Below are positions 1-64,000 of a stretch of DNA of 64,000 nucleotides, in pieces (the stretch's first letter is position 1; every line of letters starts with the position of its first letter). Position numbers and translations under genes: made by a program. Source of the stretch: Nereocystis luetkeana. Taxonomy: Eukaryota > Sar > Phaeophyceae > Laminariales > Laminariaceae. Under the pieces are notes generated by a model. That model saw nothing but the letters and a program-made list of their open reading frames with translations, made no database searches and had not been told where the DNA came from. The DNA lies in contig JARUPZ010000010.1 in assembly GCA_031213475.1 (NCBI GenBank), positions 501,001 to 565,000 on the forward strand, written 5' to 3'.

Positions 1-90
1 TGTAGATGATATATATGTAGAGGATCTATCTGTAGATGATCTATCTGTAGATGATCTATCTGTGGATGATCTGTAGATGATCTGTCCGAG
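1..90. repeat. Tandem TGTAGATGATCTATC array
   Basis: About five imperfect copies of a 15-18 bp unit (TGTAGATGATCTATC and variants) open the window; the array may continue to the left of it. No coding potential is seen. Confidence 0.8.
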
Positions 91-1904
91 ATGTGCGGGT
101 ATAGCTTGGTAGTATCGACCTAACAGGGCGTAGAATGCGGCCTCGTGAATGTCGCACGAGGAGCGTGCCACGACGTGACAGTACGAGCGTGACAGTATGA
201 GTACGAGCGCGACAGTACGAGCGTCAGCATGCTGCCCCGGTGTCGGGTGTTTTCTTCCGTTGCACGCGGACATACCTGGTATCTCCTGACCCCTGCGAAA
301 TCAGCGACGTTGCACTGCACATCCGGCATAACCACGGAACTTTTAGTTTAGTCAGCGCCGACTTTTGGCTCAGTGGTTGTGGTCAGTCTCTCTGTCAAAA
401 GAAGAGTCTTAAGGGTCGACTGCATGCCCCTCGATCCGAAGTCCGGGTGGCGTTCACTGGCTTCGAGGGCGTTATACTGCGGCGCATCACCAGTGGCTAC
501 AGTACGTACGACCGCCATGACTACCGAGCTAAAAGTCAACACGGATGGCGCTCATCTACCACACCCCTACCCCAAGGCAGGGTGTGTCCCCGCACCACAG
601 CAACTCTTTTTTTTTTTTTTTTTTTTTTTGGGCGCGAAAACGTTGAACCATGATTCTTGAGCTCCCAATTCCTTCAGCACGGTTTTGTTCTTGGTTATTT
701 TTTTCATGAAAAATTGTGTTCAACACAAGCTGCTGTGTACGAAAGCCAGTCCCCTCCCCCCCCCCCCCCCCGCAAATTATGCTTCCTATGCTCGACCCCC
801 CCCCCCCCCCCCCCCCCATCCCAAGCCGGTAATTCTATACTTGTATGCCCTTGAAACGCCCGACTAGGCCGGAAAGAACTGCGAGCATAGTGCGCATAAA
901 AGCCTAGAACTGTGATCACCTACTTATTTGCTCGTTTGTATCATCCGTCGGTTCGTCTTGTGAAAAGTCGTCACCAGGTAAATATGTGGGTAATCAGCCT
1001 GATGATGACGATGAGGTTGTCGCGTTAGCCCACTTCCCTGCAATCTACCGCATAGCCCGTATGATAGCCCACCCCCCTCCCCCCCCCAATCGGACGAGTT
1101 TCAAAGCTGATTTCTGGCGACAATCTTTCATTTTTCTTCTTTTATTTTCCTCCTCGGATTCGTAAAGAGAACGCTTAAAGTCACCACACGTACCACGATT
1201 AAGGTTCGTCTCGTGTGCCAATTTATCTCGTCGCCCCCGCTTCAACTGCAGAAGAACTGCTGCGCTGCCGTAGTAACGAAGAAGATTCAAGCTCCGAGCG
1301 ATGCCGCTACGGGATCATCTCGTTCCAGATTTTTTTTCCGAAGCCACCGTGTTCCTTGCCGTTGTAGGTGCCCCTCGGCGTTTGTCGGTGCAATCGGCTC
1401 GAACAGTCGTCCCTGAGGGGGTTTACATGTCATATGGCGTGTCGCTGTAATCGGTATATGTATACTTGTTTTCCATGGACGGTGTTCGTAGCCCGATGTT
1501 CACAAAACGGGCTAAACCGCGTGTCGATATATAGGGCAGGAGCATGAACTAGAGAAACACCTGGTACGTGCCATGTACCATATACACTCGTTCCAGGATA
1601 GTTGCACGTACGTATGTTAAGTGTGGACTTCGTGATGCGCCCTTTTGGTCCTGCGCTGCCGGCGCTTAGACATACTGTACTACTAACGGTTGTGAATCCT
1701 ACACTAAATTCAAGTGTTTTTTGCCCACAACGAAAGTGTAGTCCAAAAAGGGTTTCCATTTTTTTTTTTTGTTCGCACGAGGAGCCCCGCGGATGGATCA
1801 TCTCTACCTGGTAGTAATTAAACTCATTCTGTCGGTGGATCTTTTCATTTTATACCCATCTATTTGTGTAGGTTATGTTTCTAACCCAATGAATCTCCAA
1901 CAGC
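91..1904. other. Non-coding stretch with homopolymer tracts
   Basis: I see no exon here. There are a poly(T) run near 607-629 and poly(C) runs near 760-773 and 797-817. Open frames over these tracts are proline- or phenylalanine-rich artefacts. One TACCTGGTA scar lies at 273 and another at 1805. Confidence 0.5.
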
Positions 1905-2075
1905 TCTCAGCGGCTCTCCTAGCGGCACAAGGACTCTGTAACTACCCTCCTAACGGTCTATCGACTCTGCAACGACCCTTCTAACGGTTCAACGGCTCTT
2001 CTATCGGTCCAACGGCTCTGTAACGATTTTCCTCACGGTCCAACGGCTCTATAACGGCTCTTTGTACGGTTTGTC
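1905..2075. repeat. Degenerate tandem repeat with CTCTNTAACGG core
   Basis: The stretch is built of diverged copies of a unit of about 30-35 bp containing CAACGGCTCT and CTAACGGTC. It directly precedes the first recognised exon and looks non-coding. Confidence 0.6.
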
Positions 2076-2134
2076 TAGGGGCTACCTTGGCTACTCGACG
2101 ACAATGGACGCTACGGATGATCTCGTTTTGACAG

Positions 2135-2184
2135 GGGTCCCTAGCTGTCCCATCGGCACCGACTGCACAGACTGCGGGCTCCAG
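2135..2184 (+). CDS. Exon A of LNR-like membrane protein gene (partial)
   Basis: A 50-bp exon lies between acceptor TTTTGACAG and donor CAG|GTGAGT. It enters in phase 1 and ends in phase 0, and encodes GVPSCPIGTDCTDCGLQ. The ending GTDCTDCG is the C-terminal half of a Lin-12/Notch-like (LNR) cysteine module of a form common in stramenopile and other algal proteins. The upstream part of the gene is not identified, so the 5' end is missing. Function is unknown; an extracellular location is inferred from the cysteine pattern and the later membrane helix. Confidence 0.6.
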
Positions 2185-2419
2185 GTGAGTCTGTCTTTTA
2201 CATGAAATCGCTAGAGTAGTTTCTTCTGTTACCTTCGTCGGCCTCCTTGTCTCCGGAAAACCCTGTATTCCGACATGTAGTTCATAGATGCGGAACGATA
2301 AGATGGTTCATGCGGCAATCGTCGCAGTGGTATTGCCCTGCATGCCGTGTACCAGGTACGTCATATGTCATAGCTGTACATATCTCTAATCATATAATTT
2401 ACTGATACTTGGTACTTCC

Positions 2420-2453
2420 ATACAAAAGACTGCACAGACTGCAAACTCCAGGT
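2420..2453 (+). pseudogene. Ghost copy of exon A
   Basis: About 267 bp downstream of exon A the 3' part of the exon and its donor recur: GACTGCACAGACTGC, then a changed Gly codon, then CTCCAG|GTGA. The upstream part has decayed beyond recognition and the conserved glycine is now lysine (DCTDCKLQ). It is best read as a decayed tandem duplicate of the exon. Confidence 0.6.
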
Positions 2454-2720
2454 GACGTGATAGGCAACTGCGTAACGGTTTACGTATCGATGTATGGATG
2501 CAGTATCCTCCCTACCCCCACCCCTATCTCCGCTCCCGCCCCGCCCTCACACCCAATCCAACCCAACCCACCTCACCAACCCCGCCCTCATCCCCATCCT
2601 CGCCTCATCCCACCCCAGAGCATGCCACGGTGGGGGCGGTGCCTTGGAAGGGTGGTGCCTTACTATGGTCTCAGCTCTATCACATGATGAACTCTCACCC
2701 GTATGTTCGCGCAAACGGAC

Positions 2721-2724
<4 letters not shown>

Positions 2725-2762
<38 letters not shown>

Positions 2763-2770
2763 TATGTTAT
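2725..2770. repeat. (TA)n microsatellite
   Basis: An almost pure TA dinucleotide run. A TATTAATA palindrome follows at 2781. The preceding 2510-2640 is C/A-rich low complexity. Confidence 0.9.
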
Positions 2771-3075
2771 ATATATTCGCTATTAATAGTGTCGACGAAA
2801 ACATTATATTAGTTGAAAGTATAGTACGAATACTAGCCTGTATACTTGCTGTTGCTCACTGGAGGAGCTCACTCTGTAAAAACAATTGGGCCAGGAAGTG
2901 CCACCTCTATCCGACTTCCTACCCCAATTCCCGCCCCCGACTTCAACACAACCCAAACCACACCCCCACCCGGCTCCACGGTTTTGTTTTATTGTTTTGG
3001 GGTGCGTCACCGCAATTCCTTCAGTGACGGAGGTGGGATGTACCTTCGGTAGCTGGTATTTAACAGATCGAGGTT

Positions 3076-3165
3076 TTGGCGACCGAAACCGACTTTTATA
3101 TGGTCGGTTTTTCGGTCGATTTTTGGGCGACCGAAACTGACTTTCATCTGGTCGGTTTTTCGTTT
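3076..3165. repeat. Direct repeat of GGCGACCGAAACCGAC unit
   Basis: Two copies of a unit of about 48 bp, each starting GGCGACCGAAAC and ending GGTCGGTTTTTCG, lie in tandem in the intron before the second LNR exon. Confidence 0.7.
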
Positions 3166-3380
3166 TTTGGCCAAGGAACCGGCCAAAACCGGAAACCGCC
3201 GTTTTCTTTGTTTTCGGGCGAGTGTTCCCCTACGGGAATAACGCCTACTGTTAATACCTAGATGGAAACCCAGGAAAGCAGCCGGAGCCTCCGACCGACA
3301 TTTTCGGCAAATGCAATACGTAAAACAAGAAACTGACCGAGGTTCGTTTTTTTTCGGTTGACAAAACAACGCCGCTGCAG

Positions 3381-3521
3381 ATGGTCGACCAAGGGAAGTG
3401 CACCAACTCGTGCCAGTTCGCGAGGGACGGGATGTGTGACGACCGGAGGGCGTCGGGGGTATGTCCTGACGGGACGGACTGCCAGGACTGCGGTCCGTGG
3501 GGGCAAAACAACTTCACCGCG
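3381..3521 (+). CDS. Exon B: LNR-like cysteine module
   Basis: A 141-bp exon, phase 0 at both ends, lies between acceptor GCCGCTGCAG and donor GCG|GTGAGC. It encodes 47 residues. The module reads CxxxCxFAxDGxCDD about residues 8-21, then GVCxxGTDCxDCG about residues 27-39, so it is one complete LNR-like unit following the half unit of exon A. In this family the cysteines form disulphides and acidic residues bind calcium. The module continues in frame from exon A and into exon C. The function of the protein is not recognised. Confidence 0.75.
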
Positions 3522-3585
3522 GTGAGCCGAACAAGCGCCCCCGCTCGACCTCACGGCGCTCCGCTTTTGGTGGCAAGCGAGAGCT

Positions 3586-3700
3586 GTCTGCCTGGTCGGT
3601 GAAAACCAGACGGCTCCTTCCCAGCTTCGCGGTTGATGCGAGGGTTTATATGGCTACGGCCGCGCATGGCATGAGTACTCCTACTCCCCCCCCCCCCCCC
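3586..3700 (+). mobile_element. Poly(C)-tailed short interspersed element, copy 1
   Basis: This is one of four copies of a sequence of about 110 bp containing GTCTGCCTGGTCGGYGAAA and, further on, ACTACGGCC..GCATG, ending in a run of 15 C. The other copies (9467, 12392, 28929) lie on the minus strand and also end in C-runs. No inverted ends or target duplication were recognised. Confidence 0.65.
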
Positions 3701-4042
3701 TGCTGTCTCTGAAAGTGGATATTATATGAGAAGGACAATCAATTGCATTCGACGCTGTCATCCGTGTGCAACAAAGTCGGCCTCACAAGCGGTTCTAAGA
3801 GAGTAAGATGCAGCTATTGATAGGTAGCGGCAGGTCAAGAGCTACAGACAATAGATAATTTGCAGTGTTTCGTGATCAGCCCGACGTGTGAAACTCTCCT
3901 ATTTTTTTTTCTTCCGTCTACACCTTCCACCACCTGGAGTTCCCACGGTAGCGAACACTAACCCATGTTGGAATTTTTCACAAAAACTTCTTTTATTTCG
4001 ACAGCTTCTTCTATTTCGACCGATGTATATTTTCATAGCATT

Positions 4043-4153
4043 TATTACGGGGGGGGCCATAGTTAACACGACCAAATATTGTTAGTAAAAATGGTCAAAT
4101 ATATAGGTTTTTATGTACACCATAGGTCCTGTTAACTAGGGTCCCCCGTAACA
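4043..4153 (+). mobile_element. MITE family 1, copy 1
   Basis: An element of about 110 bp with terminal inverted repeats TATTACGGGGG..CCCCCGTAAYA. The interior carries CCAAATATTGTTAGTAAAAA and GGTTTTTATG. It lies in the intron between LNR exon B and exon C. Confidence 0.85.
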
Positions 4154-4159
4154 GTAGAT

Positions 4160-4951
4160 CGCTTTTTCGTTTCGTAGTCCCCCTCCCCGCGTCATCATCC
4201 CGCGTTTTTTTTCTTGGTTTCGATATTTTCCCCGTACGCTCTGTTCGATTTGCTTGGCACATAGCGGGACCAAGGTTTATCACACCTTTCCTATTTTGTA
4301 ATCACCCCGCCCCTCTGTTACCCCCGTCCCCATGCAACTCTCTCGCATCTTTCTTCTTGTTCTTTTTGTTCTTCTCCCCGCTTTTCTACGTTCTATTTGA
4401 TTGACAAGCGGACCGCGTATTTTTCCCGAGTTTCGTTTCCGAACCCGACCCCGTCCCCGTATGAATCCCCCCGCCCGCTCTCTGTTCGTTGTTTTTTCTC
4501 CCCCGATGTTATTATACCGCGTTTTTTGTTTCTTGCTTCCCCGTGTTACCATCCCACATTGTTCTTTTTTGTTCTTTTTGTTCTTTCGTTGTTTTTCCCG
4601 CACGTTCATCTTGTTTTGTGTTTCCCCGCCTCACTATTATTTGTACCGTTTTTTTTTTTTGTTTACTTTTTTCTTGTCTTATCGTCCCCCCACCCCTCAC
4701 TCTGTTTTAATGGATAGGAGTGAGACGGGGTTATGGACAAGCACTTGGTCGTGTTTGCTTTCCCATCTTGGTCTCTCGCTTTTTGTGGTTGCTATTTTGT
4801 TACATTACCCGCACTCTTTTTCATTGACGTAAGAGGAGCACGGACTCACGAAGAAACAGCTTCGGGTCGTTTCCCCGTGTTTAGGTTGTCCCGCTTTTTT
4901 AATTCTTTTGTTTTTTGTTCTTTTTCCCGCATTTTTTTTTTGCATCGATAG
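4160..4951 (+). other. Pyrimidine-rich intron segment with two ghost acceptor/exon starts
   Basis: About 800 bp with runs such as TTGTTCTTTTTGTTC, strongly T/C-rich on the plus strand. It ends at the acceptor of exon C. The exon C start (GAGGAGCACGG after ATAG) is duplicated in decayed form at 4718 (GAGTGAGACGGGG, containing a stop) and at 4833 (GAGGAGCACGGACTC), about 117 bp apart and each behind its own pyrimidine tract. Confidence 0.6.
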
Positions 4952-5113
4952 GAGGAGCACGGGTCTTTGGATCAGCATTCAGTCGTAGCTTATGACGATG
5001 ACGACAGCGGTTTCATAGCGAAGGACCTGGGCCACCCCATGTTCGACGGCCAACTGAACAACGGCATCGGACGGTACAAACGGGTCTTCGTTGAGCATCA
5101 GGTCATGCGCAAG
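4952..5113 (+). CDS. Exon C: acidic module of the LNR gene
   Basis: A 162-bp exon, phase 0 at both ends, follows a T-rich acceptor ending GATAG and is followed by donor AAG|GTCAGC. It encodes 54 residues with an AYDDDDSG acidic stretch followed by a conserved-looking block (GHPMFDGQLNNGIGRYKRVF). I do not recognise the domain. Frame and phase continue from exon B and into exon D. The donor GTCAGC is weaker than the GTGAGN of its neighbours. Confidence 0.6.
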
Positions 5114-5706
5114 GTCAGCACAAACACGTGTCTATCGGAGTATACTGCAGCCTATTTGTTTTTTTTGTTCGTGGGTGTTGGTAGAGCGTCAAAAGGCGTG
5201 CGCAGCAGGGTGAAGGAAAGGACGTAGGTGTCGACCTGTTTTTCGATTCGCGGGTGTTCGTAGCCATGCCTGCGCGAGGTCAGGAAAAAGAGGTGTCACG
5301 TAGTTCTTTTGTTGGCGACTGTTGGTACACAAGAGCGTATGATGATCGTTGCTGATCGAATACAGCATCGAATACAGCATGCCAGGAGACTGTACTTTCA
5401 CCCCTCGACCGATACCGACCGTCAAGGAAGACGTCTTGACGGCCAAAACCCGTGGACACGAGAGGATGAACCCCAATTTTTGTTCAACGCCTGACGGTGT
5501 TGCTGAAAATTGTTGAACCCTTTGTAATGTTTGGCCATGTAGACTACCGCCTTTAGTGGGTGCTTTCGACAAGTGTTTCTCGCGGTCACACTGTCATCGT
5601 CAAGTCAGGAGCTTATCGCACATGTTTTTCAACCGCGGCAACCGGCTGTTGTGTTTCGCTGATTGTTTTTTACCGACTCCGACCACCGGCCTTTTCGACT
5701 TGATTG

Positions 5707-5815
5707 TATTACGGGGGACCATAGTAAATAGGACCAAACATTGTTGGTAATAAGAGAGAAGTATATAGTTTTTTTTGTTTACCGTAGGTCCTACTTCCTA
5801 TGGCCCCCCGTAATA
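5707..5815 (+). mobile_element. MITE family 1, copy 2
   Basis: A 109-bp TATTACGGGGG..CCCCCGTAATA element, diverged in its middle but with intact ends. Confidence 0.85.
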
Positions 5816-5940
5816 GTAATATACGAAGGAAGCTATGTAGAGCAGGGGGGGGGGGTGCAATTTGCGGAGGTTTCCTCACTTGATTATTGTCTCACCGTAC
5901 AGGGGTTTTTTCTATCGCGCACCAATACACTGGGTTTTAA

Positions 5941-6031
5941 CCTTTTTAAAACTGCAGCCCCGTTTTTTGGGGACTAACTGCTTGGAATTTGACTACTTTG
6001 TCCCCAAAACGGGATTGCGTTCCTGCGAGGG
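5941..6031. mobile_element. MITE family 2, copy a
   Basis: A near-palindromic element of about 91 bp with internal arms GCCCCGTTTT..GGGGAC and GTCCCCAAAACGGG. It is flanked by TTAA on the left and TTGA on the right, as expected for a TTAA target duplication with one substitution. Confidence 0.75.
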
Positions 6032-6075
6032 TTGATAAAAAATGATGAACGGCCCCAGTGCTATGTATACTAAAA

Positions 6076-6208
6076 TCAGGTAATAAAGAACAAACGGAAC
6101 CGCACTGGCCACCGTTTGGAATGAAAAACAGACTATTAATAGTCAGGTAATAAATAACAAACGGAACCGCACTGGCCACCGTCTCGGAATGAAAAACAGA
6201 CTATTACT
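6076..6208. repeat. 67-bp direct repeat, two units
   Basis: Two tandem copies run from CAGGTAATAAA through CGGAACCGCACTGGCC to GAAAAACAGACTATTA. The first ends in the palindrome CTATTAATAG, the second in CTATTACTAG. Confidence 0.85.
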
Positions 6209-6826
6209 AGCGGGTTTTGTATTTGTTGTCAGGAATTAAATGTGTTCCCATCATACATATTTTTTTTTCAGTTTTGTTTTGTTTCCATTGATTTTGGTAT
6301 ATACCACCCCCCATGGCTGGGGCTAAAAAAAAAACAAGTGGGGTGTCGATTTTTTTTTTCTGTGTACCCTTGTAAAAATGTTGTAGAATGGCGCATGCTA
6401 CGGAAACGGTGCACCGACAATTTTCTTGATATTACGGTGGCCCATAATAAATAACCCCGGTGCGGATTCACTGTTTATTTGTATTTTCCATGATGTTTTT
6501 TGGTTGGCCATGCCCCTTCATTATTGAAATAAAGTACCACAAGATATGTGCATCTGGACAAATTAACTCGAGCACAGACTCGCACAGGGACCCTATACAC
6601 CCTAGGTTAGGTTACACGGGAAACCGAGGACTCCAGCTTTCCAACGGTGCTACTACGTGTGACCCATCGCGTAGGGCTGCAGATGAGGCAGAGGTGATCG
6701 ATGGGGGTTGAAGGTCCCTTCTTTGAACGCTTGTAGCTCAGGAACAGGAACGACCGCGATTATCGCAAACTAGAATTATATGCCCAAATCGTGAGCTTTC
6801 CGGTGATGCCTAATACGTATATTTCC

Positions 6827-6936
6827 TATTACGGGGGACCATAGTTAATAGGGCCTATGGTATGCATACAAACCTATATATTTGACCATATTTTACTAAC
6901 AATATTTGGTCCTACTAACTATGGTCCCCCGTAATA
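6827..6936 (-). mobile_element. MITE family 1, copy 3
   Basis: A 110-bp copy in reverse orientation, with both TATTACGGGGGACC ends intact and flanked by C..G. Confidence 0.9.
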
Positions 6937-7246
6937 GCACAATGTGGGTTGGGAGCCCATCCCGCCTTGAAAAATAGCACTGGTACTGTATGTTTTTGAG
7001 TCCCATTTTTACCCGTCTCTTCCTGACCCGAAACCGTATAATTTCGGCTACACGTAGAATCGTTGGAAAGCTGATGTCTCCCCACATGGGTTAGATGTCC
7101 CTCTGTGTGCCGTGCGATCGAAAAATAGTTCAGATGCTAATACGTTCCGTCATAAAAAAGAGGGAATATTTTCTGCCTCGCTGTCTCAAGGCATAGTCGT
7201 GATTTTTTTTTTTAACCTTGGTTCGACCACGTTGTTTTTTTACCAG

Positions 7247-7347
7247 GAGTCTGAGAGCGCCGAAGGCGTTTTCATGGAGACACTTTGGGCTGCGATCGTC
7301 CTCGTAGGGTTCTCGGTGACGACGTATATTGCAGTGCTCGCCGTCAG
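7247..7347 (+). CDS. Exon D: transmembrane segment of the LNR gene
   Basis: A 101-bp exon follows acceptor TTTTTTTACCAG and is followed by donor CAG|GTGAGA. It enters in phase 0 and ends in phase 2. It encodes ESESAEG followed by a hydrophobic stretch (LWAAIVLVGFSVTTYIAVLAV) long enough for one membrane helix, then Arg at the border. With the cysteine modules upstream this suggests a single-pass membrane protein with an extracellular N-terminal part. That topology is inferred. Confidence 0.65.
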
Positions 7348-7449
7348 GTGAGAACACGGTCATGTGTATTTGTATTTGTGTTTGTATTTTTTTTTTGTTG
7401 ATGCTACGGACCTGAGGAAACGTTTGTTCCCCCTCTACGGTAGTGTTCC

Positions 7450-7687
7450 TTACCCCCCGTAGCATGGCTGATGTTCATTGGGGCGAACGTTCATTGCTTA
7501 CCCCCCGTAGCATGGCTGATATTCGTTGGGGCGAACGTTCATTGCTTACCCCCCGTAGCATGGCTGATGTTCGTTGGGGCCAGCGTTCATTGCTTACCCC
7601 CGTACCGTGGCTGATGCCCATCGTGGCCAGCGTTCATTGCTTACCACCGTACCGTGGGTTACATCCATTTGGGCAAACATTCATCGC
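7450..7687. repeat. 48-bp minisatellite, five units
   Basis: Five tandem units of 47-48 bp, each TTACCCCCCGTAGCATGGCTG then TTGGGG.GAACGTTCATTGC. The 48-bp period keeps one frame open (MADVHWGERSLLTP-like units). The open frame is better explained by the period than by a gene, because no splice context or continuation is evident. Confidence 0.85.
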
Positions 7688-7807
7688 TTACCCCCCTCCC
7701 TCCCCCCCTGTTGATTTTACCCAGGTGCGCGAAAGGCCAGGCTGTCAGCTTGCCCATCCCAACCAACCCGGACGTGAAGAGAGAAGGCCCGAGATGAGCG
7801 AGTCACG

Positions 7808-7985
7808 CTTCGTAGTGACGATAAGAGGGGGGGGGGAAAGAGGATAGGATAGGGAACTCGCTAGAGACTGGCTAGGAGGTGGGGGGGGAGGGGAGGAGGG
7901 GGTGGAGGAGACTCGCTACGGACTCGATAGGAGGAGGGAGGAGGAGGAGGAGAGGAGGAGGAGGAGGAGGAGGAGGAAGGGGCTT
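7808..7985. repeat. G/A-rich low-complexity tract
   Basis: Runs of G and GGAGGA triplets, non-coding. Confidence 0.8.
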
Positions 7986-7999
7986 GAAAGGGGATCTGG

Positions 8000-9466
8000 G
8001 ATAACCGGCCGCATGCCATTTTACGGGCTATGATTAACGCTGAAGCTTCTATTGGCGCTCGCTAGGATGATACTTTGCTTCCCTGTTAGGACTCGGAAAA
8101 ACGAGGAGGACTGCGAGGAGGCGTACGTACGCTAACGCCCGGCGTGCTGCTTCACGGATTCTCATGATGCCGTAGAAGCTACCAATGGCACTCGCGAGGA
8201 TCCGATTGTGACAACGGTGGTGGTTGGGAAACACACAGAACGGACGTATTTTCAGCTATAGGGGTTGCTTTCGAGAGCTTGGCTGCGAGGCCCGCAGGGT
8301 GATGCACCGGCCACTGGGAGGAGGCTAGGGTGCGGCGCACTGCTGCTGCTGCTGTGCTCTGATAGCTGTACTCGGAGTAGAGCTCAACTGCTATACGTTT
8401 TTTTTTTTTCTTCTGTTTGTGTCGTTTTATAATTCCGTTCAGGACTTTATTTGGGTGTGATTGTTTTATTTTTTTTCGCCGTGGGTCGTGGTGGATCTCT
8501 CTCCGTTTCTCTTGCCTTCTCTTGATCTCACTTGTCCTCTCTTTTCCTCTCTGTTACGTCTTTTTATGTTTTCGTTTTTGTATGTTTCTTTTTTTGGTTT
8601 GGTTCGGTCGTGTTGTCTTCCTCTTGTCTCCGCGAGCACTTTTTTGTACAAATCGTTAATCAAAACAACGCCGCCTTATTATAGTGACTAGCCTCTATCT
8701 ATGCCCCTTGAGTGCTGTGCAGAGTTCCCAGCGCGGGAACGCGTAGGGGGGGGGGGGGGGTAGAGGGGGGCACGGAGAGAGTACTGTTGTTTCATGTCTA
8801 TGGTGCGAGGGTTGCGGGAGGCAAAATCTAATGGCACAAGACGGTCGTTTGCTAGGCTCGGCTAGTCGCTCCTTCGACACCCGTAGCACAGCAGTACGGA
8901 GCAAACACATCTTGCTCCAATTCCAAGTGGTTTGTGACCCTTAACGTGGGTTCGCCCGCATGTAAACAGGTTTGAATCAACACCTATGGCCCTGCACCCA
9001 CATTTTTTTCCACGGCAAACTAAGCTGGTGTCTTAAGAGTAGGAGTCGTTGTGCAGGGCAAAAGCGAGGGGTTAGTAAGGCTATCCCGTCGTCTCGGCGC
9101 GTGAAGTAGTTGTTTCGCACAGCAGCAGGAGTAGCAACAGCTTTAACAGCATGTAGTAGGAACTAGCCCAGCAGGGTTCCTCTTCCCCCCCCCCCCCCCC
9201 CCCCCCCCCCTCCCCTCCGTAGCCCCCTCCCCTCCGTAGCACATGCATACCTGGTATTGTTGTTTTTTCCGGCGAGAAGGTTGTTTTCCCGGCGAAGAAA
9301 AAAACTTGACGGTTTCGCGGAGTGGAGTTCCTGGCGGGTTGGATGCGTGATACCCGGCGTCGCGGTATTCTTGGTGTGGTGGTGTGGTGTCGTCTGTCGG
9401 GAAACATGGATTGTACTACGCACGTGGTGTTTTCGGGTCCGAGCCTTCACAAGGGAGGATGAGGGT
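8000..9466. other. Intronic or intergenic stretch without recognised gene
   Basis: I see no convincing exon. A G-run of about 15 lies near 8748, a C-run of about 24 near 9186 and a TACCTGGTA scar at 9248. Confidence 0.4.
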
Positions 9467-9592
9467 GGGGGGGGGGGGGGTGTACACATTATCATGCATG
9501 GCCGTAGTCGTATGACCATAGACCATCGCATCTCACCCAATGGCGGGACGGAGCGCGTCGGGTTTTCGCCGACCAGGCGGACGTTGGTTGCT
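9467..9592 (-). mobile_element. Poly(C)-tailed short interspersed element, copy 2
   Basis: A minus-strand copy of the 3586 element: CCTGGTCGGCGAAAACCCGA, then CGACTACGGCCATGCATG, then TGTACA and a run of 14 C (14 G on the plus strand, 9467-9480). Confidence 0.65.
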
Positions 9593-10359
9593 TGCACCAA
9601 GCGCCAAGCGCCAGGAGGTGTTGGGCGAGTCGCATGAAGGGCGAGCTGCATCCTGCTATGAATCGCTTGCGAGGCGGACTTGCATATGGATGGCAGATTT
9701 GAACTAGTTGATTCCAGAGGGAGGGGGTGGGACCCACCAGGGAAGTTGCAACAGGAAATAGTGAAGGGGGGGGGTGAGCTTGGACGTTGCAGTATCATGT
9801 TGCTTCCTCATGGAAGGGAAGGGTAAGCGTGGCGTCTTCGCTACCGGTATGCAGCAGTCTGCGCTGTAGCGGGTATGGTCCTGAGCCACCGACGCCGTTT
9901 AGGACGGAGCAGTACTATAGTATTTTTGAATGTAGGAGCTATAGGTGTCGCTTTTATTTTGTTTTTGGGGCGGGAGGGGGGGGGGGGGTAACCCGTGTGC
10001 CGTGTGCCCGCTTGATTTCCGCTACCGCTACCATGGTTGGTTTCGGGGAAAAAACATGGCCCTTTTTTTGAGGCTCTGCACTGCTTACAGACGAAGAAAA
10101 AGCCAATTCGTGCCTGCAGCCTCCTGACTAAAGTCATTTTTTTGGATGGATTTTTCGATTGGTGGGAACTCCTTGGTCGACATCTGTCACGATTCCGGAA
10201 TTACGATTTCACTTTCTCGGGGAAAATATCAAAATGGTAAAATTGGCCGTGGATGATGACGTCCGTCTTCGGTTTTTATTCTGTTTACCGTAAATTGCCG
10301 GTATGGAAGGTGTTTCTAGGGAGCCGACGCGCTCGCTGGTAACGCCCCGCAGTATTTCG

Positions 10360-11035
10360 CTCAGTAGGGTATGTACTATATACTCTCGGGGCTCAACGGG
10401 GTATGCACTATGGGGTATGGGGTTCAGTGTGATGTACTCTGGGGGTCCAGTAGGGCAGGCACTCTGGCGGTACCCGGGTGTCCACCCGAGTATGTCTGTT
10501 TTTCAGTAGGGTATGTACTCTGGGAGTGCACAGGTACCCACACTGTACTGCAAGGGAGTGCAGGATATGTGCTCTGGGGGTCCAGTAGTATGTTCTATGG
10601 GGGTACCCGGTTACCTACCCGAGTATAATAAGCTCAACCAGGTTTCGTACCCGGGTACCCCAGAGTAGATGCCCTTCTACTATAGGGTAAATACTCTTAG
10701 GGTTTTAGTAGGGTACGTACTATGGGACCACCTGGGTATCCACTCGAGTGGTAACAGTTTTTTAGTAGGGTACGCACTCGGGTAGGTACCCAGATACCTA
10801 CCATGCCCTGCAAGGGTGTGATCGGGATGGTACATATACTCTGAAGCTTCAGTAGGGTACTCTGGGGGTCAGTCCGGAGGTACCCGGGTACCTGCAATGT
10901 CATGCAAGGGTGGGTCTAGTAGTGGGTGTACTCGGGTACCTACGGTATCCTGCAGCGGTGTGATTAGTAAGGAACACATCCGGATCATTATGACAAACTC
11001 AACCAGGTCTTGTACCTGGGCATGCCGGAGTATAT
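10360..11035. repeat. Degenerate satellite rich in GGTACCCGGGTACC and GTACTCTGGGGG
   Basis: Many diverged copies of a unit of roughly 35-60 bp containing AGTAGGGTATGTACTCTGGG and the palindrome GTACCCGGGTAC, on both strands. The open frames over it are artefacts. Confidence 0.65.
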
Positions 11036-11164
11036 GCCGTCCCACTGCCGAACATACCCGCCCTTGAAAAGTTGTGAGCTTTCCCCGTTCGTCGAGAGGC
11101 GAAGCTATGGTTTAAAAAAAGGTGTCATCGGAAAAAAAAGTTGGTTGTTCTGTTTCTGTTATTT

Positions 11165-11246
11165 TCAGGTAGGTGTGTTCGGTGTACTTGGTGCCCTGGC
11201 GGCGAGACAGAAGACCGGTCGCTGCCTGCCGCTGTCCGCGGTCACT
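11165..11246 (+). CDS. Candidate exon after a very strong acceptor (frame uncertain)
   Basis: A pyrimidine tract and TTATTTTCAG precede a segment that in one frame reads VGVFGVLGALAARQKTGRCL, a glycine/alanine-rich hydrophobic helix, and in another a cysteine-rich CVRCTWCPGG. The first frame does not match the phase-2 end of exon D, so this is either an alternative exon, an exon of another gene, or false. Confidence 0.25.
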
Positions 11247-11493
11247 TGATCGCGTCAAACATGTGGGATGGAAGCTCGCTTAATCATAAATATTTTATTG
11301 TGGTTACTCCCCGACGAGAAGGTCAGAACACGTCGACTGTTTATACAGCGATGAAACTCGAGAATGTTGCGATACATTTCGGGAACATGTCGGGTCGAGC
11401 AATAAAGTGCCGGCGAGCTACGTATACAGCGCTGCGGTACTATTATTTAATATTAATAGTAGCGTTTGCAGCGTCTATTTTCGTGTTCTACAG

Positions 11494-11575
11494 GATGCCG
11501 GCAGACCGTCCCACGTTGTCTCCACTTGGTATTGGTACGAGGGAGATGCACCAAACTATGTCTCCTGCCAGCAAG
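11494..11575 (+). CDS. Candidate exon E: cytoplasmic tail of the LNR gene
   Basis: Acceptor TTTTCGTGTTCTACAG is followed by one base and 27 codons starting MPADRPTLSPLGIG and ending SPASK, then a weak donor AAG|GTCATA. The phase-2 entry matches the end of exon D exactly. The sequence is polar and Ser/Thr/Pro-rich, as expected after a membrane helix. It is supported by phase rather than by homology. Confidence 0.4.
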
Positions 11576-12391
11576 GTCATATCCAGGGTTTCGTGTATCT
11601 CCGACCCCACCGACCTCGAAAACCGCCGTAGAGCGGTATGCCAGTGGTGTTACGCCAGTTTGCGGTACGTACCGCCGGCCTCAGGCGCAGCAGAATTGCC
11701 GGGTCGGCCTCCTCTTGTTAGCATCCAACCTTAACGTTACGAATCTGCCGTAGCAGGGCGCTACAGTTTTGCTGAGGAACGGTGTGTTAAAGCAAACACA
11801 ACGGTAGTCACGGGGGCCCCTCTATATGTGCCGGCTGAGTCGTGTCGGCTGCCCGCCTTCAGAGTGCCTGTGGAATCGCTTGGCACAGATGGGAGATTCA
11901 CCTGTGTGGCAGTGTGTGGAGTGTATAGTGCCGGTTGCCGCTATAGTGCCAGTATTGTTGACTGGCGCATGCCGGCTCTACTGTATGAGATCCCAGGTAT
12001 GTCGTTGGATCTGCTCTACATCCCAGAATCATCCGGGCCTCATTTATCTTCGAACCTCCGATATGATCACCTCGGGCACCGCAAAGCAACGCGTTCCGTT
12101 GGTTCTGCCAAGCAATTCTTCGAAACGAGACCATCTATCTATAATGTGAACGCTAAGCGACGGAGGCGCATGATGAGCATAGCGGCGCATCTCGGAAAAT
12201 GTGTCGTCAAAGTTGGCGGTACGCACACATATATATCCTCAATCTCAAGTGTGAATACACATCGTAAAAGGTTGGTGTCTTCACTGTTGGCCGCACACAT
12301 ACTCTAGCCTGCATACACACCGTGAAATATAACATCAACAATCGAAACCCTGTAAACGCGCGGTACCTTTCGAGGCAAATACACCGGGGAA
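11576..12391. other. Intronic stretch without recognised gene
   Basis: Open frames around 11,826-12,307 reach 159 codons, but no family pattern or paired splice sites are evident. Confidence 0.35.
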
Positions 12392-12500
12392 GGGGGGTGT
12401 ACTCATTATCTTGCGTGGCCGTAGTCGCATGACCATTTACTCTCGCATCCCTACAATGCCGGGACGGACCACGTCGGGTTTTCGCCGACCAGGCAGACAT
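12392..12500 (-). mobile_element. Poly(C)-tailed short interspersed element, copy 3
   Basis: A minus-strand copy with TCTGCCTGGTCGGCGAAAA, CGACTACGGCCACGCA and a short C-run (6 C) after GAGTACA. Confidence 0.65.
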
Positions 12501-12928
12501 CCCTTTCGAGGCGGAGCACCTACTCCTACACCTCCACTGCAGAGACACCTCCGAAACTGGGCGCTCACTACGTACTACCTGGCAAGGTTTTTCACAACCC
12601 ACGTTCGGGTCTAGCGAGTATCTGGTACACTGTTAATAGCGCGGGCGGCCCTGTGCCTCGCCCAAGAGCGTTTCCATGGCAGCGCATATAACAACATCGA
12701 AAACACACATACATCTCTCTACGACTCGCAAACACATCTGGGATGTGATGTAGCAACATGATGCGCGAGTGGATGCCCGAGCCACCGAATGAAGGATCCT
12801 CCTATTAATAGCGTAGGTTTATCATTTGCCACTCCTGTGCCTCATCGTGGGTCGCCTGCCGCCTGCAACTACGGATGGGGGTGCCTGTTCATCCTGTCGC
12901 CCGCTGGTCGTCGACTCGCCTACCGCAG

Positions 12929-12954
12929 CACACACACACACACACACACACACA
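12929..12954. repeat. (CA)n microsatellite
   Basis: About 12 perfect CA units. Confidence 0.95.
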
Positions 12955-13798
12955 GCACGCACGCGATCGATTTAGGCCGACGGATGATGTCACGAAGCTG
13001 AAGAAATTTCTTCAACTCTCGACTGAATCGGGGAAACATATACTAGTATGTCCTTAAATCGAAATATCGTATTTAACGTGATAATTATTCCCAAATTTCG
13101 TTTCCTTTCGGAGCGTGGTGTTGAAAATGGATCGCTGGTGTAGACTACCACAAGTACTGCTCAAGTTTTATTGACCCACATGAGGCGTGTCTGGGAAAGG
13201 CCCCTCACAACGACGCCAGGTGCGCTGTGAATGCTTGACGTGTCGTTCGTTCAGAAATACATGGTATGGGGCCAGACTGATGTTTTACTGGGGATGTTTT
13301 ACTGGGGGGGGGGGGGGGGATGTGACGCGCCGGGACTAAACCGGCAGCAAGAAAAAGCCCGGTGCTCTCTGCACAATCACGACAAGAAGAGGCGCAGCAC
13401 ATGAGACAGATTATAGTCAGGTGTATCACCGAGGCAAGCGGGCCCCATTCTGCTGTTCTCCGGCCAAAAAGCAGCTAGCTGCAGTAGTAGCTGCAAAACC
13501 AGTACGATGTGAGTAGAGGGAATGAATGCCTTCACACGTCGGGCCAATCAGACCCCACGGTCTATTCTATTCTACTCCTTCTTCTGTAGATACTTCATGG
13601 TGAGGAAATATACTCACCCCACCCAAAAAGAAACTGCAAGACTTAAGTAGTGAAAGAACTCAAACTCGATGCGAGTCGTCGAGCAATGAAAAGGCCTGCT
13701 GCAATCTTCTCGCTCGCGAAAGGCACCAACCGTATATTAGGGGGGTGTGAGATAGGAGCCGATCATACTTTGTGACCCCGGATGTGAGCTACTACTAC

Positions 13799-14002
13799 TA
13801 TTACGAGGGATCACATTGACCCTCTTAGAACCGCAGTCCCGTTTTGGGGACAATCCACTCAATTTTCAAGTAGTTTGCCCCCGAAACGGGACTGCAGTCC
13901 TAAAGGGGTTAAGTAGGGTCTACGGTATACACATAACACCCTGATTTTTTCGCTTTTTTTACGAACAATATTTGGTCCCATTTAATATGGTTCCCCGTAA
14001 TA
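13799..14002 (-). mobile_element. MITE family 1, copy 4, split by a MITE2 insertion
   Basis: The ends TATTACGAGGGATCACA and TGGTTCCCCGTAATA belong to one MITE1 copy. The MITE2 copy at 13820-13908 interrupts it exactly at the TTAA that MITE1 carries in CATAGTTAATAGG. Without the insert the copy has normal length. Confidence 0.85.
13820..13908. mobile_element. MITE family 2, copy b, nested in MITE1
   Basis: An 89-bp near-palindrome (CCCTCTTAGAACC..CCTAAAGGGG) flanked by TTGA and TTAA, the duplicated target inside MITE1 with one base changed. Confidence 0.85.
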
Positions 14003-14094
14003 GGAAGAAGAGAGAAAAGGAGGGCGATGGTAATAAATGGGATGTAAAAATACAAAAGAGAGAGACACACACAATTTTTTAAAAGAGGATGCGG

Positions 14095-14160
14095 GGTTTG
14101 AACCCACGCTTCCGCTCTGCAGGGTCGAGCGCTCCACTGTATACCCAAGTACATACATAC
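14095..14160 (-). tRNA. tRNA-like relic (pseudo-tRNA or SINE head)
   Basis: On the minus strand a D-arm/A-box-like ACAGTGGAGCGC is followed by a good T-arm (GTGGGTTCAAACCCCGC). The 3' acceptor strand CATCCTC has no partner upstream. The 5' region ends at a TACCTGGTA scar (14158). It is not a functional tRNA as it stands. Confidence 0.4.
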
Positions 14161-14522
14161 CTGGTATATAAACTACTATAATAATTATAGTCGAAAAAAT
14201 GAAGCCATACTCAAACCCATACAATTGCCATACAAAAAGGTCATACGTACAACTAAAACGAAGAAAAAACCCCACGAAAACCACTATTTAATAAAACCCA
14301 AACAATTACTCCCCCGAAGGGAGGTCTTGTAATCAATGTGGGTATTCCCGGATACAGTATTATGCCATCTGCGATATATATGACAATATGCGCAGCGCTT
14401 ATTCCAATAATACCATATTATCCACGTACATACATACGAAAGGGTAACTTAAGTAAATCCAAACACTGCGCCGTAGGCGGACCTAAATAAATATGACCCT
14501 CTATAGTAATTCCAACTGTTTC

Positions 14523-14560
14523 ATCCCCAGGACGGGAGTGCAGTCCTAAAAAATGGGTTG
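14523..14560. mobile_element. MITE family 2 fragment (right half)
   Basis: CAGGACGGGAGTGCAGTCCTA and GGGTTGA match the right half of MITE2. The left half is missing. Confidence 0.5.
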
Positions 14561-14650
14561 ACACATCATGGAACGTGCTATCTATCAGACCCGAATACCC
14601 AACAAATATATACCAACAGTGCATATAGCTTTTTTTGTAGAGCATATGGC

Positions 14651-14729
14651 GTCCCCGGTGGCTTAGTAGGCGGTTCGCGTGCCTACTATTAATAAGATGA
14701 ATCCCGTGGGTTCAAGTCTCATCGAGTGC
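14651..14729 (+). tRNA. tRNA-like relic carrying a TATTAATA insertion
   Basis: GTCCCCGGTGGCTTAGTAGG resembles an acceptor and D-arm start. GTGGGTTCAAGTCTCAT forms a T-arm with wobble pairs and CGAGTGC could be the 3' acceptor strand (5 of 7 pairs). The region is 79 nt long. Taking out the six bases that make TATTAATA at 14687 leaves 73 nt, a normal tRNA length. The anticodon arm is not convincing, so it is called a relic. Confidence 0.35.
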
Positions 14730-14766
14730 ACGCTCGTAACGACGTTTTCTTGCAAGTAAATTTGAC

Positions 14767-14882
14767 TATTACGGGAGGCCATAGTTAATAGGACCAAATA
14801 TTGTTGGTAAAAAAGGTTAATTATATACCAGGTAGGTTTTTATCTATACCGACGGTCCTATTAACTATGGTCCCCCGTGATA
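14767..14882 (+). mobile_element. MITE family 1, copy 5, with a 7-bp TACCAGGTA insertion
   Basis: This copy is 116 bp where intact relatives are 109 bp. The extra 7 bp are CCAGGTA after TATATA, so that TATATA-GGTTTTT of the other copies becomes TATATACCAGGTAGGTTTTT. The insertion equals CCAGG plus a duplicated TA. Confidence 0.9.
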
Positions 14883-14899
14883 GCTACATTCGATGAAAA

Positions 14900-15880
14900 C
14901 CGACTACCAGTGGAAATATTTAATGCTGAACCCTATGCGCGACAAAAATGAAAGCACGTACCGGAGGGGAGAAGGGACGGCCCCTGTGACCACAGCTTGT
15001 CTAGAAGATCGCTGAGGGTAAAACCTCCTACCTACGTGTTAAGCTGGAAGGTAAAGGTGATGATTGAAGCACACTAAACAAAACAATAGCCGTTCGTTGC
15101 TCATGGTCGCGCCAATGTCTGATGTACTGCAGTCTGATACGATTATTCGTGCGATCTATACAATAATTGTATTTCATCTACGGAGATCGAGGAAAGAGTT
15201 ACCGTGTGTCTCTACGGATGGGATTCGTATTTATGTGTGGATGGATTTCTAAGGGTCCTACGTCCCACAGCAAAGAGCTGCGAGCCCCTTTCGCGCACTT
15301 TGATTTCCCATCGTTATTCGTGAGCGAGGCAACGCGCCAAGCGCCCGTGTACCAGAATGATCCAACAGTTATCCAGGCTAAATATATTTATAATCCGCAC
15401 AAACAATGTCATATATATAGATTAGTACTGGTATCATATAATATGTGTAATGTGCATACTTGCGTTTACATGATGAAACGTAAATTTTTAAAGGCACCAC
15501 GGGTGCCGGAGAGTATCGGCGAAACGAGTACAACGAAGCTCTGAACTACCATAACATAACACGCAGTACCCTGTCCCGTTCTGATCTAAACGATCGTGCT
15601 TGTACCGAGCCAGCATAATCATAATGGCTCGTCGTGGAGGATATTTTTTTTAAGGAAGGGTAAGGGTGTGAATAAATGCGCCTGAAAGAGCCCTCGAATA
15701 TGTAACGAAAAAAGTAACCGAATTGATCGGAAGCTCAACAAACCACGTACCATGTGACACATGTTGAGACAACCGCTATATACCCACACATCACCATGGA
15801 CATAAGTGTAGTCTACGCGTCAACACGAATTGCTGTTACCAAGGGCCACACACAGGACCGGAACAACAGCTGCGGTCGAC
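14900..15880. other. Stretch without recognised gene
   Basis: An open frame of 125 codons (15,167-15,544) lacks recognisable motifs or good splice sites. Nothing else is seen. Confidence 0.35.
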
Positions 15881-15884
15881 ACTA

Positions 15885-16941
15885 CTTCGGCATTATTCAG
15901 TGGGCGCGCGCGAATGGTTGCCCATGGGGATGTGCAACCTGCAGCTCGGTTGCTGGTTCAGGCCATCTCGATATCCTGCTATGAGCACGATCATAAAACT
16001 GTTCTTGGGACGCCACAGCTTTTTCCAGCGCTGCTGCGGGTGGACACTTCGGCCTTCATCAGTGGGGCGCGAGCAAATAAATGGCTTCGATTGAGACAGG
16101 AGGAGCACGCGCGAGAAGGTTGCCGCCGGAGGGCACCTACCTGGAGGTGCTGCAATGGACTCGGGCGGACGGTGCCGATTGGAACTCGTGCACGATCGAG
16201 CTTTCGGCCTTTTTGAGGCCACCTGGAAGGAAGTGCTTCAGTGGGCGGGGGCCCAAGGGTGCTCCTGGACCCCGAGCGCGTGCGTGTTCGCCGCTGGAAA
16301 CGGGCGGCTGGTCGTGTTGGAGTGGGTAATGGCGCACGGCTGCCCCTGGTCCCCGGATGCTGGTGAAGTGGCAGCTGGACACGGGCACAATACACATTCT
16401 CGAATGGGTACGGGCTCGCCGCTACCCGTGCAATGTGTCGCACGTGTTTCGATTGGCTGCATTCGGAGGGCACCAGGATGTCCTTCAGTGGGCGAGGACA
16501 AATGGGTTCCCCCGGGAAGCTAATGCCTACGCTGAGCTGGGCGCGGTCAAACTTCTTTCCCTGGGACGAACGCACGTGCTCCAATGCTGGTTGGGCCAGG
16601 CGCCTGGACATACTGCTGTGGGTGCGGGCGCAAGGCTGTCGATGGGACGAGCGCACGTGCGCCGCTGCTGCAACGGCAGGGCATCTGGGTATTCTGCGGT
16701 GGGCGCGGGCGCGAGGCTGCCCATGGGACGAGCGCACGTGCGCTGCTGCTGCAAGGGCAGGGGGCATCTCGGCATACTGCAGTGGGCGCGGGCGCAAACT
16801 TGCCCGTGGGATGACGACATGTGTTATGGCGTTTTCGTGTCCGGGAAAGAGCATGAGCAGGAATGGGGAAGGCTAAACGGCTGTCCTGCGGAGTGGCCGG
16901 AGGAGGATTACGGCGGCGACTTGGAGCTATTCGTGCTGTGA
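15885..16941 (+). pseudogene. WARANGCPWD-type ankyrin-like repeat protein, broken
   Basis: About ten repeats of roughly 33 residues follow the pattern GHLxILxWARAxGCPWDxxTCxxAAxxG, a degenerate ankyrin-like repeat abundant in stramenopiles and large DNA viruses. Repeats are read successively in different frames: frame of 15,885 to about 16,215 with in-frame stops near 15,982, 15,994 and 16,075; then a shift to the frame of 16,215-16,378; then 16,380-16,545; then a third frame 16,550-16,770; then back to the second until a stop at 16,941. Known proteins of this type bind partners through the repeats. No intact start is visible. It lies in the large intron before 20,099, same strand. Confidence 0.8.
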
Positions 16942-17244
16942 GAGATACGAGGATTTGGAGTGATAGCTTGAGGTGATCTTGATTACTGCTGCTTTTCCTC
17001 GTTTGGCCGCGAAACCCTCTGTTCGCTCGGGGTGCTTGTAGGTTATGGCACAATGCGGTGAATCTCTAGACTCAAGAACCTTTTCATCTCCTGCTTATTG
17101 TCGACGGGTTGCTGGTAGAATTTAGACGAGATGGTGCGGTAGGGAGTCCGCTACCTCAGAGTGATGAACAACCCTGCCTGCGAGTAAGGCCTCCACTGTT
17201 CATATGACATTCCGGTTGGAGTATATACCTGGTACGTGTTATCA

Positions 17245-17312
17245 TCGTACCCTAGTGGTTAGGGCCTGTGTATATCACAGCGCTGATATTCGCGATCAAG
17301 GCTATGTCTGCT
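17245..17312 (+). tRNA. Weak tRNA-like relic
   Basis: CCTAGTGGTTAGGGC is a good A-box (D-arm) sequence, and GCGATCAAGGCT about 40 bases on is a poor B-box. No acceptor stem is seen. A TACCTGGTA scar lies just upstream at 17,226. Confidence 0.25.
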
Positions 17313-18510
17313 TGGTGAGGGCCGTATGATGTGCATGGTCAACTTAATGTTTGTACCTTGTGCCTTCCTGGGTTGGATCTGTGCGACACGATATCCTGCA
17401 CAACGGCTCAGAGCGGCATATATATATAGGATTGTTTACTGCAAGTGATCCGCTGTAGTACACAGTAGACCGAAACCTGTACAATGTATGTTAGCCTGTT
17501 GTTGAGGCCGCGCTTGTTTGCGTGCGGTAACTACAAGTGCCTGTGGTGCGGTGCGATGTATAAGTGGACACACATGGGAGTGTCTACTGCTGTACATCAG
17601 TTGGCGAATACAGTATACAGTATACTATGTGATGTGTTTCAGGCCGATACTTTTGTTTGGAGGAGTATACAGCAAAGCATTCTGCTCAGCGAGGAACACC
17701 ACTCTCAATCTTACCATGCATAATTTACTGACCCCTAAGAGCCTATCTATGCCCAACGTTCACGTCACCATATTATGCGGCAAGCCTTAGCCAAAATAGG
17801 AGACTATTAACTGCCGTAGCGTACAGCAGGTAGGTAACGAAAACATGGTTTACCTGCTCGGTTTGGATCTTGCGCTGCGGCTGGCCGTGTGGAATCGCCC
17901 TCGAGCCCGGTATTCCTCAATTCCTTCGAAACAATACGTGGTAAATAAAGCGGAATACACGCGGAGAAGGTGGTTTGTGCGAACGCTTGGCTTGCGGAGC
18001 TTGACTACAGCAGTCATCATGAGGACTCGCTCACTCACTGTTTGCTGGGGTCGGAAACCGGCAGCTCGATACAGTCACGGTAACGTAACATGGCTTGCGG
18101 AAAGGCCGTGAATCTCTCAACACATTTACGTACCACTTTCAGTCACACGGTACCGTAGACCATAGCACCGAAAGAAGTATCTCGTCAGGACAGCTCTAGA
18201 CAGCGATATGGTCATCCTAGTCTTATACAATACCAGGTACGATTGTAGTCTATGTATGCTCAAACTTGTTTAATGGTAGTAGACTACTAGTGTCAAAATA
18301 AGGTTCCAAGGCTAGCTCACACTATAATCATGTACAGGTGTTTTTGTTGCCGGGCCTATACTCTACTACAGCGAAACCCGAATGGACTTCGAAAGTTATT
18401 GGGTAGCTCCTGCGTTGAGTATTAACAGTGCCACAGCAATAATAGGTTACTAGCCCCGCCAGTCACGAAACGCTTGGACCCAACTATATGTACCCCTAAG
18501 TACCAACCAT

Positions 18511-18950
18511 AGTATGATCCCATGGTTGGTCCTGAGTGACTTGAGTAAGGTCAGTGATGCCCGCGGTCTTCAGGGAACATCCGGGGTACATCCCCGGGTT
18601 TCCTCTATGGATACGGATCATGAGGCGATATATATCTTCGGGCCCTTGACCCTTAGTTTTAACCCTTTTGGGGTCCAACGGCCGCACAGTAGTTCTCGCT
18701 GGGAACTCTCGCGCTTGGGAATATTAGTCTAGTATGACCCCATGGTTGGTCGTGAGTGACTTGAGTAAGGTCAGTGATGCCCGAGGTCTTCAGGGAACAT
18801 CCGGGGTACATCCCCGGGTTTCCTATATGGATACGGATCTCGCGGCGAGGCATATCTTCGGGACCTTGACCCTTATTTTCATCATTTTTGGGGTCTAACG
18901 GCCGTACTACTGTAGTTCTCGCTCGGAACTCTCGCGTTTGGGAATATTAG
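18511..18950. repeat. 220-bp tandem duplication
   Basis: The segment from AGTATGATCCCATGGTTGG to GGGAATATTAGTCT is followed immediately by a second copy (18,731-18,950) with about 8 percent differences. Both contain TTTTGGGGTC, so they may include a MITE2-like fragment. No coding function is seen. Confidence 0.9.
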
Positions 18951-19412
18951 TAATTGTCGCCAACCATCGTCGACTGTGTTCGGTGATGATGGGAAGCAGA
19001 GCGGACGTCAAAGACGACGATGCAAACCGCACACAGTAGCCGCACAAATATTCACGTGGTTTGTTCATTTTTGGAAGATTCCGGTGGTGGGTGGGACACG
19101 GTGATTGGGGCACACAAAGCGGGAAATAAGGAGCCTCTATTTTTTCGGTCCGGTCCTCAGTTAGAATCCCACTTCGCTTTTGGAATGATGACCCAAAATG
19201 CGTGGTGCCGTCCTACGTTAGCAATTCGCTTCGCGTTGTGTATTCACCGTAAATGCGGCGGTATGGTATCAATCTACCAGCCATTGATGAGTACGGGCCC
19301 GCTGCAGTACGGGTAATATGTAGATCGCGCTGGGTGCGCGTCTCGAAGAAACGCGTTGCATACGAAAGTTAGTACTATTTTATTTGCCTTCCGACAAAGC
19401 TCAGGGCATTAC

Positions 19413-19590
19413 TATTACGGGGGATCATAGTATATAGGACCAAATATTGTTATTACGGGAGCCATAGTTAACAGGACCAAATATTGTTAGTAAAAATGGT
19501 TAAACATATAGGTTTTTATGTATACCATAGGTCCAATATTTAATGGTAAAAATAACGAATTATATATGTTTTTTTTGTGTACCACCGTAC
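19413..19590 (+). mobile_element. MITE family 1, copy 6: one copy inserted in another
   Basis: An outer copy (TATTACGGGGGATC..CCAAATATTGT) is interrupted at TA by a second copy starting TATTACGGGAGCC. The inner copy runs to CCATAGGTCC, and outer-like sequence then resumes (AATGGTAAAAAT). The right ends are lost. Confidence 0.75.
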
Positions 19591-20098
19591 GTAGTAGTTC
19601 AGGATAAAAACAGATCATACAATTCGTCTAAATACTACCAGTCAATACTTTCCTGCGTATACTCAATTATTATTATTCCTCTTGCCATCCGACTCAATTG
19701 AATACGCCCACCACCCTTTTTTACCCTATTATCGTGCCTGTTTTATCGAATAGTCACAAACACGACCGCTGTGAGTTCGTCGTCCGATCGAGTGGTTGAA
19801 ACTCAACTTTGGAAGTTAGTTGATTGACGTTATACGTCGGCTGCACGTGTTCCGTATACGTATCATATTTCTGTCGGCAAGAAATGATACCGTTCCCTCA
19901 CAGAACAGGTGTGCAAATGCCGTATCCGCCCATTGTTTTCGGCAGAAGTTCCCTCTGAAGCCGACAAAAAATAGCAAATAATGTACAGTGAGTGGCCGCA
20001 CCAGGTATTCGCTACCTACCTGGCACATCCCGTATCATACATCGACACCAGACCTTCTTCCCGAGCGATGCCACGATGACATCCCATTTGTCCCACAG

Positions 20099-20227
20099 GA
20101 CGTGCGGCTGGCCGAGGAAGTGTTGCCCCAGAGGACTGTCATCCAAGACCCGGCCACCGAGGCAGAGTTCGACAAAGGCCTGCTCGTAGCCAAAGAGGCG
20201 CGAAGCATTATCCGGCCGTTAGCATGA
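20099..20227 (+). CDS. Terminal exon F (candidate last exon of the LNR gene)
   Basis: A strong acceptor (CATCCCATTTGTCCCACAG) precedes 42 codons in phase 0 starting DVRLAEEVLPQRTVIQDP and ending in TGA. Composition is coding-like (charged, helical). Phase 0 fits the end of candidate exon E, but an intron of 8.5 kb with a pseudogene inside separates them, so membership in that gene is not certain. The last codons (CCGTTAGCATGATC) are already a unit of the repeat array that follows, so the present C-terminus may have been captured from the repeat. Confidence 0.5.
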   Translation, partial: DVRLAEEVLPQRTVIQDPATEAEFDKGLLVAKEARSIIRPLA

Positions 20228-20450
20228 TCGAACAGATAGCAAGATCCAATCCCGTTAGTATGATCGAGCCGTTATTAATATTAATAGTATGATTCAGCCG
20301 TCGGCAGGATCCGGTTCATAATCTGATCCGGCCGATAGCATGATCCAGCCGTTAAAAATACTCAGCGGTTACAATAGCAAAATCCAACCGTTAGCATGTA
20401 TGTCATTGATCTAGCCGTTGACACGACCCAGCCGTTAGCATGCGTAGAAC
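20214..20450. repeat. Degenerate CCGTTAGCATGATC array
   Basis: About ten diverged units of 18-25 bp. It contains the chained palindrome TATTAATATTAATA at 20,273-20,286. Confidence 0.75.
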
Positions 20451-20754
20451 AACGACCGCATAAACCAAACCGCGCGAAAAAAAGCAGAGTCAACCGTCAG
20501 CAGATAGATGCACGAAATCACCCTCGATCCCTTCACAATCGAGCTGCTGTAGTAGGCTAGCCACCTACGCGCACCCATCCTTCTATCCTTTTTATGCTCG
20601 GAGTAGTACTTTCAGGTACGTACATACATACATGTTGACGTTCAACGCGATTCCTTGAAAACCATTTTGCGCACTATGCCGCTCTCGCCGGCAAGCTGTG
20701 TTGACATCAACTCGTATCCCAACACGGACGTGCGACGCACAGTAAGTACCGTCA

Positions 20755-20850
20755 GCTGTCTTAGTTGTCTTAAGCTGTCATGAGTTATCTTGAGCTGTCC
20801 TGGGGTGTCTTGAGTTGTCTTGAGCTGTCTTGAGTTATCGTGAGTTAGTT
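20755..20850. repeat. TTGAGCTGTC / TTGAGTTATC tandem array
   Basis: Eight or so units of 11-12 bp. Confidence 0.8.
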
Positions 20851-20962
20851 ACCGACGACGCGTACTACGGCAGGGTTTACATGCTGGGGGTACATATTTA
20901 TAGCACTTTTTGGCCCAAAAGCTTCTTCTTCTGACTGACGGGGGGGGCCTCAACCCTTTTAA

Positions 20963-21057
20963 CCCTTTTAGAACCGCACTCCCATATATATGTGGGGACA
21001 AAACACTATAATTATAAGTAGTTTGTCCCCAAAACGGGGCTGGGGTCCTAAAAGGGT
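20963..21057. mobile_element. MITE family 2, copy c
   Basis: A 95-bp near-palindrome, CCCTTTTAGAACC..CCTAAAAGGG, flanked by perfect TTAA on both sides. A right-half fragment of the same family lies at 21,125-21,158. Confidence 0.85.
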
Positions 21058-21159
21058 TAACATTATTCATAGTAAATATTCGTACAGCTCCAGTTTTAAG
21101 CTGTCCGCCCCCTATTATTGTCTCCTGCATCACAAGGGACTGCGGTCCTACAGGGGTTA

Positions 21160-22390
21160 GCTGCAACAGGTGAGGAACTACTGTACTGCTATTATACCGT
21201 AGCACTGCGCTGTATCCCATAATTTTGTGTGTGTTTACAATAATATTCGCATACCCGTTGAACTGGTTGCACGTCTTGTGCTGTACGGGAGTCTATGGGA
21301 TCGTTGGTCGGGTTGCCTTTCGTTTCCCCCCCCTCTAAAAGTAAGGTTTTAGGTGAAGGTACACAGCAGCAGTGATACAGTACGCGTAACACACCAGCGG
21401 AGCTCCTCCACTGACTGAGGAGCCTCATAAACTACACTACAGTAAGCATACCAGGTATATTATACAGGATGCAAGCGCCTCTACTGTTGTAGCGTTGCAA
21501 GGGTCTACTGCCTGTATGTACTACCCTCATACGAGGTGAACACGCTCCCCGCTTCCGTTGCCGCTACTGAGAATGCCAGCTATCAGTAGTAGTAGCGATT
21601 TGAGGTCTATCGCATGCAGCGCTGCTTCATGTTTAACCACCCTCACCATAACTATCGTACGTTAATCGTTCTTACATCTATCTCAGAACCGTGCAAGTAC
21701 ACAGCTGCAGTTTACATCTCACACGAATGCCGTTCCTGCACTGAGGGTTATTTCTGTAGCCACTTGCCTGTCGACTAATTTCCTCCCGCCTAAAGTCGTT
21801 AATGTAGTACGGCGTGGCCCACTGCGTCAGATCCTGGACGGTGTGCACCCAGTACCTTCATGGAGCCAACGGAACGTGTGCGCCAAAGGTTTTATCACAC
21901 GTACGTACGTATAAATAACTAGTAGTTGAGGATGGGGCTACTCTCTAAAGTCTTACCAGTGCCCATTTCCTCTAGTACCACTCTATAAAGCCTTTTTGTA
22001 CCTTGAGAGGGACGAGACAAATACAAGAGAACGACCGTGGCCTCGCCCTGTGACCGTCTGTCCCTCGGGTTGGCTTGAGCTGCGGTGCCTGTGGGAACAT
22101 TGCGGGAAGCTTAGCGACACCTGTCGTCCATTATTAGTGATTCTTCCACTCTGCACTGTGCATGTACTGCATGGAGTTGATCTTGGGCAAGATGGAGTCC
22201 TCCTCCGTTTTTGTCTCTGGGGTTTGTGACCATTCATTGCAGTACCTACCTACCAGTCGTTGCTTGGTTGCGGGGTGCAACATCCTGATGGATGGATGGA
22301 TGGACTACACGGCAAGGAAGGAGTGCGCGCGACACGGACGCAGCATGACCCTACTCGTTCTGCTGGGGGCTCAAACTATTGTTATTGCTA
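21160..22390. other. Stretch without recognised gene
   Basis: It contains a TACCAGGTA scar at 21,449 and several TACWGTA words. The 21,996-22,229 open frame is cysteine/tryptophan rich but has no clear splice sites. Confidence 0.35.
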
Positions 22391-22394
22391 TTAC

Positions 22395-22507
22395 TATTAC
22401 GGGGGACCATAGTTAACAGGACCTATCTATGGGGTACAAAAAAATCTACATGTTTGACCATTTTTAATGAAAATATTTGGTCCTGTTAACTATGCCCCCC
22501 CGTAATA
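22395..22507 (-). mobile_element. MITE family 1, copy 7
   Basis: 113 bp, ends TATTACGGGGGACC..CCCCCCCGTAATA, flanked C..G. Confidence 0.9.
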
Positions 22508-22578
22508 GTAGACGGTTGATACGACCAAGCACGTCAAGCTTCGTCGCTTTTCTCTCCGGGTGACAATAGTGCTATTAG

Positions 22579-22672
22579 CCCTCTCAGGACCCCAGTCCCG
22601 TTTTGGGGACAAACTACATATAATTAGAGCGAATTGTCTCCACATATTATGGGACCGCGGCGCTAATAGGGA
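22579..22672. mobile_element. MITE family 2, copy d (diverged)
   Basis: CCCTCTCAGGACCCCAGTCC and the arm GTTTTGGGGAC are clear on the left. The right arm has decayed (GACCGCGGCGC), so the end is approximate. Confidence 0.55.
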
Positions 22673-23639
22673 TACTACAAATCTACTGCCTCTACTACTG
22701 TAGATTACTGGTAGTATAGTCGACCATGAACGGGGACACGAAGACAACAACACAGCAGTAGTGTTCAGCTCACGTGTATCCACCAACACGCTCCCGTGGT
22801 ACGACTACGTGCCCAGGGCAAAAGGCAACACGCTTGTCCTGCAGTGAAAAACGATTCTGCCGGCTATTCGCACATCATACCCTCCGATACATCAGACGTC
22901 ACGGACCGGTATCAAACATCTTTTGAACTCTGCGAGGCGGTTGGGGGCATCGAAACAAGAAGAAGACATAACCAAGCACAACACACATAACCTTCTGTTG
23001 AACGTACTTTTTTCCAAGCTCGGTTTCTTCCTGTGTCCACAGCCCTCTGAACAAGGTGTGGGTGTCGTCCCACTGGATCCGGCATCCTGTCGGAAGACAA
23101 CAAGACAAATACGTCAAATAAATAGCTTCCTGGTCAGATTGAAAGGACGCTCTTGCGTCTGACAATGCGCCCGAGTGGTCATGCAACGCCGCAATGGTGC
23201 GATTTAGGAGACGGACCCTGCCTCTGATGAGGCACCCCAGTGGTGATGATGTAATGATGCGATGTAAAAAGGTTGGAACGTGCTGTGCAGTGTCAAGGGG
23301 CCGCCTCGGCTTGTTGTGCCTGAGCGCGTGCAATACATATCCATTCCTAGAGATCGCGGACATACATGGAGTCCATGCTGTAAACGCCTCAAATTGTGTT
23401 CGAGTCGTCATGCATACCGCGGACAGCAGAGAGGAGCGCCATAGTCGTCTCCGGTTCTTTATTTTGCAGTTAGTTGTTGCAGCGCAGGAATATCATTGAC
23501 TCGTCCTACGGTAGCGATTGCACTTTTTTGGTTCAATATTTATTTATTTGCTGACCGGGTGAGCTCCTCTGGTGCGCAACTACTACAGTACTGGTACAAG
23601 CTAGTAGGCTCAACCACACGATTTCCATTTTTTGGGTTT

Positions 23640-24600
23640 CTGTCATGGACATTATGGCCACAATGTCATACTCCATCGAAGAGATGGAAGTAAAATTCTA
23701 GCCTCCATGGAGATCATTCTAATTCCATCGAAGCACGCGCTAAACTTCCGTGGAAGTTGTTTCGCTTCCGTGCAAGTTAACTTACTTTCTTCATGGAAGA
23801 AGTGCGTTGAAGTCCCCTTCCACCAACTGAAGCTCCAACAGCAACGTTCGGCGGGAGCTGTCATGAACTTCCGCAAAAAAAGTTCATCGACTTCCATTAC
23901 TTCCACCAGCTTCTTCTATAGACTTCACTATTCCCAAGGAAATTATTGTGGACCTTCCATGGAATTTGTTCGCACTCCAATCAATGGGAGAAAACGTGCT
24001 GCTTCCATGGAAGTATAATATACTCTCATGGAAATAATGCTTTTGCTTCGATGGAAGTAAAATTTGCTTCCATGAAAGTTTTTTTGCTTCTGTGGGAGCA
24101 TGATATTTTCCATGGTTCCTGGGATCAGGGTGACTATGGTGGGCTTCCGGTTGTTCCTGCGGAGGGTTAACTATATCTCTGCACCATGTGGGTGAGAGCA
24201 GGTGCTAGACATGCTAGACGGGAAGAGCCCACTGCGGAATGAAGGCACCAAGCGGGAGCAGGGCAGTGGGGGCATTCGTGGAGTATCCGATGGAGGCAGA
24301 TTCTATGCAAGCTTATTATTAGACAACTTTCATGGGAGTAAATCGAGCTTTTTTTTATGTACACATGCTTCCATGCAAGCCTCCACAGTTGTTGCTGGAA
24401 GACTCCATGAAATCAACTATGCACTTCCATAGAGGTGCCGTGGAAATAAATCCAGCTTCCATGGAAGCTTTTTTACTTTCATGGAAGTAAGTGAAGTTTA
24501 CTGTCATGGAAGAAACATTTTGAGAAATATTTTCAAGTTCGTGGAAGTATATTTCACTTCCTCCATGGAAAACATTCATGGAAATACACCTCCTGAGGAG
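23640..24600. repeat. TTCCATGGAAGT foldback array 1
   Basis: Nearly 1 kb carries dozens of CTTCCA and TGGAAG words in both orientations, often as the palindrome CTTCCATGGAAG. The sequence could fold on itself repeatedly. The related array 2 is at 53,690-54,720. Open frames in it are low complexity. Confidence 0.75.
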
Positions 24601-24848
24601 CCAAATAGTAACATTGTGGGAGATCGAGTCAGAAATAGGACGATTATAACTTTAAACACGAACGTGGACAAGTATCTTCGTCGGGTTGGGCGAAAAAAGT
24701 TATGATTCGAAACCAGGTTCCTGGTGAGATATTAAGCTCCTCGTGTCTGGGGCTCAGAAAAAAATAAGGACCACTACCCCTACCGTGGCTTTAGTCTACT
24801 ACTAACACTACTCCCTACGTATCGGGGCATGCTCAATGCGTCAAACCT

Positions 24849-25034
24849 TCACGACCACTCGCCTCGCTTGTACAAGGCCTTGGCCTCGGCGTCGGGCAGG
24901 GCTGGATTGAGGAAGCGCAAGGCGAGAGCAAGGTCATCCTTTGTCAGCAGCTCCACCACCGGGGCGTTCATGCTGATGTAATCGTTCATACAAGTCGCAT
25001 CCCCCGTGCTCTCGAGTACCCAGCTCATGACTCT
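24849..25034 (-). CDS. Last exon of the long minus-strand gene
   Basis: A 186-bp exon in phase 0 follows acceptor CTTGGTACAG. It encodes 61 residues, starting RVMSWVLESTGDATCMNDY and ending YKRGEWS before TGA. The stretch LLTKDDLALALRFLNPALPD looks helical with acidic turns; I do not recognise a family. It is the 3' terminus of a gene read from at least 50.7 kb. A decayed duplicate of its first part lies upstream in the preceding intron (25,200-25,281). Confidence 0.7.
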   Translation of the reverse strand, partial: RVMSWVLESTGDATCMNDYISMNAPVVELLTKDDLALALRFLNPALPDAEAKALYKRGEWS

Positions 25035-25199
25035 CTGTACCAAGGTACACGACGGCAAGGCATAGCGTCCGGTCGACGTCGTGAGCGTTCGACCACGAGA
25101 CTAATGTGATGTGTTGGCGTACTGTATTTATGTCTGCGAGTGGCACCCTGCTCCGTGCTCGTGCGTCTCTTCAGGAAAAATGGCACCCAGATGCAGTCG

Positions 25200-25281
25200 C
25201 GGGCGCTACGAGAATGTTGATGTATTGATACATGCAAGTCGCATCCTCCGTGCACTCCATTACCCAGCTTGTCATGGGTGT
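25200..25281 (-). pseudogene. Ghost copy of the last exon
   Basis: After GTGGTGCAG the minus strand reads TSWVMECTEDATCMYQYIN, matching MSWVLESTGDATCMNDYIS of the real exon 242 bp away. The frame then stops. It is a decayed tandem duplicate. Confidence 0.7.
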
Positions 25282-25299
25282 CTGCACCACGGCCCAGGA

Positions 25300-26105
25300 G
25301 TCATGGGCGTGAGATAGCGATCGTCGAATTTGCCGCTGTATTGACATTGATTGACACTATCTCGCCTTATATGTCACTGCACAGGCCACTGAGAGGTTTG
25401 GCGAACGGTGTCGTGTGCAAAAAATATTTGCTTCGTGTCAGCAAAACGACACCCTTTCAAAAAAATATGATGCACATGTGTATACTACATACGTATGAAA
25501 CAACTAAGTCACACCCAGAACCCCCGGGAATTCGTCATATATCCACCCCCGACAAAGAGCAATAGGACGCAAGTCACGCGTCACACAAGGCACGCGGCGT
25601 GTCTAAACCTCGATGGCATTACACGATACCACCGACCTGCCCCTGCACACAGCTTCTGTACTTCAGCCGAATCGTGACGATACATATATATATGTGACCC
25701 CGGGCCTGACTTACGGGAGGAGCAGACTTAATCGATGGGAGGAGAAAGAACGAACAGGTCCGCCATACATATCGTAACTGGAGCGTAGGGGTAAGGGTGG
25801 ATGGTGTTAACTATTGTTTTACTGACTCGGGCGATCGTGGATTTGTTAGCTTTGGCATTGGAGGGCAACGATATATATGAGCAAACACACATAACAAGCA
25901 AAAACTACAACTATGTACTGTACCGCAGGTAAGAATAACCACGTGACTGGAGTGAGTGGCGGGTTGCCAGAAAAAAAATCTCGCGAAATGGACAGGATGG
26001 CGGTAACATTAGCTTATAAACCTGCCGACTGGTTTAACCTTGTATCGATTAATGATTGGGGGTGAAAAAAACTCGCGCCAGCGCAGTAGTAGCGGCCCAT
26101 CTGAC
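25300..26105. other. Intron stretch without recognised features
   Basis: This is the rest of the intron between the last two exons of the minus gene. I see nothing in it beyond short TA-bounded palindromes. Confidence 0.4.
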
Positions 26106-26294
26106 CTGTTGAGCCGCTCCTGTCAAAGCAGACACCTCCAGCCTCTGCTTCTGAGCTTGTTCGATTTCATTTTCCAGTCTCATGGTCGTGCTCGTGGCAT
26201 CGTCCTCGCTTTGACCCTCGCCCTGGCCCCATCCATCCAACGCGGACTGGTAAAGCTGCCTCCTCTCTCGTTTCTCCACCAGGCTCCTGCCGAG
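26106..26294 (-). CDS. Penultimate exon of the long minus-strand gene
   Basis: A 189-bp exon, phase 0 at both ends, lies between acceptor CGAGGCAG and donor CAG|GTCAGA. It encodes 63 residues starting LGRSLVEKRERRQLYQSAL. It is strongly charged and helical with a coiled-coil-like RLENEIEQAQKQRLEVSAL segment. Its phases fit both neighbours. Confidence 0.7.
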
Positions 26295-26418
26295 CTGCCT
26301 CGAAGGAACGTTTTCAAGGCGTCGGGGGCATGAACCATCAAGTAAGTGCTAATTATCAGTCAAGTTGGGATCAAAACCTTCGCCCGGCAGAATTACCGTC
26401 GTTGTACCCCTTGTCATC

Positions 26419-26527
26419 TATTACGGGGGACCATAGTTAATAGGACCTATGGTACACATAAAAACCTATATATTTAACCATTTTTACTAACAATATTTGG
26501 TCCTATTAACTATAGTCCCCCGTAATA
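26419..26527 (-). mobile_element. MITE family 1, copy 8
   Basis: 109 bp with both inverted ends intact, inserted in an intron of the long minus gene. Confidence 0.9.
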
Positions 26528-28320
26528 CTACTACTGTAAGTGGGCCTATTATTGCCTACAGGCACTTGCATTGAAAAATCACATCATATTGCATGATTGT
26601 TTAGGGGGAATGGGAGGCCATACCAGCGACCAAAACAAGCGGCATTTTGTTTCGATTTTTTCAACCGCCTGCCCCCGCGCCGTACGGCTCGTTCCATGGC
26701 ATATTGTATACCAGGTATTGTATACCAGGTATTATTGTGTAGATGCACGGTGTACTGTAGTTCAGACACAAAAAGTATCGCCCCCCAACAAACAATCAGC
26801 AGTTAGTTAGTTGTCAATGATGTACGTACCGTAATCGTTCTTCTTGGTTACTGTACCTCCCCTCTCGAATTCCAAAGGGGGTAAAGGAAGGTAGCAAACC
26901 TAGGGTGGGTCCGTTCGGCTCGAAGCCAGTTTTAGGCGTAGGATGAGCTTCGAGAGGAAAGGGTGCGCATTATTTTTGCACCACAGGCAAACACACATAC
27001 ATGCACACCGCTGTCTGTGCGCAAGGAACCCCCGTACGTATTGTGGAGCAGAGACAGCCACACCGTGTCTACAGTTGATGGATGTGCAGTATGTTCACCC
27101 CGAATCGAGCCTTGAATTGGCGAGGAGAAGAGCGATCGGTAGAACTATTGTTGCTGCTTGGAGCACATCTATGCTATGCCACACGTAATGCCATTCATTG
27201 CATCTGGTAAGATGGGCTAATATTAGCGAACCTGCATGACGACCGCGTCCCTAGGCTTAGGCGCCTCGTCTCTTCCGAATCTCATCTCTTCGGTCACCTG
27301 TCCACAAAATACCATTCAGGTTTGAGGGTTGGGTAGAAAGTAGGGCTGATACTTGGCTGGGCCTGACGGCTAATAGTAAGTATCACAGTCGTTGGGTTAA
27401 TTCGGTTGGTTGGATAGAGAAAGTAAGCCAGCCAGCTGAAAGACTTACTGCTGTACTGCTACAGATTTTATCAATGATATAGTCGTACCAGTAAGCTAGA
27501 AACCTCGAGCCTCAAACGCGCCAAGTCAGATATAATGATGCGGAACTCCGCAAAGTACCGGACGCAATCGACGATTACATCTACAGTAGTAGCCAACTAC
27601 AGCAGTATAACTATCCACAGTACAGTAGTCGGTAAGTTAGAGTCAAACAACCGGCATACCTACAGCAGTACCAAGACAACTAAATAAATAATCGGTCATG
27701 TATAGGCAACCAACTGACAGACACTCTGTAGCAATAAGCCGACTTATAACTCGTCGCCACAAAAATAGTCAGTCATCTACAGTACTAATAAGCCAAATGC
27801 AACGATTTCCGTTTTCTCTGCGGCTGTTCCATGGTCCTTCAACGATGCACACGATCCACAGGAGCTATTCTTTGGCCTCACGTCGATGCACATTACCTTC
27901 CTATGAAAACACAAAGACGGTTTTGACAAGGACAAGGGGCACTCGGCGCTCTTTACTGCTCTAGTGCATAGCAAGGTTATATAGTCTCACTACAGGAACA
28001 CCGGTGTGCTGGAAGAGGGCGTGTCAGACTTTGGTTTGCGGGTCGACGAGGGGAGTGCGCATCTCCCATGCCACAATATATGGCTGTCGTCCATGCCAGC
28101 ACTGGCGTTGCATGCCGCACTGTACAAATATATATGCACATACACGCTGACTGGTCTGGCAGTCAGTAAACAAGAAACATGCACCATACCCACCTCACAA
28201 ACAGATACCGCTGACTGACTACCGTAGCTCTATAGGTCAGTGATCACCAGGGCTCCTCCAGGCTCATGACCACAACCCGCTGGTCAATGTCAGGCACTTC
28301 TTGATCTCTAACAGGTCTAT
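26528..28320. other. Intron stretch of the minus gene
   Basis: No exon is recognised. Two TACCAGGTA scars 14 bp apart (26,709 and 26,723) sit in a direct repeat GTATACCAGGTATT. The 27,440-27,800 part is rich in TACAGTAG and TACAGCAGTA words. Confidence 0.4.
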
Positions 28321-28322
28321 CC

Positions 28323-28540
28323 AACAGGTCGGGTTGGGTCGGGTTGGGTTGGTATGGGATGGTTTGGGTGGGTCGGGTCGGGTCGGGTCGGGTCGAGTCG
28401 AGGTCGGGTCGGGGTCGGGTCTGGTCGGGTCGCGCCTGGAGGTTTTCAAATGATCACAGATCGTATCCGGTCCCCATTACTCGACCTGACCCGACCCGGC
28501 CCTACCCTACCCCACCCGACCTGACCCGCGAGGTTTGCGA
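28323..28540. repeat. Imperfect GGGTC repeats, both orientations
   Basis: 28,328-28,432 is an imperfect GGGTC array. After about 45 bp beginning GGAGGTTTTCAAATGATC the complementary GACCC array follows (28,478-28,540). The spacer resembles the flank of the large array at 31,434. Confidence 0.75.
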
Positions 28541-28764
28541 CCCGACCAGTGAACAACCCTGGAGATCATCATTCACAAAACCATAACCTGGGGTCCATCT
28601 GGCTGATGCACCATACCCTCTGAGCTGGCGGCCAGCACTGACTGTTACTACTGCTGCTGCTGCTGCGATATCTCCGTGGGAATGGTGTATATCTAACCGG
28701 GTACGGGTTCACAAATTTCAAACAAGATTTGCTAATCAATATCTAGACACTGCGTAGAGCTCAC

Positions 28765-28878
28765 CTGGAACGTGGAGCAGTACCGATCGAAGGCAAGGTG
28801 AACGTGCGACTCGCGGTGCTTCATCACCTTTCTCCACGCCGATATCGCCTGCGGCAATACTTCATCCAACTCCACGGT
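28765..28878 (-). CDS. Exon of the long minus-strand gene (TVELDEVLPQAIS)
   Basis: A 114-bp exon, phase 0-0, with textbook borders: ATTGCTGTTGCAG before and CAG|GTGAGC after. It encodes 38 residues from TVELDEVLPQAISAW to FDRYCSTFQ, an amphipathic helical segment with no recognised family. Confidence 0.75.
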
Positions 28879-28928
28879 CTGCAACAGCAATAACAACAAT
28901 AACAGTGCCAACAAGAGTTCGAAAGGAA

Positions 28929-29060
28929 GGGGGGGGGGGGGGGGGCACTCGTTGTCGTAGTTATTGTCATGCATGTCCGCACAGTAGTCGTACGACCATA
29001 GACCCTCGTATCCTTAAAAGCATCGCCGAAGCAATCGGGGTTTCACCGACCAGGCAGACA
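28929..29060 (-). mobile_element. Poly(C)-tailed short interspersed element, copy 4
   Basis: A minus-strand copy: GTCTGCCTGGTCGGTGAAAC, then a diverged middle with CGTACGACTACTG, then GCATGACAATAAC and a run of 17 C (G on the plus strand). A second G-run lies at about 29,077. About 130 bp on, a TACCTGGTA scar (29,198) interrupts sequence shared with copy 2. Confidence 0.6.
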
Positions 29061-29264
29061 CTGATTGCACAAACGCGGGGGGGGGGGGGGGGTGAAAACA
29101 AAGCAATTGCTAATGGGCTTGGATTAGTCATTGCTTGCCCCAAGCGCGAAGCACCATGGTGTATCCGGCGAGCCGCATCAAGGGTGGGCCGCATCGTACC
29201 TGGTACGTTCTGAACATATAACGGTTTGTGAGGCGGCGGGGTTCGATGCCATATGCCTATTTTC

Positions 29265-31430
29265 TTGCGTACGGATGACATCGTCGAAATTCCTCGATTG
29301 CGTTTTAGCCTAACATTAGTTTCCCCGACGGAGCTCACTCATGTACGGAGGAGATATTCCTCATACGTTTACAGTCTCATTTGTTTCTCCCACTTGTGCG
29401 CATTTACGTACCGTAGTAATTGTCTGTGTGTGCTGGCGGAAGGCAGCAAAACAAAATAGAAGGGGTTTCCCGGAGATAAAGCGCTTTTTCGGAGATGACC
29501 TCTTCTTCGGGAATTATTTTGCGGTTGGCCGACGAGGATCGCTCGCCGGCCTCACATTTTGTATACATACGCAGAACCTCTGACTTTTTCGACACAGCAA
29601 AAAAGGAAGGGTATAGTGCAAGCCCTACAAGGCATGCACTATGCTGTCCTACAGTAGGTAGCCGCATAAATTAGTACCAATACAGTACGAGTATAGTTAC
29701 CGTAGCATTCGATTTGGTAACGTAGGTTACCTGTCTGGCCAGTGGAATTTCTCCGGAGGGAGTCGGTGTTCCCTTAGTCCCCTTCCCCCGCTCTCCAGGG
29801 CGGATCCTCTTAGCGTTCGCGCTGTTGGCATCCTTTCGCACACAGCAGTACAGCGGTAACACCCGAGAGTACGGCGCTATCACAAGCAGTACAGCTCCTA
29901 CAAAGCACGTTCAGTCACCTTTGAGATCCCGAGAGAAAAACCCCAACAATGTGATCACTGTTATTCTTGTACACGCGTACAATAAGTATGATCCATCGTT
30001 TACCAGCTATAGAGTAGTGTGAGCGCCCAGCAGTACAGGCAGGTGGAAGCGCAGATCGCGCCCCGACACGCACGACTTCAATCAAGCATAGTGGTTCAGA
30101 CGCCTAGTTGCATCATCCCGCAATCACGCAGTCATCGTTGCTTGTGACCGTCACTTATTTTGTCGTCAATGCTCCCCTCTTTTTAGTTGCACTGTAATCA
30201 AAATCCATGCAGCAACAATCAGGCCGGACTTTATTTTGGAGAATCGGGGGGGGGGGGGGGGGGGTCCACATTGACTGCGCTAATATGAAACGCTCTCCGA
30301 GTCAATAGGTTCCTGTACAATTCACCAGGCTGCATTTTCTATACGGTGCTCGCTTTCTCACGAGTATTAATAGTACACATGACTTACTGCTGTGTAAAAG
30401 GTGTCCTGCAAGTGTGAGCGCAAGGGGAAGACGTGTGTTCTGTAATAGGCATTTCTCCAGTAGTATACTGTCTGTACCACATTGTGTTAGAGATTATTAT
30501 GTGGTAGTAGATGAGTGCGTACTCGTAGCCCCTCAGGGCCCGCAACCATTGTTTTGGGGCATAGGATATCGCTTGGAACTAGTGTGGGACATTTGGTTTC
30601 AGTAATAATGTATGGCTTAAAAACCTATTTTTCTGCTGAACTATTTTCGCTGCTGCTGCCGCCACTGCCGATGATTATTCACCGTAAGTGCAGGGTTGGG
30701 TGACCCCCCTCGCCCCCGACGCATAGGCGGGGGGCGCCCGCCCGCGCTGATTCCAGGGTTGGGTACACGCTCAAGGAGGCAACCATCCCCAGAAGCTGGA
30801 AAACATGCGATTGAGGATACTACTTAAGTTGCCCCTTTTTCAAGGAGGCCATTACCGGTGTCCACTCGACAAAGTAACACAACTGCTCCAAACGGGGTTC
30901 GAGCTTGACGCATGCCGTTTCGCCATACAGGCGGCATTCCATACGGGCCGGGGCGCGGAATTGTGTGCTTGCGTAGGCACGGCCTACGAGTAGCAGCGCT
31001 TCCCAACACAGCGATAAGACCCTTGGTGATCCTTGGTGATCGTCGGTCATGTGCTCGTGTGCACCTCCTTCTCCTTTTTCAACGATCGCCGGTCCACCTT
31101 GTTCGTCGTTCAGATGGACCATCGTGATACCGTGAGATCTTGCGCAGTTATATCGGCCACGACTGTACTCATCGTGACACGGCAGCGAGAGTCATACTAT
31201 AATATCGAGCAAAGCCCAGACAGTAAAACGCGATTCGTACTGTAGTACTTTATGATTCGGGGGAAAAACAATTTGCTTTACTCGACGTTTCTTGAACGAA
31301 AATCGATAAGAAACATATGTGGTGCTAAACACGCTGCTGCAGTGTAAGACACACACCCTGCCCCGTACACCGCAAGACTACTCTAATGTAGTAACTACTG
31401 TGGCCACGGGTGAGAAGTGTTTTGAATTAT
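29265..31430. other. Intron stretch of the minus gene
   Basis: A G-run of about 19 lies near 30,246. A plus-strand open frame at 30,805-30,993 (ELDACRFAIQAAFHTGRG) is coding-like but lacks clear splice sites. Nothing else is recognised. Confidence 0.35.
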
Positions 31431-31433
31431 CAC

Positions 31434-31784
31434 GGGTTGGGTCGGGTCGGGTCGGGTCGGGTCGGGTCGGGTCGGGTCGGGTCGGGTCGGGTCGGGTCGG
31501 GTCGGGTCGGGTCGGGTCGGGTCGGGTCGGGTCGGGTCGGGTCGGGTCGGGTCGGGTCGGGTCGGGTCGGGTCGGGTCGGGTCGGGTCGGGTCGGGTCGG
31601 GTCGGGTCGGGTCGGGTCGGGTCGGGTCGGGTCGGGTCGGGTCGGGTCGGGTCGGGTCGGGTCGGGTCGGGTCGGGTCGGGTCGGGTCGGGTCGGGTCGG
31701 GTCGGGTCGGGTCGGGTCGGGTCGGGTCGGGTCGGGTCGGGTCGGGTCGCGTCGGGTCGGGTCGCGTCGGGTCGGGTCAGGAGG
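31434..31784. repeat. (GGGTC)n array, about 68 units
   Basis: About 345 bp of almost perfect GGGTC pentamers, with a few GCGTC units at the right end. It is open in several frames on both strands (GRVGS and RPDPT repeats), which is a consequence of the 5-bp period. The right flank AGGAGGTGTTCAAACTCTGACGG resembles the flank of the 28.3 kb array. Confidence 0.97.
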
Positions 31785-31949
31785 TGTTCAAACTCTGACG
31801 GATCGGGTCGGGTACTCGGACCCGCGAACAGCTTTGGTAATAACACAGTACCCGGTATTACTTTCTTCCGTCGTAGTGTCGCGTACTGCATAGAGTAGCG
31901 CATACCGCGGTGCATAGGCGAATATTCAGCCTTCGGGGCCAACTGCTTA

Positions 31950-34250
31950 TCTGCAGCAGATTGCAGCTACTGTTGGTACAGTACACACGAGTACCCTGTT
32001 TCGAGACTCGAGCGGGTCAGGACGACACGGCATACAACATACCTGGAGGCAAGGGATAAGGACCGTGACCGCTGGCCAGCCTTGTGGCACGAAAGGCCCC
32101 AGGATAGCCCTAGCCGCTCTGGCCGCCTGTGTCGACACGGGAGGGTTCCCCAGATAATAAGCCGATGACTCACATCAGGTCTTGCAAGGACACATGCTCT
32201 ACCAGTATACATATGCTGAGGTACTTGTATACCCGGAACATGTTTCGTACACTGACGTACTGCTTCCTCCCCCTCCCCGCTCCCCTTCCCCGCCTCCCTC
32301 CCATGTGTGCGTCGCGAACCGTATACCAGGTACCCTGAAAATCGAGACACGTTTTCGCTGTGCACAGCACTAGAACAGAATAACTATTTATTTATTTATT
32401 GTGCGAACGTTTCGGCTAGAGGTGTACTACACTACAGCACAACATAACTAGCATGTGTCTTGGCCAGACGTACCGTACAGAGGTGCAAAGAGGAGTTTGC
32501 CAAACATACGAACGTCGGTCAGGCAGAAAAAGAAGTTCTGAAAGGGCCTCGAACAAAAATTCCATACCACCCAAACTCGCCAGCTCGGATTAATTTACAG
32601 TACTGGTACCCTAAACTGAAATCATCAACGAAGTGAAAATTACATCCGCGACTTCCGCCCTTTGAGCTCCCAGGGGTCCCAATCGCTTTCGTGGGGTTCA
32701 TAGGTTCACAGTGGAACCCTGTTCGCTAAGCGATGAGGTGGGAGTCTGTTGCTTTCCTGCCACGAACGACCTCTCTCTCTGCTCATAAAGCCCCAAGCGC
32801 CGAAACAGCCATAATAAGCTATGCAACAACGTACACGGGTACGCTAGCAGTGTCAGGACTCACAGCCGATTTGTTGATGAGTATGGTGACGATCCGCTCC
32901 CGGAGAAGATCTTCCGTAAAAACTCCAGCCTACCAGATGCACGCACGCGCGATGCGTGAAGAAAAACGAGGAGGGCGCATACATATGGTATGGTATGGTA
33001 TGGTATGGTATGGTTGGGGTGAACGAACCAGTTGCACATTTTGTTATTGTGTTCGTTTTTAGGAAACGATATAGCAATAAACACACGGGTGAACGGCGTT
33101 GAAAGCCATTAGATTACTACTGGGCATGGTTCATGTTAACGCCGTCTAGCTACAGCAGACCTGGGCTTGTCCAAACGAGCTCCGCGCCATCGATCGATGC
33201 TACGCCGCCACCCTCAAATAAATGCGTTTTGGATGGGTTCGACAAAAACCATGTATTTGAATATGTGGCTCTGTGCGGCGTCGAGCTAACAACACCCAGC
33301 ACCAGGCGCCGAAGAAGAGGCCTCACCGGAGAGGATGATTGGGATGAAAATAGACATGGTGATGATGATCATCTATCCCGTACCGGCCACCCTCTGCGTA
33401 ATTTCGTTTGCGTTTACTTACTCTAGAAATATTAATTGTTTTGTTGCCATTCTGAAATACATCCGTTAGTATCAGAACCCGGTCTCGCCGGCACGATAAC
33501 CATAGCCGCTCCCATATATCACTACCATTTCCCTCACCGCCATCTGATCTGTACTATTACCACTTGCAACACCGTACCATTTCCCTAGCCCGTCACGGAA
33601 GTTGGCTCTGCCCCCCCCCCCCCCCCGACCCCCCCCGGGAGGGGGAAAACTGCGTTTCCGTGATGGGTAGTAAGTTATTGGTCCAAAAAAAGTGTAACAA
33701 AGGGCTGAAAAGCTCCGGATTCTTGGATGTTAGCATCAATTATTCTACAACTACGAAATGCGGATCTTGGCTTCAAATTCCTGACCCTAATTTTAAGTCG
33801 TATGTGTACATTTTTCCGAAAGGCATACGCCCGGGTACTTGACGACGCATCCTTGAGGGTGCTAGCGCCCCCTTAAGGAGATATTGGTGCGCTAGGGAAC
33901 GACCCAAGGGAATCTGGGCTAGAACTACAGTAGTAGTAATACACAGTGCACAGACAGGTGGCCGGAATCCCCCCCCCCAGCACAATGTGGGGGAAATACT
34001 ACCCTTGTTGTGGGGGCATTGGGCAATGTGCCGTAGCAAGCCTTACAAGGCGGTCGATAAGCTCTCGAACTCGGTACGCGTAACGCGGTGCTACGTGGTT
34101 AAAAAATCTCCACAAGGATCATTTACGCCCCCTCTTGTGCAGCGGGGGGGTCCCGGTCGCCTGTCTGAGGGACTTCGCCGGTTTTATTCGTACATCTGAA
34201 TGGTGGAGCCCTGAGGCTGCTACCAGCACACGAACCATTCTGTTTTACGC
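31950..34250. other. Intron stretch of the minus gene
   Basis: It holds a (TATGG)n run near 32,985-33,015, C-runs near 33,609 and a TACCAGGTA scar at 32,324. No exon is recognised with confidence. Confidence 0.35.
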
Positions 34251-34252
34251 AC

Positions 34253-34690
34253 CGTCCTGAGCTCTGCCAGGAAGCGGTAAAGAAATAGGGCGGCCCGGTG
34301 GTCGTGAGGCGGTGGTTTAGTGACGTCATCTACCCCCAGAAGGTCTCCTAGAACTTTGCAACGCTTGTAGTCCGCGAAGTGCACGAGCCCGGCGGCGAAC
34401 TGCGCCAGCATCGCGCTCGTTGTGCTCTCCATCCCGTGCAGCAGCTGGGAGTACACAGCGACGGGCAGAGAGTCTATGAGGGGAAAAAAGTGCTGAATCC
34501 TTCCCGCGATAAACATGCAAGGCACGTACGGCAGTGGGGAGTCTGGTGCATGTGAATAATTCGGAAGAAGGATAGCCGACCTGAAACGGTCAACCACGCA
34601 TTGTTCATTGTGGAGCGTGATTCTTTGGTCACGGCAGTACTCGTACAAATGTAAAATCAGTAAGTGAAGTCCCCAAGCTGATCGGTCCAA
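34253..34690 (-). CDS. Large exon of the long minus-strand gene
   Basis: The open frame runs to a donor ACG|GTGCGT in phase 0. Its 5' border is uncertain: the frame opens at 34,690, and an acceptor at about 34,640 (TTTGTACGAG) would give phase 0. It encodes up to 146 residues including PYVPCMFIAGRIQHFFPLID and HGMESTTSAMLAQFAAGLVH, with coding-like composition. No domain is recognised. It continues from the exon at 35,976 if the phase-0 acceptor is used. Confidence 0.6.
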
Positions 34691-34820
34691 AGTTCAGAGG
34701 TGATATGTGCGTTCGGGTTCGAAGTTTTCGAAGGGTTCAGAAATTTTCAGCTTGCACTCGCACCTGATGGGTGTTAAGCTTGCCATATACCGCACTCTAA
34801 GCAAGTAAGCATGTTTCGCA

Positions 34821-35426
34821 TTGTTGGGCATGCGTCACACGGGTAGACCGATATCTAGATGTTCTGCGGGCACTGACAATTTCGAACGGCAGGGACGCCG
34901 CCATGGGGCGAAAATCGCCGTCGTGCCCGATTTAAGCAGCCCCCCTGAATTTAATAGTATTGCCACGTCTTTCATTCCGCGTGATATCTATCTTCTCAGG
35001 TACGACGTACCTGGTATTACGTTTCTGCGGGTGATTCCAAGTGAGAGGTTCCGATTTTCCGAGAACGGGTGCACAGTTTCAGGCAACTCAAAACGGATAT
35101 ACCTTGGATCACCGATGCAGAAAACGGCCGGTATTTCGGCGAAGCCTGCTGGCAGCGAGACGGGACTATATAGAATCGCGTTGCCATCCACCCTCGTGTT
35201 TGCTCAGATAACTGATGCCGTGCGTAACATTTCTACGAAGGCGCCTTTTCTAGTAGAAACCCACCACCAGAATATTAACGCTGAATCAAAGTGCTCGATT
35301 GTTTTGTTGGGAGGTACTACAGTAGTGTGGTGTACGTACAATATGCAGCAGTTCTTCTCAAGATTCCTTCGACACTATTATGCCAACACCACCGTCATTT
35401 TGTATGGTTCGCACGATTTTGTATGA
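34821..35426 (+). other. Unassigned 201-codon open frame
   Basis: This is the longest plus-strand frame not explained by a repeat. It contains a TACCTGGTA scar at 35,008 and lies in an intron of the minus gene. There is no recognised motif, splice pair or start context. It could be a decayed transposon fragment or chance. Confidence 0.2.
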
Positions 35427-35960
35427 TTCGCCTGGAAAATCGGTAATACCAAGCATGTGTGGCAAGATTCGTATGATTCACCTGAAATTGCTTCGTGGCC
35501 AATTCGGGCATACCATGTATGTGCTGTATGATTTGTATGATTCACCTTAACGTGTTCCATTCGCTTGTCGAGGTATTGTAGCACTGGTGCTGTCCGGCGC
35601 TTCCCAAAGGTCCCTTACCTATGCCAACACCATGTACGTGCGACACGATTCGTACTAGTAGTATTGCCCACCTGAAAGTGTTTGATCGTTCTTTCAGTCA
35701 TACCGTGTATGTGTTGAATGAGTCGTATGGTAGGTATGACTGTACGTGTTGATATTTATCGAATTGCTGGTTTTGTGCAGCTTCCCGATGGTTCCTGAAC
35801 AATATCCCCATCACCAGCATGTACAAGTTGTTTGGTTTTGTATGATTTGTATGATGTACCTGCAACTAACTGCTTCATGTGCCTGCCGCGGTACTGGCGC
35901 CGTGTGGCTCTCCTCAGAGGCGCCTCCACTATATCATCACCATCAGATATTTACTGTACG
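35380..35960 (-). pseudogene. Array of decayed copies of the 35,976 exon
   Basis: Three further units of about 200 bp carry the exon end and donor: MPELATKQFQ|GTGAAT (ends 35,482), MTERTIKHFQ|GTGGGC (ends 35,672) and a more diverged one near 35,870. All match MTEVAIKHFQ|GTGAAT of the real exon. Each is followed by the intron motif ATTTGTATGATTCACC on the plus strand. Bodies of the copies have stops or gaps. Confidence 0.65.
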
Positions 35961-35975
35961 AATAGTAAAATTCAC

Positions 35976-36077
35976 CTGAAAGTGCTTGATAGCTACTTCG
36001 GTCATGCCGCCAGGCTTTTCGCACAACGCCTCCACGGTATCGAGTGAACGACTCCACACCAGCATCATGTCCAACAC
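35976..36077 (-). CDS. Exon of the long minus-strand gene (VLDMMLVWSRSLDTVEAL)
   Basis: A 102-bp exon, phase 0-0, acceptor TTTACCGGGTCAG, donor CAG|GTGAAT. It encodes 34 residues ending KPGGMTEVAIKHFQ. Three decayed tandem copies lie downstream of it in the next intron. Confidence 0.7.
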
Positions 36078-36764
36078 CTGACCCGGTAAACAAGCGCTCG
36101 AGATTCAGAACAGGTACGATATAGAGTCACAACGTATCTAACTCTGGACGTTTCGCCACCTGAAACAGGATTTTTCGAGTCGGAGCTCTCTGTAAATCGA
36201 AATCATATTTTTTACCGGGTTCTCTGTTAGGCTTAGAGCTACTGCACGTACTGTTATAACACTGCGCGCAAGGAGGCTGTTGAGGCTACTGCGCTTGAGG
36301 GTGTAGAGTCGCTATTGAAAATTCCCAATTTCGACATTGGGCGGTCAGAAGCAGGAAGTTTGGGAGACGAAGCTCTTTTTTAGTCCAAGCCACCTCACGC
36401 ATTTCACGGCGATAGTGATATGTTAGGCATAACATAAGACCGGCTGTCCATAGACTGCATACCTGCAGTAGTAGTTAACACTGATTACTGTGACCAAACC
36501 AGCAGGGTTATCCCGGCTACTATTCATAGTACTAACAGACACACTCGAGTGGTGCAGCTTGAAGAAGCGTGGTGGCTTTGCTCTCATCTCAGATCAACGT
36601 GCCGGTTTATGTTAACAGCACTGAATTGTACACATGGCTCTCTGTGCGACTTTCGATCGCATACGGTAGTTGGGGATTGCTTGTGCGTGCACGTCCATAC
36701 AGTTGAGGAGCACTTCAAGTATTGGTCGACCGTATCTGGCAAAAACTACCTCTGGTCCTAGGAC

Positions 36765-36864
36765 CTGAGAGAGCATGTAGCCCAGGATAGGGGCCTTCTT
36801 GGGGGGAGGAAGTCATTCCCATGCCGTTCCTGGGATCTAGCGGACTCAGCTCGGTCTTGGATCC
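36765..36864 (-). pseudogene. Ghost copy of the 36,967 exon
   Basis: After GTGTCAAAG the minus strand reads GSKTELSPLDPRNGMGMTSS, against GSKSELIPLDLRNSIGMASS in the real exon 200 bp away. The frame is still open, but the donor has changed to GTCCTA. Confidence 0.75.
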
Positions 36865-36966
36865 CTTTGACACCCCACAAAACATCTCGCCACGTCCAGA
36901 ACAACACCAAATACTGGAAGAAAGACGTTTTGAAACCTACCTGGTGGCGGTCAACGAATTGCTCAC

Positions 36967-37065
36967 CGTCCTGAGCATGTATCCCAGGGTGGGGATCTTT
37001 TTCGGCGATGAGGCCATTCCAATGCTGTTCCTCAGGTCTAGGGGAATCAGCTCGCTCTTCGATCC
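36967..37065 (-). CDS. Exon of the long minus-strand gene (GSKSELIPLDLRN)
   Basis: A 99-bp exon, phase 0-0, acceptor GGTGTCACAG, donor ACG|GTGAGC. It encodes 33 residues ending KKIPTLGYMLRT. The family is not recognised. The duplicate at 36,765 shows which positions are conserved. Confidence 0.75.
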
Positions 37066-37099
37066 CTGTGACACCCCACGGACCGTATGTTCAACACGT

Positions 37100-39840
37100 T
37101 TAGCACTAAGCAAACACTACAGAAGAGCACATGCAGTGATCAAATACATCGTTTTTCCCGCCTGATTGATCAGTAAGTCGGATTTACGATCCTTTTTTTA
37201 GCCGTGCAACTAACAACTGCCGCAGGGTTTGTTTGTGCCCTTTTCCGCCTATCATACCAACTATCCTCCCAAAGGGCGAGGTAAGAGTTTTTTCACAACC
37301 CAAGGAGTCAGGGTCCCGAATATCAAATACCAAATACCGGCAAGCATCTGGACCCGATGTGCTCTCGACACCATTTTGTTGCGGTGTAGATACCGTACCT
37401 CGGATGCTGTACCGATGGGGCTGTGTGTCGGTCTTCGCTTACCTTTTCCCCTCATTGTTGTGCTTGTCGCACGCGCAATAATCACACCTAGTCCTGCTGT
37501 ACAGCTCTTCAAGAGAGAGGAGCCTTAGAGACATACCTGTTTCACCATGTACACCCCTGTAGTAGCACGCGCTGTTTAGCCTTTGGTGTTTCCTTATTCC
37601 TACTGCGGCTATGGCTATGACGGAGGAGGGATGCAGATTGTATCCCCTGTCGTTTATACAGTAGTATGTAGCTTATAACCCGTAGCCCGCGTGGTTTGAC
37701 CTTCAGGGTTTCCTTGCTTTTGCTGTGTACCAGGTATATGGCTATGAGGCGCGGGGGGTGAGGGGTGCGGATTGGAGCTGGGCAGCGTCGGAGGAGGAAG
37801 GCATTATGAGGTGGTCGAACAAAACACCGAGCACCAAGCTGAAAACACGTGAACACATCTGCAGCATTATCAGGTATGTATTTGCTGCATTGCAGGCCCT
37901 CCGTGGAACATACACACCCAGCCGGGTGCATTGAGCTTTCGATGGTGCTGTCTCGCACGACGATCATTTGGCTAGCCAACCTCCACCAACCAATCAATCG
38001 ATGCCTCTAGGGCGCGCTGAGGCGAGCCGAGCCACTTGACCAGGCAATTCACTCCACCCACAAAGTGGAATGCCTATAGCTGCCTGTGGTCTTTGTGCTA
38101 CGCTTCACCCCCCATCCACATAAAAGACGCGTTAACAAGAAACCCAGCTTGACATTACCGGAAAAATAAAAGTTCCTAATGTTAGAGAAGAGCACAACCT
38201 TTTTGTTAGCCTAGGCTACTACCCCGATCCCTTACGCAAACGTCGCCACTGCTACGTTTGTGCGTATTAGTATGCAATGCTTGTTTGTAATGGTTTCCCT
38301 CGGTCTTTGCTTTCCGGGGATGTTGTTATCATGCTCAACACTGGTTTCGGATGGCAAGCTCAAAAAACGTACCTGGATGTATTTTAGCCCGAAGTAGGAA
38401 GGGTACAGAATCCCCGCACCAGTGCCTGCATACGCCTCTGCGGAAGCTTCGCCTACAGAGGTGGGTCGACACACCCCCAGTTTGTGCCCTTACTTGCCTT
38501 AGTCTTTTTTGGTGGTTTCTTCCTGCCCCCCTGGCTAGTCGTTGGTCTGCCTCCCTCCGTCGGGTGCCCCATCCGCATTGGCCTAGTTTGGGTGTCTCTG
38601 GTCCGCTTGACAGGCGTCTTACCCTCCCTGTATGTCACAACGTGTGGCCGTTGTTGTGGGAGGCGTTGCGTTAAACAAAGGGCGCTGTGACGGAAAGAGT
38701 ACAGTGTGGGCCCCAACTCGACATATTAGTAAGAGGATCAGGATCGCTTTTAGGGGGACGTTAAAAGTTTTTAGTTAACAACTCGCGCTGGGCGGCGAGC
38801 GCTGCACTGAATACTACCGGTATATTATAGCTATCTATGCTCAAAGCTCTTCAAGGATGGTGTCACGTTAGACCTCTAAGGTTTGCTAAGATTATTAGGC
38901 GTTTATCTTTGGTGACCCATACTGTATCTCAGTAGGAGGAGGGGAGCGGGGGGGAGTGGCTGATCTGCTTGATGGGCATCCTACCCGTCGTTGTAGAGGA
39001 TGAGGGTAGGGTTTACATTGTATTTGGCGTTTGGGCAGGAAGGACGGGAGCGGAGGAGGGAGGGGGGTTCCCGTTTGATGGAAGTCCTACCTTGCCTGTG
39101 ACGAAAATTGGTTGTTGTCGCGGGGACGCCGGAGCATTACTTTTTCAAAAGCGTGATACGGCTCTATCTAGCACAACATGTCCTAACGGAAAATGCAGAA
39201 TCTACACAGACAAGCTAAATCAGGATCTAGATCATGGTCGTGCCCGCTCCTTATAGGGCAAACAATACTTCGAATTCGTGTAGGACAACGTTTTGGGGGG
39301 CAAACTACTTAGATTATAATTCCTGCAGTGACGGATTCATTCCGGAGGAAATCTGCTTGGAAGTACTGAAGTATGGTTTACTGTTGTATACATCTCGTAA
39401 CCGTAGGTATCGCTACCCTTCTATGCGGCCACCTTATCACCCTGCTACTCTTCCGGGCCCACGTTACCAGCTAGTGAGACGTCGCCATAGACACCAATGC
39501 TACGTACTAACAGCCGGTTTTCCTACTCGAAGCCCAGGTAATTGCCTTTCCGATGATCGTTAGTTCTAATCAATCGAAAGTTACATTGTATTCCCCTCAC
39601 AGTCAAAATCGTGTGAAGCACATACGTTACGTGCTGAGAGCGCTGAAGAGGATATTTTGGGCCGTAATTGTTAGAAAAACAATGTTTCCTAGTTTTCCTC
39701 TTAATCTTGAAAACAATGTCGGGATACGTGAGGTTCATGTAGCAGCAGGCGTGTTGATCGAGGCAAGTGGATACACCGGAAAATAAATTCGAAGAAAACA
39801 CTTCATTCTCGGGACAGCGTCGTGAAAAATGATCATTTGC
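37100..39840. other. Intron stretch of the minus gene
   Basis: A basic minus-strand frame at about 38,500-38,640 (GGRKKPPKKTKA) has an acceptor-like GACATACAG, but its phases do not fit the gene. A TACCAGGTA scar lies at 37,730. Otherwise nothing is recognised. Confidence 0.35.
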
Positions 39841-39846
39841 ACAGTA

Positions 39847-40241
39847 AACAGACAAAACGGAAAAATGAGAACGAAACAAAAAATGGGAACGGACGGTTTT
39901 TTTTAGAAAGCAAACCAATTGTGTACAACTCCAAGAAAAAAAGTTGACAGTCCTGTGAGGCTGTACAGCAGCCTTCGAATGAGCTGTCGCTCAGGCTGGA
40001 AGTCCTCGGCATCGCCGCGGTAGCCAGCATCTAGAGAAATCACAATAGAGCCAGCGTATATCGCTTTTTGCGCCCACCCGAAGGCACGAGATGGAGCATG
40101 ACCGTTCTGACGAGCTCCTCTCACAGGGCTGGCCAAGGGGTTTCGCAGGATCATTTTGGTTCTCTGATACACCACATGGTTCTGGAGATACGGCTTGGTT
40201 CTCATTTTAGGCTTCGTTCCCATTTTTCCGATTTGTCTGTT
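39847..40241. mobile_element. 395-bp element with 46-bp terminal inverted repeats
   Basis: The left end AACAGACAAAACGGAAAAAT and the inverted right end (AACAGACAAATCGGAAAAAT on the minus strand) match over about 46 bp with few differences. Both ends are flanked by AGTA, a possible 4-bp target duplication. A minus-strand frame of 119 codons runs through it, with a hydrophobic end (GLSTFFLGVVHNW). It has no recognised transposase motif, so it is most likely a non-autonomous DNA element. Confidence 0.65.
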
Positions 40242-40299
40242 AGTAGTAGTATAGGGGGGCAAAAACGAAACACCGACCGAACAATCGGCGGCTAAAATA

Positions 40300-41360
40300 T
40301 ATGCGTTGCCCGTGTAAGCCTATTATGTTGACATCACATGCGACGACGCACTTACTTGTCTAGACGCCCGCAAATCGCAACCAACCGCAAGGTCTCGACA
40401 CGCACCCGAATGAACGACGCACGAACGGGCTCGCTACATATCCGCCAGAACAGAGGAGATGACGCAATTCACCCCAACAGGGCTATTAATAGACGATGGT
40501 AAATATATACGCTCGCTGCATGACCCAAATAAATGTAGATCTTCGAACGGGTGTCAGCTTTACACAGTTTTTTTTCGTCCGGTATTATTCCCGTGTGCCA
40601 TGTTTTGTTGTATTTCCGTTTCTTGAAATACTCAGATGCGATCAAATGAAGTGCTCATAGGGATATTATCGGATCTGTACAATGTATGGAACGATCTGAT
40701 ATGATCTGATCTGATCTAATCTATCTGTCCCTTGTGGCGGCGAGGGGTGCGAGAAGAGCGGCAAGGATCACCTGCAAACGCCATCGTCCTACGAGTAGCA
40801 GGTTTCCGCGATACTCTTTAGTCGCGACGAAACGCTACATACAGTATCATAATTGGAAGGTTTCTCACTTAAGTATCCCCTTGAGAAAGCTCTCGAACTT
40901 TGTCCCCTCGATGAGGTTGCTCAGCGAATCAACATCCTGCGATCGGTCGTCGTCGAAACGATTGGGATATTAGGCCAAAACAGTTTGTTCAGGTGGGCGA
41001 TACCTAGACAAGAAATCGATGTATCACACCAAACTTGCGGATATATATGAGCTTTGAGAAAACCAAACGGCTTATCCGTCGGTCGCGAACCACTCGGTTA
41101 TCCCTATCAGTGCGTCTCGCTTGGAACGACGCCGAGACATGCGATGCTTTGGTCGGGCCCCTCGGCACATCTGCCAAACGCGTGTTTTTCACACTAACTA
41201 CAGTATGATACATTAGTAGGTGTGTTTTTTCGTCATGTAACCTCTGAGCAGTACTTCATATCATTCATTATTGTATATCAACATGAACTAATTTGCCTTA
41301 ATAATGCCATTTATTTGACAATGTGCAGCGCTTGTTCCAGTCATGCCATCCATGCACTAC
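40300..41360. other. Intron stretch of the minus gene
   Basis: A GATCTGAT-rich run lies at 40,688-40,728 and a CTATTAATAG palindrome at 40,483. No exon is recognised. Confidence 0.4.
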
Positions 41361-41365
41361 AGTAG

Positions 41366-41474
41366 TATTACGGGGGACCATTGTTAATAGGACCTATGGT
41401 CTACACAAAAACCTATATATTTACATATTTTTAGTGACAATATTTGGTCCTATTTACTATGGTCCCCCGTAATA
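41366..41474 (-). mobile_element. MITE family 1, copy 9
   Basis: 109 bp, both ends intact, located just downstream (in the gene's sense) of the 41,599 exon. Confidence 0.9.
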
Positions 41475-41598
41475 GATAAAAGGGAAACAAAGAAGGTGAT
41501 GCAATCGATCAGCTTTGAATATACTTGACAACATCATACTCCGTACGTAACGTGATTGACAGATAGTTTCGAAATGAATTGAGTCGGTTGCCGCTCAC

Positions 41599-41748
41599 AT
41601 TGGACTGCTTGCTGCTTTCGGTGCTCAGCTGGGACAGCATCGCCTTCAGCTCCGTCTCGTGCTTGACATGCATTCCCAGTTTTTCGGTAGACAAGGCCAA
41701 AATTGTCACTACCTCTCCCGGCTGGGGAGCCTCGGAACACTCCTGGAC
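41599..41748 (-). CDS. Exon of the long minus-strand gene (VQECSEAPQPGEV)
   Basis: A 150-bp exon, phase 0-0, acceptor CACGCCAGCAG, donor AAT|GTGAGC. It encodes 50 residues including VVTILALSTEKLGMHVKHE and TELKAMLSQLSTESS, clearly helical. The large plus-strand frame that overlaps it is its shadow. Confidence 0.75.
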
Positions 41749-41946
41749 CTGCTGGCGTGGTGCAGACATGCATGTAAAACACGACCGTAACCGAAACATA
41801 CTGGTACTGCTGTGTACGGGTGCCGAAATTTGTAACCGTCGAGGATTGCGCACACCCGCCCAGGTCCTTCAGGGAACCCTGCCTGGGAAACGTGTGGGAT
41901 GTGTCCTTTCGTTTAGTTTCAAGTGGGTTGATAGTTTTAGCCTTGA

Positions 41947-42041
41947 CCCTTTCAGGGCAAACTGCAGCCCCGTTTGGGCGGCATACCAGTCAAATTCTAA
42001 GCAATCCGTACCCGAAACGGGACTCCAGTCCTTCACTGAGG
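41947..42041. mobile_element. MITE family 2, copy e (diverged)
   Basis: CCCTTTCAGGGCAAACTGCAG and GAAACGGGACTCCAGTCCT arms, left flank TTGA, right end decayed. Confidence 0.6.
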
Positions 42042-42049
42042 AGCGATCG

Positions 42050-44780
42050 CGTCCAAAAAGGATTTTTTGGATACGATATGAAATTCTTCTACACGAACAT
42101 GATAACATGTACAGTAGGCCGTTGTTACCGTTCGTGAATCGGGTTTACTGCCGCAACTTGCATTTTGTTTTATCAAAAGCCAACGTTTTCCGTGCTACCT
42201 GGTATATACAGCTGGTTCATTTAGAGTTCCTCACGTGAGCAGCCTCAGGATAACTGTTGTTGATGCTCTATACCGCTACCGTACGTGCCATGCGTCTTCA
42301 AAAAGGAAGGAACGGAAAACGCCTCGGAATTAGTGTGGGATAAGATTTGTAGTTGAAAACAAAGGGAGTTAATAAGGCAAGGAAGGGCCCAACGATCCGA
42401 AGCCGAACGCGCAGAGGCGCACAATATATAATATGCGGACGGATTCGTCGATTGGTGGTTTAGATATATCGACACGCGGTTTTGAAATACTACGGTACTA
42501 CTGTCGGCGAGAGAAAGAAGGCACGAAGAGAATTCTCGTCTGCAGGGCCAGGCTATGCTTCTTGCGGACTGTCAAAATAGGATCCTTGCGAAAAAGGCCA
42601 AAACACCTATACTACTGTCACCTACTAACATCGCTAAGGGGGCGCAAAATAGAATGTCCACAACAATAGCTTTTTGCGGGCGGTAGTCACTGAAGCCAAA
42701 CATTTCTCCAAATATTGGACTCTTGGCGAAACGTCTCGACCGTTTCGGTCCGTGCAATCCGCACCGCACGAAGGGGTATTTGTGACGAGGAGCTTGCGTG
42801 CAACACACTGTCTCCTATCCCCCCAAAAGCGGCGGCCCACCTGACCCAACTTCCACAAAGCGGCCCCCCAGCGTACCTACTTCTTCACCGCATGCATTGC
42901 ACGAGCAAATTCATCATGCAAAGAGGGTTTTCACTCACAAAGAAGTATCAGCAGAGGCGTGCCTTAGAGCATTTTTAGACCAAAATAGTTTTGACTCACA
43001 GGGTTCCTCAAGGGCACCGGTTAACTACCTACCTGGTAGTAAAACCTGCCGTACTATCGCTGGAGCACCATAAGTTTGGGTGTTCGGATACCTACTGTAA
43101 TAACCCACGGCCTTATCCATCGGGATGCACCCCCATTGTCCTATCCCTCAGGATCGGGTCTTGGGTGGGTTCTACCAATAGTGGTATACACAATGAGCTC
43201 CTCAGGTGGAGAACCTCAGAGAAAAGAGTGCACCCCTATCGTAGCACGCATCAGCATCCCTTCTGCCTTCTATAGGAAACCCCTCTTTTGTCGTCACTCA
43301 ACACGTATTCGGTGTAAGTGTTTCCTGTCGGTATGGAAACATCGAGAGGCGTTCTGCGATAGAGGCTCTCCCTATTGTTTCTGGAACCCCTCACTTAAAG
43401 AGCTCCCTACCTCACTCGGAAACGGACTTCAGCGAAAATCAAATTGCACGCCGATGAATAATCCCATGGCCCAAGTATACAAAAACGTCATTTTTCGAAA
43501 CAACATTGATATTTCGACGATTTTGGGTTGAGGGAGAAAACGTTTTAGCGTACGTGTGCTACCTCTATCGTAGAATGCGTTTCGACATGGAGGTAACCAC
43601 GGTGCAAATAGATTTGTTGCTGGTGCTTGTTTGACACCGTTACTGCAGTTTAAAAGTAAAAAATAAAGTTGTGCTGCCAGATGCCAACTTGCGCCCCCTT
43701 GGCAAAAAGCGTGCTCGCCGCGTGCACATGCCTGCAAACACACCAACAACCACCCTGCAATGAATATATATGCCTGTCCGCGGCATGGTATTTCTTTGCC
43801 CGTAGCTCGTGTGTAAATGATGGACACCGACTACACGGGAGCACGCGATAGGCACGGCGCTCGCAAACACACAGCTTATACTCTTTATATTTCATTTTGT
43901 ACATCCTCTCCATATGTATTTCCTATTCCGCCAGCTCCCTCCCTCCGTAGACTCAGATGCCTGGCCAAACAGTCTGCGCCCCCCCCCACTACCGTGCATG
44001 CCTTGGCTTTCATGGCGGGAAAAGTCCAGATTTATTTTCCATCCTCGAGCCGAGTCGGGGTGTGAATACACACGGTGGGCGTTTTCAGCCGTAAATTGGG
44101 ATTTAGCACACCATGGGTAGTTTTGTCCGTAGACGACGTAACGGCCTCCGCAAACGAAGTAACGGACACAGCAGGGTTTATTGGTAGATATAATATGGCA
44201 TGTCGGTATCGGGAACTGAGATAGAGCAAGCTTGGGTTGGAAGGGAAGGCCTCGAACGCAGTCCTTGCAAGCAAGGCAACGAGCGTAGGTCAGCACCTCC
44301 ACGCCGGGCACGAGCAAGCATGAGGTCCTGTGACGAGCACGGGCAGACGTGAGGTAGTCCCTGGTTTGTCGATTCAAGCCAGGAAGTTATGCCTTCTTTT
44401 CTGCCGCCCCACCCTCCCTATTTGTTCCTTCGAAGGGGGGGGAGGGGGGGGCACGAGTAGCTGGTGCTACGGAGGGAAATAAATGTGCTTTCTCTTCCGT
44501 TAGGGTTTTACTTGAGTTAGATCGGAGGAGTCGAATGGTACCGTCCCATTCGGAGGCTTGGTCGTCCGAGACAACTGTAGACCGTACTAGTTGGGAACCC
44601 GGCCGGTATCATAGTAGGGAGAGATACGTAAAATAGAGTGGTCGAGATACTCAGGATATTGCAGGAAGCTGCGATAGAGATATCTGGCCGAGGGGAGGAA
44701 CCTTTCTCTCCCACGACTCAGGAAACGATAGTGATAATGCAATTCGAAAGATAAGCAATAATAACATACGTTAAGGTTCT
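42050..44780. other. Intron stretch of the minus gene
   Basis: TACCTGGTA scars lie at 42,196 and 43,030. No convincing exon is seen; open frames of 130-160 codons have no splice support. Confidence 0.35.
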
Positions 44781-44783
44781 TAC

Positions 44784-44937
44784 GTTCAAATCTTTTCCCA
44801 CGGCCTCCCTCCCCGTGAGAGCGGTCATGGTTTTCTTCCCTTTCGGGTGAACAGGTGCAGACAGCCCATCCAGCGTCAAGGAATTGTGCACGCGCGAAAG
44901 CCGTGGCTTATCGCCGGCGTCCACTGTCTCCAGCACA
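44784..44937 (-). CDS. Exon of the long minus-strand gene (VLETVDAGDKPRLS)
   Basis: A 154-bp exon: phase 2 at the acceptor (GGCAAAG), phase 0 at the donor AAC|GTAAGA. It encodes 51 residues including LTLDGLSAPVHPKGKKTM. The phase-2 entry matches exactly the unusual phase-2 end of the coiled-coil exon upstream, which strongly supports the join. Confidence 0.75.
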
Positions 44938-45399
44938 CTTTGCCTATATATATCACATAGCAATGACAGGGTTGAAAAAAGATGGACATGAAACGAGCAA
45001 AACGGGTGGAGCGAGAGGAGCAGACGAAGTACTGTATAGCACAGTGTAGCCGGACGTTAGGATAAAGGTACAGTCAGTAGGAGTACCTACTGTAATAATC
45101 ATGAGACACCCCACTTGATCATAGAGTAGGAACTCCGACAAACGATATTGAGAAGTACTGTAAGGTGGGCCTCGATGCACAATGCAGGCCATCCCATGGG
45201 CTCGTACTACTGCTGCAGATATGGCAAACGAGCAGCGTGTTAGAATTCGCGTCGTGTCCGAAGATAGTGGCCAGTTTGAGCAGTGAGGAGCTCCGTCACC
45301 GATGAAGGTTTAGGCTGTACTATAATCAAGTTAAATCACTACCGTAGAAGCACGGCTCCACTTCTATAATATACTCTTACTACTATGAATCAAACACAA

Positions 45400-46060
45400 G
45401 ATGAGGCACCGCATGTACGTGAGTGGAACGTTTGGGATAGCGCCACTCGTAGGTAGGGAAAGGGCGAAGGGGGTTGTGGTCAATACACACTTTACCACAG
45501 GCACCTGCATTCCCAACAACGCGCTGTCGGACTGGATGGCGCGGTGTGTGATACGCGCGCTTTTAATGCATACCTGCCTGCGGCTACCCTATCCTTAATA
45601 TATCCCTAACCCTAACCTATAGCCAGTACACACAGTATCACCAAGGCTGCAAGACGTCCGAACCAAGTACCCCAGAAGCGTTCATTTTTTCAAGAGTCAA
45701 AGGTCTCCCTTGCTTTTCTTCCTTTCTGGCGATTAATTTGATTGATAGAGGTTAAAGCTTACCGCACCAGCTTACCGTATCACACGTGAGATGAGATAAA
45801 ACATCCCCTAGGACGGATCTTCGAGCTGAGTTTTCTCTACCCAGGGGGGGCACACAAAAAAGGAAATATATTGTGGTTTTGGAAAGCTCTAGACGAGCTA
45901 GTTTCCTACAGACTGTTGTTGCATCGCTTGGCGTCTGCACCTTTTCCCACTGTCGAGAATATCATATATATTCGAAGTTGATCCGAGGGGGTGCGTTATC
46001 TTATCACACGTGTGTTCTGTGGGCATACTGTACGTTTTGGCATGGCGAGCATCATGTTTT
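45400..46060. other. Intron stretch with a short telomere-like run
   Basis: CCCTAACCCTAACCTA at 45,608-45,623 is about two and a half TTAGGG-type repeats inside the intron. Nothing else is recognised. Confidence 0.45.
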
Positions 46061-46071
46061 TGACAACTCAC

Positions 46072-46250
46072 CTAAGCCTGGCGACTTCCTCCCCGTAGTA
46101 GTTGAGCTTCATCCTCAACGACGAGCACAGCGCTCGACTCTCCCTGAGCTCGACCTTGGTCAGGTTCTCGGCGAACTTCTCCTCTTCCATCAACGCCTTC
46201 TCTTCGTTCATCCTGCGGTTTGTTTCGCTTGTCAGGGTCCGTACCTCGGC
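46072..46250 (-). CDS. Coiled-coil exon of the long minus-strand gene
   Basis: A 179-bp exon: acceptor CTATCTATGCAG in phase 0, donor CTTAG|GTGAGT in phase 2. It encodes 59 residues, almost wholly a coiled coil rich in E, K, R and L (for example MEEEKFAENLTKVELRESRA). With the FDELxRQV exon upstream, the order resembles axonemal dynein light-chain domain proteins, where a coiled coil follows that motif. This is an analogy of pattern only. Confidence 0.8.
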
Positions 46251-47469
46251 CTGCATAGATAGGTAGACAACGCAGAGAAAAAGCAGAACACGTTCTTTTT
46301 GTTCCCCCTTGGGTTTCCCTGGATCGTCTTCTTATTTCTGTTGTACATCTATCTGGCACTGTAAGAGTACAGCAGACAGTGAGTGGCTGGTTACAGATGA
46401 TCGACATCAAATCTGATTATTATGCTGCGCAGCAGTGGGAGGTAGGTGACGAACACGACACGAAAAGAAAATAGGAGTAGGGTACAACACGAGGGCTTGC
46501 CAAGAGGGAGGTACAACCACCGTTGGGGCCTTCAGGAAGAAGTGAGAGTTAGATGTGTATCGGCTCAGAGTTATAATGTGGAAGAGGGGCTGCTACAACT
46601 CGTACTACTACTGCGTTGTCTGTTAGATGTTAAACTCAAGTCGAGATGGAACATGTATGTGTGATGTTACGTAAATAAATTCGGAGGACCATTCTGGCGG
46701 GAAACACATTCTTCATTTGATCCTTATAATAGAGCCCACACGGCGATGGTTCTCGTATCATGAGTGGTGCAAACTGGTACGATGCCGTACATAACGTCAC
46801 ATACATTAAACATATAAAAACGGGCACTGAGAAAGAATGGCGAGGACTTCACAGGCAGGCGGAAACTTTGAGAGCAAATTTACTCAAATTAGTGCGGACT
46901 ACAGTCTGAGGCAAGTAAGTACGAAATTCAGCCTGGGTCAACGTGCTTAACAATAATAATTGCCTCTTTCTAGCTGCTGTAAAGTACAGTACTGCTGTAG
47001 GTGTCTCTTGTCCTGCTGTCGCCCCTTGGCACAGGCGTACTGTGTGTACAGGCGTACTGTGTGTACTGCCCCATTCTTACGCTAGGGGTTTTCGGGGGCG
47101 GGTCGTTGGTTTCGTACTACAATACAAAACAGTAGTCAAACCTCCGCGAGCAAAGATGCGTGCCTGCTCGTTATTTTTATTTTTATTTTATTTTATTTTG
47201 CTTATTTATCCCATTTGTTGTCTTCGCACATCTTCTTCTCTCTCTCCTTCCAACTCGTAACTCAGATCCGGGGTCACATAGCAGGCTCTTCTCCCCCCTT
47301 CCCGCTACGGTACGTGCCTTCATTTTTTATCGCGAGAAGATTTCAGCCTTTTCTTCCCTCGTCGACTCGCATCGAATTGTGCCTACCCACGCGGCAAGGC
47401 GCTCTCAACAATTGAATCATTTTTTATCTTTATTTTTGCAAATAAAGTCAAATGTCCGACCCACCTGGG

Positions 47470-47540
47470 GCTCGAACCGAGGACTCAAACACAAGCAGAA
47501 TTCGAGGTTAACCACTTGAACCACCGGGGCTATACGAAGT
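47470..47540 (-). tRNA. tRNA-like relic
   Basis: The minus strand reads GCCCCGGTGGTTCAAGTGG, TTAACC and later CCTCGGTTCGAGCCCCAGG. The A-box and B-box are good, the T-stem has one mismatch, the acceptor pairs at 5 of 7 positions and the anticodon arm is abnormal. An A/T-rich stretch follows, so it may be the head of a tRNA-derived SINE. It lies inside an intron. Confidence 0.4.
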
Positions 47541-47544
47541 ATCG

Positions 47545-47780
47545 TTGTAGTTATCGTCATCGTTTTCAGTATCGGTTTCGTTAGCGATAGCGTCATCACC
47601 ATCGCCATCGGTATAGATATCGCTATTTTTATCGTTATCGTTATCGCTATCGTTATCGTTACCGTTTTAATTTTCGTTATTGTGATCGTTATCAGTTAGT
47701 TAGTATCGTGATCTTTATCGTTATCCATATCCTTATCGTTATCTATATCGATATAATTTTCGTTCTCGTTCTCGTTCTCG
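47545..47780. repeat. Degenerate (CGTTAT)n array
   Basis: A run of ATCGTTATCGCTATCGTT-type hexamers lies directly at the donor of the 47,784 exon, followed by CGTTCT units that form the first bases of the intron. Confidence 0.85.
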
Positions 47781-47783
47781 CAC

Positions 47784-47854
47784 CTGAAGCCTCAGTAGCT
47801 CAGCCTCGCGGCTGTTGTGCACCCTTAGGAGACGGGTGAGCAACGTGTGGTGGC
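47784..47854 (-). CDS. Exon of the long minus-strand gene (HHTLLTRLLRVHNSRE)
   Basis: A 71-bp exon: acceptor GGCGTTTGCAG in phase 1, donor CAG|GTGCGA in phase 0. It encodes 23 residues HHTLLTRLLRV..AELLRLQ, helical, leading into the coiled coil. An alternative acceptor nine bases upstream would give phase 0; the phase-1 site matches the candidate exon at 48,946. Confidence 0.65.
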
Positions 47855-48945
47855 CTGCAAACGCCTGGACCAGCAGATGCCGTACACGCATCATGCATAC
47901 GCACGTATGATAGCGGTGCACTTTGTGAGGAGTTTGAGCGTGCGCTGTAGTGATGCGTGCGGTTTACGCGTACCCTTCTTAGTGCACGCCGTCCTTTTGA
48001 TCGGTAATTATTAAGCAGAAAATAGTGCAATTAATTGTGATCATTGCATTCGCCTGTTGATAGCGAAACTGACGTGTTTTGAACGAACAGGATGTGTATC
48101 GCGTGCTGTCGTATACCTGGTACCTGGTATAACTTATCCACCAGTACTTGTGCGCGCTTTTGGCAAGCAGGGTGTTAATCGCGGGCCATACTACTGCATG
48201 TGTTGCGCATACCAGGTACCCTTCCTACATACTCGTAGTGTATAAACACTATAATACACTCTCATCGCCATCATCCAATCGTACTCGTGGGCTTGAATCG
48301 AACCCCAAGCTGGCCACCTATGTGAAACTACTGCACAGTGAGTGGTGTCTGCTGCCGATGCCGATGATGTCGCGGAGACGAGCTCCCAATCCCTGATGCC
48401 TGCACACGCCTTTGACGGCCGACAGTGCCGAGCACTCTCCTCTCGTATCATGGAGCAACGAGATGCTCAGGCTATGTCTCGAACGGAGCCAAGGGAGACG
48501 GGTTGCCTGAGAAAACACAACCACCCTCGAGGTGTTGTTCGTGAACCTCGTCAAATCGATTCCACAGCGGATGACCCAATCAACCCTTTTTAGGGAAACC
48601 GTCGACCTTGAGTCACAACGAACTGACCGCTGCGACCTAAGATCGATGAATCGGCAGGTTCTTTCGGGCTTAAAGTGGGCGTTTGAGGTATATATATATG
48701 TGTCCTTTCGCGCATCCGAGGTTCCGAGGTCTACAATATATACTTGACTGCCCTGTTCTTCACACTTACGATTGATGGCATTCTATCTAGGACAAATATA
48801 ATCAGCCTAAAAGACGTACCTGGCATCTGATCTACCTGCCTACATGTAGGGCATTTTCGACGTTGTTGACGAGAGAACCCCCCAGTATAGACGTTCCTAC
48901 AAGCCGATTCGTGCTCGTGTCAAGGTTTGTCGTGGTTGCCCTCAC

Positions 48946-49018
48946 AGACTGCATCATAGATAGCTTCCATCGCGTTCCCGGCGCACACGTTGACGGCAGC
49001 CTTGGGCGAGTTGCACCA
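48946..49018 (-). CDS. Candidate exon of the long minus-strand gene (WCNSPKAAVNVCAGN)
   Basis: A 73-bp segment with donor T|GTGAGG reads WCNSPKAAVNVCAGNAMEAI, phase 0 in and phase 1 out, fitting the exons on both sides. The acceptor (GAGCTACAAG) follows a purine-rich run and is weak, so confidence is moderate. Confidence 0.45.
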
Positions 49019-49391
49019 CTTGTAGCTCTCTCTCTCTCTGATAAGGCATACCAAAACAAAATAAGGCATGCCATATACACTACAGGAAGTATTACAAATA
49101 GCCCCACGAGAAACTGAGCCGTATCACTTCCGGAAAAACAAGAACTTACAGTAGTGTGGAGCTTCGGTTGTACTGAAGTTAGTGTGGAACACACCCAGCT
49201 CAAATTAATAAGAAACCGACCAATCTAGCATGAATCAGTATCACGCTTTCTTGAGTATATTATGTTTGTTAGAGGCCGGCATTGTACTGGGAAGAACCGG
49301 AAGGCGGTGGAGGATGCCTAGGGAACGGTTGCGGCTGAGCGCGGAAACTTAAGGTGCCTAATACTTTGGAGAAACCAGTCGCTGCTACGAC

Positions 49392-49500
49392 TATCACGGG
49401 GGACCATAGTTAGTAGGACCAGATATAGTTACTAGAAATGGTTAAATATATAGGTTTTTATGTGTACCACAGGTCCTATTAACTATGGTCCCCCGTAATA
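49392..49500 (+). mobile_element. MITE family 1, copy 10
   Basis: 109 bp, TATCACGGGGG..CCCCCGTAATA, flanked C..G. Confidence 0.9.
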
Positions 49501-49504
49501 GATT

Positions 49505-50590
49505 AATACTGTCTGGAGAATAACAACCGCACAGTACCTTATGTACGTACTGTAGTGTGTATGGGTAGGGTAGGTGGATTGATGTGTTGATTAATGCTTT
49601 GAATGCAATCGAAAAATAGCTCTCGCTCTCTAGGCTACCCGCCGGTCAATAAATGGCAGGCAATCAACAGGATACAGTCAACAATCAAGCTCCCCAACGT
49701 ATTTGGAGGTATCGTTTGTTATTGGGCAATCGCGTTCAACGTCGGTTGCTTATAGATGTGATGGCAGGGTCCTTGCTTGTACTGTAGTTGTTATCCTGGG
49801 GGTAAGGGGGTAAGGTCGACAGAGACGCAGAGTGAACCTACAATACTACCACAAACAATGGAAGAAAAAGTTCGTCGTGAGAGTAGATGACAAGACAATT
49901 CAACCCATTGATAATATGTGTTGTTGCCTCCGAGGATATATTTAAGCCAATAAAGTCGTCCCTGTCTAGAGAGAGTTCCCAATCGAAAAACAGAGAGCAT
50001 CTACCCTACTATTTTACAAGTGTGTGTATGATGTCTTCACACTAAACACCATTCCAACTACACCAATACATTCAGAGTCGTCCGTGCTGATCCCTCATGC
50101 TAGGCAGCCACTAATGATGTGGTCACAGACTGTGAGGCGGACGAAACAAATAACAATAATAAGGATCCCAACTAACTTAAGGGGGCAAGGCTACTGTAGT
50201 GAAATGCCAACGTACCTGGTACTAAAACACAACGACACAAACCAGACAAGAAAATAAGCCAATATTATGGTGAAAACAACACAAGAATGAAATGAAACAT
50301 AATACCAGGGTACAAAGGAAGCAAATATAACAGAAAGACTGGAAGAAGAAAACAAACATGCGTAAGGGTAATAACTAATAAACTGCTGTATGCACGAGGT
50401 GGCGAGAAGGAGAGGAAGATACCGGCACAAGGACGGCGTCGGGGGGCGGGGAAACAAAGAAATAAACAAGGCACGAGACATAGGTTTTAATCTTGATACG
50501 CACCATAAAACCAAGTGGTACCCGTCAAGCGTAGGCGCTGCCGTACGGCGTGGTCTCGCGTGGTGACAAAGAAGGGCGTGTTTCGTTTTG
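49505..50590. other. Intron stretch of the minus gene
   Basis: A TACCTGGTA scar lies at 50,213. No exon is recognised. Confidence 0.45.
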
Positions 50591-50600
50591 TCATTGTTAC

Positions 50601-50734
50601 CTTTCCAACAAGCGCTGCCAAGCCGTGAGAGTGCACCGCCACCTGTCTCGCCAGCTCGTCGAAAATGACACAATACCTCAAAGCCTTCTCGCCGTAGAGA
50701 TGTGCTAGGCTTTCCCCTCCGGCTCGCTCTCGTT
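50601..50734 (-). CDS. Exon of the long minus-strand gene with FDELARQV motif
   Basis: A 134-bp exon: acceptor CCACTATCCCAG in phase 1, donor AAG|GTAACA in phase 0. It encodes 44 residues, GESLAHLYGEKALRYC then VIFDELARQVAVHSHGLAAL. The FDELxRQV core followed by helical and coiled-coil exons resembles the axonemal dynein light-chain domain (p28 and AXDND1-type proteins), in which FDELIRQV is conserved. If correct, the product would act in the flagellar axoneme. The match is short and made by eye. Confidence 0.65.
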
Positions 50735-50759
50735 CTGGGATAGTGGAAGATCTTGATTT

Positions 50760-53290
50760 AGTTAGTGAAAACCTGCGATGATTCCGTACCAGGTGTGATT
50801 GACCGCGAAGCGAGTGGGGCTGTTGGCCGAGCTGGTCTTGGCTATCCTATAGATTTTTTATTTTGTTGTGCTCTTGTTTTCTAGCCTTTTTCTGGCGCGA
50901 TGTCTTGGAGTGGCCGATGCTGAAGCTCGTCAAATATAGCTGTGCATTTTAGGATAGTGGCAAGCGAAAATATAGGGTTATTGTTTGTTCATGATATCGA
51001 CTTGAGCGCGAGGTAAGTGAAGCCGACGGGGCCAGCCGGTCCTCTGACTACCCTGATTGTGGTTGCCTCCGTTGGTCCTGGCTATCCCTTTATTTTGTTT
51101 CCGTCGGGTTTCTTTTTTATTTCGAGCAATGCCACGGTAAAGCGGTGGCGTATTAGTGTGTTTGCTCTCTCAAATAAGGAGCTCAATATATCACCTGGAA
51201 CACGCCTTCGAAGATTTTTTCCTTCTCCCCAAGCCAAACCAGGTTTAGTTACGTTCGCAGTCCTGAAAAGCATATGCTTGCCGGTGTACTACTACTATTA
51301 CGCGCTCTCTTGAGGAGCTTGACAGGGCGGACACCTCTAGCGGCATACTGCCCCCCCTACCGTGGGGTTGTTCAACCGTAGGGATGCGGATGGATGTCTT
51401 TGAGTGACCATATATTTGAAGGTCACCAACCATAGCTACGTACATGCACATTGCACAATGCCAAGCAGAAACATGACAGATAATGATTTATGCTCGTTCG
51501 TGATATTGACTTGAGCCCGAGGAAAGCGGAGCCGGTAGGGCGAGTTAGTCATGGGTATCACTCGCTTGGTTTGTCTTGCTTTCTTTATTTTGTGGGGATG
51601 GACGTTGTTTTAGTGACCGACGTTGAAGCTCATCAACCATTGCTCCATGCACATCATCGTGCTCGAGCGCGAGGCGAGTGGAGTCGTGACCGAGTTGGCC
51701 CTGGTTATCGAATGTTCGTCCATGGCATCTACCCCGGCTCGTTCGACCGCTCACAGAGATACCAGGATTATCTAAATTAACTTTCGGAACAGTCCAAACC
51801 GATCGCTTTCCGCTAGCTTGCAAGACGAGATGTCGCAATATTTGAAAGACGTCACCATCGTACATTACACAGCAACTGTCTGATCTCCGCCTTTCCAATG
51901 CCGTGAAAGAGAGGCGTTCAGCAAACCTACTGTGTCTGAATACCAAACACAAACTACCATAGCGAAGCCACATCGATCGGCCGGCCGTGAAAGTGTGGGG
52001 CTATACAATGACTTGAGCCGCAGCAGTGTGACTTCATCAAAACACCAAGAATCACAAGCCGATACCGACCCAATCGACACACGTGCACTGTATGGAGTCG
52101 CTAAATGTTATGCTCGGGGGTGGATGAATAATGGCAAGTGAGAAAATGAACGTCGCTGTCGCTGCTCGTTCGTTGCCAGCTCTTAATCTGAGGCTCGAAC
52201 GGGCGTGCGGCGAACTTTTTCAGTTCAGTAGTAATCGTTCAAAATAGCATTTTCCCGAAGTTACAGCTGAGATACGAAGAAGGTTTTGAGGGGGTTGGAA
52301 AACGTGCCACGGGAGGCGCTCGATTACACGACGCCATCGCAAGCACTTTCAGCTAAACGCTGCCGAAACAATACCACAAGTACTACCAATAGCGACAACG
52401 AACGCCACGAGAGAACAAGCAGCACAGACATATCGACTCGCCCTCGAACTCAGCTTTTTCCATAGCGTTATTTCGTGGGTCGTTCGCGGTTCGTTGCTTT
52501 TCGTACTCGATTCTTCATTAAAGACGAAAGTCGGTGACTTCTCCCCCGGATGATTGCCTCGCACCAGGCATGTCAACCGGAGACACCGAGTAGTGTTCAC
52601 CAAGTATTCAGTACGTGTATTTATGATGAAAATAGATCAGATATCGTGTTGGTTTGATTGCCTTCCAGCAGCAGTGCACAGCAAGTACGCTTAGTGGGTA
52701 ATCCACTCCAATACAGAAGTGCAGTCTTTTCGGGGGGCATAGTAGTCAGAAGTGCGGTCTTAGGGCCACAATAATCCGAACCCACGAAGGATCCCAAAAC
52801 AATATACAGTCGTATTCCCCTCTGTCTGTTTACTAAGCGCGCTGTTATAAGGCTTAGATTGGGTAGGCGACGGGTTAACCTTTTACCAGTAGCCCAAAAG
52901 ACTATCAATAAGACTCGAACAGTTCGCGTCAACGGCAGGACATGGGTCGTTGGTCGTAAGTTTAAATCTCGCGTCCACCAAGAAAAGCACAAATTGAATT
53001 TCCTCGTGCCAAGATTCTGATAAAACATTCTTCCTGCGTCCTCGGATATTGCTAAGAACTGCAGAATACGACTACTACCAAGGACCCCACTGTTCCGAAG
53101 GGGGGGAGAGTGTTATGAGAGTTAGATTGGGTAGGCGGTTGGTATTTTATATTTTACCAAGTATGCCCAACGGACTGAGACCTTAAGAGTACTTACTGTA
53201 GGTGTTGTCACTATGGTCTCCGGTAGTGACACGTTAAATATGGCAGCTGATAAACATGAACCGAGCAGATAGTTCTATAAATGCAGACAC
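50760..53290. other. Intron stretch, probably hiding one more exon
   Basis: The 53,295 exon ends in phase 2, but the 50,734 exon starts in phase 1, so at least one exon between them is unidentified if they belong together. Two diverged copies of a segment containing TTAGATTGGGTAGGCG lie at 52,855 and 53,124. The first continues into a weak tRNA-like tail. Confidence 0.4.
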
Positions 53291-53294
53291 TCAC

Positions 53295-53541
53295 GGTTTT
53301 CGAGAAGGGCCGTAATCCCGCTTGCCGTTGATCCCACACTGCTTGTTGAGGTCGAGCATCTCTCCCATCCACTGCGCCAGAAACGTCATGTCATGAGCGT
53401 GAGCGTGGAAGACGCCGTGGCCCCTTTGAGCGCCGTCCGGGTCATACCTGCCGCTCTGGTCACTCTGCGAGGTAGGGGGCTCCTGGCTCTTGTGCAGGAA
53501 GGCGTCTACCGCCAGGGATGCCCCAGTCACGTCTGGTACTG
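53295..53541 (-). CDS. Upstream exon, probably of the same minus-strand gene
   Basis: About 247 bp with donor AACC|GTGAGT and an acceptor GGTATTGCAG (several alternatives keep the same phase 1). It encodes about 81 residues with DAFLHKSQEPPTSQSDQSGR, then HGVFHAHAHDMTFLAQWMGE and LDLNKQCGINGK. The first part is polar and probably disordered, the second compact. The family is not recognised. No start codon for the gene is identified upstream. Confidence 0.6.
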
Positions 53542-53689
53542 CTGCAATACCTGGTGTCGCTGACGTATGGACTGGAAAATGTACTCTATCGCGGCTTTCG
53601 GGTTCTCGTATCCCTGCGAAGTACATGCGCACAACATGCGCATAATCATAGCCGGGAAACGGGATACACCTCATTATTTGGTAAATGGG

Positions 53690-54720
53690 TGGAAGCAGAA
53701 CGGAAATAGAATGGAAATTTCCATTTTACTTCTATTCAACTTCCAAAATAATCCATTTCGCTTCCAAATGACTTCCAAATGGAAGTTGAATGCGAGTGAA
53801 ATGGAAGCATCGGAAGTCAAATGGAAGTAAAAGGAAGTTAAGTGGAAGCACATGGCAGTTTTCATGAAAGCAGATGGAACGTTCCAAATAGAGGTTCCAC
53901 GTAAGTTTAAATAGAAGTCCATCAAAGATAACCTCCATGCATTTCTACTGCAAAATCCTTCTACGTCCTTAGAGGCTTCTATCAACTCCCATATGCAAGC
54001 ACGACTTTCACCTGCTTCCACCCACTTCCATTCCTTTCCAAAAAGCTTCCAGTATTTCTGTTGGGCTTTTATTGTTACGGAAACTTCCAACTACGTCCGA
54101 AAAAAACTTCCCTTCACTCTCAGATGACGATTTCTGACCGTGTACGGTTCGCGCTTCGCGCTCGCGGCAAAGTAGATTTCTGCACCTTGTGCATTGGAGC
54201 AGGGTACCAAGTGGGATCACACCCTGGTGGGATTAGGGGAGCCAAGCTGGGGCCTGATTTGTTTTAAACGACTACGGACGCACATGGGAGTTTCCTTGAA
54301 AACAGAAGTCAGATGGAAGTTGTGGAAGTAGGTGGAAGTAGGTGAAAGTAGATGGAAGCAAATGGCACTTCATCAGGGTGTAAAGAAAGCTGTAGGGGAA
54401 GCTCGCCCAAGCTTCCACCGGGCATGGCCGCGGGAGCTTCCACTCTGCTTGCACTTTGAAAGCTTCCACTAGCTTGCACTAGCAAAGTGGAAACTTCCAT
54501 AGAAGTGCATGGAAGTTTCCATCTACTTCCAATCCACTTCCACCTATTTCCATACACTTCCATCCATCTAGCTTCCGTTCGACTTTCATTCAACTTCCAA
54601 AATTTCCATTCGACTTCGAAAACTTCCATTTGACTTATATTCCACTTTAGAAGTTGAATGGAAGTTTTGGAGGTCAAGTGGAAGTTGAATGGAACTCGAA
54701 AGGAAGCTTCCACTCATTTA
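53690..54720. repeat. GGAAGT/ACTTCC foldback array 2
   Basis: About 1 kb of alternating blocks: ACTTCCA-rich (53,710-53,780), TGGAAGT-rich (53,775-53,860), then ACTTCC (54,000-54,110), GGAAGT (54,300-54,370), ACTTCC (54,400-54,640) and GGAAGT (54,655-54,715). Adjacent blocks are inverted, so the transcript could fold into long imperfect hairpins. A unique 190-bp piece (54,115-54,290) interrupts it. Confidence 0.75.
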
Positions 54721-55205
54721 CCATATAATGAGGAACACTGGGCAGACAGGATATTATTACGTACTGTAGTCTACAGTTGCCAGTAGTAGCCCAAGAGCAT
54801 AGCTGTAACGGGTACTGTACAAATGCGTCAGCTGTGGGCTCGATCGATTGGTTGGTTGGTATGTTGATACTCAACGTTGGAAGAAAAATTACTTTCATAT
54901 CGTATACGTACTGGTGGTATTTGTGCATGGTCGTGGTACACAGCAGTAAGTGTGCCAGTCGTTGACCAGGTACAAGTACTACTGTTGTAGCAGCAGTTGA
55001 ATACTGCTGTACCAGTAGAGTACCCTAGAGACAGCAGGGTCAACAAATCAAGACGAGAGAAGACCACCACATATATATCAGCGTAACTAATGCACAACTC
55101 GCAAGTACTTCGCCGTGTTGCACTCGTCAAGATGCATGTATGTGCCGGCATCACATGCGGGGGCCCTTTGCTTCACTTGAGCATACTACTAATATTATAC
55201 AGCAG

Positions 55206-55220
55206 TATTTATATAAATAG
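55206..55220 (+). promoter_or_regulatory. TATA-like box upstream of the 55,236 start
   Basis: TATTTATATAAATAG lies 16-30 bases before the ATG of the four-exon gene. The distance to the ATG is short, so the transcript leader would be very short or the match fortuitous. Confidence 0.35.
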
Positions 55221-55235
55221 TACCCGGATATGAGA

Positions 55236-55338
55236 ATGGCTGCGGTTTATGTCCTCACCGAATCCTTTTCGACGCTCGAGATTAGGAAACGCGTCTGGGC
55301 GAAGGAGAGATATCGCCTGCTCGCACAACTGCGGCTTG
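55236..55338 (+). CDS. Exon 1 of a complete four-exon gene
   Basis: An ATG opens 34 codons (MAAVYVLTESFSTLEIRKRV then WAKERYRLLAQLRL) and ends in phase 1 at CTTG|GTGTGC. The frame itself runs only to 48 codons before a stop inside the intron. The phase-1 end matches exon 2 exactly. The sequence is an N-terminal basic amphipathic helix without a signal peptide. Confidence 0.6.
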
Positions 55339-55890
55339 GTGTGCAGGGCAGGGGCTGTTCGAGGTCGGACGGGCATGGCTAAGGTGATGTGACGCCCTTT
55401 GCTGGCTTTCCGTATTGAGTCCGTCTCGGCACTTGAACAAGAATGCGGCGAGTTTATTTTGTTCCGGTTCGTTGTGCCGTTTCATTTTTTATAGGTTTCA
55501 CCGCATGCAAGATCGTGCGGCTGCGCGGCTGCGCGGCATTCGAAACGATTAGCGTTGCCTTACTGCCTGTGCGTACTTGTTGCGCTATCCTTGCCTCCCA
55601 GAGCAAGGCGGGTACTACTCATCTTGTTGAGTTAAGAGAGGTATGGCGGGTTCCGGCGGTAAGCCTACAGCGGCAAGCGTACATGCTGTGCTAGAATGGA
55701 ACAAGGCCGACAGGGGAAGGTAAAGTTGCGAATGTGCTGTTAGATGCACCGCAGTAGAGTGTGAAATTTGGAGGGTTCGCGGCCGTCAGTGTACAAAGAG
55801 GGCAATGGGTGGTTGTCGCCTGCGACTGTGGCACGCGGCCAGCGCAACCTAGAGCCCAGTGGGTGAGACAGACGCTTTCTGTTTTGATAG

Positions 55891-56116
55891 CGTACTTCCG
55901 TCGCAAAGCAAACTCATCACCGTCCGGTTCAACAGACTCAGCCCCCAACACATCTATAATCGCCCGTTTACTGACGGGCAAAGAAAAAAGTATTGATTGG
56001 TATGTGACGGCCCGCACATTACTTGATAGGCGGCTTCTACGGCAGAAGGTGGCTCGGTTGAAGGAGCAACGAAGACTGGCCGAGACGAATGAATGGGCAG
56101 GGAGAAACTCCAGAAG
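55891..56116 (+). CDS. Exon 2 of the four-exon gene
   Basis: A 226-bp exon: strong acceptor CTTTCTGTTTTGATAG, phase 1 in, donor AGAAG|GTGAGA, phase 2 out. It encodes 74 residues. A Ser/Pro/Thr-rich linker (KANSSPSGSTDSAPN) is followed by a basic helix (RRLLRQKVARLKEQRRLAE). Confidence 0.7.
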
Positions 56117-56315
56117 GTGAGACTGCAATCCGAACCTGGATCTCACAGCTGTAGTGTTTCTCAGGTTCGAATCAAATCCAAAGCTCACCCTTCACCGCAC
56201 ATCGATGCAGTCGCAAAGCTGCCTTGGTTCTGCAGTAGATTGTCGCCGGTCGCGATTCGTTCGGGCTTTTCGATTGCGTTGCCATTGCGTATCGTATTTC
56301 TCAAAGTCGGGTTAA

Positions 56316-56404
56316 CCCCTTCAGAACCGCAGTCCCGTTTTGGGGACAAACCACTTGAAATTTGACTGGTTTGTCCCCAAAACGGGACTGCGGTTCTAAA
56401 GGGG
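56316..56404. mobile_element. MITE family 2, copy f (most intact)
   Basis: An 89-bp near-perfect palindrome, CCCCTTCAGAACCGCAGTCC to CTAAAGGGG, flanked by perfect TTAA on both sides. It lies in intron 2 of the four-exon gene. Confidence 0.9.
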
Positions 56405-56409
56405 TTAAG

Positions 56410-57650
56410 CGTGAAGTATAGTGCTCCCACAATAGAATCAAGCCAGGAACCCCACAACAAAAGTAGGTGCACCCCCTATGGTAGCATGCGTGCCATATGT
56501 GCGTATGTAATAGTTTATAGTGTTGTGTGTTTTGAGCCAGTTTTGCTTTCCAGCTCAGCCCACGAGAGGGTTTACCTCCAACAGCCTGCTGGAAGACCGT
56601 GGTCACTGGTAAGTAGGTGTCTTCCCTTTCCTCCCGGTCCCTGCTGTATCTTGTGTTCGAGGACAGATGCTGCAGGGTGCTCCGCATTCCCGCCCCTCAC
56701 CCCTTTTTATTGATGTTTGCCAACTGCTAATAGCTCTTCCCTTTTTGGGACGACGAAGAAGGCCCAGAAAAGCAAATTGTCTAGATTAGTTGGAGGTTCC
56801 ATGAGGTGCCCCATGGCGCACCCCGTGCTGTATCTCATGGTGGATGGGGTGCAGCACCTTATTGTGTAACACATACACCCGTTGAGATTCGAGCCTCAGC
56901 GTATCCGCCAGAATGGAACAATTGAATGTAGGGCGCCTATTGGAGTTGGTTTATCGGACCGTTGTTGATTATCCCGGCGGCTAAACACTGCTGCTGCTGC
57001 TGCTGCTGCTGTTCAACAGAGATCAATACGAAGTCTAAACGTTGACAGACTGCTGCATGAACACGAACGAACCCAGCACGAACGTCATGCTCACTTTTTG
57101 GTGGACAACAACTCGTGGCCAGCGATCGCGTGGTACGATAGGGGTAGCACTTATTTCCTACCGAATCATTTCTGACCGACGGGGCGCCCGGACCGCTCAA
57201 CTGCCAAGTAAGGTACCAGGTACCTGGTATGCCTTATCGTTGGAACACCAGTCGTGTTTTTACGATATTAACAGTACATCAACATAATGACTTGTACTGT
57301 ATACCTAATGTAGGCGATGAATTTGATCGTCGGGGCAACCGTACGTTAGACCTTTTGGTCAGTGTTTGGGTTATGTATAGAGCTTCTACGCTACAGTGGC
57401 TTGAGGAGCCTCAGTAAGTTTACGTGCACCTATACCGGAGCATGCGGCTGTGGCGAGCGCATACGCGCACTCAACATTTGACAGCGGGAGTATATGGTCG
57501 ACACTGTTCGAGATTAGTATCACAACAGGTCAAGCTTTTCTCAGACTACGACTACAGCAATCGTACGTGTTGCTTGGTTGGTGGGTCCATGCGTTTCCGC
57601 GTGCCCACAAAAACAGTGATGTAGCGCCCTGCTGTGCCTGTTCTGCATCC
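56410..57650. other. Intron 2 of the four-exon gene
   Basis: It contains a (CTG)8 run at 56,989-57,012 and the chained scar TACCAGGTACCTGGTA at 57,214-57,229. No other exon is seen. Confidence 0.5.
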
Positions 57651-57654
57651 GTAG

Positions 57655-57790
57655 TGCGAAAATGAAGGTGGTGCTGAACCAGGCCCTGGACGAGTGGTTC
57701 CAGTTCGCAAGAAAGGGTCTTCGGGGTGTACCTGTGCCTGATCTCGTCGACTCGATCATCATGCTCGGTCTAAACCATGACCACAGGCAG
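57655..57790 (+). CDS. Exon 3 of the four-exon gene: EF-hand-like helix pair
   Basis: A 136-bp exon: acceptor TTCTGCATCCGTAG, phase 2 in, donor CAG|GTAGGT, phase 0 out. It encodes 45 residues including LDEWFQFARKGLRG and VPVPDLVDSIIMLGLN. The helix-loop-helix spacing and the phrase LxDSIxxLGL recall the entering part of a calmodulin-like EF-hand pair whose first loop has lost its calcium ligands. Confidence 0.75.
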
Positions 57791-59158
57791 GTAGGTGCGA
57801 CCATCACCACTCTCCCTGCATGTACTGAAACGAGTAGCTTTTGAGGCTGAGTATGTTGCATAGTCATATCGTGAGCGCGTGCGTACTCCTCCCAACCTTT
57901 CGAAGGTTGACAGATAAACGCGCGCAGTCGAAACCGGACCGGACCATGCACTGCCGTAGGGAGAAGTATTAAATACAGACACCTACAGTACCACGAACCA
58001 TGGGCAATCAATGAGGAAGCGTCGACAACGCATCACACATCCTCGGACAACGTATCACACGCCCCCAATTATTGCCGTTACGAGGTACTGCGCGAGAGCC
58101 GCAACATGCTGACCATAATTACATACCCGGCGAACATGCACACACGAGCTGTGTCACACAACACCTCCCACTCGGCTAATACAATCTACTTTAAATCATG
58201 AAAATCAATCAAATCAGGGATCTATCTGCCCCGAAAGATCTACATCGTGAGATGGGGATCTAAGCTGATATGATTCGATCTGATCTGTTCGATAAGATGC
58301 AGTACCGTCCTGTACCAGGTGGTACTCGTTAGAAAACTGATACATATTTGCAACAAAATAATTGACCTTCAAAGCTGTGGGTTCGAATTCTTCCTCTACA
58401 TCTCGTAATTCGACAGGGACAAGCAGTGGTTTGTGGTCATCCGGAAACGTAGGTACATGGTCATCCGGTGATCATCCGGTGGATAACTCCGATGTCGGCT
58501 ACTAGTAACTCCGACAAACAAAGACACAATCTTGGGAACACCTGGTATGTTTTTGTAAGCAATCAAAACTGCACGGCAGCCGTGAGGTCGAGAATTTCGC
58601 CCAAAACTCTTCAACTGCAAGGTGTGGGTTACTCGATCGCGCGGGCTACGAGGTGTACACGGCCTCGTGGAGGATATACAGTAGGTGGGTGAGCCCCCTG
58701 ATTGGCAACACATTTCATGTCTAAAGTCGTTGGATTCTGGGTTTCCGATTTTGTTTGGGTAGGGTGACTGTAACTAGTACAATTGCCAAATAGAAAATGG
58801 GGTAGTAATAGCTGTTGTATTTCAAGCGGTGATACTGTTAGCTGACATTCATGAAGTACGCGTCAGCCGTGAAACAACCTCTTGCTCTGGGCCGGACTGA
58901 TATCATCATAGAAAAGAGAAATCTTACGGCTTGTGCAAGAATGTCAAGCCGAATTGACCCCTCCCCGCTCGGCTTGAACCTTATCCCGCATCAATTCCAA
59001 GTGGATACTATTTCCCAACAATGGTTGGGTGCCCTACTACATGGGTCATATCACCAAGTCAGTAAGTGCGCAGGGCTGGAAACATTAAGCCCCAAATGCG
59101 AAAAGCTGTAGCGTACTGTATTTTACATATATCGCTCCCCAACTCCCTTGTGAAAAAG

Positions 59159-59335
59159 GTTCAAAGGACGGTGTTGGGAGAGGCCGATACCAGCGATGGC
59201 CTGTTAACTCTTAGGGGATTCACCAGCGCGCTTCTGGCGTCCTGCTCGAGCGAGTATCACAGAGATCGACTCATTCGGGCGTTGCAAGCGGGACGGGAGC
59301 GGCGGTTTTCTGGAGTCGACCGCAAAGGCGAGTGA
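59159..59335 (+). CDS. Exon 4 (last) of the four-exon gene
   Basis: A 177-bp exon: acceptor TGTGAAAAAG after a C-rich tract, phase 0, 58 residues and TGA. VQRTVLGEADTSDGLLTLRG followed by FTSALLA has the layout of a second EF-hand (DxSDGLLTLxxF), but the glutamate expected at loop position 12 is absent, so calcium binding is doubtful. The whole product is about 213 residues, close to small EF-hand proteins. Function is unknown. Confidence 0.7.
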   Translation, partial: VQRTVLGEADTSDGLLTLRGFTSALLASCSSEYHRDRLIRALQAGRERRFSGVDRKGE

Positions 59336-59568
59336 ACCAGAGTCAACCCAAGAAGGCGCCCGCATGGCGGTTATGATGCTAGGACTGCGAGTTCGCAGAT
59401 GATATATCGCCGAATAGACAACAGCTGGCTAGGTACTTGTGTATAGTTTTTTGCGCCTGTAGAAATAATTACGGATGCTTGCGTCTTTGTATGGGAGTTG
59501 GAGTGTTTCCCGCTGGAGTTGTGTTTTCTTGAAACAATCCCTGAAATCAGTTCAGCCAGTTGGCTTAC

Positions 59569-59640
59569 TTGGCCACCCGACTGATAGTAGCCGTAAAACC
59601 CATCCAGGCAATTCGCGGCAGTCACAGTGAGCGACGACAT
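59569..59640 (-). CDS. Candidate first exon on the minus strand
   Basis: ATG opens 24 codons (MSSLTVTAANCLDGFYGYYQ) up to a good donor CAA|GTAAGC. Any next exon would have to lie within the convergent four-exon gene or be missing, so this is weakly supported. Confidence 0.25.
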
Positions 59641-59914
59641 TGAACATGTAACATCTTCAGAACCTCAACCCTTAGAACCGTTTTTGTGTTACGATCCTCT
59701 ACTTTGTCACGGACAAGCTCGCAGTTCCTCTTGTGGAAATGTACACGTGAAACAAGTGCAGTACGCAAGGCAACGAGAAACAAAGCATTCACTGAGCTGG
59801 GGCTAAATTATATATCATGGCCACCAGCGAAGGTATCCCCACATAGCAGGCGGCACTGACGGCCACGACCACGGAACGGACGAAACCCCTGCGTGGCAAG
59901 CTGACCACTGTGAA

Positions 59915-60290
59915 CGATAAAGCCACGGACGTCAAGAGTATCATCGTCCAAGGACGTCTGGAGAAATGCGAGGACACCAAGCTGAGCTGATGACCTACGA
60001 AGACCCCCACTTTGATCTGCCGAAGATCCAGGCTACCACGCACTATCGATACCTCGACGACTTGTCGAACACCAAAGCAAAAGCAAGCTCCTCGCGGGGG
60101 GTGGCGCGACCAAGTCGGGGGAGGCAGCATCTGACCTCGACAGCATGAGATATCACAATTGTGGCAAAGCGGGATAGTATGTAGAGCGGCTGCGCAGTGC
60201 CCCGCAAGACCAGCCACAAGCGGAACAACGGCCACTCGGGAAAGAGCACGAAGCATGAAAGAAAAGGCAAGGGACAGCACGGCGAAATAG
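59915..60290 (+). pseudogene. Ty1/copia-type gag fragment, plus strand
   Basis: VKSIIVQGRLEKCEDTKL, then after a frameshift ELMTYEDPHFDLPKI and YRYLDDLSN, then after another a zinc-knuckle remnant YHNCGKAG with a stop. These are in the order of a copia gag (capsid C-terminal part, then CCHC knuckle). It is broken by at least two frameshifts and a stop. It lies tail to tail with the minus-strand fragment. Confidence 0.55.
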
Positions 60291-60329
60291 TGACCGGTCG
60301 CCTTTCCGCCATGCTTCCTACTGCTTTCC

Positions 60330-60915
60330 GACTGAAAGTAGTTCCGCCTAACGTTGGTCTCGCCGGGCATGGCGCAGCCGCTCTTGAAATGTGCCACTAT
60401 GCCGTACTTGTGGCAGGTAATGTTGCTGGGGTCCGGTGCTGACTACACCGACATGCCCACGCCACGCTTCGCGATATCGCCCTTGCCCTTTTTGCACGAC
60501 GAAGCATCTAGGTGAATATGGTGCATTGGTTGCCTGGGTCTTCGGCAACGTCAGGGTTCTTGGTGGTCGTCAACTGGATGTCGCCGTACTTCTCCGAAAG
60601 CCCTTGGACGATGATATCCTTGGCGTGCCGCTCGGTCAATGACGGGTTCCTGTACAGCGGTCCGTGTGCTGCGATCGGCTTCACGATGTCCCTGTCCGGG
60701 TCTCCGTTCGGCACCATGGTCAACGCCGTCAATGCGGCCTGAAATGCGCTGATGATGTCGTCGGGGGCCCTGAAATATACTATTATGCTCGCTCTTTGAT
60801 CGCGTTTTGTTCTTTACCACAGATACCGCGTTTGTCTTATGCGTGGATAGAAACTTACGGGGTTGGCTGCATTTCAACCAGTCCCATTTGGTCTTCACCG
60901 CTCCCCGCAGCATCA
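60330..60915 (-). pseudogene. Ty1/copia-type gag fragment, minus strand
   Basis: LRGAVKTKWDWLKCSQPRK near 60,910, then in another frame VPNGDPDRDIVKPIAAHG and RHAKDIIVQGLSEKYGDIQL, then a knuckle TCHKYGIVAHFKSGC in which the second cysteine is tyrosine. It shares the IIVQGLxEK core with the plus-strand copy, so the two are related. No protease, integrase or reverse transcriptase is seen in the window. Confidence 0.55.
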
Positions 60916-61346
60916 GCTAGACTCCAACACGGCTATCGTTCTCGAGCATTGGTCTGGGCCGCCAAGGTTCAGTAAACACCTTCTACTTTGATCTACCCAC
61001 GTAAGTGTATCAATACCAGCCCGAGTCATCAGTTCCAGCGTTGACCCTCTGCTTTCACGTCGTTTCGGGGACACCCACCGTGATTCCTAATAATCACGAA
61101 ACGCTCGGATAGCTTGTTTCGACGCAAAAAAACAGGTAATGGTAAGGCTGGCCGCGCTCGAAGGTCAATACCATCACAACCTATGTACCTGCCGTACGCG
61201 CTCTGTAATTCAAAGATGAATCGAGCGATATTCTCACATTATTACAAGTGGCGAAACTTTCCACACATCCGACAGATAGATCAGATAGATTACATCATCT
61301 TATAGACCAGATAGAACATCTGAACCATCTAAATCCCAACCTGCCG

Positions 61347-61598
61347 TCATAGTGTATTGCACCAGTTGTATAGTACAGATTCACTCCAGAAAAGGTGTAC
61401 TAGAGAACGCAGGTTGTAAGTCTCCCACTCGGTAGCATGAGCTAGATCATGCAGATCAGGAATACGTCTGCGCTGAAAGAGCTGGATCATCAAGGAGGAA
61501 CCGGGAATATATCCGAGATGTGAAACCTTGAATAGATTTCGCTCCGAAAAACCGAACAACAGCTCTGCGACAAACGATAAACATTCGGTTTTTCTCAC
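61347..61598 (-). pseudogene. Decayed repeat with WETYNLRSLVH motif
   Basis: An 83-codon frame includes TEWETYNLRSLVHLFWSESV. The same block recurs in inverted orientation at 63,095-63,200 as ARWESCNLHDLGHVSWVRSV, with about 70 percent nucleotide identity. It is likely a dispersed element or an old coding exon. Family unknown. Confidence 0.4.
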
Positions 61599-61718
61599 AC
61601 CCTGATATTCGAGCTATTAATAGTGCATCTGGCGCGGCAAGTAGCCCGTTGCTTTGTTTCGACTGATGGGATGGGATGGGCCGTCGAAGTCAAATATTTG
61701 CACCTGGCCCTTATGTAG

Positions 61719-61876
61719 CTGCCGTCGAAGAGAATCCCGTCATCCCCTTGCCTTTTCCCTCGCCCCACGACGCAGGCGATGGAAACGTGTACTCGAAAGC
61801 TACAGCTGAAGGAGGAGCGGCGATGTCTGCAGGGATACCCGCTTTCATCGACCAGCTTAGTGTGCACCGTAGGAAG
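61719..61876 (+). CDS. Candidate internal exon (AVEENPVIPLPFPSP)
   Basis: A 158-bp segment: acceptor GCCCTTATGTAG, phase 1 in, donor AAG|GTGAAC, phase 0 out. It encodes about 52 residues with HDAGDGNVYSKATAEGGAAM and IPAFIDQLSVHRRK. Coding-like composition, no family recognised, partners not found. Confidence 0.45.
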
Positions 61877-62013
61877 GTGAACGCTTGAAATGGCGACAAG
61901 GATACCGCAAATTCCCTCGACGAATCAACGTGAATCAATTAAACGCCGCGACCATAGTGCGTATCTGCGCAAAAAGCGTTGGAGATTTATATTACGAATA
62001 TTTGCGATCGTCC

Positions 62014-62122
62014 TATTTCGGGGGACCATAGTTAATAGGACCAAATATTGTTAGTAAAAATGGTTGAATATATAGGTTTTTGTCTGTACCATAGGTCCTA
62101 TTAACTATGGTCCCCCGTAATA
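62014..62122 (+). mobile_element. MITE family 1, copy 11
   Basis: 109 bp, TATTTCGGGGGACC..GGTCCCCCGTAATA, flanked C..G. It is used here as the length reference for the family. Confidence 0.9.
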
Positions 62123-62458
62123 GTTGTCTCTTCGGTTTCTTTATAACATAGTGTATTCGACCATGCCATGCTACCTCCCATGGTGATGCCGCACGTTTTT
62201 TTCCCGCCGCTGGCGGTGTTTGGTGTACCCCCTGCTGCCTGCTGTAGCTCCAGCAGAGCCTGTGCCGCACAGCTACATCACACTTGGGACAGATAATCGA
62301 TTCCGATTTCAATATCTAGATTTCTGGGGCAGATGGCTCTATATGGAAAATCTCCGTACCGGACAGCTTGGGCCACGCGGTGTGATGAAGGCAGACACAA
62401 AAAGACATCGAAAGCTGTAGCATCGTCTTCCCAGACAACCGAACGGTAGCAGTAGAGG

Positions 62459-63065
62459 CCGACTATTCTCATGTAGAACTCCCTAAGTATCCGTGCTGAT
62501 ATCCGTAGATCCCTTGCAGTTACATCTGGTTGATATTGACGCGAGTATGTCGTAACCTCCTACCGTCTCCCTGCTTGCCATAGTGGATACACGGGGTCGG
62601 TGGTTGGGCGGCCGTCACTCCTATGTCGTTGTCCCTGACCTTGTTTCGTTTCCCCATTTTTCCCATTCACTTGCATATTTGGCGTCTGCGTCTCGTTCTT
62701 CGTCCCATTCAGCAGAGAGCTTTATCGCGTAGGCCTCGTCCAGCTTGAGTAGTTGTTCAGTGAGATTGGATAGGTGCTCCCTCCTTACTACCTGTGCGAA
62801 CTCTCCACTCGAGCCACGCTAGCCAAAAGAGTGCTCTCAGTACGGGCCGCTTGGGTAATAACACGGTATGATAAAAGCAGTCAGAGAAGACATTATCGTC
62901 GTCCAAGTTGGCCAAAACAAGGAAGTAGAAGCCAAATCCGCTCTTATGGAACTCCCCAAGTTTCCGTTCTGTTCTCCATAGATCATTGGCAGTCCACCAA
63001 CTATCCGCACTGTTGTCATTGTCAGTTACACGTAGTCGATCCTGACGCAAGCATGTAATTAAATC
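62459..63065. repeat. Two diverged copies of an AACTCCCYAAGT segment
   Basis: 62,465-62,570 and 62,948-63,065 share AACTCCC.AAGT.TCCGT.CTG, TAGATC, GCAGT and a tail TCCTAC. A minus-strand frame over the second (SADSWWTANDLWRTERKLGE) is coding-like but unassigned. Confidence 0.45.
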
Positions 63066-63753
63066 CTACGGGGTTCCTGCTCTGTACGATTTGCATGATC
63101 TACGATCATATTGCTAGGTGGGAGTCGTGCAACTTGCATGATTTAGGACATGTTTCCTGGGTTCGATCTGTATTCTGCATATCTTGGACGACATATATAT
63201 CGAAATGGCGGGGTAGGATATATATGATGTACATTACAGCACCGCAGGTAGTTACCGGGTATCTGTCAGGGGTGTGAACTGTTTATATTGAGACGAAACG
63301 TACCTGGTATGTCAGGAGAGCTGTTGGAAGGTCAACACGAAAACAGGCAATCGCTCAGAACTGTGAGTCATTGTTTCACTACCGACTACCAGGTATTAAT
63401 AACAGTTAGTTGTAACTGCCATTGATCTACGGAAACTGATCCAAGGGTCGAAATATTATCGGATATATTTTCTGTTTTACTATGATCGGGCTTCCAGGGG
63501 ATTGTCTATGTCAGAGGAGGGAAAGCCTCGTTCGGGCACTCCGACAACTCCGATAAAGCATACTGATATACTTCTATATCTCTTTCCACCGCCTCATGGA
63601 GTCGCGGATCTCCAGCCCCTCCTCCTCGTGATCGAGACAACCCTTGCATTCGAGTGATCCAACATGCTAATCCCACGAGACCGACACCGCATCCCCATTG
63701 TCGAGGTGCCTCAACCGTCTCCAGACACTCTCACAGTGATGTGCTGATGTGCC

Positions 63754-63862
63754 TATTACGGGGGACCATCTTAAATAGGACCTACGGTACTAACAAAAAC
63801 CTATACAAATCGCTATTTATACTAACAATATTTCGTCCTATTAACTATGGTCTCCCGTAATA
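63754..63862 (-). mobile_element. MITE family 1, copy 12
   Basis: 109 bp, TATTACGGGGGACC..GGTCTCCCGTAATA, flanked C..G. Confidence 0.9.
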
Positions 63863-64000
63863 GTAAACGTGAACACATCTAGCTGTGCTCCAAGGCTCAA
63901 CGAACAGCGACCGCTGACCAGACTCTCGCAGTGATGCACCAGGTACGAATGTGCAACACGTCAACTTGTGATCCGCCAGTACTCAAACACACGACGACCG

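Follow-up and report, generated by a model that had tools for sequence, protein, structure and literature searches.

Sleeping Beauty leaves scars of the form TA-CWG-TA, and the pogo superfamily also targets TA. Other superfamilies duplicate other targets, 3 bp for PIF/Harbinger, 8 bp for hAT and TTAA for piggyBac. HIP1 of cyanobacteria is a highly iterated palindrome. Sleeping Beauty and mariner produce 3-nt 3′ overhangs and NHEJ footprints, as the available part of PMC7827188 describes. In grasses, the transposase of Stowaway/Mariner elements cuts inside the element and leaves the TSDs plus letters of the TIR, according to an excerpt of PMC4561436, which likewise gives the PIF/Harbinger target duplication as 3 bp. 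Excerpts of two further papers describe rice Mariner elements as plentiful, with the TIR consensus CTCCCTC (PMC4423477), and footprints of 0 to 4 bp for Passer, of the pogo superfamily (PMC9976928).

Here we analysed the palindrome TACCWGGTA in a 64,000-nucleotide window (the whole stretch of DNA under study) and in the 465-Mb genome. We consider it, with a probability of roughly 0.86, to be the excision scar of a TA-inserting cut-and-paste transposon, Tc1/mariner- or pogo-like. Like Sleeping Beauty and Tc1/mariner, it would combine a duplicated TA target with a palindromic remnant of the ends between the TAs and a central W left by a mismatch; as in the grass Stowaway/Mariner footprints of the excerpt above, TSDs and TIR letters would be left behind. 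It departs from Sleeping Beauty in its main scar, TA-CCWGG-TA, whose remnant is 5 bp and not the canonical 3, and from Sleeping Beauty and Tc1/mariner in its target TAs 7 bp away and in the number of its scars, 182,395 in a single genome where no parent was seen. Compared with rice Mariner as described in that excerpt, the scar is common here but no element was found. As with HIP1, one short palindrome is very frequent in one genome; unlike HIP1, a 7-bp gain at TA is visible in paralogues. Scars of PIF/Harbinger, hAT and piggyBac were rejected, since the duplicated unit here is TA. A literature search found none of TACCAGGTA, TACCTGGTA or TACCWGGTA as a word and, by the titles among the matches listed, no brown-algal scars of such a kind. 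The EsV-1-7 motif profile gave at least 150 matches in the genome (150 of 150 scored among 1,718 candidates, the best at 2.4e-17) and none in 14 control genomes. We take a large family of this motif to be a mark of the brown algal lineage, and its abundance points to a brown alga as the host.

Recounting the window gave exactly the 25 exact copies reported in the initial annotation, and dinucleotide shuffles gave 0.36 expected (maximum 2 among 100 shuffles), which upholds the strong over-representation claimed there against ~0.5. Twenty-two of the 25 positions were correct as given; the other three shift from 14827 to 14826, from 29198 to 29197 and from 37730 to 37728. Exact matches, none assigned to a strand, lie for TACCTGGTA at 273..281, 1805..1813, 9248..9256, 14158..14166, 17226..17234, 29197..29205, 35008..35016, 42196..42204, 43030..43038, 50213..50221 and 63301..63309, and for TACCAGGTA at 2350..2358, 18231..18239, 21449..21457, 32324..32332, 37728..37736, 48210..48218 and 63387..63395. 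Two TACCTGGTA scars at 48114..48122 and 48121..48129 form an overlapping (7-bp) tandem pair with one TA in common, and a second tandem pair has differing units (A then T), TACCAGGTA at 57214..57222 followed by TACCTGGTA at 57221..57229. The TACCAGGTA copies at 26709..26717 and 26723..26731 are units 1 and 2 of a scar-containing 14-bp tandem duplication, the second being probably a copy of the first and not independent. A further TACCAGGTA (14826..14834) is held by a TA-flanked MITE copy with TIR TTACGGGGGACCATAG at 14766..14883.

The genome-wide count, which had been proposed as a check, confirmed the excess directly: 182,395 copies against 1,744 of the reversed pattern (~105-fold), or 0.72% per TA, about 1 in 140 TA sites. 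A 264-kb sample held 81 copies against ~1.2 expected. In a 337-kb set, which contains six stretches (L001-L004, L007, L008) picked for holding a scar, W-centred scars numbered 109 against 3.1 expected and C/G-centred forms 10 against 3.0. The excess is restricted to the W centre; decay of the product could give the small C/G excess. Between TAs in the same set, CCATGG and CCTAGG were both seen 0 times (0.3 and 0.2 expected). TACWGTA, the word that a 3-bp scar of classical Tc1/mariner elements gives, is also over-represented genome-wide (162,074 against 54,742 reversed). A preceding purine with a following pyrimidine, noted at the outset, characterises 83% of scar flanks against 60% of TAs generally, so that the preference is real yet partly TA background. 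With 2-kb bins divided into quarters by base composition, from AT-rich to GC-rich, we counted 34, 24, 15 and 8 scars, or 7.8, 6.4, 4.3 and 2.9 per thousand TAs. Long open frames (at least 200 aa) held 6 of 81 scars against 9.2% of TAs, which does not establish depletion there.

Comparison of related repeats reveals the motif as a clean 7-bp gain, TA to TA-CCWGG-TA, with no host sequence lost. The scar at L014:1888 is a plain TA in three copies, 97.5-99.2% identical over ~120 bp; a plain-TA copy of this repeat lies in the window at 40108..40229 on the minus strand (99.2% identity, 122 bp). Plain TA was likewise found opposite L009:9130 in one copy (93% over 118 bp), at the site of window scar 14826 in 20 of 23 MITE alignments, and against 19 partners of L030:2269 in the paralogue insert comparison. 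Paralogue alignments covered only 7 of 99 scars, of which three face plain TA, two were poorly aligned and L030:2269 faces plain TA after gap re-placement. Relatives of L010:4431 carry a near-scar (TACCACGTA) and TACAGTA, and L007:1501 and L010:5572 have their scar in common, as an inherited scar would be. Among 181 paralogue insertions of at least 3 nt, 16 had the form TA-X-TA, and CCWGG was the sole recurrent X longer than 1 bp (4 cases). Scars sit within MITEs and other repeats, and at a single TA of one MITE family 49 copies read TACCWGGTA and 9,237 plain TA, with a reversed control of 0 in both counts. The scarred fraction there, 0.53%, is near the genome-wide value. The site itself reads TAATA followed by GGACCAAATATTG. 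A DNA search of the genome with the MITE returned no matches, probably owing to the commonness of its words. The scar-like character put forward in the initial annotation is supported by both comparisons.

From these marks we infer a transposon akin to Tc1/mariner or pogo, together with the sequence of its ends and an overhang of 3, 4 or 5 nt. The element would insert at TA and duplicate it. On excision, the transposase would cut inside the element ends so that behind each TA a 3′ overhang beginning CCA(G)(G) would remain; end joining would align both overhangs, gap filling would follow, and repair of the central A:A mismatch to A or T would give TA-CC[A/T]GG-TA, whose CCWGG letters would derive from the element ends. 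Imperfect scars are polar: in 337 kb, loss of a G was seen 34 times (10.9 expected) and loss of a C 16 times (14.5 expected), and an extra G 9 times and an extra C 0 times (0.9 expected for each). On the CCAGG strand, the excess of indel variants is confined to the G side. Variable joining at the 3′ end of one such strand would produce this pattern, and the polarity suggests that the element ends begin with CCA(GG). Joining of filled-in blunt ends, with CCAGGCCTGG as the predicted product, and a CCATGG product were rejected, with 0 of either seen in 337 kb.

By our reasoning, overhangs CCA, CCAG and CCAGG all yield TACCWGGTA. The TA-targeting transposon proposed earlier agrees with the TA gain, while its 5-nt stagger is not singled out, as 3-, 4- and 5-nt overhangs share one product. 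A variant that we hold tentatively, as a serious minority reading, is the canonical 3-nt stagger with CCA ends and a 1-nt A:A overlap, not 5 nt with CCAGG. It fits that identity of products, it agrees with the cut 3 nt inside Sleeping Beauty and mariner given in the available part of PMC7827188, and the G-side variants with one G more or fewer resemble gap-filling errors. However, a 1-nt mismatched overlap is weak, whereas CCAG and CCAGG overhangs form 2 and 4 base pairs flanking the mismatch, and the one repeat family with a CCA start that was tested does not end at its TAs.

TA sites have been used repeatedly, as tandem scars and the target rule show. Tandem scars number 15,917 genome-wide against 2 in the control. 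A TA at exactly 7 bp accompanies 33.5% of scar flanks against 6.9% of all TAs; with tandem scars removed it is still present in 61 of 206 flanks (29.6%), the intervening letters being unrelated. Scar flanks are symmetric (n=100), and the target rule reads TA-n5-TA-n5-TA. Decayed tandem scars were rejected as the source of these TAs because 58 of 73 spacers have at least two mismatches to CCWGG and the non-tandem flanks keep the TA. On viral contigs, nine stretches had one tandem-scar place each, which we took as chance.

The tandem arrays also bear on a process that would need no transposon, in which slippage or untemplated synthesis at breaks adds CCWGGTA to TA. Tandem 7-bp units are indeed present, and W agrees between both units in more than half of the pairs (9,539 of 15,917, 59.9%). 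Yet W differs in ~40%, so slippage alone is insufficient; the TA rule at 7 bp and the symmetric flanks are such as a dimeric enzyme would give, and the gains at the MITE site arise from plain TA. We consider this origin very unlikely. At that MITE site CCAGG was found 15 times and CCTGG 34 times (p=0.009), so the choice of W is not simply random. This counts against the transposon reading that we favour, since no such bias follows from simple mismatch repair. The repair to A or T assumed initially is qualified by this bias and by the agreement within tandem pairs.

No parent element was seen in the window, in agreement with the initial annotation; the TA-flanked TIR elements starting CCAGG or CCTGG that it had suggested did not emerge, none of the TA-bounded TIR pairs in ~337 kb being recognised with CCA or CCWGG starts. 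Downstream of 333 TACCWGG ends in ~337 kb (of 465 Mb), sequence was common over length only in repeats. The long matches (L007/L008, L009/L036, L021/L021, L007/L010) were all repeats, and the last three continue upstream through the site (L009/L036 agrees at 56 of 60 bases, and the remaining pairs were judged by eye). Profile searches gave 0 matches among 30 candidates for PF13358 (DDE_3), the usual Tc1/mariner catalytic domain, and 28 matches in the genome for PF03184 (DDE_1, pogo type). DDE_1 proteins are present here, but around the DDE_1 loci L029-L040, wider neighbourhoods included, no CCWGG ends and no link to the scar were recognised. L030 carries DDE_1 plus HTH_Tnp_Tc5, the latter below cut-off. 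Several candidates were rejected: L032, with a single weak pair that mismatches at 4 of 14 positions and has CCAGG at just one side; L040, where an inverted match of 20 bp with CCAGGTAC flanks the transposase (E 0.02) but does not extend; and L035, which has two 1,888-bp copies in inverted orientation (99.5% identical) and a DDE_1 protein, but neither CCWGGTA nor TACCWGG. A CCA-start repeat, CCACTCTGTCCGGAAA, first met at L017:244-411, had 323 + 314 matches when up to two mismatches were allowed, against 11 + 1 for the control, and a large share of the 100 listed belong to a different repeat, TCCCACAATGTCGGGAAA; the CCA-start repeat is not an element end, because the L017 similarity continues beyond the TA in five short stretches. 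In the DNA examined (~337 kb) the parent is low-copy or extinct, and scars exceed it roughly 44 to 1 or more if parent copies resemble each other.

Such an imbalance, together with the great uniformity of the scar, would also suit programmed or near-obligate removal in each generation, with parents present in a different strain or life stage and only junctions in the assembly. In ciliates, removal of internal eliminated sequences leaves a single TA. One-mismatch forms of the scar are over-represented, however (103 against 53), and with a mean decay of roughly 7% per site the scars are old on average; at least one is common to diverged repeats. Many are therefore fixed junctions and not new somatic events, and the present data hold no sign of a stage-specific form, which makes programmed removal highly improbable. 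The same decay tempers the earlier statement that the element excises often: the large numbers stand, but excision at a modest pace suffices given enough time. A host motif without any scar (a regulatory, replication or chromatin signal, or a selected highly iterated palindrome) deserves almost no credence despite the high count and strict palindromy, and was rejected by the plain-TA copies that prevail at the paralogous sites tested, which oppose it at every well-aligned site except L010:4431 and the common L007/L010 scar, as do the location of TACCWGGTA inside MITEs and other repeats, the drop in per-TA density in GC-rich bins and a one-mismatch excess that fits decay, not upkeep.

Returning to the excision scar of a TA-inserting transposon, we raise as a possible but doubtful extension that the source is a low-copy, possibly living element with a new CCAGG end type and overhangs of at most 5 nt, which favours 7-bp-spaced TAs and improves landing sites by its departures. 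Since each scar is itself TA-n5-TA, each departure would leave a better landing site. If this is true, scars breed scars, which would account for the 15,917 tandem pairs, and a rare element could mark the genome hundreds of thousands of times. As a 7-bp insertion, each scar would put a reading frame out of register, which makes the process a large-scale source of indel variation, and the scars report how the organism joins broken ends. With the element scarce in or lost from the DNA analysed, the scars alone record a long transposition history, as a countable and roughly datable register of insertion and excision with a target rule at base resolution.

The window (C10:501001-565000) contains 25 copies of TACCWGGTA, exactly the number reported in the initial annotation (three of its coordinates were shifted by 1-2 bases), against a mean of 0.36 in dinucleotide shuffles. 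Two of these copies, which lie in a 14-bp tandem duplication containing a scar (window 26702-26733), probably represent a single event. Across the genome (465,085,209 bases in 1,987 contigs), 182,395 copies were found versus 1,744 of the reversed pattern, and a 264-kb sample comprising the window and 20 stretches of 10 kb held 81 scars versus ∼1.2 expected (44 CCAGG and 37 CCTGG). In the same assembly, all 150 scored candidates for the EsV-1-7 motif, out of 1,718, matched it, versus 0/14 in control genomes; we take the abundance of this motif to be a mark of brown algae.

The largest test of sequence gain was provided by a single TA, TAATA|GGACCAAATATTG, within a TA-flanked MITE of ∼111 bp with terminal inverted repeat TTACGGGGGACCATAG. 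Copies of this family lie in the window at 4044-4154, 5706-5816, 6826-6937, 19449-19559, 22394-22508, 26418-26528, 41365-41475, 49391-49501, 62013-62123 and 63753-63863. Genome-wide, the site is plain in 9,237 copies and carries TACCWGGTA at that TA in 49, spread over 28 contigs (15 CCAGG, 34 CCTGG), and reversed controls gave 0. Since the plain form is by far the commoner, plain TA is most likely the older state. Some of the 49 scarred copies may be duplicates of one another. Occupancy at this TA (0.53%) is near the 0.72% per TA of the genome, a value extrapolated from the TA count in 264 kb. One 18-mer of the MITE occurs 9,237 times genome-wide, and among the 100 matches listed, all on contig C1, it is dense at ∼15.0-18.0 Mb.

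Paralogues revealed the same gain. The joined flanks of 98 scars were used as queries against the genome DNA sampled, excluding low-complexity or weak matches, which made up most other rows. The scar at L014:1888 (L numbers denote other stretches of this genome) had three plain-TA partners at 97.5-99.2% identity over ∼120 bp, and that at L009:9130 had one at 93% over 118 bp. The scar at window:14826 sits within a MITE copy, reading TATATACCAGGTAGGTTTTT where other copies have, e.g., TATATAGGTTTTT. An unbiased list of paralogue insertions of at least 3 nt, leaving out rows below 75% identity or 60 columns, contained 181 events, 16 of them TA-X-TA, with X being CCWGG in four, a single C in two and each of ten others once (CAG among them). 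Mapped directly, paralogue alignments covered 7/99 scars. Plain TA was found at L009:9130, L014:1888 and window:14826 (20/23 alignments for the last) and, given gap placement as in the insertion list, at L030:2269; alignments were poor at L002:1501 and L021:6363, and relatives of L010:4431 carry TACCACGTA and TACAGTA. One scar is common to L007:1501 and L010:5572, whose surrounding sequence is ∼86% alike, as expected of an old scar passed on by descent. TACCWGGTA is a 7-bp gain at TA.

Scars also occur in tandem, two units having one TA in common (TACCWGGTACCWGGTA), 15,917 times genome-wide versus 2, a rate of ∼4.4% per scar TA. The two units share the same W in 9,539/15,917 and differ in the remainder, and therefore slippage is not the cause of all tandem scars. 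By eye, the first 59 on the + strand comprised 23 AA, 17 TT, 14 AT and 5 TA. Flanks appear symmetric (n=100 scars). Among 218 flanks, 33.5% have a TA at a distance of exactly 7 bp from the target TA, compared with 6.9% of all TAs; the signal recurs more weakly at 14 bp (15.1% versus 7.1%), and distances of 5, 6, 8 and 9 bp gave 7.8-11.5% versus 7.3-9.7%. With tandem pairs left out, the TA at 7 bp persisted in 61/206 flanks (29.6%), the intervening letters being unrelated. With or without tandem pairs, therefore, the preferred target is TA-n5-TA-n5-TA, of which the scar TA-CCWGG-TA is half. A TA that follows a G and has another TA 7 bp away is enriched 6.4-fold in scar flanks (tandem pairs included), comparable in magnitude to the ∼sixfold excess of scars seen at the TAs of scars.

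Indel variants, scored on the CCAGG strand, were polar. Loss of one G was in excess (34 versus 10.9 expected) and loss of one C was not (16 versus 14.5); an extra G was seen 9 times and an extra C 0 times (0.9 expected for each). Both G's were lost in 62 (44.2 expected), both C's in 23 (24.8) and the centre, giving CCGG, in 17 (5.5). Such a G-side bias is unexpected for a scar built of two equal halves. In the proposed mechanism, both flanks would terminate in 3′ overhangs CCA(GG), with a single strand of the mismatched pair being retained; the retained strand would be CCAGG, with a variable join after the G's. Taken with this model, the bias suggests an element starting with CCA rather than CCT. 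Overhangs CCA, CCAG and CCAGG would all yield TACCWGGTA, and the polarity fits a 3-, 4- or 5-nt stagger alike. At the MITE site W is biased towards CCTGG, and in most tandem pairs both units carry the same W.

No parent element was found in the ∼337 kb examined: long matches among the 333 sequences following TACCWGG were ordinary repeats, the upstream continuation being checked for three of them. By the rule of three, and provided that its copies are similar to one another, this limits the parent to about 4,100 copies, hence at least ∼44 scars for every element. A profile search of the genome gave 0 matches to PF13358 (DDE_3, the usual Tc1/mariner catalytic domain) and 28 to PF03184 (DDE_1, pogo type); the surroundings of the PF03184 loci inspected showed no recognisable CCWGG ends. 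A CCA-start repeat family, promising at first, was ruled out, the similarity to L017 continuing past the TA in five short stretches. The inverted repeat around CCACTCTGTCCGGAAA (L017:215-440, L041-L045), with near matches in hundreds genome-wide, runs past its TAs into GTACGTACGAGTACAT-like sequence. L035 holds inverted 1,888-bp copies (1203-3090 and 4704-6591; 99.5% identical) with a DDE_1 protein and TA-flanked ends CCGTAATCATGCG and similar. L036 and L037 are 100% identical over 6,979 bp between contig C2 and the small contig C809, and a DDE_1 match of the same score lies on three further small contigs; some unplaced contigs may therefore be duplicates.

One-mismatch forms (103 versus 53 expected, alongside 81 exact, in 264 kb) were taken to reflect a mean change of roughly 7% per site, and the close partners of L014:1888 (97.5-99.2%) suggest a recent origin for some scars. 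When 2-kb bins are divided into quarters by base composition, scar density drops from 7.8 per thousand TAs in the most AT-rich quarter to 2.9 in the most GC-rich one. Scars are clustered (variance/mean 2.1 per 10 kb, first 100 places on C1). Open frames of at least 200 aa hold 6/81 scars (7.4%) versus 9.2% of TAs, no clear difference. The window also contains the pentamer CGGGT x 69 (31433-31778; 98% match), with several frames open, and an open frame over imperfect 81-bp repeats of ∼27 residues (16330-16941), ankyrin-like by eye only, Pfam giving no ankyrin match there.

The classical 3-bp scar word TACWGTA is also in excess (162,074 versus 54,742 genome-wide); only one of the 181 paralogue insertions is of this type, and 2/6 covered sites simply match each other in direct mapping. 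In 337 kb, TACAGCAGTA/TACTGCTGTA (32 versus 1.0) and, counted together, TACAGTAGTA and its complement (18 versus 0.6) are likewise over-represented. These words may derive from other elements, as scars or as repeats.

Earlier reports describe comparable footprints. In Sleeping Beauty/mariner, a first nick three nucleotides inside the element creates 3-nt 3′ overhangs and, via end joining, footprints (PMC7827188); excision of rice Mariner/Stowaway elements leaves target site duplications and terminal repeat letters (PMC4561436), precise excisions being reported as rare (PMC4423477); and the footprints of Passer, a pogo-group element, measure 0-4 bp (PMC9976928). The N. luetkeana scar resembles these in its working and is a candidate for membership, neither its element ends nor its transposase having been seen in the DNA examined. 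We conclude that its chemistry is ordinary, and that its scale, uniformity and target rule are extraordinary.
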